Below, piece by piece: positions 1 to 64,000 of a stretch of DNA of 64,000 nt (the stretch's first letter is position 1; each line of letters opens with the position of its first letter). A model generated the notes under the pieces. It was given only the letters and a program-made list of their open reading frames with translations, did no database searches and had not been told where the DNA came from. This stretch comes from Benincasa hispida. Lineage: Eukaryota; Streptophyta; Magnoliopsida; Cucurbitales; Cucurbitaceae. The translations under genes and the position numbers were made by a program. The stretch is taken from the NCBI RefSeq assembly GCF_009727055.1, contig NC_052350.1:27534263-27598262 (forward strand), written 5' to 3'.

Positions 1-239
1 CTTAAACATGATCCACCCGTATGTCTCTACATACATGTTTAAGATATAAGATAACCTTGGATGTTAGTTTATCGGTTTTTGGTTAATGCAACTAAAATAT
101 GAATAAAATATCATATATGTTATTAAATAGACAATGAGTTTGAATAAATTATCAAATATTTTATTAAATAAAGAATAAGTTTGTTCAATACATTTACAAA
201 CTATAGAACCTTACGAGATTTAGGACATCAACCCCAACA
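1..239 (-). mobile_element. LTR fragment of family L1, cut by window edge
   Basis: The segment matches, with substitutions, the end of the reverse-oriented L1 LTR at 51841-53777: both contain a 'gcatgatccac...atgcttaag' stretch, a run of AT-rich sequence, and end with a 'ttacaaactA..GAG..TTaGGACA' stretch followed by ACCCCAACA or ACCCTAACA. Read on the minus strand this is the LTR 5' terminus TGTTGGGGTTGATG, which also begins the plus-strand copy at 11163. No coding potential is seen. The rest of the LTR lies outside the window. Confidence 0.75.
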
Positions 240-2055
240 CCCACTATCTCTAGTAAGTCCCATAGGACTCACAATCTCTAGTGAACCCGAAAGGAAACAC
301 CACCTCTAGTGATCCCGAAGGAAACACAACCTCTAGTAGATCCTGAAAGAAACCACCACCTCTAATGAATCCCGAAGGACACACAACCTCTAGTGAATCC
401 CGAAGGAAACACAACCATTAGTGGATCCCGAAGAAAGCCACCACCTCTAGTGAATCCCGAAGCACACACAACCTCTAGTGGGTATCTAACTAATAGTGAG
501 GACACTACGATTTCAACATCACAAGTATCATAACTTGGTTCTATAACATACATATACATCTCATCATCATAGTCCTATAACATACATATACGTCTCATCA
601 TCCTCAGATTGAACAAAATATCAAAGAATAAAATGTACTTAAATCATGCTAGCATTCAATCCTCTTTCATACGTAGCTAGTCTTTTAAATCCTCATATCA
701 GCAAAAGGCATACATTAACATCAAACCATCAACAATCCTCAGTAAATCATAACCATATTGTCTGAGACATGGGTAGTTCCAGTAGTAAGGTTACTTACCT
801 CGAAACGAAAATCCAAAACTTCAATCAAGCAACCACACACCAACAACAACCCGAAATAATGATCCTAGTAAAGAAACAAAACCTTTAAAAAAATCAACCC
901 AAAAACTAAAAACTAAACAGTTAGGTCCAAATCCAGAATACCCAAAAATTATAACCACTCTTGATAAGTTCAAAATTTAAATGCCCAAAAGCTTACCCCA
1001 AACCGTGATAAATCGCCAAAGAAACGACCGGCTAACCCGCAATTTCATTCCACGCCGACATCAAACTACAGTCAAAATATTGCAGGCAGACAAGATTTTA
1101 GTCCAAAACTAAGTGGCCATTAATAAATTGGCACCAACAGTCAGTGGGTATTCCAGAATCCTAAAAAAACTGCAACAATACTACACAAATCTTACCTCAA
1201 CCAACAAATCTATCCAAAATCGATTGCCAAAACAAACAACGGTTGTGAAAATGGACTGGCTGGGACCTGCGGTGGTGACTCGTCGAACAGAAACGGTTGG
1301 ACCTCGAACCTGTGCTCAGCACGAAAAATAACAGCGTACAGGAGAGGGGCGTGAGGGACAACGAATGCTCAACTTTCGATATGGGCGACACTAGCTGAGG
1401 CGCGAGGGCAAACGGCGAGCGGCGACTTGCGGACGTATATGGCTAAAGGGTGACGAAAGAGCTGGACGGTCACTGCTAGCAGATGAGACCGAGCCGACTT
1501 GAGCACGAACGACGGCCTAGGAACAAACGGGCCACGAACTGGTGGCGGCTGGATTAGATGCGCATTGTGGCTGACTGGAGAAGAGGCAGTCATACGAGGC
1601 TAGGACGACGGGAAGAAGAAGATGAAACGGGGGGAGGGGAGGGGGAGGGGGTCATGCGTAGAAGAAGAAGGGGAAGGGGAATTAAAAGAAAAATAATGGA
1701 AATAAAATAAATAAAATATTTTATTTCGTTATATCTTATCTTATCTTAGCTTATTTTATTCTCTTTCTTCCAACTTCTAATCCCTTTTTCCCTTAAAATT
1801 TTCAATTCAAAAGAATTTTAATTGACACCCTTCCAAAATGAAATTAATTCTTGACATTAATTTCAAATTTAATTTGTGTGACATAAAAAGTCTAATTTCC
1901 ATATTTTTCCTTTGATTAAACCATTAATTTGAAACACTCCTTTCTTAGAAATTAAATGAAAATAATTACATTTTGAATTTCCAAAATTTTAAAAATGTCC
2001 TCATATAATAGAAAATACTGAAATTACATTAAGAACAAAAATTTGGGGTGTTACA
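240..2055 (-). mobile_element. Reverse-oriented LTR fragment of a gypsy-like element
   Basis: The right edge reads GGGGTGTTACA, the reverse complement of TGTAACACCCC, a common 5' terminus of plant gypsy LTRs. It lies next to copia coding sequence that starts at 2056, so this LTR most likely inserted in the copia pol region. The left edge abuts the L1 fragment. The body holds a GC-richer stretch around 1250-1680, a purine run at 1615-1680 and AT-rich sequence at 1690-2040. Short frames in the GC-rich part occur on both strands and show no recognisable domain. I see no second LTR or internal coding region for this element, so its lineage is open. Confidence 0.5.
244..487. repeat. Minisatellite, about 30-bp unit, roughly 8 copies
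   Basis: Degenerate units of the form CCTCTAGTGAATCCCGAAGG followed by AAACACAA repeat head to tail, alternating CACAACC and CACCACC joints. The frame translating across it on the minus strand shows the repeat as the recurring FTRGGG/FTRGCV peptide and is not a gene. The array lies inside the LTR fragment. Confidence 0.8.
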
Positions 2056-2932
2056 TCTCTCAAGAAACTTCAAGGTTTATTTCACACCAAAGATTTGGGA
2101 CCATTGAAGTATTTCTTGGGTATTGAAGTAATGAGAAGCAAGAAAGGTATTTACCTATCCCAACGGAAATACGTACTTGATTTATTGTCTGAGACAGGTA
2201 AACTATGAGTAAAACCATGTAGTACTCCGACGATACTAAATTTGCAACTTACAAAGGAAGGAGAATTGTTTAAAGATCCTAAGAGATATAGAAGATTAGT
2301 TGAAAAGTTGAACTATTTAACAGCGACACGACTTGACATTGCTTATTCTGTGAGTATTATGAGTTAGTTTATTTCTTCTTCAACTATGGATCATTGACCT
2401 ACAATTGAACAAATCCTCTGTTATCTAAAAGTTGCACCTGGACATGAGATCTTATATAAAGATCATGGTCACACGAGGGTTGAATGTTTTTAGATGCTGA
2501 TTGAGTTGGATCTCGAGAAGATAGGAGATCAACCTCTAGATATTGTGTTTTTGTAGGAGGAAACTTGGTGTCGTGGAAAAGTAAGAAACAAAATGCAGTT
2601 TCTGTTCGAGTGCTGAGTCAGAATATAGAGTGATAGCACAATCTGTGTGTGAAATAGCGTGGATACATCAACTTTTGTCTGAGATGGGCTATAGTGTTAT
2701 TGTGCCAGTAAACTATGGTGTGATAATCCAACTGCTCTCCATATTGCATCCAACCTAGTATTTCATAACGAACTAAACATATCGAAGTGTGAGAAAATAT
2801 AAGAAGGGTCGATAAACTGGAGAACAATTGGAAGATATCCTTACTAAAGTAGTAAACGAAGCAAGAATAAGCTATCCGTGTAACAAGCTGAGCATGACTG
2901 ATATATTTTCTCTAGCTTGACGGGGAGTATTA
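2056..2932 (+). pseudogene. Ty1/copia pol remnant: end of reverse transcriptase and RNase H
   Basis: Plus-strand translation, with several in-frame stops and frame changes, gives the copia stretch LHTKDLGPLKYFLGIEV-like (here FHTKDLGPLKYFLGIEVMRS), then YLSQRKYVLDLLSETG, a KPCSTP motif, YRRLVEKLNYLT and LDIAYSVSIMS, the typical sequence from the last part of RT into RNase H. Further downstream are remnants of the CDNPTALHIASN block and the final region before the polypurine tract. Stops interrupt at about 2208 and repeatedly after 2360, so no functional product is possible. The 5' part of the element is missing because the LTR fragment at 240-2055 replaces it. The directly following PPT and LTR confirm the orientation. 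Confidence 0.85.
2919..2928 (+). promoter_or_regulatory. Polypurine tract of the copia element
   Basis: The purine-rich GACGGGGAGTA stretch lies just upstream of the presumed LTR start TGATATG at 2933, the position of the plus-strand primer in LTR retrotransposons. It follows the RNase H remnant directly. Confidence 0.6.
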
Positions 2933-3080
2933 TGATATGTATTTATATGATAATTATAATTAGTTGTCCTTTATTGTAATTTTATATCTCCTAGATTAAA
3001 GTTTATTAATTGCCTATATATGTATCTTCCGTCTGATTAAGTGAATAAGATCATTATTCTCTCTAAAACTATTTAGTACA
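2933..3080 (+). mobile_element. Short 3' LTR of the copia element
   Basis: The 148-bp segment begins TGATATG and ends TAGTACA, fitting the TG...CA rule, and follows the PPT. Immediately downstream, at 3081, gypsy gag coding sequence resumes in mid-domain, which places the right insertion boundary of the copia element here. Its 5' LTR is not in the window, so the target duplication cannot be checked. Confidence 0.6.
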
Positions 3081-4740
3081 AGTATGATGGAGTTGACAAA
3101 CACCAAGCAGCAAAAAGGATAACTAGTCATCAACTACATCAACCAATGGAGAGCTCTGAGTCTGGAATGCAAAGATAGACTCAATGAATTTTCCGCAGTG
3201 GAGATGTGTACCCAAGGTATGTACTGGAAATTTTTCTACATTCTATAAGGGATAAAGCCTCGTACATTCGAAGAGCTAGTGACTCACGGGCATGACATGG
3301 AGTTGAGCATTGTTGACAAAGGAACTAAGGATTTCTTGGTTCCTGAGGTAACGAAAGACAAGATTGAAACCAAGGGCCCTAAAAAGATTGTAAATAGTGC
3401 TACAAAAGAATCCATGGTCGTTCATGGAACCCCAATAAAATTTTCCTTTAAAGGAAAAGAAACAAAATTTGAAAGAAAACACAATAAGGGTGAGAAGCAT
3501 CGCCCAACTCTTAAAAAAAGAAAGGAAAAGGTTTATCCATTCCCTAATTCTGATGTTGTAGATATGTTAGAGCGACTGTTAGAAAAATAACTCATTCAAC
3601 TGTCAGAGTGCAAGCAACCAGAGTAGTTAGGGAAAATCAACGACCCTAACTATTGCAAGTATCGCCAAGTCATCAGTCACCCAGTTGAAAAGTGTTTCGT
3701 GCTGAAGGAGTTGATCCTAAAGTTAGCTCCTGAAAAGAATATTGAGCTAGAGTAGATGAAGTGGCTCAGACTAACCATGCAAGAGTTGCAGCGACTTCAA
3801 GTGTTTCAAAACCATCTGCGTCTTATGATCAAGGAGCAAACCTAATCCAGCTTGGGACCTTCGACCCCATAGTTGTTCGATTCCAACAAGAGATTTTGAT
3901 GACAGATTCCCAAAATAAAGATTATTCTATTGATGATGAAGGTGAATGGTGGATCCTTGTGACTCGTCAAAAGAGAGGAAAGACGAGCTCCATCCAAAAT
4001 GAGTGGAGCTTCCATCGAAATTATAGAAAAGGAAGCAAGACTCAGACAAAGAAAGGAAAAAATAAGGCATGGAAGCCTAAGCCTATTAAAGAAAAAGACG
4101 AGGGCTTCACTCAACATCAATGGTCGATACCTTTGGCAGAATTCCTTCCAAGAAATTTCCTCAATAATCATTTAGAGGAAGTATTTAAAGTTATTACATG
4201 TCATGCTATCAGTATAATGAAAGTTGACAACAATCATATAACTACTGTAAAAGCCGATTATTCAGAAGAAATCAAGCAAAGAGCTTCTATATTCGATCAT
4301 ATCAAGCCTTCAACTACTCAATATTAATTCTTCCAAAGGTTGAGTATGACCACAATAGAAGAAGGAAGCCAATGTCTAACGTCTATTTCCATTCAAACTT
4401 CATCATTAAAAAAGGTAAGTATTTCCACATCAAAGAAAGATTGACCTTCAACATCTGCTTTTTAGCATCTTAAAGTGACAAATGATCAACATAAAAGAAA
4501 GATGAAGAACTTGAAGGCAAAACCATTTCATGAAAAAAAAACAACAACGAGAAGATTCATAGTTGTGTCCCTTCACGCATGATGAGGAAGTTGTTTGTTG
4601 ACATAAATATAGTAGGTTCCATAATGTTGAAGCCAAAACTCATCATATTGATGAATCCTATAAACGAAGAAGATGATTTAAGCCATGATGAAATAGGAGC
4701 TTTTGAAGTTTGAATGTAAAAACTCCTTATCGTAAGAGTA
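3081..4740 (+). pseudogene. Tat-type Ty3/gypsy gag and linker remnant
   Basis: Translation shows the end of a retrotransposon gag domain: MMELTNTKQQKG, then a block containing YINQWRALSLECKDRLNEF, then [29 protein letters not shown] and, near 3640-3700, DPNYCKYRQVISHPVEKCF, a Cys/His-bearing block typical of this lineage. Frames 3279-3590 (103 codons) and 3761-4327 (188 codons) are the longest open pieces. After 4330 a Ser/Thr-rich linker follows with repeated 'STSAF...LKVTNDQHKRKMKNLKAKPF' like sequence, which in related elements lies between protease and reverse transcriptase. Several stops and at least two frame changes break it. The same domains are seen in better order at 14598-18219. 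The gag start is cut off by the copia insertion, and protease, RT, RNase H and integrase are absent, so this is an internally deleted copy. Confidence 0.8.
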
Positions 4741-4810
4741 TAAACTACATGGTGCTCTTGGCCCGCATAAGCTTAAAAAGTAAACAGCCGAAAAAAAAAA
4801 CTTTTTTTTG

Positions 4811-4975
4811 AACTATGTTATAACTTGATCCTTGTTATTATAAAGGGTATGTAGGTAGCTTAAAGAAATTTAAATTTAGTCACATTATCAAATATATATA
4901 TATATATAATGGAACTATGTTATGACTTGATCCTTGTTCATTAAAAAGGGTATGTAGGAAACTTAAAAGAAATTT
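4811..4975. repeat. Direct duplication around a (TA)n tract
   Basis: The stretch GAACTATGTTATAACTTGAT followed by CCTTGTT, AAAGGGTATGTAGG and an AAAGAAATTT tail occurs at about 4811-4872 and again at about 4912-4975, roughly 101 bp apart. A short (TA)n run lies between the copies at 4893-4908. The rest of 4741-5109 is AT-rich with no gene that I can support. Confidence 0.7.
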
Positions 4976-5109
4976 TAAGCTCAATCAATCTAACATAAAG
5001 AGAAAGTGTGTGCCATGTAAGAGAGTTTCTTGACACTACATTACAATAAACAAATCCAATAATTAAAAGAGCTCAGAGTTGCAAAATTCTTGAAGCCAAT
5101 GACGACCAA

Positions 5110-8100
5110 CACACATGTAGCTAAACAAGGTAGATAAGGTTGAATCGTGGTACCCAATTATAGTCCTCTAGCTCCTGCTGCATAGCCTCTAACATTTGGT
5201 GTAGTACCTCTAATACTTTGACATCTTTTATAGGAAGAATAGGAGCAGTCTATCTGTTTGTGGTCCCTCGCATTTTAGAGACGTCGAGCTTATGTTAATT
5301 TAAAATATTTTCATTCTCAAAGATCAGCTTGTATATTTTGGCTCGTTCAATTTTGATATCTCCCAGCTTCGCTAGTAATTCTTCCTCTTCTTGCACGGCT
5401 CGAGAATCACACTCTAACAATTCTTTTCTCTTAGCAAGGGTACTCTTTCAACATACAATATCTTCTTCAGGTTAAATCTGGCCTTCTCTAGACATTGAAT
5501 TTTATTTGTTGGAGTTACTTAGGAAGAAAATGATGATAGAAATTGGTTATATTTCTCTATCTTTCGAAAATATCATCCACGAGTTTTTTAAAAGGGGGAA
5601 GGTTGGCACCATAAAAATTGCTTCAGATATCTTGCAAGTTTCTTTTTCTAGACAAAAAATCTTTCCGGAAGGAGTACGCATGATTTTCTTATGTATAGTC
5701 TCTCGCATTGGTAAGATAGCGTGACATTGAGCATCATAAACTACGATGGCAGCACAAAATTCGAACACCTCAGAGGAAGCTAGAGGCATTGTTTTATTCA
5801 TGTGTCTAGGGAATTCTTTGGTCACAAAAGGATGAACCGGAGTTGCAATTGTGTTAGCAGGGGCCCCGAAATTTCCAATAAGGGTAGGTGCACGTTCATA
5901 ACCATTTGGACTCGCCAAAGCTTTTAAAGTTTCCCCAGGTTGTAAGACTTTTTGTACTAAAAGGAAGTTGGAACAACCAACCTCCTTGATTAGAGAATCC
6001 AAAACTTTGACATTCCCAACATCTACTTTCCTATTGGTGTGGTGGATGTCTCCAAAAGTAGCATAAATTCGAGAAGATTGTTTGACAGGTTTCACTGGCA
6101 ATGCTTCAGAAGTACCAATATTTTCAATGGCTGAATCGATAACAAAGGGTCCCATTAAAGATTCTTCACTTCGTTGCTCTGCAAGTTCTTGAAGTGAGTT
6201 GTTCAGGGGTGACAGAAAAAATAGAGATAAAAAAAAAGAACCATATTATCGATAAAATGGGATATGAAGATTAAAAGAAAAGGGTCGATGTACCAGTAAG
6301 TTGGGAGCACTAAGGACCTCTAGATCGTTTTGATCCCTTTAAAAAAAGTCATTATCCAATGCCTTTGGCTTCTTGGAAAGCCTTTTCCAATGACTTTCAC
6401 TGGTTCTGCTATGACTCTCCTCTCTAATTACTTTTGGAGATTCAGGGATTGGTGGCTGACGAAGCACGAAAATACTTTGAAGAGAATAGGCCTTGTTTAG
6501 TGACCAGTGCCATTCCTCCTTGTGCAAATCCTCCAGTGATATAACACGTTCTTTGGAGTGGCAATAAGAGGGATTCCCCCTATGTCATTAGGTAGATCTT
6601 GATAAAAGCAAAATTGTCTACCAAACTGGTAAGGACTATATGATTCAATGATTGAGGTTCCTCTACATTGGGACGATAGCTAGTATGATAGCATATTGGA
6701 AAATTTTGAAAAACTCGCTAAAAGATAGTTATTCATTGTCAGTCACGTCGTCATGTATATTCCTATCCTCGATGTTCATGTGCCATTGAATACTTGACCC
6801 TTTGTGAATCAAGTCTCGAGCGTCATACTCCTCAAAATAAATCGCCCCACTTTTGCCAAAAAAGTTGGTCATCTTTTGACCCCAAACATCCACAGGAACA
6901 AGGTAATGTGTGTTAAAGTAATGGGCAATCTGACCATGGACATAGTGCATGGGAAAACAGAAGTTCATGCGTTCAATTGGGTTTGAAGCTTCAGTTATCA
7001 TCCCCATATGGTGATATATGTTTGTTGAGACTGGGACGATGAGGCTAAAGATATAACCACTGACCATTAAACTAGCGATCCTAAAGATGTTAGCACAAAG
7101 ATAGACTCCTTTTTTAGGAAATACGAAGAGGCACAACCAACAAGACAAAAACGCTATTAGGTACGTCTTATCCCGAAAGTTGTCTTTTACCTTGTGAAAA
7201 ACATGGTTTCTCTAGTTGACCATGCACGAAACGTGATTCCTATATTGATTGGATTATGGGTGGACTAAAAGAGAGAAGCCTCCTTTTGCTTTCTGCTAGG
7301 ATGTTTATCATACTTTCGAGTACCAAGGAACCAAAGCAAAATTTAGGAGCTGATGGTTATCTGAGGATCACTTTAGGAGAATGTTCCATGTTTATTCTTT
7401 GAAGACATCGTACGATCCTTTCTTTGTGCATGAACTATCGAGTAGTACGCTCGAAAAAGATAGTCGTAAGTCTTTAGCAGATATCTTTCTCTCTTTCGAG
7501 AGTCGATTAGCTCTTTGAAGCTAGGAATAACTTCCTCGTAAAATTTTCCTTTAATGGGAAAACCCCCAAAGGAATATAGGTCTCATAAAGAGATTGATAG
7601 CTCACCCGCCATAATGTGAAGAGTGTTAGTGGAAGGGCATCAGACTTTGCAAAAGGCTTGGACAATATCACTATTGTGATCGTATGTGTACAGAAAACCA
7701 TCACCACACCGAACAAACAAGTGTCATAAAGAAGACGCTCATTTCAACTAACTATGAACTCTAACAATTCCCAATAACAATCAATAAATGTGAAGTCTCC
7801 AGGTAACTTTGTTATGGTATTCCAACGAGTTTCATCTTCAATCAAACGATGCTTGGGAGTTAATACTCTATTAAAGTTAGAGGCCTCATCATGAGTGGTG
7901 GACTTTAAAGTCCATACATTTTTATCCAGAGCCAAGGATATATCTGTTGATAATTTAGGAGGAATCGTGCCATCGTCCAAATTTGGCCAAGCATCTGCAA
8001 AAGGACCATTTAGAGACTCCTCCACGAGAAGGCTAAGTTCATCTCTAGTAGTTTGGTCCCTATTCACAAGAATCACAAGATAAGTCTTTCTAGACCAGAC

Positions 8101-8169
8101 AAAATATGCTCGACAAAGTAAACCATGGCCCTGTAAAACAAAAAAAAAATGGGTGAGTCTCAGCCCCAT
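5110..8169 (-). pseudogene. Plant mobile domain (PMD, aminotransferase-like) pseudogene
   Basis: Read from 8169 to 5110 on the minus strand, broken frames follow the order expected for a transposon-borne PMD protein. 8169-7744 encodes an N-terminal block with KTYLVILVNRDQTTRDE and PLDDGTIPPKLSTD-like sequence. 7716-7507 holds ALPLTLFTLWRVSYQS and GVFPLKENFTRKLFLASKS, a highly characteristic block. 7148-6729 holds VSGYIFSLIVPVSTNIYHHMG and FPMHYVHGQIAHYFNTHY, the PMD core. 6155-5547 (202 codons) is a less conserved region, and about 5540-5110 gives Glu/Lys-rich coiled-coil sequence in shifted frames. Stops and frame changes separate every block, so no complete product exists. PMD proteins include Arabidopsis MAIN and MAIL1, but many copies are carried by transposons; the antisense position between gypsy gag (3081-4740) and a PPT-LTR (8930 on) suggests this one is an extra antisense gene of a Tat-type element. 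Confidence 0.7.
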
Positions 8170-8260
8170 GATTTTTTTTAAAAAAAAGAGGGATGAAAGA
8201 ATTAATGGATTCTGTCTTTGAAGTATTCTAGGCTATAATATGTGTGGAACACTTAGATGA

Positions 8261-8580
8261 AAGCCGGTAGAGCACTGAACTTGAAACTGATGGATTGCTC
8301 GAGTAAAAGACTGAAGCCAAACTAAAGGAATCCTCAGGTCGTGCAGTAAGATCGAAGCCAATAGAATGCTAAGATCAAAGCAAGTAGAGCACTAAGCTTG
8401 AAACTAACGAACTGTTGAGTCAAAGTCTAAAGCCAAAAGTGAAATCCTCAGGTCGCACACTAAGATCAAAGTCAATGGAACGTTGAAATCAAAGTCGGTA
8501 GAACATTGAGCTTGAAATTGGTTGAATGCTCGAGTCAAAGGCTGAAGCCAAAATCAATGGAATTCTCAGGTCGAGCACTG
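8261..8580. repeat. Tandem repeat, about 115-bp unit, three copies
   Basis: Copies starting near 8261, 8378 and 8491 share GGTAGAGCACTGAACTTGAA, GCTCGAGTAAAAGACTGAAG and GGAATCCTCAGGTCG with substitutions and small indels. The array lies between the PMD pseudogene and the polypurine tract. The remainder of 8170-8930 shows no coding feature that I can support. Confidence 0.7.
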
Positions 8581-8929
8581 ACACCCATGGGGACAAGCCA
8601 AAATGAAGAATGTAACCATGATCAACAGTATCTAAATAACAAATGACGCAAAGCTTGCTCACTGCATATAGATACATCAAGTTGTTTTGACAAGAAGAGA
8701 TAAACATTCTATTTTGAAAACTAGAAAAGCATCTTTGAGCAGAATTTTGTTATATAAAAGAATAAAGTAGGGCTTTGTTAAGACTTAGCAAGGATAGAAG
8801 GAAATTGCGATGTCAAGTAATATGCCTAAGTATAACATTCGGAGCAACCAATTGATGCAAAAATAGAGGATAGGAATTGAGCATGATTGCCTTAGTAGAA
8901 GATATGCTTGAGGACAAACATATATCTAA

Positions 8930-8940
8930 ATTTGGGGGTG
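8930..8940 (+). promoter_or_regulatory. Polypurine tract of Tat/Athila-type gypsy element
   Basis: AATTTGGGGGTG lies directly before TGATAACTTG, with GAGGACAAACATATATCTAA upstream. A GAGGACAA...TTTGGGGGTG ending immediately before the LTR is what non-chromovirus plant gypsy elements usually show, which supports a plus-strand element ending here. Confidence 0.65.
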
Positions 8941-10641
8941 TGATAACTTGTAGAAATACAAGTTATTTATGCCATCTTATCTAGATATTGCAGCCAAAAG
9001 TTAGTGAATATGTGCCGATTGTATGAAAATTAGCCTAGAATTACAATAATTGTAAATGATCGCAATTGCACCTACCAACACCATAAAGATGGAAGGTAGG
9101 GAGAATTTTACTCTGTTTTGCAGGAAACCAAGTCACCGCTTGCACTCAAGACTCAAGAAGAAATGATCAACGCATCTCTGTCACATTGCGCCTGTCAATC
9201 AACAATGAAGAGACAATTAATGCAATGACGACGTAATGCGATAGTCGATTCAGAAGCTGACTTTCAACCGCATGCGGTAATAAAAACAAACACCGCATGC
9301 GAACTCATAATCGAAAGATGCAGCTGAGCAACACAAAAGTGGAGGATTGAGACACGTGTTCAACTAACGGTTGTGCAGAATTGACGATTTGATTGCATAA
9401 AGAAGGAATAATATCCCTCTATTTTCGAAATTTCCATAACAACAAGTGGGGACCACAAATTCGGAGTCAAAGACCTACACTTATAAATACCCCATAGATT
9501 TTAGAGAAAACTTATGCTACTTGATACGAGGCTAATTGCTGCCAAAGTGTCGAGAGAAAAGGCTAAGCTAAGTTCTTAATTGAAGAAATCCAAGAAGAAG
9601 ACGAGACAAGGCCGAGAGGTGAGTCTCAAATCTAATCTGCCAAATACTCGATCTGAAGCTCTGTGCGTAGATCCCTGCTATCAGTTGAGCAAGCCTAAGA
9701 GTGAAGCTCTTCCTAACGTCCGATCCATCCAATCCGGCAAGCAGATCTCTATCCAAATCAGTGCCGAGAAGTTGGCGCTATTTGTATTTGTTCTCTTTTC
9801 TTTGTTGTATTTCACTCTCTCTATCTCTTCATTCACACACTATGTATCAAATGCTTAATAGATATATTAAATGTTTTGATCGCTTTCATGTTCCATTCTC
9901 TGTCTATTTCCATTCCCTCGTTAATCACTTTCTCCATGATGTTTTCTTAATTCCCTGATGATTAATATGAATTAAACAAGTACTTAATCTGTGTTAAAGA
10001 TATAAAATGCATTTAGTTAAGGCATGCTAGACGACATCTTCACCTGTGAGAGCAGAAGTGAAGCTGCCATTCTGGTCTATCGAGAGAAGGTCAGAAGAGT
10101 ACATTAACTAAAGCAAGTAGTACTTCTAGACATAGAAGTAACCTTGCGTTCATTACATTCGTCTCTTTTTCACCACAGACATGTGGGAGCAAGACCAATC
10201 ACTGAAAGGTGTACGCTAGGAGAAAAGAAGAAATCGTACGTATGGCTTCAACGCAATTAAGAAACTTGCACTGTTCATATTAGTTATCTTTCTCTTTCTG
10301 TTTTGTTCATAAGACTTGCCGCCGCATTCCACGTTCTTTGCATATTCTTCGCAGCCAGCCTTGAACCCAGCATCTTGTATCATGAAGCCTGTATCTTGTA
10401 TCATCTAGCTTAGGTTTACTGTATTTTTATTTTATTATCACATTTTTACTGCTTTCCTTTACTTCACCGCAATTTATATACTTGTACAAAAAACTCTTTA
10501 AAAATTGAAAAACCTGGTTGCATATATCACGAACATACCAAAATAACCTAAAACAGTCCCTATGTTCGACCTCGGATCACACCGAGAAACTTGCGATGGA
10601 ATTACACTTGGTTCCATCGTAAGGAAACTTGTGACAACGCA
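8941..10641 (+). mobile_element. 3' LTR of a gypsy-type element, right end approximate
   Basis: The LTR begins TGATAACTTGTAGAAATACA directly after the PPT. It contains a near-perfect TATA box at 9482 and ends in the stretch CTCGGATCACACCGAGAAAC...GTGACAACGCA. The right boundary at 10641 is a guess from a CA ending, since no second LTR copy is present for comparison. Frames at 9580-9858 and 9701-9958 overlap each other and have no recognisable domain, so they are not called as genes. The plus orientation agrees with the gag remnant at 3081-4740, so both may be ends of one internally deleted element. Confidence 0.6.
9482..9489 (+). promoter_or_regulatory. LTR TATA box
   Basis: TATAAATA followed by CCCCATAG lies about 540 bp inside the LTR, in the position of a Pol II core promoter that would mark the U3/R boundary shortly downstream. 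Confidence 0.55.
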
Positions 10642-11162
10642 TGGCATACTACGTGAACATTCATAATTAATGCATATCTAGAAGTAGTATCGCATCATTT
10701 CAAGCAGAGAACATCATACACATATCAGTGTGACAAGGAACACTAAAATCAATATGAAGCAATCATGCTTGAACTACCTCTCGTTCTGTTCATAGGTGTT
10801 AAAAAAAATAAAAAGAAAAAGAAAGCCCACCTTTTGCAAAGATATGAAGAAATCAGTGAGGTAAAAAAGTTACTCCTTCGAAGTGCAAGTTGCTAATAAT
10901 TTTAACCCCTATAAAAAAAGGGCAAGTTAGTAAATTGAAAAAAAAATATTTAAAATGTAAAAAAAGGGTGACAAAAAAATTAAAAGAGATTTGTTAAAAG
11001 AAATTGAATCAAATGGAAATAATGAAAAGAACAAAAAAGAAAAAGGGAAAAGAAAAAAGAAAAAGAAAAGATAAAAGAAAAAAAAAGAAAAAGGAAAAAA
11101 AGGTTTAACCCTAATGCCCCATCCCCATCTTTTTTCTCCTAGTCTCTCACTTTTGTCTCTCT
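10642..11162. other. No gene; A/G-rich low-complexity stretch
   Basis: From about 10800 to 11105 the sequence is dominated by A with scattered G (AAAAAG-type runs), flanked by ordinary AT-rich sequence. It lies between the gypsy LTR and the next L1 LTR. No reading frame or RNA gene is supported. Confidence 0.7.
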
Positions 11163-13278
11163 TGTTGGGGTTGATGCCCTAAAATCTTATGTTATGTAGT
11201 TTGTAAACAGTTTATACGAACGCTTGTGTTGTATAATATATGATATTTACTTCACATCTTGATTTTGCTCAGTTATTTGTTTTATTTGCTTTACCACAAA
11301 CCAATAAACATAAAATCCCTGGTTAGTTGCATGTAACTTAAGCATGTATGTGGTGACATACAAGTGGATTATGTCTTGAGTAATAACCAAAATGGTCTAT
11401 AGTATATGGATATAGGAGGGAAACCTTATCCTGGTAACACTACGAATGTGGCCCGCTTTGTGGAATAGTCACAAGTGTTGTGAATTGTCAAAGATGGTAT
11501 GATCTTGATCATTCGTGTAGGGGACATGTGTGCGGGGGCGTCCTATACAAAGAGTTTGTATAAGACCTGACCACGAAGTGTTAACATCTTGTTATATAAC
11601 ACAGTTCATGATAGAGACTTCACTTGACTAGGATGACCATAGGTAACATGACTTCAATCTTGAGTGAGTTGGGAACTCCTGCCATTGAGGGCGGTCCTTT
11701 GATTTGTATGGGTGCGAGTGGCCAGGTCACCAATTCAAACCTACCATTTTGGGGATTCTTCTGATTTGGGAGCTGGAAACTCAACTACACAAGATGGAAT
11801 TCACTCCTTCCCCCAGGTAGGGGAAAGTAGATAGATAGCTCCTTTAAGGGCTGATTCCAAGGCTTGAACGATGTGGCGCCACACACTTTCTCTTGGCCAA
11901 AGAGCTATTCACACATAGTTGGACTATGTTGTATTGTTCATTAGAGGAATCATTGGTACTTAAGGAGTGAGATGTAACTACAAGGGAAAAATGGTAAATT
12001 GAACCAGTTGTACTTACGAGCATCTGTGAAGGGTCATCGTACTTATGATAGGTTATATCCGATGAACACAGAAATATATCTGTGGTAATAAGAGTTCAAC
12101 TGTTGGTCTTTAGTGGAATGGCTGGCAGTTAACATATGGTGGATCTCGTGGCTATAGAGTTTAGTTAGCTATTCACGTACCATTGGAGCTTCGAGCCATA
12201 GGTCTATAAGGTCACCTAGGTAGCTTGGATAAAGTCGAGAATCAGTTTTTGGGTCAGTTTGAAATATTCAAATTGACAAGAGGGAATTCGATTATATATA
12301 TGATATAAATGAACTAGTTAATTATATATCATATAATTGATTAAATGTATGAAATACATTATTTTGGAGGAAATTAGATAAAAATATGATTTATATCAAG
12401 TAGAGGAGAAATTACTATAGTAGATATATTATATCAAACTATAGGTTAAAAATATAATATGATTATATTCATTTATTAGTTAATTGGTTAATTATGGGAT
12501 AATTGGCCGAAAACTTCTCCTCAATCGCGTGTTAGTGGGAAATTCATTATTCGGTTATTGTAGCTGAAGAATAAAATGAAAATTTGTTTCATTTTGCAAG
12601 GAGTTTGTAAAAATTGGAAAAGGTGTGAAAACGTTTTGATCACTTAGCTGAGAGCCTATACGATAGCGCCCTATCGCTTAAATGATTGCACACCCTGCGT
12701 CTAAACGATCCCACACAGTCTCTAAACGATCGCTTAACATGCCGAGTTTTCTAAACTATCACTTACATTTACTAAACGATCACTTAGTAAAACCTACACG
12801 ATCGTGTAGCTTTCTTTAAACGATAAACATCCACTATACGATAGCCTTCTCCCACTTGCTTATCGTTCTACACGATCATCCCTTTCCTCCTTCCTCTACC
12901 AAATTCAACAAAGACCACTCTTTGGATCCTCACTCCGAGAATACCAAAGGCTCTAAGTGGCGGTGTCGTCCCCACTCTTGCTTGCTCGTGCTTGTTCATT
13001 TGCTTCCGTTCGTGTAGACGACCGTACTACTGGTAGTCGACTGTTTGGTGGGCGATAAAGAACGTAGAGGTTTGCTTCCACTGGGTTGAGTTCGAAGTGA
13101 AGAAAGTCTTCAACTGGTGCGTATACTCAATCTCTTGTATTTTATTTATCAAAGCATGCCATTAATTAGTGTTAAATTGCACAACTGTTTATTAGAATGT
13201 GTATGTGGTAATACAGTCACAATGAAATAGGAAAGATCTGAACGTGCTTATGGATACTCTTCGTTAAGAGTTCCTTCA
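11163..13278 (+). mobile_element. LTR of family L1, probably solo
   Basis: The segment starts TGTTGGGGTTGATGCCCTAA and ends GTTCCTTCA, obeying TG...CA. The reverse copy at 51841-53777 has matching ends (TGAAGGAA...CCCTAACA) and shared internal blocks such as GTGGCGCCACAC-adjacent sequence, ATGTAACTACA and AATTGACAAGAGGGAATTCG. No coding region adjoins it on either side, so it looks like a solo LTR of about 2.1 kb. The flanking 5-mers (TCTCT left, ATTAT right) do not match, so either the TSD has decayed or the ends are recombinant. A cluster of CTANACGAT motifs lies at 12655-12880. Confidence 0.75.
12655..12880. repeat. CTANACGAT motif cluster in L1 LTR
   Basis: Within about 225 bp the motif occurs as CTATACGAT, CTAAACGAT, CTACACGAT and close variants about nine times, including the perfect 16-bp palindrome CTACACGATCGTGTAG at 12794-12809. 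The same motif fills part of the unrelated-looking L2 LTRs (18610-19290, 50500-50960). Confidence 0.7.
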
Positions 13279-13600
13279 ATTATCTCTACCACGACCCACC
13301 ATCCACCTCCATTCCAACCATTATTGGTTGAACTATCGCCAGCCTGTTGTCGTCAGACTTCATGCATGCCAGTTTAAGAGTCGTTGGAACAACGTCGGAT
13401 GCTTGTTGTGCACCATTCGTGGGTGGATTTCATTCGTTTGTATGCCATTCGTGGGTGGATCTCGTTAGTTAACTTATATATTGTGATTAATTTTTATTAC
13501 TTCATTCGTTATTAACACATCATATTTATAAACCGTTTTTTAGTATTCTTTATTAATATTCTTTATTAACATATCATATTTGTATCTCATTTTTTTCACT
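13279..13600. other. No gene; short direct repeat
   Basis: A CCATTCGTGGGTGGAT(T/C)TC stretch is present twice at about 13411-13470, some 38 bp apart. Otherwise ordinary AT-rich sequence; nothing else is supported. Confidence 0.6.
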
Positions 13601-14597
13601 TTTTGTATAATATATTGTTTATTAAAATATATTTTCTTATATTATTTAACTAAAATTAAAATTACTCATGTTGGAACTTAATTAATTATAAAAATGATTA
13701 AGTATTAGATTATAGTTAATATATGGCATTCATTAAATATATTTGTTGGAGAAGAAATTTCGTACATTCATAAAATGCCACGTGTCGTCCATTTGGTCAT
13801 TTGATCACAATAATGGGCCCATCACCTTCAAAGACAGTAAAGCCTAGACCAGATAAATTTGGCTAACAATGACCGATTGGGCTTGGAATCGTAAATTGGA
13901 TCGGACTGTGTATTTAAAATTTCTTGGGTCCAAAATTTGATTAAATTCAAGCCTACAATGGAGAATTTGGGCCAAAGAAAAGTGATTGGGCCTAAACCCA
14001 ACTTTGGCTCAGACCCAGAAAGTAGTTGGGCCCAAGCCCAAAAGCCTAAAGCAAATGAGGCCCAAGCCCACGTAAAACCCATAGAAATATCTATAAATAT
14101 AGACCTTGCCCTTTTATTTGGGGGTGGGGAGATGAAGATTGAAAACTCTGAAGAATAAAAGCTCTAAAGATTGAAGTTCTGTAGAATTGAAGTCTGAAGC
14201 TCTAAAGTTCCCAAGCTCAAAAGAACTGAAGCTCCAAAGTTCTCAAGCCCGAAAGACCAAAGCTCTAAGCACTCAAGTTTTGAAGACTAAAGCTCCCAAG
14301 CCCAAAAGATGTAAATAGTGAAGACTGGAAAGACTAAGGCTTCAAGCTTTTGAAGACTTCAGAACTAAACTTGCAAGAAGATTTGGAAGATTTAAACTTA
14401 TTGTAACGTTCAAGAGAAAGAATCAAAGGAATATATTAGAGATTGTACCTTTATATACCACAAACTAATACAAATACAAAGTTCAAATTCAGCGAATTAA
14501 ATTTCTCTGGAAAACCTATCGAACAATTTGGCATGGCCAATGGAACCTTGTCTACCTTTCATCTCTTTCTCTACAACACAATCTACCTAAAGAAGTC
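13601..14597 (+). mobile_element. 5' LTR/leader of second Tat-type gypsy element
   Basis: This region lies directly upstream of a gag frame. It carries GGGCCCAAGCCCAAAAGCC-type runs at about 13980-14060, a TATA box at 14092 and, from 14110 to 14390, a degenerate array of GAAGCTCTAAAGTTC-like units. These are plausible U3, promoter and R/U5 or leader sequence. I cannot place the LTR edges because no second copy is present in the window, and I do not see a convincing primer-binding site. Confidence 0.5.
14092..14099 (+). promoter_or_regulatory. TATA box upstream of Tat gag
   Basis: TATAAATA, followed by TAGACCTTGCCC, lies about 500 bp upstream of the gag start and within the presumed LTR. Confidence 0.5.
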
Positions 14598-16210
14598 ATG
14601 GAATCCAAAAAAAACGCTCCCAAAACTTCAAGCGATGTCCACAATAGACCAATTACTTGCAACTGCTCTAAGGGGATTCAACAATCTGAAGAGTTGCCTC
14701 CCTTCGAGATTGCGAGGAATATATGGGAACAAATTTCAAAACAACCGCAAGGTGGAATTGTCATTAAAGAAAGCCCTACAGTTAACAAGCATACTCCTCA
14801 TTTTGATCAATCACGTGAATAAGCATCACATCTAAATATAATGTCAATCATGATGACCAACGTGGGAACAAGTGAAGAAAGGATGGCCGAATTAAAAAGG
14901 AAAGTTAACATGCTGATGAAAGTTGTCGAAGAAAAGGATTGTGAAATTACATCCCTTAAGAATCACATTGAGAGTCATAATGCTACTGAATCAAGTCATA
15001 CACCCGTTGCCAGGAATGATGATAAGGGGAAGATTATTTTGCAAGAAGGTCAACCACAAAATTCGACGTCAGTTGCTTCGTTGTCTGTTAAGCAATTGCA
15101 AGAGATGATTGCCAACTCCATAAAGGCTCAATATGGTGGACCTACTCAAGTTTTTCACTTATATTCTAAGCCATATACGAAGAAGATCGACAATTTAAGA
15201 ATACCAACTGGGTACCAACCACCCAAATTCCAACAGCTTGACGGGAAAGGCAACCAAAAAAACATGTTGTTCATTTCATTGAAACATATGAGAATGCTGG
15301 TACACGAGGAGATTTGATGGTTAAACAATTTGTTCGAACTCTGAAGGGAAATGCCTTTGACTAGTACACTGACCTTGAACCTGAAACTATTGATAGCTGG
15401 GAGCTTGAAAGAGAATTTCTCAACCGCTTTTATAGCATGAGGCGTATCGTTAGCATGATAGAGCTCACGACCACCAAACAACGAGAAGAGGAGTCGGTCA
15501 TTGACTACATCAACCACTAGAGAGCATTAAGCCTTGATTGCAAAGATAGATTAACTAAACTATCAGCAGTGGAAATGTGCACTCAAGGAATGCACTAGGG
15601 ACTACTTTACATTCTGCAAGGGATAAAACCCCGCACCTTTGAAGAGTTGGCGACCCAAGCTCATGATATGGAGCTAAGCATTGCTAATAGAGGAAGCAAT
15701 GATTTACTGGTCCCAGAGGTAAAAATGAAAAGAAAGAAGTGAAAAGCATCCAAAAGGTATCAAAGGGTGCCACTAAAGAAGCCATGGTTGTCAATACGAC
15801 CCCTTTGAAGTTCATATCCAAGGAGAAAAAGACTAAAAATGCCGAGATGGGGGAGAGAAAAAATTCCCCGACATTGAAAGAGAGACAAGAAAAAGTCTAA
15901 CCGTTTCCAGACTCCAATCTGCCTGATATATTAGAGCAACTACTGGAAAATCAACTCATTGAAGTTCCCGAATGTAAACGACCTGCAGAAATCGAGAGAG
16001 TAAATGATCCCAATTACTGCAAGTATCATCGAGTTTTTAGTCATCCTATAGAAAAGTGTTTTGTACTAAAGGATTTAATTTTAAAGTTAGCTCAAGAGAA
16101 GAAAATTGAGCTGGACCTCAACGATGTGGCACAAACAAATCACACCATAGTAACGATTCATCTTGATACTCGACTACCTACAACAGGGAGTTTGATCCAA
16201 TATGGATCTC
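14598..16210 (+). pseudogene. Tat-type gypsy gag, near complete but broken
   Basis: The first frame (14598-14822) begins MESKKNAPKTSSDVHNRPIT and includes PPFEIARNIWEQISKQP. The next (14841-15317) holds MSIMMTNVGTSEERMAELKR, a coiled-coil segment KVNMLMKVVEEKDCEITSLK and GYQPPKFQQLDGKGNQ, which leads into the gag core. A frame change near 15280 continues through TRGDLMVKQFVRTLKGNAFD, EREFLNRFYSMRRIVSMIE, DYINH*RALSLDCKDRL and [19 protein letters not shown], and at about 16005 DPNYCKYHRVFSHPIEKCFV. Stops occur at about 15360, 15520, 15596 and 15899. The domain order and spacing match one Tat-lineage gag and agree with the partial copy at 3081-4740. Gag would form the virus-like particle; this copy cannot encode it. 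Confidence 0.85.
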
Positions 16211-18219
16211 TTTAGCTTGTCATTATATATTCTTCACCGGACCCCTCCCGAAAGACCGACTTCCAGAAAGTTGACTCCTGAAAAAAAGAGGAAAAGGTGG
16301 AAGATGCAGATGAGGGATGGACATTAGTAACTCGTGAAAGAGGCACGAACAAAATTTTGTTCAGAAAGAATCTCGTGTGTATCGAGACTATAAAAATAAA
16401 AGTAAGTCTCAAAGAAGAAAAAAAAGGAAGAATACGAGAAGATTTCGTTAAGTTATCGAAGAAAGCGAAGAGGTTCATCGACCTCGACAACCAAGAACCT
16501 TGAAAGGCTTTTTTCCAAAGAGTTTTCCAGTCGAACCAGTTTCATGTCACGTCATTAATACAACTCAAGATGATGACACGCCTTCAAAGTCTGCAGAAGC
16601 AATGGTCAAGCTAGAGAAACTACCTCCTTTCAGCATAAATGATCTGCTGTCACTCCCACGGGAGGCTGAGGATGCACTTGTCATAATATTAAAAGGAAAT
16701 GAAATTCCAACTATTTCGGAAACCCAAACAAATACACGTGCTTCATGTTGTATATCGATATCATTCACCAATGAAGATTTACTAATCAAAGCTCCATAAT
16801 AGACCTCTATTTGTGTCGAGATATGCTGGGAGTAGAAACTCAGTCGAATCCTCATCAATAATGGCTCGACTGTCAATATATTGCCAAAATCAACCATGAA
16901 TGAATTGGGTATTTCAGTGGAGGAGTTGTCGGGTAGTAAACTGGTAATTCAAGGCTTCAATCAAGAAGCCCAAAGAATGATAAGCACAATTTGTCTAGAA
17001 ATCACCATAGGGTTTCGCAAGCAAGCACCATATTTCATGTGATCGATGCAAGAACCACCTATTGGTTATTGCTAGGGTGTCCTTGGATTCATGAAAACGC
17101 ACTCCACCAATGTTTTAAATTCTACCAACACGACATAAAAAAGGTTGATGTTGACTTGAAGCCACTCTCGGAGGCTGAATTTCACTTTATTAATGCAAAA
17201 TTTTATCTAAAAAGCAATGAAAGAGGTTCTTGTGGCTAAAGGCACTTATAAGCCCGAGCAACAAGCGATCACAACAATGAAGTCAAATGAAGTAGATGCT
17301 TCCAGCAATTGAGGAAATGATGAACCAACCACCAAAATCAAATATGAGGTGTTAAAGAACAAAAAGAGGATTAGCCTACAAAAAAGGGTCTTAAACCCGC
17401 TTGTCCTACGTTATGTTCCTCTTTCTCGACGCAAGAAAGGCGAGTCACCATTTGCAGAATGCTCAAAAAGTCTAACAGTTGGAGACATTGGAATTTTGAA
17501 AGAAAACTTCACCACACCACTTATAAAGATGGATAATGGAGAAGTAGAAAAGGCCGAGAAAGAAAAGAAAATAACAATTCTTCCAGAAAAATGAACAAAA
17601 GCTGGCTTTGATCCAAAGGCATATAAGCTACTGGCAAAGGCAGGGTATGACTTTACAATTCACACCGAGCTTAAAAGTCTAAAAATGTTTGATGAAAGGT
17701 TCGGGCTTTCTCCGACTCAAAAGAAGCTTCAGAAATAGGGATATTCTATACCTATCTCAAGGTTTGAACATGGATATAAGTTCACAGAGCCAATTCACAT
17801 AACTGGAAAGGGAAAAAAAAAGTAGCAGACACATGCCACATTACTATAGATGAAAGCCATGACTCTAAAGAGGACGCGAGAAGCAAAATTCAGAGGACTT
17901 CGATCTTTAGTCGCATTACCCCTTCAACAGCATGTCCTTCAATTTTTCAAAGATTAAGTACATCTGCTGTTGAAGATGAAAATCAACACTCAACCTCTGG
18001 CTCCACCCGATTTTTAGCCTTTCGGAGGCTCAATGCAAATTCGAATAAGATAAATAGTGTGTGTTCGACTCCGGCCATCCGGCTATCTGCTTTCGAAAGA
18101 TTAAGTGTGACCACAACAAGAAGTCAAAAACGATATCCCATAGTGTTCTCAAGCAAAGCACGTGAGGCGAGAAGTGATGAAAAAAGTCGCAGCGCTGTTC
18201 CCTCAAGAATGAAAAGGAA
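16211..18219 (+). pseudogene. Tat-type gypsy protease region and linker, truncated
   Basis: After a Glu/Lys-rich segment (16297-16503, EDADEGWTLVTRERGTNK) and PPFSINDLLSLPREAEDALV (16500-16799), the protease-like region follows: FHVIDARTTYWLLLGCPWIH and HQCFKFYQHDIKKVDVD at 16991-17239. Next are VLRYVPLSRRKKGESPF (17349-17594), FDPKAYKLLAKAGYDFT and a Ser-rich linker with repeated RLSAFERLSVTTTRSQ-like units up to 18219. A classical DTG/DSG catalytic triplet is not visible in the pieces I read. Stops and frame changes separate the segments. The sequence stops abruptly in a PSRMKRN stretch where the L2 LTR begins at 18220, so RT, RNase H and integrase are missing from this side; I did not find them resuming in the window. 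Confidence 0.75.
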
Positions 18220-18609
18220 TGTGAAACCCAGATCTCATTTTCCCTACTTAAGTAGGTAATTAAGAGAATTAACTAAGTGTAAGTTAAATCCTATGTTTAA
18301 AAGAAAGAAATTTCTAAATTTTGAATAGATTTTCTTTGAGTAGCTTTGAAATAAGCCTTAAATAGTGAAAATTTGGCTAAATATAAAGTCAAAAGGAACC
18401 ATGCGTGTGGTGTTAAGAAACATTAACGCATGAGGTAAGGCTAAGTTGGTAGAAGTTAAAAGAAGTTAAGCATTGAAGCTAAAGGCAACCATGCATTTGT
18501 GAGGTTAGACACATGTTGGTCGAGGTATTGGCAAGAGGCATTGCCAAAGGTTGCTCAAGCGTTGAGGCTGCGTGAGCGAGAGCGAGAGAACGAAATAATG
18601 AGTGCAAGG

Positions 18610-19290
18610 CACTAGACGGACGATCGTATAGCTATGTGCAGGTGCTGAGTGATACGCTAGACGATCGTGTAGCTTTAGGCGGTGCTAAATAAAGTAAAGT
18701 GATGCGCCAAAATGATGGAGTTACACGATAGGCGATGGCACTACGCAATCAACATAGGCATTAGACGATAAACGTGGAAGCTAAACGATAGTATTAAATG
18801 ATGAGCGAGTGCTACATGATGAGTGTAGACGCTAGACGATACGTTAGATGTGGGCGCTGAGCGATAGACTACATGATGATGCTACATGATGAGCGTGAAC
18901 GTTGAGCGATAAGCAGAGCGCTAGACAATGGGCGTTGCACGATAGACCAAACGCTGGGCAATGGCGCTACATGATATGCAGATGCGTTAGACGATGGTGT
19001 GATGCGATAAGGTGTTAGCGCTACACGATGGAGCTAAATGATAGGCGTAGCAGCTATACGATAGGCTATGCGCGAGTTCGTTGAGAGTAAGATAGCTGAG
19101 AGCGAGATCGTTGAGAGAGAGAGATCACTAAATGATTGGCCTACACGATGGGGCGTTAGTGCTATGCGATGGGATGCTGACACTAGACGATTGGCAACAA
19201 CGAGAGGGCTGGTTTTTAAGCGATAGTGAGAGATTCATTAGACGATGGTGCTGTGCGATGAAGTGCAAAAGCTGCACGATGGACTAAACA
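18610..19290. repeat. Degenerate CTANACGAT array in L2 LTR
   Basis: Units such as GCTAGACGATGGGCG, CTACACGATGAGCG and CTAAACGATAG recur every 15-35 bp, some 30 times, with CTAGACAAT/CTACATGAT variants typical of C-to-T decay. The 16-mer ACGATCGTGTAGCTTT at 18661-18676 is identical to 12798-12813 in the L1 LTR. The second L2 LTR repeats the array at 21885-22076 and 24011-24234. Confidence 0.8.
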
Positions 19291-19535
19291 ATGGAGTGGT
19301 GCTGAGACTTGCGTTACGCAAGGCTGATGAGCTCACTCGGACAAATGGCTATACCGAGAGAAGGTTGAAACTTGAGTTAGTAAAAGCTGGATGAATAAAC
19401 TTTCATGCAAAGAGAGTCTTATGCATGAGGAAGACAACTCAAGCAGGTGAGTGGCAAAGCATGGTACACACTCCAAAGTAGAAGGTGTCTTACATTGAGG
19501 CTTAGTAAAGATGAGAAGGATCGGTTCCTTTAGCC

Positions 19536-19543
19536 TATAAATA
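19536..19543 (+). promoter_or_regulatory. TATA box of L2 LTR
   Basis: TATAAATA within GCCTATAAATACCACCACAAG; the third L2 LTR conserves GCCTATAAATACCACCACAAG at 51267, which supports function as the core promoter. The motif array lies 250-900 bp upstream. Confidence 0.65.
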
Positions 19544-20218
19544 CCACCACAAGATGTCTCTTCAATTCACAAGCCAAATCCTCTTCAAAGAATGTACAAA
19601 GATTGTTAGAAAGTATATTTGGAGAATACCATGCGTTGATCATGAAGGGCATGCGTTGGTAGCTCGTTGGTCAAGAAGTTCCAAGAGAGGGAGATGCGCA
19701 GACAGTGAAGTCTAAAAGTAGCATCAACTTGGGATGAGGAGTTCTCCTAGAATACTCGTGTGTTTTAAGTGATTTTAAAGCCACCTAAAATCTCTTAGAG
19801 TTTAGTTTTCAAGGTTGGGCTGTCGGAGAAGAAGCTCCAAGGAATCAGGCTGAAGAATGAAGAAATGACAGAAGGGTCGAACTGTCAGGTAAGCTTGAGC
19901 CAATCTTGATGTTTTGATGACTCCAGCTAAATCACGAAGAGTTCTGAGCTAAGGTTTTAAGGTAAGATTCCTGAGACATTTTAGAGCATGTTTGTAGAAA
20001 GAAGTATAGGCCTAGAACTATGAGTAATCGGAGCTTTAAGTTGAATCTAAAATTTAGGGTTCAAAAGAGGAGTCCGAGAAGACCAAGGAATTCTAGAGAA
20101 AGACTCCTATCTTACCAAGGTGAGTAGTACTTTCTAAATATTAAGCATATCTTTTAGAGTAAATTTTATATGCTGATATTGTGAATGAGTAATTAGCATG
20201 AGAATGAGATTATATGAT

Positions 20219-20380
20219 CAGAATGGTCAGGGGGTCAATAGACCTAGTTCCTAAGCCCCGGGTGAAACCTCACACGATGGTTAGGGGACCGAGAGGTCTA
20301 GTTCTTGAGCCTGTGGGAGGAACCTTGTATGGGATGGTCAGAGGGCCAACAGGCCTAGCTTCTGAGCCCATAAGCGAGGA
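20219..20380. repeat. Three related units of about 60 bp in L2 R/U5 region
   Basis: Each unit has GATGGT(C/T)AG(A/G)GG followed by a GACCTAG or GGTCTAG or GGCCTAG block and CTTGAGCC/CTGAGCC. The fold-back element at 22077-24010 and the LTR at 53880-54115 carry the same three units. Confidence 0.7.
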
Positions 20381-20938
20381 GCTATGTGCACATAGAAGAT
20401 ATAAGAAACAAAGAGAATGCAAGAGAGTAAGTGTTTATGACTAGCATCAGTTTAACTATCAACCGTGCGTGTAGATAGAGTTGATATCATACTCATTCAA
20501 AGCTAAGGTTTGAGTATTAACCTCGTGTATATGATATGCTTGTTATTTATGAGTTGAAGTAGACTCTAGAAGTTGCTTACCACTCACTGAGCTTTGTGAA
20601 GCTCATTTTTTTCTTTCATGTTTTTCTTTTCAGGTAGTGAAAGGTGAGGAGTTTCAGGGTGCTGCTAAGGTCAAGGTCTGCCACAAGCCACGATCACACT
20701 TCCAGGTTTTAGAGTTTTTGGTGTAATCTTTGTAGTTAAGTCTTCGAGTTGTATAAACATTACACTGTTGTAATAAAATGAGCTTAATCAATCAGTTTTT
20801 GTTTATCTCCTTGACTTAAAGTTTACTGAAAGTAAATATATTCAGATGAGCAGTAGGTATCGTAAAAGGGTGGTATTTGCAGTCCCTCACGTCTCTCCTC
20901 GGGCTCAGGAGGTGGGCTTGGGGTGGGGTGTGACAACT

Positions 20939-20950
20939 TGGTATCAAAGC
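20939..20950 (+). promoter_or_regulatory. Primer-binding site for initiator tRNA-Met
   Basis: TGGTATCAAAGC starts 3 bp after the LTR end. It differs at one base from TGGTATCAGAGC, the complement of the plant initiator tRNA-Met 3' end. Confidence 0.8.
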
Positions 20951-21468
20951 AGAGGTATACGTAAAACCTAGGGAAAGGTTGAGATTGAGTTGATACTTGT
21001 TTAGTATCAAAGCATAAGTTTCTTGAAAACTGGAGGGTTGAGTTTAGAAAACCTAAGGATTGAGTTCAGTAAAACCAGAGGGAAGTGTGGTAGAGTTAAG
21101 GTTTAAAGAGAAACCTAGGAATTTAGTAAAAGTGAGACTAAAAGGAATAGCGGAAGTGGTAGGACCTAACAGGCAATCGGAGCTGGAACTTACAATGCCA
21201 CCTGAATATCTATCGAGGAAGGTAAGTATGAATTTAATTATTCTCAATTAGAGTTTGAGATAGAAAAGTTATTTTGTAGATGGTTTGGTTCAATGACTAG
21301 CTTAGAGACAACTAAGAGAAGTATCATTGGACAAACTAAGGGAATTAATATCAGAGAATCACAGCGGAAGTGTTGTACTAGACAAGGTTATAAGAGTTTG
21401 CAATAGAGATTGTTGTGAAACCTTAAATCAGAGTAAGTCCGAGTAAATTTCAAGGACGAAATTTTCTT

Positions 21469-21478
21469 AAAGGGGAAG
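21469..21478 (+). promoter_or_regulatory. Polypurine tract of L2 element
   Basis: AAAGGGGAAG lies four bases before the second LTR start TGTGAAACC at 21483. Confidence 0.75.
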
Positions 21479-21482
21479 TAAT

Positions 21483-22076
21483 TGTGAAACCTGGATCTCA
21501 ATTTCCCTACTTAAGTAGGTAATTAAGAGAATTAACTAAGTGTAAGTTAAATCCTATGTTTAAAAGAAGGAAATTTCTAAGTGTTGAATAGATTTTCCTT
21601 GGGTAGCTTTGAAATAAGCCTTAATTAGCGAAAATTTGGCTAGATGTAAAGTCAAAAGGAACCATGCGTGTGGTGTTAGGAAACATTAACACATGAGGTG
21701 AGGCTAAGTTGGTAGAAGTTGAAAGGAGTTAAGCATTGAAGCTAAAGGCAACCATGCATTTGTGAGGTTGGACGCATGTTGGCCGAGTTATTGGCAAGAG
21801 GCATTGCCAAAGGTTGCTAAAGCGTGAGGCTGCATAAGCGAGAGCGAGAGAACAAGATAATGAGCGTAAGGCACTGGGCGGATGATCGTATAGCTACATA
21901 CGAGTGCTGAGGGATGTGCTAGACGATCATGTAGCTTCAGGCGATGCTAAACGATGCGAAGTGATGCGCCAAAACGACGGAATTACGTGATAGGCAATGG
22001 CACTACGCGATCAGCATAGGCGCTAGACGATAACTGTGGAAGCTAAACGATAGCATTAAACGATGAGTGGGCGCTA
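21483..22076 (+). mobile_element. 3' LTR of L2 element, left part
   Basis: Matches 18220 onward with scattered substitutions, including the shared CCTACTTAAGTAGGTAATTA block and the beginning of the motif array. It is interrupted at 22077 by the fold-back element and resumes at 24011-24234, where the homology to the first LTR stops. Confidence 0.85.
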
Positions 22077-22898
22077 TGTCACACCCCACCCCGAGCTCGC
22101 ACTCCTGAGCCTGAGGAGAGGCATGATATTAACTAATGCTACTTTGGTAACATACTAGTTTCCTTTTATAACCTTACTTACAACAGTAGTAGAAAAATAT
22201 TACATGCTTTAATTAGAAACTAGTTTACAAACTCAAGTTACATTTACATGAAAGACATTATCCCGACAACCAATCTCATTTAATACTATTTATAGACTTG
22301 TGGCAGACCTTGATCAACACCGCAACCTGGACTCGTCAGCTACCTACAAGAGAAACACAAAGACAAACCATGAGCTTTACAAAGCTCAGTGAGTGGTAAT
22401 ACAAATACAAGTCTTTTACAAGCATTATCACGAGGTTCCAACGCAAACCTCCACCATACCATGAAGCTTTCACAAACCCACCTAAGTTGTCACACCCCAC
22501 CCCGAGCTCGCACTCCTGAGCCCAAGGAGAGGCATGATATTAACTAATGCTACTTTAGTTAACATACTAGTTTCCTTTTATAACCCTACTTACAACAACA
22601 GCGGAAAAATATTACATGCTTTACTTAGTAACTAGTTTACAAATTCAAGTTGTATTACATGAAGGACACTACCCCGACTACCAATCCCATTTAATACTAT
22701 TTCTAGACTTGTGGCAGACCTTGACCAACATCGCAACCTGGACTCATCAGCTACCTGCAAGAGAAACACAGAGACAAACCATGAGCTTTTACAAAGCTCA
22801 GTGAGTGGTAATACAAATACAAGTTTTTTACAATCATTATCACGAGGTTCCAACGCAAACCTCCACCATACCATGAAGCTTTCACAAACCCACCTACA
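22077..22898. repeat. Tandem duplication of about 411 bp at fold-back left end
   Basis: 22077-22487 and 22488-22898 are closely similar copies, both starting TGTCACACCCCACCCCGAGC and both including ACCATGAAGCTTTCACAAAC before the join. Confidence 0.85.
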
Positions 22899-24010
22899 CA
22901 CATGGTAGATAGTTAACATTTCATATCTAAAAATATCAACCTATGTGCACATAGTTCTCCCTTTCATGGGCTCAGAAGCTAGGCCCATCGACCCTCCGAT
23001 CATCCCATTCAAGGTTTTCTGTCCCATAGGCTCAGGATCTAGACTCCTAGGTCCCCTGACCATCCTATAAGGATTGATTTTGGGCTCAGGCTCTAGGTCC
23101 ACAGACCCCCTGATCATCCCAACATCGTACTCATCTCATAATATAAACTACAACATATCAATTCAAAATATGCTTAAAAGAGTAAAAGAAGTAACCACTC
23201 ACAGTGATCTGTTGAGATCTTTCTTCCCAGTTCACCTGGTTTCCCTTGTTCCTCTGTTGGACCCCATTTTAGGTTTAACTTTAAGCTTAGATTACTCACT
23301 CTTTCTGACCTTAACTCAAGACATTCCCTTCTTAAAAAATGTGTGAAAATGTCTTTACTATAATACCTTAAAGTTTCGCCTTGAAATAGGGTTTAGCGAA
23401 GGAACAAGGGAAACCGGGTGAACTAGGAAGAAAGATCTCAACAGATCACTGTGAGTAGTTACTTCTTTTACTCATTTAAGCATATTTTGAATTGATATGT
23501 TATAGTTTATATTATGAGATGAGTACGATGTTTGGATGGTCAGGGAGTCTGTGGACCTAGAGCTTGAACCCAAAATCAATTCTCACAGGATGGTCAGGGG
23601 ACAAGGATTCTAGTTCCTAAGCCTGTGGGACAGAAAACATTGAATGGGATGGTCAGAAGGCCGACAGGCCTAGCTTCTGAGCCCATGAAAGAGAGAACTA
23701 TGTGCACATAGGTTGATATTTTTAGATATGAAATGTTAACCATCTACCGTGTGTGTAGGTGGGTTTGTGAAAGCTTCATGGTATAGTGGAGGTTTGCGTT
23801 GGAACCTCGTGATAATGCTTGTAAAAGACTTGTATTTGTATTACCACTCACTGAGCTTTGTAAAGCTCACTAAGTAAAGCATGTAATATTTTTCCGCTGC
23901 TGTTGTAAGTAAGGTTATAAAAGGAAACTAGTATGTTAACCAAAGTAGCATTAGTTAATATCATGCCTCTCCTCGAGCTTAGGAGTGCGAGCTCGGGGTG
24001 AGGTGTGACA
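22077..24010. mobile_element. Fold-back element built from LTR 3' ends
   Basis: The left end TGTCACACCCCACC is the reverse complement of an L2-type LTR 3' end, and the right end GGTGAGGTGTGACA is the same end in forward orientation. The flanks CGCTA (22072-22076) and TGCTA (24011-24015) form an imperfect 5-bp target duplication, as integrase would leave. Inside are a partial unit (22077-22487), a left arm (22488-23253), a 146-bp loop (23254-23399) and a right arm (23400-24010) that is the reverse complement of the left arm apart from a missing piece of roughly 150 bp (counterpart of about 22625-22795). The arms carry the three GATGGTCAGG units of the L2 R/U5 region. Small frames here have no domain. 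Confidence 0.8.
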
Positions 24011-24234
24011 TGCTACACGATGAGCGTAGACGCTAAATGATGCATATGGTGCGGGCATTGAGCGATAGACTACACGATGACATTACACGATGAGCGTGAG
24101 TGCTACACGATAGGCAGAGTGCTAGACGATGGGCATTGCATGATAGACGTAAATGCTGCGCGATGGCGCTACACGATAAACGGACACGTTAGACGATCGC
24201 CATGATGTATTAGACGATAAGGTGTCAACGCTAT
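24011..24234 (+). mobile_element. 3' LTR of L2 element, right part, truncated
   Basis: Continues the CTANACGAT array as CTACACGATGAGCGTAGACG and corresponds to about 18815-19020 of the first LTR. Homology ends in AACGCTAT at about 24234, where unrelated AT-rich sequence starts. Confidence 0.75.
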
Positions 24235-25469
24235 ATTACAAATGATAGTTTCAAAAATGTTTTAAAATTTTTTTAATTAAACATGATTATATTAATTACT
24301 AAAATTGAATAAATTAACGAATAAATTGATTAGAATAGTGATAATTGACCATAATTTGTATATTGATAATTTATATTATATTAATAAAAAAATGATTAGT
24401 TAATTTGTATATTGATAATTTATACTAAAATAATTAAAAATGATTAGATAATTTGTATATTGATAATTTATACTAAAATAATTAAAAATGATTAAATAAT
24501 ATAAAAATCATATTGAAGAGTATAAACAATTACTATATCAAAGATATGATTCAATTTAGATTATTAATAATAATTAATATGATTTTAACGATTGGATAAC
24601 TTCCATTAAAAAAAAGCCATATTGTTTATTTGAATTTATAAAATCAAAATATCGAAGGTCAATTTGGGTATTACAGTTACGGGAAGAATCAAAAGCATCT
24701 AACATTTAAAAATTAATAAACAGTCTATTACACCAAAATTGATAACACAAAAAAATGTCAAACAGTGAAAAATTAATAAACAGTCAATAACACCAAAAAA
24801 TGTTAAACAGTTCGTGTACACAATGAGGCACATCAAAAAACATACCACTGAAATCTTAATGAGGCACACAAAAAAAATACAACTAAAATGGAATATAGGG
24901 GAATACAAAAATAAAATAAAATAAAAATAACACATTAACCGCAAACTAATTGAATGTTCCTTGAATGTTCCATATTAGTTTGGACTGCATAACAAAAAAG
25001 AGAAGTTAGAAAAAAATCTACAAATACTTAAAATGTAGGAAGATAATTAGTTGGAATAGAGAAGTACCTATATAACTTTTATGAAGTAGTATTTGGATAG
25101 AGAGTCCACGGGTTGCTGGATCAAAACACAATGAGATACCCTACCACCTACCAAAGAATCAAAAGTTAGGAAGTTAAAAATATGAAAATAACATAACCAA
25201 AGAATAGAAAGTAGATAAGGAGAACCAAATTAAATAACTCATCAGATTGACAAACTAAATCTTAGACAACTCAGAATTAAATTCACATCATGTAAATGAA
25301 CTCAAATCTAATAAGTTGGTAGAGTCATTAATAAAGTATGGGTAGTAGAAATATGCTAAAAAAATAATAATAAATGATGGTGGACAGTTTAATAAATGAA
25401 GTAATTAATGATGCATAATATTGAAAACGTGCAAAAAAAATAATAACTAGGACTAACACAATTCAGGGA

Positions 25470-26035
25470 ATAAGGATTAAAACAACAAGATACAGAACTG
25501 AGAATTAGTAGGTAAATTAAACATAGCTAGAAAATCAAATACACAGAACAACAGAGAATGAAGGCATGGAAATGAAATTTTGAAGGGAAGGATAGAGAAG
25601 AAGACACAATTCAGGGCATTAAGAACAACAAGATATAAAACAGAGAATTAATAGGTAAATTAAACATGGCTGGAAAATTAAATACACAGAACAACAGAGA
25701 ATGAAGGCATGAAAATGAAAATTTGAAGGGAAAGACAAAGAAGACACGAAAAGGGCATTAGGATTAGAACAACAAGATACAAAACAACGAATTAGTAGGT
25801 AAATTAAACATGGCTAGAAAATCAAATACAACAGAGAATGAAGGCATGAAAATGAAAATTTGAAGGGAAAGACAGAGAAGAAGACATAATAAGGGCATTA
25901 GGATTAGAACAACAAGATATAGAACAGAGAATTAGTAGGTAAATTAAACATGGCTGGAAAATCAAATACAAAGAACAACAGAGAATGAAAGCATGAAAAT
26001 GAAAATTTAAAGGGAAAGACATAGAAGAGGACACA
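25470..26035. repeat. Tandem repeat, 140-145-bp unit, four copies
   Basis: Units share TTAGTAGGTAAATTAAACAT, ACAACAGAGAATGAAGGCAT and GAAAATTTGAAGGGAAAGAC, with copy starts about 143, 144 and 140 bp apart (25511, 25654, 25798, 25938). Confidence 0.8.
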
Positions 26036-26084
26036 ATATTAAAAATGAAACAAATCACATAATAAAGAATATACATAACAAAGG

Positions 26085-26400
26085 ATCAAGGATGAAATAC
26101 ACAGAACATGAAATACATGAAATACATAGAACATGTTTAGAACATGAAATACATGAAATACACATAATATGTTTAGAAAATGAAATGTAGAGACATGAAA
26201 TACATAAAACATGTTTAGAAAAATTAATCATGCCATGAAAATCAAATAAACAGAATATGGTTAGAAAATGAAATACACAAAACATGAAATACACAAAATA
26301 TGTTTAAAACATGAAATACATGAAATACACAGAACATGAAATACATAGAACATGTTTAGAAAAATTAATCATGGCATGAAAATCAAATACACAGAACATA
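26085..26400. repeat. ACATGAAATACA-type short tandem repeat
   Basis: Interspersed units ACATGAAATACA, CATAGAACATGTTTAGAA and AAATTAATCATG(C/G)CATGAAAA recur irregularly. The related frame on the minus strand translates the repeat and is not a gene. Confidence 0.75.
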
Positions 26401-26699
26401 GGATCGAAGCATGAAATCGAAAATTTCAGGAGAAACAAAACAGAGACTCATCATTGGCTGATCTAGGATTTAGAAAACGAACCTGAACTGGACAATGTTC
26501 TCCCCCACTAATCTACAATTCCTTCAACCAGTCCCTACCATGCATTGAACGATCGACCTAAGCAACATCGAGGACCAAAAACAAGTTGTACAACGGGTTA
26601 CGGGTGAACGGAGGACCGTTAAATCACCAAGGACATGGTTGAGGCCGAGATTGAAGCGGTAAAGGAAAAAGGGAAAACATTAGATCTGTGAGAAAACAA

Positions 26700-27200
26700 C
26701 AGATTTATGAAGAAAACAATGAAAGCGGGTTGAGGACGAGATTAAGGAAAAGATTGAAGCGGTTGGGGTTTTAGACGATGGTTGAAAGAGACGTGAGAGG
26801 GAAAGGAGAGAAGGAAATCTGAGGGAAATGGAGGAGGGAAAGGGCAGATTTGAGATCGGAAGGATGATTTCTGAGAGGGATTTGCATGTGCAAAAGGGGA
26901 GACAAACAGATCTGTGAAATATGAAAGTGGAAAGATAAAACGTTGACATACGAAAGTAGGTTGACGATGATATTGAAGAGAAAATTGAAACGGCTAGGGT
27001 TTCAGACAATGGTTGAGAGAGAAGGGAAATGGGAGAAGGATATTTGTGGGAAATGGAGGAGGGATTCACCTGAGGAGGGAAATGTGAGAGGGAAAGGATA
27101 GATGAACAGAGGAGAGGGAGACATCCGAGAAAGGGATTCATTCGTCTGACGTGTGAGTGAGGAAAAGAGAGGGAGAGGCAGACATCTGAGAAGGGAGAGG
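26700..27200. repeat. Purine-rich duplication, about 235-bp period
   Basis: A GGGTTGAGGACGAGATTAAG...GGGAAATGGAGGAGGG block at about 26727-26840 recurs in altered form at about 26958-27064. Both are followed by GA-rich sequence. Confidence 0.6.
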
Positions 27201-27994
27201 GAGAGATGTCTGAATGAGGGAAAGAGGACATATGAAAACCACTCCAAATTCCCATTACTATTTGCAAACCAATTGGGCTAGATTTTTAAAATTGGTGATA
27301 TATAAAAATGGGTTGTCACACCCCCTCCCAGATTACCCTTTTATTCTGGAAGAGGATATGATCGTGGTAGCTACTAGCCCTACTGCCAGCACTTACCACC
27401 CAAGCCTTTTAATCTACATACCAACCTATTCATCTTATTAGTAATATACGTAAACAGCTAACCTCCCTTAAGTTCTTACAAAGATTACATAATTATAAGC
27501 ATACAACCAAGACATTACTTTTATAGAAAAATATTCACAAGTGGCCCAAACATTCTTACAGAAACCCTAATCCCTCACAAAGCATGTGTACATAAATAGA
27601 TTATCAAACTATGTCTTTTAATAAGCCGAGTCTTTCGGTGGTAAGTAGCAGCAGGATCACCCTTGAGGAAACTGACCGTTACCTAAAAAGGGAAAACACA
27701 GAAATTCTGTGAGCTAAAAGCTCAGTGAGAGACTACAGAATCGTAAAACAACAAGCGTAGCATCACTATAAACATGTAATTATACCAATGAGTAAACTCA
27801 AGCAATTGTCTCTATATGTAGCTGTAAACCATTCTCAAACATCATTAAACATTATTATTCCCTAGTTGAGAACGAGCCTAAACGCTCTAGCTTCAATATT
27901 TTTATTACAGACCAAGAAACCCATACTTCGATCTCTCATTCATAACTGCCTACGTGCACGTGGCCACACTAAGTACTATCATATTTTAGGTACT

Positions 27995-28195
27995 TCTGCT
28001 CAGATACCTTCTTAAATTTGTCCTTCAGTATCGAACTACTATGATACCTTCTTATATGTCCTTCGGTATCAAATTGGCCAGATACCTTCTCAAATGTCCT
28101 TCGATATCAAATTGGCCAGGTACCTTCTCAAATGTCCTTCGGTACCTAATTGGTTAGATACCTTCTCAACATCCTTTGGTATCAAATGTGTATTT
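27995..28195. repeat. 37-bp tandem repeat in chromovirus LTR
   Basis: Five units of ATACCTTCTCAAATGTCCTT followed by CGGTATCAAATTGGCCAG. The 5' LTR repeats it at about 35288-35475 and the second chromovirus copy at 61625-62085. Confidence 0.85.
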
Positions 28196-28660
28196 TGTAA
28201 CATCAAATTAAGTTCCATTGCCTAGTATTTACACAAGAGTTGTTCCATTTCCACTCACTTACACAAGAACTCATTCTCTCATAGCCTTCCTCTAGGAAGC
28301 ATATATCAAAATCAGAAACATAGCTTTTGTAATGGTTACACAACATACCTTGGCCTGTGTTACACATATACAAGCCAAAAAACATGCATTAAGTTATTCT
28401 CCAACCATTTGTTACTTGAGGAAGTATAAATACTTCATTAATGTCACTGTGCTTTACTTGATCATATATGCATGAGTATTAGAAACCTTAAGTTTACTGA
28501 ATCACTCATCGTTCGTCAGGCTCTTATCGGTTTATACGCATCCCCTAACTCTTCTTGGCCTGTAAAGATATAATTCCCGATTAAACTACTTAGAATTCCT
28601 AGTAAAATATCTCAAATAATTCATTTATTAAAGGAACTTCCATCAATACAGACAGCTTTA

Positions 28661-28830
28661 CTGGCGAGATCCCCCTAAGCAAGGTCAGCGAGATCCCCCT
28701 GAGCGATGCTAACGAGATCCTCTAGAGCGATGCTAGCGAGATCCTCTAGAGCGATGCTAGTGAGATCCTCTAGAGTGATACCAGCGAGATCCTTTAGAGC
28801 AATTCCAGTGAGATCCTCTAGAGCAAGATC
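28661..28830. repeat. 24-bp GAGATCCTCTAGAGCGATGC tandem repeat in LTR
   Basis: About six units of GCGAGATCCTCTAGAGCGAT plus GCTA. The array is shorter in the 5' LTR (35948-36035), which accounts for part of the LTR length difference. Confidence 0.8.
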
Positions 28831-29597
28831 AAACGTTTCCTGTGAAATTTTTAGCGATATTCACCTCAATTCCTTATGAAATTTCCCTCTAGAGCGAGAT
28901 CCTCCTTACAAAATCAAAGAGATTTCCTTTATAAACAAGATGATTATGCCCAAATCTTGCTATACTTCTCCACGATGAACTGCTTGCTTGTTCCTTACAA
29001 GCAGTTGTTTGCTTATACGCCAATTCCCTATTATAACTTCAAAAATTCATAACTCAAAATCTAGAGCTCTTTTCAAGAAACTTCCTTCCATAAATTGTTT
29101 AGATTTGAGTTAAATTCCTTACCTTAAAATTTCAGCCCAGAATTCCTTATAGTTTGGCTTGGAACTTCCAAACATCACCTCAGGCCCTGATTAATCCATG
29201 GTTCTGCCTCTTCTGCAAATTCTCCACTTTTGTTCTTCTCCTCTTGCAATCTTTCTCCAGCAGGACAACTTTGAAAACTAGATTCTCCTAGCTTTCAAAT
29301 GACACCAAATTCACTAAATTTTCTTTTGTCAATTTCCAAAACCATGCTTTTGAAGTTTCATTTCCCTTTTTAATCCTTCAGTCGCTTCCTAAGTTCAAAG
29401 AATAAATTACCACGTCACTCCACACCTAGTGCCTCCAGCCAGACTAATGATTGAGTTTTTTCATTTGATATATTTTCCTTTCCTTCCTTCATAATCCCTA
29501 TAAACAACATGAATTTCTATTTAATAAATATGTAATATAACATTCCTTTGGCTAAACGTGCTTATCTAGGGAACCCAAGTTCGGGGTTTACAATCAT

Positions 29598-29612
29598 CTC
29601 CCCCTTAAAGGA
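29598..29612 (-). promoter_or_regulatory. Polypurine tract of the chromovirus
   Basis: Minus-strand CCTTTAAGGGGGAG ends five bases before the LTR start TGTAAACC. The upstream GAGGACAAAATTT is the usual chromovirus neighbour. Confidence 0.8.
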
Positions 29613-31464
29613 AATTTTGTCCTCAAAATTTTACCTGATATGCCATTTGAAAAGTTGAGGGTATCTTCTTCATTTGTTCTTCAAGTTCCCAGGTTGCTTC
29701 CTCGATCCCATGATTACGCCATAACACTTTCACCATAGGAATTATCTTATTTCTGAGTACCTGATCTTTCCTGTCCAAAATCTCGATGGCCTCTTTCTTG
29801 TAAGATAAATCTTCTTTGATCTATATCGGTTGTGTTGCTAGTATGTGCATAGGATCAGGCATCTATTTCCTTAGCATCGACACATGAAATACGTCGTGTA
29901 TACGAGCTAGCTCCATTGGCAACTGCAGCCTATAAGCTGCTGGACCAACCCGTTCCACAAGTTCATATCTGTCTCTTATACACATCTAGATGTGTATAAG
30001 AGACAGGAACTGTACTGGTTGTGTTGCTAGTATGTGCATAGGATCAGGCATCTATTTCCTTAGCATCGACACATGAAATACGTCGTGTATACGAGCTAGC
30101 TCCATTGGCAACTGCAACCTATAAGCTGCTGGACCAACTCGTTCCACAATTTCATATGGTCCGATGTATCGTGGACTTAACTTCCCTTTTCTCCCAAACC
30201 AGAGAATTCCTTTCCATGGGGATAGTCGGAGAAATACCCGTTCTCCGACTTCAAATTCTAGTTCTCTTCTTCGTTTATTGGCGTAGCTCTTCTGTCCATC
30301 GCGAGCCGCCTTAAGATTATCCCTGATAAGTTTCACATTCTCTGTTGTTAGTTGAACTAATTATGGGCCCAGTAATTTCCGTTCTTCGACTTCGTTCCAA
30401 CATACTAGAGTCCTGCAAGGTCGGTCGTACAATGCTTCATAGGGATCCATTTCGATACTAGAATGGTTGCTATTGTTGTAGATAAATTCAATCAACGATA
30501 ATTATGTATCCCAACTTCCTTTGAATTTTACTACACAGGCTCTTAACATATCTTCCAGTGTCTGTATAGTTCTTTCCGACTATCCATCTGTTTGCGAATG
30601 AAAAGTCGTACCGAAATGCAATTTAGTGCCCATAGCCTTCTGTAAACTAGGCCAAAATTTTGAAGTGAACCTCGAGTCCCGATCCGACACTATCGACACT
30701 GGGGCTCCATATTGACTGATTATCCTATCCATATAAATCTTAGCTACACGATCTAGTGTAAAAGTAACTTTTACTTGTATGAACTTGGCCGTTTTAGTTA
30801 GTCTATCGACTATTACCTAAATGCCATCAAATCCTGAGGGTGTCTTAGGCAAACCAAAAAGAAAGTCCATTGTCACATGTTCCCACTTCCACTCAGGCAG
30901 TGGAAGTGGATTGAGTAATCCTGTTGGTCTTTGTCTTTCAGGTTTTACTTGTTGACAGACTATGCATCGGTCCACATGTTCTGCTATGTCTCTCTTCATC
31001 CCAGGCCACCAGTAAGATTTCTTCAAAGTTCTATACATCTTGGTGCTACTTGGATGCATGGCATAAGCGGAACTATATGCTTCCTCTAAAATGGCTTGTT
31101 TAAGCTGTAGCTTATTAGGCACACACATTCTCCCCTCCTTTTCTAGCACACTATCTGCTCCCAGTTGAAAGTCAACACTGATGCCCTTACTCACATCATC
31201 AGCAATCTTCTGCAAATCAGGGTCTTCCAACTGATCCCGTTTAAGGTTTTCTGCTAAGGTCGGCCTTATCTGAAAAGTAGGTATCATTCCTTCTGATGGT
31301 TCCACTGATAAGGTGGTTCTGGAATTCCTGAACTCCTGCAATAGAATTCCTCTTATTGAACCAATAATGGCCTTGGGTCTCGAGGATTTCTTACTCAATG
31401 CATCTGCCACAACATTAGCCTTACTGGGGTGGTATTCGATGGAACAGTCGTAATCTTTAATCAA
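29613..31464 (-). pseudogene. Chromovirus integrase with C-terminal chromodomain, broken
   Basis: 31464-30817 (215 codons) starts in the RNase H tail (IKDYDCSIEYHPSKANVVAD) and includes the H2C2 zinc-binding block (HPSSTKMYRTLKKSYWWPGM, then CIVCQQVK) and the first catalytic Asp in VTMDFLFGLPKTPSG. A stop after FDGI is followed, in broken frame, by the second Asp block (IVSDRDSRFTSKFWPSLQKA) and the SERTIQTLEDMLRACV block with the catalytic Glu. 30336-30052 holds the GERVFLRLSPWKG and KLSPRYIGPYEIVERVGPAA blocks typical of the integrase C-terminus. Further downstream (about 29900-29640) a chromodomain reads EAIEILDRKDQVLRNKIIPM then VKVLWRNHGIEEATWE. Chromodomains steer such integrases to heterochromatin. 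The adapter join at 29969-30006 interrupts this gene and repeats its neighbourhood. Confidence 0.88.
29969..30006. other. Nextera mate-pair junction adapter (assembly artefact)
   Basis: A 38-bp perfect palindrome, CTGTCTCTTATACACATCT followed directly by its reverse complement, the two back-to-back Tn5 mosaic ends of the mate-pair junction. The sequence from GTGTTGCTAGTATGTGCATA to CGTTCCACAA(G/T)TTCATAT occurs on both sides (about 29832-29968 and 30021-30158), with a few differences. This marks a chimeric join rather than a natural insertion. Confidence 0.95.
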
Positions 31465-31479
31465 TTCAATCCATCTTCA

Positions 31480-32980
31480 TTGTCTTAGATTCAACTCCTT
31501 TTGATCAAAGATATATTTTAAGCTTTTGTGATTTGTAAATATCTTGCAGCGCTCTCCAAATAAGTAATGTCTCCACAACTTCAGAGCTAAAACAACTGTT
31601 GCTAATTCCAGATCATGCGTGGGATAAATGCCTCGTGTTTCTTAAGTTGACGAGAGGCATATGCAATCACCTTCCCATCCTGCATCAACACACATCCCAA
31701 TCCTTGTCGGGATGCATCGCAATAAATCTCAAGTTCCTTACCTAGAATAGGCAAGGTAAACACTGGTGCTGATACTAGTTTTTGTATCAGCTCCTGGAAA
31801 CTATGTTCACACTCCAATGACCATTCAAATCTCATGCCTTTCTTGGTCAGGTTCGTCAATGGAAGGGCTATCTAAGAGAAACCCTCCACAAACTTTCATT
31901 AATAACCTGCCAACCCTAGGAAACTGCATACTTCTGAAACGGTTGTGGGTCGTTCCCAATTAACTATTGCTTTCGTCTTCTGGGTATCTACACTAATGCC
32001 CTCTACTGAAACAACATGCCTAAGAAATACTACCCAATCTAACCAAAAATCGCATTTAGTGAATTTAGCATACAACTGCCTATCTTGCAACGTCTGCAAT
32101 ACTATCCTCAGGTGGGTAATATGATCCTCCCTACTACCAGAATACACCAGTATATCATCAATGAATACTATCACGAACTGGTCCAAGTAGGGATGAAATA
32201 TCCTGTTCATGAGATCTATGAATACCGCAAGGGCATCTTTCAACCGAAAGGCATTACCCAAAATTCATAATGTCCATATCTCGTTCTAAATGCGGTTTTA
32301 GGGATATCGGCTTCTCTCACTTTCAGTTGATGATAACCCGATCTCATGTCTATCTTCGAAAATATCGTGGCTCCTCTAAGCTGATCAAACAAATCATCAA
32401 CGCATGGTAACAGATATTTATTCTTAATCATTACCTTATTCAGCTGCCTTTAGTCGATACACAATCTAAGTGTACCGTATTTCTTCCTCACAAACCATAC
32501 CAGAGCTCCCCAAGGCAATACACTAGGTCGAATGTATCCCTTGTCAATTAACTCTTGCAACTGAACCTTTAATTCTTTCAACTTACTCAGCACCATTCTA
32601 TATGGTGCCTGCGATATGGGAGTTGTTCCTGGAACTAAATCAATAGTAAACTCCATCTCCCTGTCAGGTGGTAATCCCGATAGTTCTTTAGGAAATACAT
32701 CCTGAAATTCATTTACCATTGGGACATCTTCTGGGTTCAACTCTTTCCCTTGAGTAACCATCATATGAGCTAGATAGGCTTTACATCCCTTGCTCAATAG
32801 CTTCCGAGCTTTCACTGTCGATATCAAATTCCCCGCAACCAATCGTTTGCTTCCTATCAACATTGCATCTTGGCCATTTGATTTTCCGAGCACTACCCCC
32901 TTCTTGTAACAGTCTACTGAAGCATGATACTTACTTAGAAAATCCATCCCCATGATAGCATCAAACTCCAACAGTTCTAA
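31480..32980 (-). pseudogene. Chromovirus reverse transcriptase and RNase H, broken
   Basis: 32971-32450 begins with the end of protease (FDAIMGMDFLSKYHASVD) and goes into the RT N-terminus (FPKELSGLPPDREMEFTIDL, VRKKYGTLRLCID). 32431-32240 holds the first catalytic block [14 protein letters not shown]. 32261-31899 holds [13 protein letters not shown], the catalytic Asp pair of the F/YxDD motif, and later FLGLAGY. 31859-31602 holds the RNase H start ([33 protein letters not shown]), and in broken frame about 31600-31480 gives the ...[20 protein letters not shown] block. Premature stops and frame changes split it into at least four pieces. Key Asp residues survive in the pieces. Confidence 0.88.
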
Positions 32981-33240
32981 AGGAAGTCAATCAGCATAGA
33001 AGTTTTAACCATTATTTAGTATCTCACAATGATTATAGCATCTATCTATTACTATCACATCTCCCAATGGGGTAGAGATAAATAACTCTTCAGGCATAGG
33101 TTTAACCAACCTATCTATACTAAGTGCATACATGCTAGATATAAATGAATGTGTGGCACCAGGATCAAATAAAACATAAGCAGACTGCCCACATACCATA
33201 ACATTACCAGTCACAACATCTGGAGACTCCACTACCTCCT
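32900..33240 (-). pseudogene. Chromovirus aspartic protease, broken
   Basis: 33232-33005 (75 codons) contains VLFDPGATHSFISSMYA, matching the retropepsin-like active site where DSG or DTG is normal; here the middle residue is Pro, while Asp and Gly are kept. The second block FDAIMGMDFL lies in the next frame at 32971. The frame break between these pieces and the altered triplet make an active protease unlikely. Confidence 0.8.
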
Positions 33241-33282
33241 AGTGTGTCATGACATACACTCGCCTTTGCTACTAGGGTCGAC

Positions 33283-34499
33283 CTACGACATTCTTCTGCT
33301 TAGCACCACATGACCCTTCGCCCCGATTTCGGCACTCTTTAGTTGGTTAACTGTCTGGGAGGTCGGCTGTTGTGTTGTTGGAACATCCCTGTTCATCTGG
33401 GGACAGTCCCTCTTGAAATGCCCTGTTTGTCCGCATTGGAAACATGCACCTTTGCCAATATAGCATGCCCCAAAATTCCTCTTGCCACAACTAGGGCATG
33501 TCGTACTTTTGTTTGTGTTGGCTACCGACTCACCAGCTCGTGGCATCTCTGATCGGCTAACTGCACCGGTCGAGGGTCTCGTTTTCCTTTTCTTGGATCC
33601 TTGCCAACTGGTTCCCCTGAAATGGCTTCTACTAGTCTGGGTTGCCACTGAAGATTAGAAACCCATGTCTCTAGGCCCTACTACGGCCTCACTGCCTCTT
33701 GGCAACTGCTCAACATCTGCCAAACTCAATTCGACTCGTATTGCTATTTCTACTAACTGGTTAAAATCTAGACAATCAGCCGTAGATGTCACCAGAGTTC
33801 TGATTTCCTTCCTCAAACCTTGCTCAAATTTCCTACATCTATCTCTTTCCTCAGCAATAATCGGCAAGGAATACTGTGATAACTCTGTAAATTTCTGCTC
33901 ATATTCTGCCACCAACATCGTTCCCTGTGTTAATCTGAGGAACTCATCCCTTTTTGCATCCCAAAACGAGCTGAGGTAATACTTATCTTCAAAGGCCTTC
34001 CTGAACTCAGGCCATAACATCACATCTGTACTGGCTCGTCTGGCGGATATCACTTTCCACCATTTCTCTGCTCCTCTCTATAGTAAAAAGATGGCTAATC
34101 CCACTTTCTTGTCCTCTGGACAACTCATAACAATGAAACATTTTTCAACTACATCCAGCCACAACTCAACTTCAGCTGGATCTATTGTACCTTCAAATGT
34201 CACAGCCCCTAGGGCTTTAACCTTTCAATACCATATTTCTTTTATGGGTTGGCTCGTGTAGAGCCAACACTAGCTGCTAACCTCTGCAGTATCCTGTCAA
34301 ACACTGCAACTTCTAGCTGTGAATCTGCCCTTGCTTGGGGAGTACTAGACTCTCCCTCAGACATCGTCTCCTGACCCACTGGATCATTCACCTTCTTTTT
34401 GCCACCCGATGGGTTCTCCTAAACCTCTGGGCCCCTATTGGTAGGGTTAGTACTCCTGCCACTTGTCTGCTTACTCGGTCGGCTACATTGCCTTGGCAT
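33283..34499 (-). pseudogene. Chromovirus gag, broken
   Basis: A start codon at 34499-34497 begins MPRQCSRPSKQTSGRSTNP about 90 bp after the PBS, the best candidate start. The gag core follows with PAEVELWLDVVEKCFIVMSC, then a stop near 34080 before RGAEKWWKV, and the open piece 34053-33655 with FRKAFEDKYYLSSFWDAKRD and LRLTQGTMLVAEYEQKFTEL. 33648-33283 carries the CCHC zinc knuckle CFQCGQTGHFKRDCP. At least two in-frame stops and one frame change are present. Gag would assemble the particle and bind RNA. Confidence 0.85.
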
Positions 34500-34588
34500 T
34501 TTACCTAATACAATGTACACATGTTAGGACTCACACTTAGAGACTTAGACTTATGCATAAACTTCCCTCTCATTCCTAAAACCTTATA

Positions 34589-34600
34589 CTCTGATACCAA
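34589..34600 (-). promoter_or_regulatory. Chromovirus primer-binding site (initiator tRNA-Met)
   Basis: Minus-strand TTGGTATCAGAG lies two bases after the 5' LTR end, complementary to the initiator tRNA-Met 3' end. Confidence 0.85.
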
Positions 34601-34602
34601 CT

Positions 34603-36678
34603 TATCACACCCCCTCTTAGATTAACCTTTTATTCTGGAAGAGGATATGACTGTGGTAGCTACTAGCCCTACTGCCAAAACTCACCACCCAAGCCTTCTA
34701 ATCTACATACCAACCTATTCATCTTATTAGCAATATACACAAACAGCTAACCTCCCTTACGTTCTTATAAAGATTACATAATTACAAGCATATAGCCAAG
34801 ACATTACTTTTATAGAAAAATATTCACAGGTGGCCCAAACATTCCTACAGAGACCTTAGTCCCTCACAAAACATGTGTACATAAACAGATTGTATACCTA
34901 AGTCTTTTAATAAGCCAAGTCTTTCGGTGGCAAGTAGCAGCAGGATCACCCTTGAGGAAACTGACCGCTACCTGAAAAGGGAAAACACAGAAATTTTGTG
35001 AGCTAAAAGCTCAGTGAGAGACTACAGAATCGTAAAGCAACAAGTGTAGCATCACTATAAACATGTAAATATACCAGTGAGTAAACTCAAGCAATTGTCT
35101 CTATATGTAGTTGTAAACCATTCTCAGACATCATTAAACATTATCATTCCCTAGTTGAGAACGTGCGTAAACGCTCTAGCTCCCAAACGTTTATTACCGA
35201 CCAAGAAACCCATACTTCAATCTCTCATTCATAACTGCCTACGTGCACGTGGCCACTAAGTACCATCATATTTTAGGTACTTCCGCTCAGATACCTTCTC
35301 AAATTTGTCCTTCAGTATCAAACTACTATGATACCTTCTCTTATGTCCTTCGATATCAAATTGGCCAGATACCTTCTCAAATGTCCTTCGATATCAAATT
35401 GGCCAGGTACCTTCTCAAATGTCCTTCGGTACCTAATTGGTTAGATACCTTCTCAACGTCCTTCGGTATCAAATGTGTATTTTGTAACATCAAATTAAGT
35501 TTCATTGCCTAGTATTTACACAAGAGTTGTTCCATTGCCACTCACTTACACAAGAACTCATTCCCTTATAGTCTTCCTCTAGGAAGCATATATCAAAATC
35601 AGAAACATAGCTTTTGTAATGGTTACACAACATACCTTGGCCTGTGTTACACACATACAAGCCGGGAAACATGCATTAAGTTATTCTCTAACCATTTGTT
35701 GCTTGAGGAAGTATAAATACTTCATTAATATCACTGTGCTTTACTTGATCATATATGCATGAGTATTAGAAACCTTAAGTTTACTGAGTCACTCACAATT
35801 CGTCAGGCTCTTATTGGTTTATACGTTTTCCTTAGCTCTTTTGGCCTGGAAAGATATAATTCCCGATTAAACTACTTAGAATTCCTAGTAAAATATCTCA
35901 AATAATTCATTTATTAAAGGAACTTCCATCAATATAGACAACTTTACTAGCGAGATCCTCCTGAGCGAGGTCAGCGAGATCCCTCTGAGCAATGCTAACG
36001 AGATCCTTTAGAGCGATGCTAACGAGATCCTTATGCGCAAATCTCGCTATAATTCTCCACAATGAACTGCTTGTTTGTTCCTCACAAGCAGTTGTCTACT
36101 TATGCACAATTCCCTGTTATAACTTCAATACTTCATAACTCAAAATTCAGAGCTCTTTTCAAGAAACTTCCTTCTACAAACTTGTTTAGATTTGAGCTAA
36201 ATTCCTCACCTTAAAATTTCAGCCCAGAATTCCTTATAGTTTGGCTTGGAACTTCCAAAATTCACCTCAGGCCCTGATTAATCCGTGGTTCTGCCTCTTC
36301 TGCAATTTCTCCACTTTTGTTCTTCTCCTCTTGCAATCTTTCTCTAACAGGACAACCTTGAATACTAGATTCTCCCAGATTTCAAATGGCACTAAATTCG
36401 CTAAATTTGCTTTTGTCAATTCCCAAAATCATGCGTTTGAAGTTTTACTTCCCTTTTTAATCCTTCTGTCGCTTCCTGAGTTCAAAGAATAAATTGCCAT
36501 GTGATTCCACACTTAGTGCCTCCAGCCAGACTAATGATTGAGTTTTTTCATTGATATATTTTCTTTCCCTTCCTTCATAATCCCTATAAACAATATGAAC
36601 TTCTATTTAATAAATATGTAATATAACATTCCTTTGGCTAAACATGCTTATCTAGGGAACCCAAGTTCGGGGTTTACA
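34603..36678 (-). mobile_element. 5' LTR of the chromovirus
   Basis: 2076 bp, starts TGTAAACCCCGAAC on the minus strand and ends next to the PBS. It aligns along most of its length with the 3' LTR and differs by substitutions and by contraction of the 24-bp array. The LTRs are clearly diverged, so the insertion is not recent. Confidence 0.9.
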
Positions 36679-37131
36679 CGGGCCCCTAAACATGGATATG
36701 ATATAGGATCTCACTAAGTTTAAAACTCATATTGGGCCTCCAAACACACCTATATATTTTTTTTATATATATCCATAACTTAACTCCTTTTCCTTTTTTA
36801 AATTCCCACTTCAAATCTTTTCAAATCTAAAATTCTAAATCTTCCAAATTCTCCAAATCCTCAATTATCAAATCACATATCAAATTAATTCAAATAATCA
36901 TCTTATCGATTGTCCTAATTATGCTCCAAACATCAAAGTTGAAAGGAAATAAGAACCAATATTTTTAAGACAATTAATTCAAATCTTCAGTCAATTAAAT
37001 TCAAATTGACCTATAAAACTTGTCAATTATCTCAATTTGATTCCAAATACCAAAAACTAAATGGGTCGAACTAAGATCCACTAATTTGTCAAAATTAACT
37101 TAAATTTACCTTGAATTCAGGATGTTACATT
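36679..37131 (-). mobile_element. LTR-like fragment ending GATGTTACA
   Basis: The right edge reads TTGAATTCAGGATGTTACA, the reverse complement of TGTAACATCCTGAATTC, a typical gypsy LTR start. The left edge is the chromovirus insertion point; the other half of the host sequence probably ends at 27313 (ATATATAAAAATGGG). AT-rich, no gene. Confidence 0.45.
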
Positions 37132-38340
37132 TCCAAGGAGAAAAGGATGTGAAGATCTAAACCTTGAATAATTTTCTTTTTGTAATTCCCCTCCTTGAAA
37201 CTGCACAGAATGAATGCAAATCTTCCTCGAATTGGCAAAATACCTCTCACGAAAGAAAAAGTCACAAATAGGAGACACCACCATTTGGGTTTCCTCGCAT
37301 TCTTTGGACAAAGAATCAAGAATGTGTGGACTCTATAATCTGGTAGGGAGAAACGATTGTGGGAGAGAGGTTTCTTAAGGAAGAAGATGAAGAATGTAGA
37401 GAAAACTTTTCTCTTCTAAATGATCTATGCGTTAGATTAAAGCTTCTACAAAATGGATCTTCTCCCTCCCATTTGACATGAGAGTTAGTTGGTTGAATCA
37501 AATTAATATATAATTAAATAAATATTAATTACTTAATCAATTAATTATCATATATGTAATTTAGTTTGAATCATATTCAAATAATAACCTCTCACATAAC
37601 CCATAGTTTTAAAATTAATCTCATTCATATTAATTATAAACTATAGTTTTAATATGAATCTCATTCACATTAATTTAATTTCATTCATATTAACTTTAAG
37701 CTATAGTATTATATGAATCTTATTCATATAATTAATATTTGAATCTTATTCAAATACTAGTTCCTCACATATTATAAAGTATAATTTTGAATCTTATTCA
37801 AAATTAACTTTATTTATAACGTATCTATATACATTATATTAATTGTATCTTATACAATTAATTTTCTTATTTAATTTGAACGATTCAAATTAATCCAAAA
37901 CTAATTGGTTCTTGTTTTACCCTTAGTGAGATAACAATGGGATTTTATGGACCTATAGATTAGAAGCTCCAATGACACTAGATTAATTAATTAAACTCTT
38001 TAATTAAATTAATCAACATTCATTAATGGCAAGTCACTCTACTAAAGACCCACAGCTGCACTCTTCATACTGTAGATGTATTTCTATGTTCATGGATATA
38101 ACTAATCAACAGTAAATCGACTCTTTACAAATCGCTTGTAACTACAACTGGGTCAAATTACCATTTTACTTATGTAGTTACATCTAACTCCTTAAGTACA
38201 TTGATTTCTCTAATGAACAAATAGTTTATAGTCCAACTATAAATTAATCCCTCTCAGGCCAGTGAAAGGGTGAGGCCTCAATGTTTAAGACCTTTTCCAT
38301 GAAGGCTTTTACATGGGTAAATCCTTATTTCTATCGATGA
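37132..38340 (-). mobile_element. Diverged L1-like LTR copy
   Basis: 37970-38290 corresponds block by block to 52790-53110 of the reverse L1 LTR: GGACCTATAGATTAGAAGCT versus GGATCTGTAGCTTGAAGCTC, the CTGCACTCTTC block, CTGTAGATGTATTT, CAACAGTAAATCGACTC and GTAGTTACATCTAACTCCTT, the last identical. The AT-rich part 37500-37900 with repeated ATGAATCTCATTCATATTAA units fits the AT-rich middle of L1. The outer ends are unclear. Short minus frames at 37117-37501 overlap each other and have no domain. Confidence 0.65.
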
Positions 38341-38957
38341 ATCATGTGTGGACAAAAATTTCATTTTGTTAACAAGTTGTTGCATTGGCAGAAATAGTTT
38401 TTTTTCGATGCATAATGGGTGGACAAAAATGTGATTTCTACCCATAAAAGTTGTTACAAGGGCAGAAGGCTTTTCTACTCATGTGTTTACTTGTATGGGC
38501 CTTTATGTCGATGCAACGTCAAAATGCAGGGCAGAAGCTATGCCAACGGACTTCTGCCCACACTATCTGCCCATGCAAAAAAACAAAAAAAAAAAACAAG
38601 AAGAAGAAAAACGTCGACAAAGACTTTGCCCACACTTTTCTTAAGATCTGTCGACATCTTTTTGCATCAACGGAGAAAAAAATGTTGTAACAAATCTTAT
38701 CTACATTTGTAATATATATAAAAATATTTATAAGGAGAAATCTTTTTAGACCAATTTTACCCTTCAATATGACTTTTTTCTTTGTCTTTGCTTTGATGTA
38801 ATTTTTCATTCACACACATACAATTTTTATGGTCGTTTATGTGTTAACTTTCATTCCTTATTAAAATAGGACAATAATTTTATAAACAATATAACTTAAT
38901 GCTATATGTTATAGAACATCAAAGACCTTTCGATCTCCACATTATTTGAGTATATAT

Positions 38958-38988
<31 letters not shown>

Positions 38989-39337
38989 TTTCTTTCCTTC
39001 TTGTTCTTACAATTTTTTACAATTCCTATTTTATCCCTATTATATCTCTCGATAAAAATCTTCCTGATAGATACCTCATCAACCAACCCTTTCATCATCA
39101 ATTGAAACCTTTCATCAAAAGAGCCTTCTGCAACGAGACTTCCATCTGACAACCACCCTATTTGTACCTTTTTAAAAAAAAAATTAATTTTTTATAGATT
39201 TTTTTTTGTCAGGCATAGTTTCATAAGTAACCTTTTCTAAACTATAAGAGATCAAAATCGATCCATACTGCACAATAAAATCTATGCCACCATTAAAAAT
39301 AACAATTCCCGATTTTTTTCCCTCTCTTTTATTTTGT
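38341..39337. other. No gene; AT-rich, (TA)n and possible transposon remnant
   Basis: 38345-38580 shows several related GGCAGAA(G/A)..TTTT and GGTGGACAAAAATGTGATTT pieces on both strands, which could be subterminal repeats of a DNA transposon, but no ends or TSD were found. A (TA)n run lies at about 38950-38990. The frames at 38419-38809 overlap in three frames over Lys/Phe-rich low-complexity DNA. Confidence 0.5.
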
Positions 39338-39499
39338 TGTAACAACCCAGATTTGTACGCATACACTACAGGAAATTAAATTATGAAATTTATTGGATGA
39401 TAAATATAAATACCCTAACCTTAATTTAGGAAGCAAAGAAACAATTAAAAAATTAATAATAATAATAAAAATAAACAAAAATAAAAATAAAAGAAAATT

Positions 39500-39990
39500 C
39501 GAAAGAACGAAGGTGGAGAGAGCGAGACTCTAATTGAATGATAAATAAATAAATAAATAAGTAAATAAAAGAAAATTGCGGAGAGCGAGAATTGCACGGA
39601 GAAAACTGGAGAGAGCGAGATACTAAGAAGAGAGTGTACGATCGAAGAGAGAATTAGAGAGCGAGAAAACCCAGCGAGCGAGGCTAGCGAGAATTGAGGC
39701 TAGCGAGAGTAGAGAGAGCGAGATCCCTGGAGAGAGCGAGATGAAGGAAAATCGGAGAAGACAAATTTAGCGAGAAAGCTGGAGAGAGCGGGATTCCCAG
39801 TGAGAAAGCTGAGAGAGCGAGATTCCTAGCGAAAAAGCTGGAGAGAGCGAAATTCTGAGAGTAGGGAGAGCGAGATTTGGACGGAGCGATATTTAACAAA
39901 GCGAAAGTGGACAGAGCAAATTTCTAGCGAGAAAACTGGAGAGAACAGATTCTGAGAAAGAGTAAGCGAGAATTTGGATAGAAGCGCGAA
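39500..39990. repeat. GAGAGAGCGAGAT short-unit array
   Basis: GAGAGAGCGAGATTC, CTAGCGAGAA and AGCTGGAGAGAGCGAGAT recur irregularly at 15-30 bp spacing. The chromovirus LTRs carry related AGCGAGATCC units. Confidence 0.75.
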
Positions 39991-40249
39991 TATGTGTTAG
40001 AAATTTGGCCACGATATATAGATGATTATACATAGAAAACCTAAAATTGAATATCAAACAAAGTAATGATGACTAAAGGCAACGTTAGCCAAGATTAGGT
40101 GTCTTATAGAGCCTTAACCCTAATATATATCTAGTACTGATTCACAGAGCATACTTATATTCTCATTGATGACAAAACAAAACAATCCGTGTACGAGAGT
40201 TTAGTAAACTGTACTATAATAGGCTGAAAAAGATTTCTTCCTAATTATC

Positions 40250-40257
40250 TATAAAAG
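40250..40257 (+). promoter_or_regulatory. TATA box of the solo LTR
   Basis: TATAAAAG within ATCTATAAAAGCCTTAAATC, in the middle of the LTR downstream of the GAGCGAGAT array. Confidence 0.5.
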
Positions 40258-40674
40258 CCTTAAATCGTTTAGAAGAAATTTAAGACCTTCATGTCTCTAA
40301 GACAAATATCTCTAGTATACTACAAAGAATCGTGTGAAAGAATTTAGTGTGAAGGTAGGAAAGTTCTTGAGATTAAAAAGCTCGTAAGTCTGCTAAATTT
40401 CTTCCTAAATTTTCTTCTAGTTTAAAAAAGGAAAGCTCACTGATCAAATCATAAAGAAAAAAATAAGGAATAACTAGATCACTGAAGTAGTTATCTCACC
40501 CTCTCTTTAATGTTTCTATGGTAGTTACCTTATTATGTTGCATGTTATGTTAATGTTATATTGCATTACATGTTTAGAAACACGTTTTTCTACAAGGACC
40601 CCATGCATTTATGTTTCACGATTACGTTAAATCAAGTTTTAATTAGTGTAAGTTATACTTCCAATCTAATCTTA

Positions 40675-41470
40675 AGTTTATGTTAATGGTTGATGTTTGA
40701 TGTGATTTGGCCCACTGACTGCATGACCCGCTAATCATCAGATGGGTTAGTTTTCGCTTAAGTCCTCATCTTCTATCAGGGCGAGAAATTTATACTTCCA
40801 GAGCTGGCAGGTATGTATGTTCACCACTCAAGGCTTAATCTTACGTTATGTTTATGGTAGAGACTAGCAGGTATGTATGGTTGTACCCCTCTAGTCCAAT
40901 ATTACGTTTATGCTAATGGTTGATGTTGGATGCGACTCTGCGTACAGACTGCATGACCCGCTAAACATCAGATGGGTTAGTTTCCGCTTAAGTCCTCATC
41001 TTCTTATCAGGGCGAGAAATTTATTCTTCCAGGCTAACAGGGCATTTATATGCACCCCCCCAGGCCTAATCTTCGTTATTTTATGCTAGGACTAGCAGTA
41101 TGTATTGTTGCACCACTCTAGTCCTAATTACGTTTATGCTAATGGTTGATGTTGATGCGACTCTGGCTCTACAGATGCATGACCCGCTAAACATCATGAT
41201 GGGTTAGTTTCCGCTTAAGTCTCATCTCTTATCAGGGGGAGAATTTATTCTTCAGGCTAACAGGCATGTATGATTGCCCCCCCAGGCCTAATCTTACTTA
41301 TGTTTATGCTAACTAGCAGGTATGTATGGTTGCACCCCTCTAGTCCAATATTACGTTTATGCTAATGGTTGATGTTGGATGCGACTCTGGCTCTACTGAT
41401 TACATACCTGCTAGTCATCAGATGGGTTAGTTTTCGCTTAGGTCCTCATCTTCCATCAGCGGAGAGATTT
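40675..41470. repeat. Tandem repeat, about 225-232-bp unit, four copies
   Basis: Each unit has GTTTATGCTAATGGTTGATG, GCATGACCCGCTAA(A/T)CATCA, GATGGGTTAGTTT(C/T)CGCTTA and AGCAGGTATGTATGGTTG. The anchor GCATGACCCGCTAA falls at about 40722, 40954 and 41176, with a diverged copy at about 41402. The second and third copies lack many single bases relative to the others, which looks like consensus error in a collapsed repeat. Confidence 0.85.
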
Positions 41471-41900
41471 ATGTTGGAAGCATAAACGACCACCACATGT
41501 ATTATATATTTTCGGTCCCAACCATATGTTTCTCATGACATGTTGCTTTGATTGAGCATTTGGTCACTACCCTACGTGAGAACTACTTACTGGTATATTA
41601 TATACTCATCCTATATTTTTACAGACTTTGTAGTAAGGACACAGCGTAGTTTGCATAATTGGACGTCGCTCAAATGGCCACACCATCAAACTCACTATTA
41701 TAGCGCATATGCATTTTGTACCACCACGCTATTTTATGATCCTGGTGTTTTGATAAATAAACTTTTTTTAATAGTTTTCTATCTAATTAAAAATTTAATA
41801 TTTCTTTGAAATTTTCACCAAACTCATCTCATAGATAGAAAAGTCTAAGTATGGCATGTCTAGCGTCGAATTCATAAGGTGTAAGGATCCGGTCGTTACA

Positions 41901-42349
41901 TTTGTATTAAAATGTTTCATGATTGTGGAATTTTTACGTTGATTGATGGTCGGATTTTATGACTTATGTTTTGCAGGTGTTGAGAGGCGACAGATCTACG
42001 AATTGTTAATGTTTTTAAAAGTTATTGGAGTAAGGAATTGTTGTGTTTTCGTTTGTTTTCAAAGATACACATTTTCTTTTAGTTTAACAATTTTTATTTA
42101 GTTTATAGAATTTTTGTAGAAAGCGAAGAAATAAATATGGTTATATAGGATTTTCTAGCATTCTCACAGCAAAAAGCTAAAAAAATGGGCTATCAAGGGG
42201 ATGATTTTATATATCTGTTTTGCCCTTATATTTTAGTAAATCATGTCCTCCTTTTGTCTATTGGAATGACCTTTTCAAGTGTATGTTTGATGAGCACTAA
42301 TTGATGCATTATTGCAATGAGATGTGACTATTTGGAGGCCATGGTTACT
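41901..42349. other. No gene seen
   Basis: AT-rich sequence between the solo LTR and the copia element. No frame, RNA gene or repeat of note. Confidence 0.6.
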
Positions 42350-43321
42350 GTAGGATTAGTATGCAACCTTATAAGGGGTGAATAGTGTTAATCAATCTAA
42401 TTAGAAATTTTGCTTAATGTGGGTCCAATTAAAAAAATCAAATAATTATTTAATAAGTAATTTAAACAAGAATTATATGCAAAAAAATCAATCTAATCCA
42501 AAATAAGCAAGAAAAATTGAAACTCACACTTTTAAGCCCCTATTTAATTTTAGTAAAAGATTGTTAATGCACGTAGAAATTTAAGAATATCAATCAAAGT
42601 AAACAAAATATAACAATAGAACAATATTTGCAATTAATTTCATGTAATAAACTATAAAACACAATAATGCAAAACAATTAGTATAGGGAATAAAGGAAAT
42701 TAATACCGGAGATTTTCATAGTGGTTCGGTCAAACTCACCTATATCTACTTTTTCAAGCGCCTCTTGAGATTTTGAATAAGGATCTCATGACTCTTCCCA
42801 CGGAATAGTGTCAAACCGTTACACCACTCTTTTTGCAAGTTCAAGACAAAACTCAATCATTTCCACGGATAACGATCAAACCGTTACAACCATTTTTTTT
42901 TTCGGGATCAAGAATAACCTTTTATAAAAGTTTAAAAATGAAGAACAAGATGGAAAATACTCTCTTCAAGAGTGGATTCACAAATCTAGCTCACATTCTT
43001 TGTAAGCACAATCCATACAAATTAAAGTCCTCAAAATGGCTATGAAAAATACAAAATTTGAAGCCCAAAAATTACAAAGTGATACCCAAATACTCACACA
43101 CACACACACACAAAATAAGTACATCACATGTCGTCCTGCTAATACAATAAAGAAACAAATATATATATTAAAACTCCCCAACGGTCATAAAGTATTAAAT
43201 GCTTTATGACTTTTTTTTTTAACTAGGGACACTTGTCATAATTTTAGTCGCCAGATTTTTATTTGGTGATCATCCTCAATACTGCCATGGATCATTGCAT
43301 AGATGTTCTACTTTTGCCACA
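42350..43321 (-). mobile_element. 3' LTR of the SIRE-like copia element, limits approximate
   Basis: Aligned to 47556-48728 over its length with many substitutions and indels; about 200 bp shorter. The shared sequence ends at TTTTGCCACATC. A (CA)n stretch lies at about 43094-43112. Confidence 0.65.
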
Positions 43322-44625
43322 TCGGGCAAGTGTAATTTTTCGATTAATCTTGTTTTGGCTATATTTTTTTTCATTTGAGCTCCAATTTAAGTGATTTAAA
43401 AAATGTTGGAATCTTTATTCCGAGCGCTATGCATTGGATACTTTAAAACACTAAAATTGTTAGTAAATAAAAGAAGGTTTGTTATCATAATATATTAATT
43501 AATTAAAATTAATTAATTTGAGATTAAGGATAAAAAAACCAAGAATCTTTCCTTTTTAATGATGACAAACTAATCAAGAAAAATGAAATCCAAAATGTTG
43601 TATGATGTAAAATAGAAACTTTAATCACAATCAACACATATATAGTGAATATTTCAGTAACAACAATTCTCAATTCAAAAGCAACAAAGATATTCAATAT
43701 CAACTTGCTTTCATTTTCTTATTACCTCTCTCCATTTTTTAATCAATAAAAAAAGACAATTAAGAAAAGCAACAAAAAGACATGAAAGCTTCTCCTAAAA
43801 TCATGAACACATGCTTAGTATTTCTTCTCCTATCAAGTTGCCTTCTAAAAGTAAGCAACAACATTGTAAATTCACGAGACATCTCAAATAAACAACCAGA
43901 CTCAAGATAATTATATTTAGGATCACAACATTTTTTCCCCTTCTAAAATCAATTGAGCACTCCCCCTTAATAAGGGCAAAAAAAACAATCAATATATATT
44001 TAACTTGATGGTAGATATATCAAACAAAATTTCAAATAAATTTTTTATTCCAACGACAATTACTCCCCCTAAAAGGATAAATAATTTTGCATATAAGAGG
44101 GGCACACATCTATGGGAATCAATTTCATGTTCATACATGAAATTCTCATAAAAAATTATTAGAAAATAAGCACCAATCGTTGAAAAAGAATTTAACAACT
44201 CTTCAAAATAACTTGCTCAAAACACATTCTTTTCAACATAGAACATAATATGCTCACATTGATCTTTATTCAACAATGTAAACCTTAGAATATGCATAAT
44301 TTCATGCTTAAAAGGCATTTAATAAAAAATTAATCAATTTCAATCAAAAGAATAAACATATCTTAATCACAATGGCAATCTTTTGCAAAGCTTAATATTA
44401 TTTTCCTCAATACTTCCCAAGAAAAACACAAGGATAAAGTTGTCATCTAATTGACTAAAAAACCAAAATATAAACAATAAAGACAAGTGCCAATAGATAG
44501 ATATACAATCATTTCTTGTGGCATTAAAACCAATAATCAAAATATTTCACGAGATCTCAAATTTTAACCATTCAAAACTATTCAAGAGATATAATTTCCA
44601 TAAATATACCAAAATAATAATTATC

Positions 44626-47040
44626 TCAAGAATAAAAAAAATAAAGGTTATGAAATAAGCTATTTTCCTTTGTTGAATTCAAGCAAGCCATACTAGTTGC
44701 TCCAATTTGAATTAATTCCTTATTTGAAGTCCAAGCAATAATTGCTTCTTGAATCACACCTACAAAGAAAGCCCATCCAAAAGATTTTGGTAACCATTTC
44801 TTGGGTCCTTCATTGTTAGTAGGCAAAGATTTTGAAACCAATTTAAACTTAATTCCAAACATTACTAGGATTCATTCTTGGCAAATAATAAATTTTATGA
44901 CCAATTTTACCACAAGAATACATACAACATTAGGCAAAATTTTCTTTTTAAATAATTGATTTTGCATCTTATTTCTATTCAAGAAATTCTTTCTAGGAGT
45001 ATTTTTCAATTTAAAACAATTTGGTCTAATATAACTTTTAACGTCACAATAATAGGGTTGGCAAAAAAAACCCACAGGGTCGGGGCCCCAGTCGGGTTCC
45101 CGTGGGCCCCGACCTAATCAGGTTGGAGAATTCCAAATTTTACCGAGGATGAGGTCAAACTGAGAAAAAATTTCGGGTCCCATCTAGGGAGGGGGCAGAC
45201 ATGGGACGGTATCCCCACCCCCGAACCGTCCCGATTAAACCCCGATGCCAATTTATTATATATATATATATGCATACAATTTTCATTTCTACCCAAACCC
45301 AAAAGCTAAAAATACAACTCCCAATTAATAATTCTACCCAAAAGCCCATAATTTAAATTCTAAGCCCAATCCCAATCTTTAATTTTTAAACCTAAAAACC
45401 CTAACCTAAAATTTCAATCTTCTTCTTCCTTCCTCTCTCTCCCTCACTGCCTCACCATGACAGATAGAGCCAAACAACCTCACCCTCATTGCCTTGCTCA
45501 AACTGTCGCTCACTGCCTCACCAACCACCGTTCCTCACCAACTTGTTGCTCACGCCACGGCTACACGGCTACGCCTTACGCTCTTGCTCATGCTGCCACA
45601 CCACGGTCACAGCAAACTCGCAAGTCCCACTCCCATGCTCAATCATGACCAACTCCCACTCCCACGCTTATGTTCCTGCCATGGCCACGCCTAGCCTTTT
45701 GTTCTTCAAGTCGTTCATTGTTCAATCCGTTCATTCATGTACACGTCTATTGAATTTGTTTCCCACGGGGACCTCATTTCCCCGACAGAGAATCCCCGCT
45801 CCCATCCCTGCCTTTTGAAGGTAGGGAAAGGGTGAATTCCCTCCACGAGGACGAGGACGGAGGACCCTCCTGGCCTCGGCCTGGCCCCATTGCCAACTCT
45901 ACACAATAATGACATGTAGGCACAAATTTTGATTTTACATGCAACTTTCTAGCATTTACATGTTTAGGCTCAAATTTAGCACTATGCATACATGTAGATT
46001 TTTCATGAACATCTTTAGATACAAATTTTGTTTTTTCAAATATATTTCTAGCCTCTTCATGCTTATTCATAAAATTCACATTATGAACATATTTTGATCT
46101 AGCATGAATTTGTTTATGCATGAATTTTGTTTTCTCATGAATGAAAACTTTTTCATGTTTTTGCACTAATTTAGATTCAACAAAATTAAAGACATTAGAT
46201 AAAGCATCTTGAGACAAACAAGGGGCGAATTTAACAAAAGTAGATGAATCATTTTCATTCACATAGCACCATCCTCTTTCATCATTAAAAGATTTACCTA
46301 TGTCAATAATTTTATCCAATTTTTGTGTACAACTAGTCTATTTCTTTATCCTTTTTTTAGCACATTCGGGCTCATTCACAAGGTTTGAATCTTTTTCTCT
46401 TAGAACTTTAACAAGTTCATTTCTATAAAAAAAACATCATGCTCAAGAAATTTAATTTTATCAACAAGAGAACAATGATCTTTTTCTAGAGAAATATTAC
46501 TAGTTTCCAAATCAAAATTTCTATTTTTCAAACGAGCAATTTGATCTTTTAGTTCTATAAAGAGATTCAATTTTCTCATTTTTATTTCTCAAGTCATTCA
46601 ATTTAATTTTCAATTCACATGATAAAAATTTGAGTTCATCATTCTCATTTCTAAGAAGCTTAATTCTATCATTCAGAACATTTTTCTCAACACAACACAA
46701 CAAGCATCAATATTATTATGCAACAACTATGATTAGCTCCATTTTCATTTATCAAAGATTCATTCTCAATAGACAAAACCTTAAACTTCTTTGATAGTTT
46801 TAGATATTTAAAGCTAACTTTTTAAAATCAAGTTGTATATCTTCAAAAACATCATATAACTCATCATAGGAAAGAAATTTATTATTTACCTCATTTTCAT
46901 CACTGGAATCTTCATTCGAGTGAGCCATTAAACACAAAGAAGATCCATCATATTTTTCTTTTTCTACTTTATGGACTTTTTCTTGATTTTGAGAATTATA
47001 ATCTTCCTTCACATCAAATAAATCATTAGTGCTACAAGGA
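44626..47040 (-). pseudogene. SIRE-like copia gag remnant split by an hAT insertion
   Basis: Minus-strand pieces in order: 47012-46800 with SLCLMAHSNEDSSDENEVNN and LSYDELYDVFEDIQLDFKKL, a typical acidic gag C-terminal block; 46703-46521 with a coiled-coil (LRNENDELKFLSCELKIKLN); 46319-45910 with a repetitive KFMHKQIHARSKYVHNVNF region ending in CHYC, the first half of a CCHC zinc knuckle. The knuckle's second half, DVKSYIRPNCFKLK, resumes at about 45051 on the other side of the hAT element (45053-45901). 44862-44626 continues with GPKKWLPKS. Stops and frame changes lie between the pieces. The remaining 43322-44620 has no recognisable pol domain. Confidence 0.7.
45053..45901. mobile_element. 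Non-autonomous hAT element, 849 bp
   Basis: Terminal inverted repeats TAGGGTTGGCAA and TTGCCAACTCTA (11 of 12 pairing) and a perfect 8-bp target duplication CACAATAA at 45045-45052 and 45902-45909 identify an hAT element. GC-rich subterminal parts (CGGGGCCCC, CCCCGACCT on one side, GGGGACCTC, ATCCCCGCTCCC on the other) flank a middle that reads open in three overlapping frames (45457-45818) without any transposase block. It lies inside the zinc-knuckle codons of the copia gag remnant. Confidence 0.9.
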
Positions 47041-47542
47041 GAATTTTATAAGCTATACATATTATCAAAAAAATTCTAAATATCATATGCATATTCAAAA
47101 TGTAAAATTTTGTCACAATTTTTTATCCAATGCAACAATATATGATATTTATGGCTTTGGCATTGAAAGTGAACAACTCATTATTCTATTCTGATTTAGC
47201 TAAATCATGCTCACAAATATATAAAACATTATATTGAAATCCTTGGCAAGCATAAATGTTTTCACTTTGTTTTTCCATACTTAATTTTTACTACTATCAA
47301 AGAATTGGGATCTATCAATAGAATGATCTTCTAAATTTATCATAACTCTAGTAGTTAAGCTTCCATATAATCTTCAAAATATTAATAAGATACTTTATAT
47401 ATCAAAATAATATTTGTAAAATAATTTATGTAGAAGAGCTCGTTGCACTAATATTAATTATAGGAGTGAGAAACTCAAACAATGGACATAAATCTAAAGT
47501 GATTTATGAAAATATTTATCACAAACAAGAGAGAGCAATCGA

Positions 47543-47553
47543 CTCCGATACCA
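47543..47553 (-). promoter_or_regulatory. Primer-binding site of the copia element
   Basis: Minus-strand TTGGTATCGGAG, one base from the initiator tRNA-Met complement, near the end of the right LTR. Confidence 0.7.
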
Positions 47554-47555
47554 AT

Positions 47556-48728
47556 TATAGGATCGGTATGGCACCCCTAGAGGGGATGATGAATAGGTTT
47601 AATCAAACTAATTAAAATATTTTACTAATGAGGGTCCAATTAAACAAATTAATATAATTTTGTTAATTAGTACTTTAAACAAGAATTATATACAAATAAA
47701 TCCAATCCAAAATAATCAAGAAAAATTGAAGTTCATACTCTTAAGTACCCAATCTAATTTTAATAACAAGATTGATAATTAATGTAGAAATTTAAGAACT
47801 ACCAATCAAAGTAAACCAATATAAACAATAAATTTGAAGAACAAGTATTGCAATTAATTTCATGTAATAAACTATAATACACAATAATTGCAAAATTTAA
47901 TTAGTATAGAGATAGAGAAATTAATATCGGAGACTTTTTATAATGGTTCGGTCAAATTCGACCTATATCCACTTTCCCAAGTGCCTTTTGGGATTTTGAA
48001 TAAGAATCTCATGACTGTTTTCACGGATTAGAGCCAAACTTCTATATCGCTCTTTTTACGAGTTCAAGAGCAAACTCAATCATTTCCACAGATAACGATT
48101 AAACCGTTACAATGACTCTTTTTCAGGATCAAGAACAACCTTTTATAAAAGTTTAAAAATTAAGAACAAAATAAAAAATACTCTCTTCAAGAATGGATAT
48201 ACAAATCTATCTCACAATCTTTGTAAGAACAATTCTTACAAATTAAAGCCTTCAAAGGGCAATGAAAAATACACAATCTGAAGCTCAAAATTCACAAACT
48301 GATGCCCAAATACTTTTAAAATATTGTTCACTTTTTACTGAATTTTCTCCTTTTTTTTCAAGAAACTTTTGGCTTCAAATAGGCGAAGATAAGAAATTAT
48401 GACCGTTTGTGCCACTTGCATTCTGGATGGCGGAAAAAAATAAACATTAAAAATATAATAATATAATAAAAAAAATGTGTGCAGCTGTTAAAAGAGAAGG
48501 AAGAGGGAGAAGCACGCACGTGTTACCCTGTCAATGGATGGAAATAAAATAAATAAGCAAATATATATATATATGTATTAAAACTCCCCAAACAATCACA
48601 AGCATAAAATGCTTTGTGAATTTTTTTTTTTAAAACCAAGGACACTTGTCAAACTTTCAGAGACTCAGATTTTCTTTGGTCTTCAATACTGCCTCGTGTC
48701 GTTGTATAGATGGTCTAATTTTGCCACA
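47556..48728 (-). mobile_element. 5' LTR of the SIRE-like copia element, limits approximate
   Basis: Begins next to the PBS and extends to TTTTGCCACATC at 48728. Contains a (TA)n run at about 48562-48575. No gene within. Confidence 0.65.
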
Positions 48729-48932
48729 TCATTTGTCATGTTTATTTTTTCAAAACTAAAGTGTGATTATGTTCTTAATTTAAAAAAATATTTCACACAT
48801 ATACACACACATATTTTCAATATATATGTATATATATATCGTAGCTACCTATGTATATATTTTCGACTGAACTTAAATTTTTTTAAACTACCTACGTACT
48901 CTTTAAAATAATATGAATCAAGTTATAATGTA

Positions 48933-49068
48933 GTGAAGAAGAAGAAGAAGAAGAAGAAGAAGAAGAAGAAGAAGAAGAAGAAGAAGAAGAAGAAGAAGAA
49001 GAAGAAGAAGAAGAAGAAGAAGAAGAAGAAGAAGAAGAAGAAGAAGAAGAAGAAGAAGAAGAAGAATC
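48933..49068. repeat. (GAA)n microsatellite, about 45 units
   Basis: An essentially uninterrupted GAAGAAGAA run. The minus-strand poly-Leu frame 48918-49217 is its translation. Confidence 0.95.
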
Positions 49069-49860
49069 AGTGATAGACAGTGATAGACAGTGATAGACCG
49101 TGATAGACTACTATCACCATCTATTAGTGAATAAGAATGGGAGGAAGAAGAAGCTACTAATAGATAATGAAATGAAAAAGCGCTAGTCAATGATAGTAGT
49201 CTATCGTTGTATATCAATAAATAAAAAAAAATAATTACTACTACTAGACACTAATAGGGTTCTATCACTATCTATCACTGTCTATCTGTGATAATGATAA
49301 TAAAGAAGTGGTGAATATATTCATGATGATTATTTTGTAGTCCAAGTCTAACATTATCGAAGAAGAAGAAGAAGAGAAAGGGGAGAAGGAGAAGGAGGAA
49401 GAAGAGGAAGAGGTAGAAGAATATAGACATTCATAGTAGTCAAGAAGAGGAAGAGGAAGAATAAGAGAAAATAGAAGAAGGGGAAAAAGAAGAAGACAAA
49501 AAATAAGAAGAACAAGATAGACACTATGGTAGTCTATCACAGTCTATTAGTAATAGATAGTGATAGACTACTATAGACAGTGATAGACTACTATCATTAT
49601 CTATCTGTAATGATGATGACGATGACGACGACAACGATAGTCATTGATAGTAGTATATCACTATCTATCAAAAAGAAGAAGAAGACGAATCAATGATAGA
49701 TAGTGATAAATTATTATCACTATTCACTGATAGTAGTCTATCATTATCTATCATTGATAGACAATGATAGTAGTATATCACTATCTATCAAAAAGAAGAA
49801 GACAAATCAGTGATAGATAGTGATAAATTATTATCACTATCTATTAGTGAATAAGAAGAG
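49066..49860. repeat. TGATAGAC/CTATCA composite repeat with GAA-rich tracts
   Basis: Units such as CAGTGATAGAC, TGATAGACTACTATCA and TCACTATCTATCA recur on both strands, forming many short palindromes, with GA-rich tracts at about 49360-49510. 49664-49735 and 49785-49850 are near copies (AAAAAGAAGAAGA.GA.CA, GTGATAAATTATTATCACTA). Confidence 0.85.
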
Positions 49861-49867
49861 GAATAAT

Positions 49868-50288
49868 AATATAGTAGTAGTAGTAGTAGTAGTCGTGGTG
49901 GTAGTAGTCGTGGTGGTAGTCGTAGTCGTGGTCGTAGTAGTCGTAGTAGTGGTGGTAGTAGTGGTAGTAGTGGTGGTAGTAGTGGTAATAGTGGTAGTAG
50001 TGGTGGTCGTAGTAGTAGTAGTCGTAGTAGTGGTGGTCATAGTAGTAGTAGTGGTAGTCGTTGTGGTGGTGGTAGTAGTAGTGGTAGTCGTAGTAGTGGT
50101 GGTAGTAGTAGTAGTAGTCGTAGTAGTGGTGGTAATGGTAGTAGTAGTCGTAGTGGTAGTAGTAGTCGTAGTCGTAGTGGTAGTCATGGTAGTAGTCGTA
50201 GTCGTGGTAGTAGTGGTAGTAGTAGTAGTGGTAGTAGTAGTGGTAGTAGTAGTAGTAGTAGTAGTAGTCATAGTAGTAGTAGTAGTAA
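49868..50288. repeat. (GTA/GTC/GTG)n imperfect microsatellite, about 140 triplets
   Basis: Almost every triplet is GTA, GTC, GTG or, rarely, a one-base change (GTT, ATA, ATG). One frame reads poly-Val, the complement reads poly-Thr and another Tyr/His/Asp-rich; none is a gene. Confidence 0.95.
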
Positions 50289-51268
50289 ATTTTTGGCCAA
50301 GTTTGAAGTAAAAAAGAAACCATGCGTTTGGTGTTAGGAAGCACTAACGCATAAGGCTAAATTTGTAGAGGTTATAAGAGATTAAGCCTTGAAGCCAATA
50401 GTGGCCAAGTGAAGAAAAGCCATGCACTGGACAAGGCATGTGACAATCAAGTTTTGGAGGTTAGCATGCATGTGGCAAAATTAGGGCGAGCATGGGTGCT
50501 GGCGTTGGAGCTTGGGCGCTAGACGATCGCATAGCTGCTTGTAGCGCTAGACAATAGTACTAGACGATAGTGCTAAATGATGGGCTTGGGCGCTAGACGA
50601 TAAGCGGACGTGTTAGATGATGGGCGTTGTTCTAGACGATAGGCATGAGTGCTAGACGATGGCCGTGATGCGTCAGACGGTGGGGTTAGCGCTATGCAAT
50701 GAGTGACAACGAGAGATATGCAATGAGCGACAGCGAGATCGTTAGGTGATAAGCGATAGTGAGAGATCACTAGACGATGGATCTATGCAATGGGGCGTAA
50801 GCACTACGTGATGGGCGTAGGCGCTAGACGATGAGCGATAGCGAGAGGACTGGATGATGACCGACAACGAAAGGGCTGGATGATAAGCGACAGCGAGAGA
50901 TTACTAGGTGATAAGCTATTCGATAAGTGCAAGAGCTACACGATGGACTAGATGATGGGTAAGTGTTTATCTGTTGCTAAAGCTTGCGATACACAAGGCT
51001 GATGCATTCACCCGAACAAGTGGCTAAACCGAGAAGAGGTTGAGCTTGAGTTAGTAGGAGGTGAACAAATAAAGTTGCATGCAAGGAAGACTTATGCATG
51101 AGGAAAACAACTCAAACTTCATGCAAGTAGGTGAGTGGCATGGAAGTAGGTGAATGGCATGAAAGTAGGTGGTGGCAAAGCATAGTGCAGACACTCTAAA
51201 AGTTTCTAAATGAGGAGGTGTCATCCGTTAGAAGACTTAAGAAATGATGAGGATCGATTCCTAAAGCC

Positions 51269-51276
51269 TATAAATA
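51269..51276 (+). promoter_or_regulatory. TATA box of third L2 LTR
   Basis: TATAAATA in the same context (GCCTATAAATACCACCACAAG) as 19536. Confidence 0.6.
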
Positions 51277-51840
51277 CCACCACAAGTCTTCTCTTTAGTT
51301 TATAACACAAATCCTCTTCAAAGTATATTAAGAAGAGTGTTTGAGAGCAGATTCGGAGGAAGCCATGCGTTGATCAAGTGGTTCTAAGAGGAGGAGATGA
51401 TGTTGGACAGTGAGGTCCTAAAGTAGCATCAACTTGGGATGTAAAGTTCTCCCAGAGTATTCATGCGTTTTAAGTGATTCTAAAGCCACTTGAAAGCTCA
51501 GAGAGTCTAGTTTTCAAGGCAGGGCTGTTAGGGAAGAAGCTCAAAGGAATCAAGCTGGAAAGTGAGGAAAAGATATAATGGTCGAGCTCTTAGGTATGCT
51601 TAAGCTAGTCTTGATGATTTGAGAATTCCAGCCAAACCACGAAGAGTTCTGAGCTAAGATTTTAAGGTAAGCTTCCCAAGACATTTTAGAACATGTTTGT
51701 AGAAGAAAGTGTCTCAAAATAAGGTATGGAACTATGAGTTATCTAAGCTTGTAAGTTGAATCTGGAATTTAGGGTTCAAAAGGGAGCCCGAGGAAACCAA
51801 GAAGCTTCTAGAGAGAAAGTTTCCTACCTTACCAAGGTGA

Positions 51841-53777
51841 TGAAGGAAATCAAACATAAAGATTTCCATGAGCAGTAGAATGATCGTTCCAAATTCCATT
51901 CAAAATTGACCATACACAATTACAGTCAAGAAACGAAAACTTACAGGTCATGCACAATACGAAATTACAACATGCTTTACACTAAGATCAAGGGATAACA
52001 GATACATACCTTGGAAGACTCATTCGTCAAAATTCGATCACGAATGCTCGTCCAATCTCTAAGGCAGTAACACATGAACGCTCAAACATAATGATTTTCA
52101 AGATCACAAACCCAATGAACGCCTCCAAAACCTCGAACTCAGTCGAGTTGAGTGAGGACACCACCACAATGGCTACCTTGGTATTCTCGGTGTGAGAATC
52201 CAAAAGTGAACTATCGTATAGCTATGACCAACTGAGTGAACTATCGTATAGCTATGACCAACTGAGTGAACTATCGTATAGTTTCACTCCACGATCGTTT
52301 AGTCTTTCTTTCAACTATCGTTTAGTGAAAACAATTCTCACTTGATAGCGATCCGTGAGTTCTTTTCGAAAATAGAAACTCTCTCAAAATCTACTAAATT
52401 TAGGAAAACATTCTTCATTTTATCTCATGGTTACCATGAAACCACCAATAACCTCCCACTCAATTGGTTATTAGAGAAAAAGATATAATTATCCAATTAT
52501 TATTATTATTAGAAATATATATGATAACCAACTTACCATATTATATTTATAACCTATAGTTTTAATATTTCATCTAATGAAACATATAAACCATAGCTCT
52601 TTTTCTATTTCATGGTACTTAATGTAAATCTCATTTACATTAATCATCCACTTGATGTATTTCATATATCACACCGATCATATAATATATAATCGAATTT
52701 TCTCTTGTCAATTTGAACATTTTAAATCAACACCAAGAACTGATTCTCAACTTGAATCCATTGAGCTACCAAGGGGACCTTATGGATCTGTAGCTTGAAG
52801 CTCCAACAGTATGTGAATAGCTGACTAAACTCTTTAGCCACGAGATCCACCATCCGTTAACTGCCAAGCACTCCACCAAAGATCGACAACTGCACTCTTC
52901 TAACTACAGATATATTTTGTGTTCATATTAACCAATCAACAGTGTGATAACCCTTCACAGATCGCTCGTAAGTACAGCTGGGCCAATAATCGTTATGTCC
53001 CTGTAGTTACATCTAACTCCTTAAGTACCATTGATCCCTCTAATGAACAGAAGTCATAGTCCTACTATGACTGAGTCCTTTCTTCCAAAGAGAAGTTGTG
53101 GCCACTATGTTCAAGAATCAGAATCAGCCCTTAAAGGAGTAATCTATCTACTTACCCCTCTTCGGGGAAGGAGTAAATTCCATCTTGTGTAACTGAGTTT
53201 CCAACTCCCAAATCAGATAAATCCCCAAAAAGGTAAGCATGTTGAGTTGGCAATCTGGCCACTCTCACCCATACTAATCAAAGGACCGCCCTCACAGGCA
53301 GAAGTTTTCAAAACACTTAGGATCAAGGTCATGTCACCTATGGTCATTTAGGTGAGATGTAAGTCTCAAGTATCAATGGCGTTATATAAAGAGACTAGTC
53401 ATCTCGTGGTACGGTCTTATACAAACTCTTTGTATAGGACACCCCTACTCGCATGTCTCCACATTAATGGTTAGGATCTACCATCTGTAGTAGTTCACAA
53501 CACTTGAAAACCTCTACAAAGTGGGTCGTATCCATAGTCACCAGGATCAGGTATCCCTCCTTAATCCTTATACTACAGACCTTTTTAGGTTATCACTTAA
53601 GGCATGATCCACTTGTATATCTCATATACATGCTTAAGTTTACATACAATAACCATGGAGTTTTTTTTTATTGGATATGAGTAAATGTCAAATAAAATAA
53701 CTCTTATTTTATTCATAACAATGTGTACAGTTTACAAACTACGAGACTCCAGGAGAATTAGGACACCGACCCTAACA
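51841..53777 (-). mobile_element. Solo LTR of family L1 inserted in the L2 LTR
   Basis: Starts TGAAGGAA and ends CCCTAACA, the reverse complement of L1 ends. The L2 sequence breaks off at CCAAGGTGA and resumes at AGTGAGTGG, giving an imperfect 5-bp TSD GGTGA/AGTGA. 52206-52300 holds three copies of a 30-bp unit GTGAACTATCGTATAGCTAT plus GACCAACTGA. No coding sequence, so a solo LTR of 1937 bp. Confidence 0.85.
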
Positions 53778-53923
53778 AGTGAGTGGTATTTTCTTTAAGT
53801 CTTAAGCATATCTTTTAGAGTATACGTATATGCTTATGTTATGAATGAATAATTAGAATGAGTATGAGATTATGTGATCGGGATGGTCAGGGGGTCAATA
53901 GACCTAGTTCCTGAGCCCGGAGT

Positions 53924-53961
53924 CTGTCTCTTATACACATCTAGATGTGTATAAGAGACAG
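53924..53961. other. Nextera mate-pair junction adapter (assembly artefact)
   Basis: Same 38-bp palindrome as at 29969. GGTCAATAGACCTAGTTCCT followed by GAGCCCGGAG occurs just before (about 53892) and again just after it (about 53979). Confidence 0.95.
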
Positions 53962-54663
53962 GACCGGGATAGTTAGGGGGTCAATAGACCTAGTTCCTGA
54001 GCCCGGAGCAGAATCTCACGGGATGGTTAAGGGACCGAGAGATCTAGTTCCTGAGCCAATGAGAGGAACCTTATATGGGATGGTCAGAAGGCCAACAAGC
54101 CTAGCTTTTGAGCCGATAAGCAGGGATCTATGTGCACATAGGGAATGCAAGAGAGTAAGCATTTATGATTAGTATCAGTTTAGCTATCTACCGTGTGAGT
54201 AGATAGAGTTGAGAACAGACTCATTCGAGACTAAGGTTTGAGTATTAACCTCATAGTTGTGATATGCTTGTATTTTTTATGAGTTGAAATAAACTCTAGA
54301 AGTTGCTTACCACTCACTGAGCTTCTTGAAGCTCATTCTTTTCTTTCATGTTTTTCTTCCCTAGTAGTAAAGGTGTGGAGTTTCAAGGTGCTGCTAAGGT
54401 CAAGGTCTGCCACAGCCATAATTACACTTCCAGTTTTAGAGTTGTTGTTGTAAACTCTGTAGTTAAGTCTGGGAATTGTATAAACATTGTATTATTTGTA
54501 GTAAAATGAGTTTAGTCAAACAGTTGTTGTTTATATCTTTGACTTAGAGTTTTATGAGTGTAAAAATGTTCAGATGGGTAATAGGTATCATAAAAGGGTG
54601 GTATCTGCGGTCTGTCAGGCCTCCCCTCGAGCTCAGGAGGTGGGCTCAGGGCGGGGTGTGACA

Positions 54664-54834
54664 GAGAAGAAGCCAATGATAAAAGGAGGAGATAAGCCAA
54701 AGGGAAAGAGTGAAAGTGAACAAATTAAAGATATGCTTAAATTGTACAAAAACTATGGTTATACCTCTTATGGAGGTCCTAATTATCGTGTGTATAGTGT
54801 TGAGAAGGATCCTAAATTTTGTGTCATATCTTGA
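54664..54834 (+). pseudogene. Unrecognised coding-like fragment, possible host exon end
   Basis: Directly after the L2 LTR end, one frame reads EKKPMIKGGDKPKGKSESEQ, then IKDMLKLYKNYGYTSYGG, PNYRVYSVEKDPKFCVIS and a stop at 54832-54834. The amino-acid mix is varied and balanced, unlike the repeat translations around it, and about 57 codons stay open up to the stop. The upstream part of the same frame is LTR sequence, so the true start is lost. I do not recognise the family. It could be the 3' end of a host gene or of another element disrupted by the LTR, or a chance frame. An AATAAA stretch at about 54843 follows the stop. Confidence 0.35.
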
Positions 54835-55828
54835 ATGGTATCAATAAACTTTTAGATCGAGTACCAATTTTTTTGGGGGAAAATTAAATTTGCATATCTG
54901 AATTAGCATATAATATGTTATTTAACGATAACAAGCTTGGTAGTTTAAATTTCTCATTTCAATTTGAGTTATGATTGGATTGATACGTTTTGCCAAGTTA
55001 GTTTAAAATGAAAAAAAGCGCAAATTGCAAAAAACATCCCTAAATATGGTGGTAGTTGCAATATACCTTCAAACTTATATAATTGTAGAAATTGTAACAA
55101 TTATATATGTTTGAGGGTTCAAATTTGGTCCAAATTCTATAATTGTTATAAGTTAGTGGGTCAAATTTTAATATTTGTATAACTTTGAAGACTCAGTTTT
55201 TACAATTGAAATTTTAAGTATGTAACTGCAACTACTATCACATTTTAGTGGTGATTTTTATGATTTGTAAAAAAATTAAAAAAAAAAAAAAACCTAGAAC
55301 TAAAATTGGAATTTTGATCTTTAGATGATGAAAGAAGGGTCTTGTATAACCAAATAGGCTTCTTCCATCCAAACAAGGAAGAAAAATAAGGAGGGACACA
55401 TTTTTAGCTTTTAGGAAGAAAGTTCTAAGGTCATAAATGCTAAATCGCTGAGCTTCTTCAATAGATTTAGTGGTTTTCATAACATTAAAGTAGCTAAGTT
55501 TTCTACAATATTAAAAAATTTCATAGCTACGTGGATATAATATACATTTGCATATAAACTCATTGATAGGATTTTTTTAATATGGTTTTTATATATTATT
55601 TTATTTCATGTTTATATGGCTTGATATTAATTTAAGTAACCTAATTTTGATACATAAAAAAGTTTTAGTGAAAATGTCAAAATGGTGTGTATATATATAT
55701 ATATATAATATATATATATACGCGGAATACTAAATTTCTTTGCCTAACTTATTACATATAAACAAAAAATGGTATGTGTGACATAAATGTACAGCAATTA
55801 TTGGATTAAATCAATGCATCGTTAAGTG
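54835..55828. other. No gene; AT-rich with (TA)n tract
   Basis: AT-rich sequence with a (TA)n run at about 55690-55721. The frame 55238-55480 (minus) has no recognisable domain. Confidence 0.6.
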
Positions 55829-58800
55829 TAGACATGTCCATGAGGCGGGGACGGGGAAGGCATCCCCATCCTTCGCCCCCTATACCCTTCCTCGTCTCCG
55901 CTAATTTTTCCATGGGGATTCTACAAAGATCGAGTTCCCCGCGGGAAAAATTCCCCGCTTTTTCTCTTTTTTCAACTTTTTTTTAATTTTAATAGAATAT
56001 ATTTTTTTCAATGGAATTTTAATTGAAACATTTGCAATGCAATTTTATTTCAATGAAATATTATCAATATTCTATTAAAAACAATACATAGATAATTTCA
56101 AAATATGTAATTAAAATGATAATTTCTCATTATTTATAAAAGTTAAAATTCAATTATTAGAACATCCACCTATAATTATCCATATTTCTTATTAAAAATC
56201 AACTTAAACTTAAATAATTAAAAAATCCATCCATAATCATCATAACAAAATTAACAAAGTTTTCAATTACATCAAAAGGTTCACAAATCAGAAGTCAAGA
56301 CAAAACAACATAAATTTTAAAGAAAAGCTATAAAATAGCCAAATCAAGCCATCAACAATTTTCATCCAACTTTGTAGAAGATGATTCTTGAAAAAAAAAA
56401 ACAAATATTGTACAAATTAATATAAATCAATGTTAAAATAATAATAATAGTACACAAACTCATAACTTACATCATCTAGATCTCGATCCTCAAGAACATT
56501 TTCCAAAATTTAACATCTGTAGGAGTATGCTTATCTATTTAAGACATAGACAAAGGAAATTAGATCTTAAATTGTAAATAATACAAGTTTAATAAATAAA
56601 TTAAACAATAATATTAACTCATAGCTTTAGCCCATAGCCAATCTTAAGTACACATCAAAACTTCTAATAAGTTTTCATGAATTTGCGAACGATGTGGACT
56701 TACATGTCTATCACTAATACTAAATGCAGATTTAGAAGCAACAATTGTGATGAGAACAGTTAGAATATCTTTTGCAATTTGATACAAAATAGAATACTTT
56801 ACTCCATTCAACTTCCATCATTACAAAATATTAAAGTCATCCGATCGCAGTAGAAGAGACTCGTCTAAATAATGATTCAACTCTGATTTGATATTGTCAA
56901 TATCATTTTCCACATTATTAACAAACTCTTCAAACTTGAGATATCGATCTTTCCTATTAACAAGAGAAGTTGAAGTACTACTTTCATCTCGCTTTGAAAT
57001 CGAAGAAGTATTAATTGTAGATGTAGAATGTTGAGGTTCTTCTAATATACTTGAATTCGAACTAGAAAACTTCATCAAATCACAACAGAGATTTCTCACA
57101 CATTTAATTTCAACAGTAAGATGATATCTATAGATTTGAGGAAAATAAAACTGGATCAATCTCATCTTAAACTTAAGATCTAATATTGAGCTATTGCCAA
57201 TACACCATGAATCAAACTCCAATATTTTTCAAACTTAGCCATCATTCTAGATGCCATTACTTGTATCTCCTCAACATCAGAACTAAGCCACTTAAAAAGT
57301 TCCAACCTAATTTCACAAACTTCTTCAGAAAAGACATTGGAAGTTGGATAACTTGACCCAGAAAATAACTCAGACATCAAGTAAAAGGGTTCTAATCTAT
57401 CACACATTTCTTTTGCAAAATTTCAATCAGTCTCTGAAGGAAGACAAGTGTATAGTGGTTCACGTTGTTTTAGACAAGGAAAACCATTATTGTATTCCAA
57501 AGCAATTTTGAGCATCAAGAATGTTGAATTCCATCTTGTTACACAATCAAGACTTAGTTTTTTAGTGCATGAAATTTGTAATTGACGTATTCCTCCTTCA
57601 AAATTTTCCTTCCTTTTTGGAGAAAGAGTCCAAAAATGAACAGTACCACTAATCTTTTCTATATCATCAGAAATTACAGCCAAATCATCTCTTACTATCA
57701 AATTTAGAATATGTGCACGATAACTCAATGCAATCATAGTGTCTTTAAATCTAATTTCCTTAATAAAATGTCAACCATTGTATCATTTGTTGCATAATAA
57801 TCTACCGTTGCCGTGGATAGTTTACGATCTATATTCCAATCGAATATACACTCCATTAATGCTTCAGAAATTAACTATCCAGTGTGTAGATGTGGCACAT
57901 GTACAAACCTAATATTATGTAATAATTTGTTAAAATGTAAATTGCATGCGGAGCCAAATAAATAGGAACCAAGAATCATCAATAAAATGAGTAGTGATTG
58001 TCACGTATCCCTTCTTTTGACTAGTCGCAATCTACATGTCCGTAGTAAGGGCAACCCTGCTTCTATTCTTTTCCAAAAACTTCATTTTTTTAATTCTCTC
58101 TTCTTCCTAAATTTTTGTATTATATCTCTCCTCATCGTGCTTCTCGAAATCATCTTAAACATCGGTTGAACACCACTCGAAAACTTTCTAAATCCTTTGT
58201 GTTCAACCATGTTTATAGGATATTTATTTAAAATTATAGCACAAGCAAGGCCTCTTCGAGAAGCTTCATAATCAAAGAGAGTTGAATTTAGCACTATCTT
58301 TCCCTCATGATTTTAGTGGGTCTCAAACATAATTGCCTAATGTCTAATTGTCTTTGTAAGGGACAAATGTTGAAATGATAATGTAAATTTTTTGTCCCAT
58401 TTTTAAATTCTCCCAACTTTTTCCACAATAATACATATTGCTTTCATGATATCATTTATTTTTTTGTCTTTATAATGGTTCCATACTGCCGATGTCAACT
58501 TATTACGTTTTGGAAAATCCTCATTATCATCACCATCTAATGTAATAGGTGTATATTGATTATTATCACTTGAAACACTATTCATTGGGGTTGATTCACT
58601 CATGATCATAGATATTGGAGTTGAACCGCCTTGTTCTAACTCATTATTATTCGATAAAGTCATTTTCACCAACAAATAGTCAAATAATAACAATTACATA
58701 TCATTGTAATTATGAAAAAAATTAATCAACGTGATTATCACTATTGTTATAAGAAATTATTCGATGAAACAAATAGATGTTGGAGAAACTAAAATGGGAT

Positions 58801-59692
58801 GAAGATTCTCAAGCTAATTCTTCTTCAAAATATCAAAAATTCTTCCTCGAAAATTGATGCTGTCAAATTCTTGCTATTATCTTTTCATGTTTTTACTACT
58901 GTTTTGAGCTATTTTCTACTACTAACAACCATTTCCTACAAACCAAAGAGGATTAAAAAAACATGACAGCAACTCCCAAAATAAACTCATCGTGACAGAT
59001 TAAATAGTTAGTGGAATTCGGACATACCTTGAATGGGAGGAGAAGACGATGGCTGGGCTTGAAGTGAATGAACCGCAAACTAATAGATCCGAGGACTGAG
59101 GGTGAGGGTGTGACACCAAAATCATGAAAGCTGAAATACAAAAACCACCGAAATCATGAAAGAACTGAGATGCCGACAGACATGAACCAAAATCGTGGGT
59201 GTGAGTCTGTGATGTCGGTGGAGTGGAACATGGAAGACACCGATATACTTGAAGATGCCGGTGGAGCGGAACGTGGCTGCGCTGGGTGAAGGACGCCAAG
59301 GCGTGACGACCGTCGAAGACTCAAACTCGAAGGAGCGGAGAGGTGAAATCGTGAGGCTAAGATGCGGCCGCTTGCTAAGTTCTGAGACTAAGAGTTAATA
59401 GGGTTTCATTTCAATAAGAAAAAGCTATATATATATATGAACAGAATAATATTTAAAATTAATACATTAATAATTATATAATTAATAATTATATAGTATA
59501 TATATAATATTATTACTCGGGGCTGGGCAGGGGATTGGGGCAGGGTCGTGGATGGAGAATAAAATTCCCCATCCTCGGCCTTGGAAGGTAAATGAGGAAA
59601 AAAAATCTCCCATCCCTCCCCCTGGGATTCCCCGCCTTGTTTGGGCGGGTCCCCGCGGGGCCCTGGCTTCACAGGCTAAATGGACATCTCTA
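55829..59692 (-). mobile_element. hAT DNA transposon, 3.9 kb, inactive
   Basis: Ends TAGACATGTCCAT and ATGGACATCTCTA are inverted repeats with one or two mismatches, and GTTAAGTG at 55821-55828 and 59693-59700 is a perfect 8-bp target duplication. The subterminal regions are GC-rich with CCCCGC-type runs on both sides (55841-55965, 59515-59665). The single gene inside is a broken transposase on the minus strand. The rest of the element (55970-56820 and 58700-59515) is AT-rich or, at 59040-59370, GC-richer non-coding sequence. A perfect TSD with broken coding sequence means the mobile history is clear but the copy cannot move itself. Confidence 0.93.
56821..58675 (-). pseudogene. hAT transposase (RICESLEEPER-like), broken
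   Basis: Minus-strand blocks in order: a start region with MTLSNNNELEQGG (58663), then KRNKLTSAVWNHYKDKK, the front of a BED zinc finger whose later Cys/His residues are lost; an RNase H-like core remnant; 57737-57423 with RAHILNLIVRDDLAVISDDI and LSLDCVTRWNSTFLMLKIAL, the hAT CxxHxLNL/TRWNST region; 57407-57180 with RMMAKFEKYWSLIHGVLAIA; and 57222-56821 with KSELNHYLDESLLLRSDDFN, the beginning of the hAT dimerisation (hATC) domain. Stops and frame changes lie between 58400 and 57740 and again near 57420 and 57180. Plant hAT transposases bind the element ends and cut; this one cannot be made. Confidence 0.88.
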
Positions 59693-59700
59693 GTTAAGTG

Positions 59701-60479
59701 GGGTAGAGTCTTTTTTTTCCTCCCAATGAAAATATATATCATTAGGGTGGTGTAGGTTTTTTATTCTCTTTCTTTAATGTAATGTCTTAAAATATATATA
59801 TTATTATAAATATTATGATAATAGATGTTCATTAGATGCTCAAATTTAGTGTCTATTGACCATGTGTCATACCCCATTTCTCCAAGTGTTGTCCATCTAT
59901 CTCAAGATTAACACTATTAGTGTCCATGTAATCCACCCCTATTTGCCAAATTGCCTATAAATAGTGGTATTTGGTGGCTATTGTAAGACACACATAGATT
60001 AGTGAAAATTCCATGAGTTTTGGATAAAGTGGAGATTTTTTAATTTTTTAATTTCTATAATTTTCTTTATTTGTTCCATCTTTAGTTATATAGTTGTCTT
60101 AATTAATTTATTTACATATTATGTTGATATTATATTGTAATTAGAGGAGATGGAGCAAGGCCACCTCCCAAGGATTTTTACCTGAGACTATTGAGGGCAA
60201 TTCATCTAGATATGTAGGTGATAATGGTGATTCACTTGGAGATATAGAGCATAATGGCACTAATGATACTGAATATCCATTACATATTACTTGTGATCAC
60301 ATCCAAGAGAAAGGAAAAAAAAAAAGAATAGGATCAAAAAGTAACTATTCGCACGAGATTTCAAGAGAAATGTATTTTGTGGAACTTGAACTTTGTATTT
60401 GTATTAATTTTGTGGAAAGTGAGTAAAATCTCTAATACATAATATTTTGATGCTTTCAAAATAAACTATAGTATTTAAG
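59701..60479 (+). other. Promoter-like region and short unrecognised frame
   Basis: A TATA box (TATAAATA, 59956-59963, in GCCTATAAATAGTGG) is followed 190 bp on by a piece starting ATGGAGCAAGGCC at about 60149. In one frame this reads SQGFLPETIEGNSSRYVG, DNGDSLGDIEHNGTNDTEYP and so on for about 90 codons before and after an A-rich run. I do not recognise the product. The layout would fit an LTR with leader and gag start, but no ends or PBS were found. Confidence 0.3.
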
Positions 60480-60570
60480 CTGGTTGATCTTCTTGAATGA
60501 TCGACTTTTGGGCTTATTGATCTTCTTGGATGATTGGCCTTTGGGCTAGTTGATCTTCTTGGAAGATTAG
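60480..60570. repeat. 33-bp tandem repeat, three copies
   Basis: Units of (G)TTGATCTTCTTGAATGAT plus (CGA)CTTTTGGGCT(A/T), with substitutions. Confidence 0.75.
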
Positions 60571-61430
60571 TGTTCGCACGAGGCTTACGAACTTAAGTTG
60601 GTGTTAATGTTGAGGTTAATTTGATGTGATGTGGTTCAATCTCTAGTATTTGATCCTCTGATTCTCTCACAGTCAAATGTGTACGCTTGATTTGAGGAAG
60701 TGAAGCGCATGATGATCTTGGAGTTGAAGTCTTGGAAGAATGCTTGTATCTCCAAAGGACTTCAGTCTTCAAACGTGATCAGATTGCTTGTATCTTCAAA
60801 GGACTTCAGTCTTTAGAACTTTGGTATGTCTTCTGATCTTCAGAGCTTTAGTGTCTTCTTGTCACGCCCCCTCCCAAATTACCCTTTTATTCTGGAAGAG
60901 GATATGACCGTGGTAATTATTAGCCCTACTGCCAACACTCACCACCCAAGCCTACTAATCTAAATACCAACCTATTTAAAACATTAGTAATATACGCGTA
61001 TAGCAAACCTCCCTTAAGGTTCTACAAAGATTACATAAATACATACATACAACCAAGACATTACATTTACAGAAAAATATTCACAGATGGCCCAAACATT
61101 CCTAAAGAAGCCCTAGTCCCTCTCAAAACATGTGTACATAAACAGATCATCAACCTAAGTCTTCTTAATAAGTCGAGTCTTTCAGTGGCAAGCAGCAGTA
61201 GCATCAACTTTGAGGAAACTGACCGCTATCTGAAAAAGGAAAACACAGAAATTCTTTGAGCTAAAAGCCCAGTGAGCGACTATAGAATCGTATAACATTA
61301 AGCATTACATCACTATAAACATGTAAATATACTAATGAGTAACTCAAGCAATTGTCTCTCAATGTAGTTTTAAACCATTCTTAGACATCATTAAACATCA
61401 TTAATCCCTAGTTTAGAACGAGCCTGAAAC

Positions 61431-61468
61431 CTGTCTCTTATACACATCTAGATGTGTATAAGAGACAG
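61431..61468. other. Nextera mate-pair junction adapter (assembly artefact)
   Basis: 38-bp palindrome of two Tn5 mosaic ends. TTAGAACGAGCCTGAAA before it and TTGAGAACGAGCCTAAACGC after it are the same LTR position. Confidence 0.95.
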
Positions 61469-61838
61469 TCATTAAACATTATTATACCCTAGTTGAGAAC
61501 GAGCCTAAACGCTCTAGCTCCCAACGTTTATTACCGGCCAAGAGACCATACTTCGGCCTCTCATTCATAACTGCCTACGTGCAAGTGGCCATACTAAGTA
61601 CCATCATATCTTAGGTACTTCTGCTTGGATACCTTCTCAAACTTGTCCTTCAGTATCGAGCTACTAAGATACCTTCTCAAATGTCCTTCGGTATCAAGCT
61701 GGTCAGGTACCTTCTCAAATTTCCTTCGGTACCAAATTGGTCAGATACCTTCTCATATGTCCTTCGGTATCAAGTTGGTCAGGTACCTTCTCAAATGTCC
61801 TTCGGTACCAAGTTGGTCAGATACCTTCTCATATGTCC

Positions 61839-61876
61839 CTGTCTCTTATACACATCTAGATGTGTATAAGAGACAG
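61839..61876. other. Nextera mate-pair junction adapter (assembly artefact)
   Basis: Same palindrome. ACTAAGTACCATCATATCTT occurs on both sides (about 61594 and 61880), so about 280 bp of LTR is present twice. Confidence 0.95.
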
Positions 61877-62084
61877 ATACTAAGTACCATCATATCTTAG
61901 GTACTTCTGCTTGGATACCTTCTCAAACTTGTCCTTCAGTATCGAGCTACTAAGATACCTTCTCAAATGTCCTTCGGTATCAAGTTGGTCAGGTACCTTC
62001 TCAAATTTCCTTCGGTACCAAATTGGTCAGATACCTTCTCATATGTCCTTCGGTATCAAGTTGGTCAGGTACCTTCTCAAATGT

Positions 62085-62122
62085 CTGTCTCTTATACACA
62101 TCTAGATGTGTATAAGAGACAG
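62085..62122. other. Nextera mate-pair junction adapter (assembly artefact)
   Basis: Same palindrome. After it the sequence jumps back to TCTAGTTGAGAACGAGCC, an LTR position already passed at about 61490. Confidence 0.95.
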
Positions 62123-62244
62123 CTATTACTATTCTCTAGTTGAGAACGAGCCTAAACACTCTAGCTCCCAACGTTTATTACCGGCCAAGAGACCCATACT
62201 TCGGCCTCTCATTCATAACTGCCTACGTGCACGTGGCCATACTC

Positions 62245-62282
62245 CTGTCTCTTATACACATCTAGATGTGTATAAGAGACAG
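62245..62282. other. Nextera mate-pair junction adapter (assembly artefact)
   Basis: Same palindrome. After it the sequence jumps forward to the GAGATCC array (TTACTAGTGAGATCGATACC). Confidence 0.95.
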
Positions 62283-63058
62283 TTACTAGTGAGATCGATA
62301 CCAGCGAGATCCTCTAGAGCGAGATCAAGCTTTTCCTGGCAAATTTTCATCCTAGCGATACTCAGCCTAATTCCTAGCGAGATTTCCTTCTAGACCGAGA
62401 TCCCTATCACAAAATCAACGAGATTTCCTTTATAAGTGAGATCCTCATTCCCATATCTCGCTATAACTCCCCATGGTGAACTGTTTGTTTGTTCTTCCCA
62501 AGCAATTCTCTGCTTATGCACCCATTCCTTGTTATAACTTCAAAAATTCATAACTCAAAATCCAGAGCTCTTTTCGAGAAACTTCCTTCTTCAAAATTAT
62601 TTAGAATGGAGTTAACTTTCTTATCTTAAAATTTCAATCAAGAATTCCTTATAGTTTGGCTTGAATCCTCCAATCTTCACCTCGAGCCCTGATTAATCCA
62701 AGATTCTGCCTCCTCTATACTTTCTTCACTTCTTATTCTTCTCCTTGTGCAATCTTTCTCCGGAAAGACAACTTCGCAAACTAGATTCTCTCAATTTTCG
62801 AATGGCACTGATTTCACTAAATTTTCTCATGTCAATTGCCGAAACCATGCTTTTGAAGTTTTTCTTCCAAAAACTTCCCGCTGCCTCTAGAGTTCAAGGA
62901 TTAACTGCCACGTCACCCCTCATTTAATATGTTTTTCCTTCCCTTCCATCATAATTTCTATAAATAAAAATGAATTACTACTTAATAAATATGCAATATA
63001 ACATTCCTTTGGCTAAACATGCTTATCTAGGAAACCTAGAGTTCGGGGTTTACAATCA

Positions 63059-63073
63059 TCCCCTCCTTAAAAG
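63059..63073 (-). promoter_or_regulatory. Polypurine tract of second chromovirus copy
   Basis: Minus-strand CTTTTAAGGAGGGGA lies next to the LTR start TGTAAACC, in the same context as 29598-29612. Confidence 0.75.
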
Positions 63074-64000
63074 AAACTTCGTCCTCGAAATTTACCTGAT
63101 ATATCATTTGAAAAGTTGAGGATATCTCATCCTCATTTTCTCTTCAGGTTCCCAGGTAGCTTCCTCGATTCCATGATTATGCCATAGCACCTTCAACAAA
63201 GGAATTGTCTTATTTCTGAGTACCTGGTCTTTCCTGTCCAAAATCTCAATGGCCTCTTCCTCGTAAGATAAATCTTCTTTGAGCTGTACCGATTATGTTA
63301 CTAGTATGTGCATAGGATCAGGCACATATTTCCTTAGCATTGACACATGAAATACATCGTGAATATAAGCTAGCTCCATCGGTAACTACAACCTATATGC
63401 TGCTGGACCAACCCGTTCCACAATTTCATATGGTCCGATGTATTGTGGACTTAACTTAAGAATTCCTTTCCATGGGGATAGCCGAAGAAATACCCGTTCT
63501 CCGTCTTCAAATTCTAGTTCTCTTCTTCGCTTATCGGCGTAGCTCTTCTGTCTATTGTGAGCCACCTTAAGATTATCTCTGAAAGTTTCACATTCTCTGT
63601 TGTTTGTTGAACTAATTCTGGACCCAATAATTGTCATTTTTCGACTTTGTTCCAGCATACTAGGGTCCTGCAAGGTCGGCCATACAATGCTTCATAGGGA
63701 GCCATTCCGATACAGAATGGTAGCTATTATTCTAGGCAAATTCAATCAACGATAAGTGTGTATCCCAACTTCCTCTGAATTGTAGTACACAAGCTCTTAG
63801 CATGTCTTCCAGTGTTTGTATAGTTCTTTCCGACGTTTCATCTGTTTGCGGATGAAAAGCCGTATTGAAATGCAATTTAGTGCCCATAGCCTTCTGTAAA
63901 CTAGGCCAAAATTTTGAAGTGAACCTCGAGTCCCGGTCTGACACTATCGACAGTGAAGCTCCATATTGACTGATTATCCTATCCACATAAATCTTAGCTA
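63074..64000 (-). pseudogene. Chromovirus integrase and chromodomain, second copy, cut by window end
   Basis: 63986-63732 (84 codons) holds the second and third integrase catalytic blocks (SLSIVSDRDSRFTSKFWPSL and SERTIQTLEDMLRACVLQ). 63673-63386 holds the C-terminal block GERVFLRLSPWKGILKLSPQ; it lacks a few residues of the FGRKG stretch present in the first copy. The chromodomain follows in broken frame to about 63090 (DRKDQVLRNKTIPLLKVLWH-like). Frame changes lie between the blocks. The rest of the element is beyond the window. Confidence 0.85.

Follow-up and report, generated by a model that had tools for sequence, protein, structure and literature searches.

The 38-bp palindrome that occurs six times in the window, a 64,000-nucleotide stretch of the wax gourd (Benincasa hispida) reference assembly, is almost certainly the Nextera mate-pair junction adapter built into the assembly, an artefact rather than natural DNA. 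The window corresponds to C2:27534263-27598262. The first-pass annotation had proposed this origin, and the proposal was borne out by the exact sequence, the number of copies in the assembly, the Tn5 preference on both sides, the absence of an insertion duplication at any of the six sites, the junction-free copies of the repeat at site 2, and the recurrence of this 38-mer in unrelated assemblies of bacteria. It had also described the sites as chimeric joins, which goes further than the results for sites 1 to 3. The two flanks there come from overlapping portions of a single repeat family, and the visible change is therefore a false duplication of 141, 47 and 41 bp, respectively, plus 38 bp. 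The refined picture is one of small duplications that are false, and of gap fills in repeats, rather than of long-range chimeras that have been proven.

We located the palindrome at 29969-30006 (site 1), 53924-53961 (site 2), 61431-61468 (site 3), 61839-61876 (site 4), 62085-62122 (site 5) and 62245-62282 (site 6), without strand assignment and at the six positions given in the first-pass annotation. All six copies matched exactly at 38 of 38 positions, while 100 dinucleotide-preserving shuffles of the window gave a mean count of 0.00. At every site, two 19-bp halves, each of which we take to be the Tn5/IS50 mosaic end, lay back to back with 0 bases between them. Half-sites (19 bp, up to 3 mismatches) were found 12 times in the window, and all 12 fell within the six palindromes. 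Outside the six sites, no 10-, 11- or 12-mer adapter remnant was found in the window, nor did the window match any of seven further adapter or linker sequences (with 1 or 3 mismatches allowed). The window contains zero N. The palindrome is open in one reading frame, so junctions could yield false peptides.

The search of the whole assembly, which had been suggested as a check, was then run and returned 9,991 exact copies of the 38-mer in 912,946,352 bases (1791 contigs), a density of about 10.9 per Mb; the reversed 38-mer, used as a control, returned 0. The 19-bp mosaic end was present 10,766 times in the forward and 10,764 times in the reverse orientation, giving 21,530 ends. Full junctions accounted for 19,982 of these, and the other 1,548 lay outside full 38-bp junctions, as single or imperfect adapters. 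A uniform spread predicts 0.70 junctions per 64 kb and a Poisson chance of 9e-5 for six or more, but the six in the window form three clusters, and clusters are common, with more than one junction at 8 of 40 sampled loci. The sample comprised 50 junctions in these 40 loci, namely the first 50 sites listed on C1, and is non-random; together with the six window sites it gave 56 junctions. In a small test of flank matches among 41 sequences, 27 of the 56 junctions and 18 of 40 control stretches lay in repeats, with no clear difference, so the confinement of junctions to repeats genome-wide is not supported by this small test.

The target consensus of Tn5 is GNTYWRANC. We read 105 distinct ends, taken from the 40 loci and the window, outward from the mosaic ends, and the consensus was met at positions 1, 4, 5, 6 and 9, that is, at 5 of its 7 specified positions. 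The frequencies against background were 0.43 vs 0.22 for G, 0.82 vs 0.49 for Y, 0.82 vs 0.57 for W, 0.76 vs 0.51 for R, and 0.40 vs 0.21 for C, respectively, while positions 3 (T) and 7 (A) were at background. The mean consensus match peaked in exact register, at 3.82 vs 3.07 for the next of 20 offsets. Genome-wide, G adjoined 8,907 of the 19,982 mosaic ends. Ends from bacterial contigs (n = 274) gave the same pattern, with positions 3 and 7 likewise failing. These results show that the flanks were made by Tn5 tagmentation.

Such junctions would arise when Tn5 transposase cuts genomic DNA in vitro and attaches a 19-bp mosaic end to both ends of every fragment. On circularisation of the fragment, the two mosaic ends would come together and form the 38-bp palindrome, to the left of which lies the end of the fragment and to the right its start. 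The reads probably derive from the mate-pair libraries of the B227 genome paper; those crossing a junction would have been left untrimmed and would then have extended or patched contigs. The resulting sequence has the form A-X-adapter-X-B or, in 61429-62291, that of several short pieces in succession, each bounded by adapter. Repeats may have been favoured at the window's sites because contigs tend to break there. The likeness to the known Nextera mate-pair junction lies in the exact 38 bp, the Tn5 preference and the occurrence in unrelated assemblies; the difference is mostly one of scale, as a single plant reference here contains about 10,000 copies. With the mosaic ends of Tn5/IS50 the sites share the 19-bp end sequence, but here no element separates the ends, which face one another, and no 9-bp target duplication was found at the six sites.

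The wax gourd genome paper (PMC6856369) gives a total of 913 Mb, with 859 Mb anchored to 12 chromosomes, and describes three paired-end libraries, five mate-pair libraries of 2 and 8 kb, assembly with ALLPATHS-LG, mate-pair scaffolding and gap filling with PBJelly. Its main text names no Nextera kit and contains none of the words nextera, adapter, trim, gapcloser and junction. PMC6298255 describes tagmentation with biotinylated junction adapters, after which trimming is done with NxTrim.

Sites 1 and 2 each lie between two copies of the same short sequence. At site 1, the left copy (29828-29968, plus strand) and the right copy (30017-30157, plus strand) are 141 bp long and 97.9% identical, and at site 2 the two 47-bp copies (53876-53922 and 53962-54008, both plus strand) are 93.6% identical. 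The repeat at site 2, the only one assessed for copy number, is high-copy: a first look gave 1293 candidates, of which 40 were scored, with 41 matches including the site itself. Eight plus-strand copies were drawn from these 41, and all eight lacked the junction; in each of them the sequence is continuous, and the two flanks have about 45 bp in common. Site 1 lies inside a Ty3-type element, about 376 bp past the LTR edge at 29592. The LTRs of this element lie at about 27314-29592 and 34602-36678, and the internal region between them encodes, on the minus strand, an aspartyl protease together with an integrase zinc-binding domain. The two LTRs are 91.5-93% identical, and the outer five bases of the element (27314-36678) are TGGGT and CGGGC, with no exact target duplication. 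Elsewhere in the window, a segment of about 1.09 kb (22782-23869) matches its own reverse complement at 88%, forming a long imperfect palindrome among repeats, and 49817-50356 is a trinucleotide-rich simple repeat with open frames of nearly a single residue on both strands; it is not a gene.

Sites 3 to 6 lie within one LTR (60860-63054, minus strand), whose edges were set by self-comparison with the two LTRs described above. The left flank of site 3 (61388-61428, plus strand) is duplicated over 41 bp and is 87.8% identical to 61469-61509. Between the sites lie three plus-strand pieces bounded by mosaic ends: a 370-bp piece (61469-61838) between sites 3 and 4, a 208-bp piece (61877-62084) that is 99.5% identical to 61591-61798, and a 122-bp piece (62123-62244) that is 95% identical to 61478-61595. 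The right flank of site 5 matches the same LTR 647 bp earlier; at site 6 both flanks belong to one LTR family, and the path afterwards skips about 826 bp forward. In the coordinates of the first relative (about 27314-29592), the path runs to 27882, back to 27842, on to about 28185, back to 27968, on to 28169, back to 27851, on to 27970, and then forward to 28796. In total, 61429-62291 (863 bp) replaces 913 bp of the first relative, and between the nearest anchors shared with the second (34602-36678) there are 1014 bp here vs 857 bp there. These lengths are suggestive of a repeat gap that may have been filled with adapter-bearing reads to about the expected length.

The first-pass annotation had stated that the same repeat-derived sequence lies on both sides at most sites and that all six are in high-copy LTR sequence. 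A flank-to-flank match within 300 bp was found at four of the six sites (29969, 53924 and 61431, with 61839 in part); 62085 and 62245 gave no such match, with flanks that still belong to the same LTR or LTR family. The statement on LTR sequence proved loose: sites 3 to 6 lie in an LTR, site 1 is inside an element beyond the LTR edge, and site 2 can be described only as a high-copy repeat. Location in an LTR retrotransposon is demonstrated for five of the six sites, with four of these five within an LTR.

We compared the flanks across all 56 junctions. The start of the right flank repeated the end of the left flank over at least 41 bp at 19 junctions, window sites 1 to 3 among them, not all of them independent because some share one cluster (two in L146); a partial match was found at 6, and no match within 300 bp at 31. 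The same overlap was found at 0 of 207 random positions of the 40 loci, which gave 8 other matches (a further 193 draws near a junction were dropped). Overlapping flanks were also present at 21 of 130 junctions in bacterial contigs. At several loci (L136, L143, L147, L152, L159, L170 and L171) the overlaps were 100% identical over 59-190 bp, and at locus L146 an identical 129-bp piece occurred three times between four junctions, a pattern that looks like a walk around a loop. At two sites we searched 10 kb for a partner flank and found weaker repeat matches of 74-83%, the best being 83% identical; neither of the two sites had a near-identical partner 2-8 kb away, as a plain circle join would give.

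The 38-mer was also found in other collections. Bacterial genome contigs contained it in at least 120 stretches and viral contigs (IMG/VR) in 7, and 5 plasmid records of PLSDB carried it at 14 places over both strands; the E. coli genome and phage collections gave no match. The exact 38-mer in unrelated assemblies fits a reagent. One PLSDB record, from Cronobacter sakazakii, holds the 38-mer at 6 places. Two IMG/VR contigs from sample 3300021189, L007 (7600-7637) and L011 (8377-8414), end 6 and 9 bases past the junction, as if assembly had stopped there. As a separate observation, the best 120 of 663 matches to the integrase ORF, which included Benincasa hispida proteins, also contained protein P0116, named for Corynebacterium sp. 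MC-02 and located on a 2,168-base contig. It resembles plant retrotransposon integrase (44% identity) and may represent plant contamination in a bacterial assembly.

Two readings depart from an origin in Nextera tagmentation. One takes the palindromes for real Tn5/IS50-derived insertions in the plant genome, or for a very small mobile element there whose ends are those of Tn5. Identical palindromes across a genome can resemble a small mobile element, and the flanks do show the Tn5 target preference. An insertion by Tn5 leaves a 9-bp direct duplication, yet at lengths of 1 to 40 no insertion duplication was found at any of the six window sites. None of exactly 9 bp was found among the 50 junctions in 40 loci, where the number of shared bases was 0 in 33, 1 in 10, 2 in 1, 3 in 3, 4 in 2 and 10 in 1, or among the 130 bacterial junctions (17 near a contig edge were dropped). 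Moreover, nothing lies between the abutting ends, the same 38-mer occurs in unrelated bacterial assemblies, and 19,982 of the 21,530 mosaic ends sit in perfect junctions (the listing of 38-mers is itself exact by search design). We regard natural insertion as vanishingly improbable. In the other reading Tn5 played no part, and the 38-mer was a ring adapter that was ligated to DNA sheared by mechanical means. PMC7357533, on low-coverage mate-pair sequencing, prints an identical 38-mer; in that protocol it serves as a ring adapter, which T4 ligase joins to mechanically sheared DNA. Sheared ends would lack the Tn5 preference, which is seen here at the 105 ends and in the adjoining G at 8,907 of 19,982; this preference argues against a ring adapter on sheared DNA and makes such a source very unlikely.

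A further alternative keeps the mate-pair reagent and changes the route by which the flanks came together. Unrelated mate-pair reads would extend contig ends into the adapter, and the ends would then merge through the 38-bp palindrome that they share, without any one molecule having joined the two flanks. We give this route a probability somewhat short of even. The junction is common to all such reads, the diverged overlaps at sites 1 to 3 (97.9, 93.6 and 87.8%) imply that the two flanks are not copies of one fragment, and site 6 skips forward rather than back. Against it stand the overlaps that are identical over 59-190 bp at several loci and the 129-bp piece repeated in L146, as a small circle or loop would give. 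The exact overlaps favour a join present as a real molecule, in short self-circles, while the diverged overlaps and the forward skip favour a join made by the assembler through the shared palindrome. On either route the palindromes remain mate-pair junction adapters.

We also searched the wax gourd literature in titles and abstract openings, with most subscription papers outside the search, and found there no report of this contamination. It is fairly probable that about 10,000 adapter joins, apparently unreported in the literature searched, are present in the wax gourd reference. If the sampled share (19 of 56) holds, about 3,000 of these would be short duplications that are false, and many of the rest would be fills of repeat gaps; the dating of LTRs, the calling of structural variants and the gene models built on this reference could be distorted as a result. 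A published crop genome that underlies population and domestication results (PMC6856369) contains about 11 adapter junctions per Mb, which is a practical warning. Each junction is an exact marker of untrustworthy sequence, and one 38-base search finds them. The value of the finding is a quality warning for a public crop reference, and it carries no biology.
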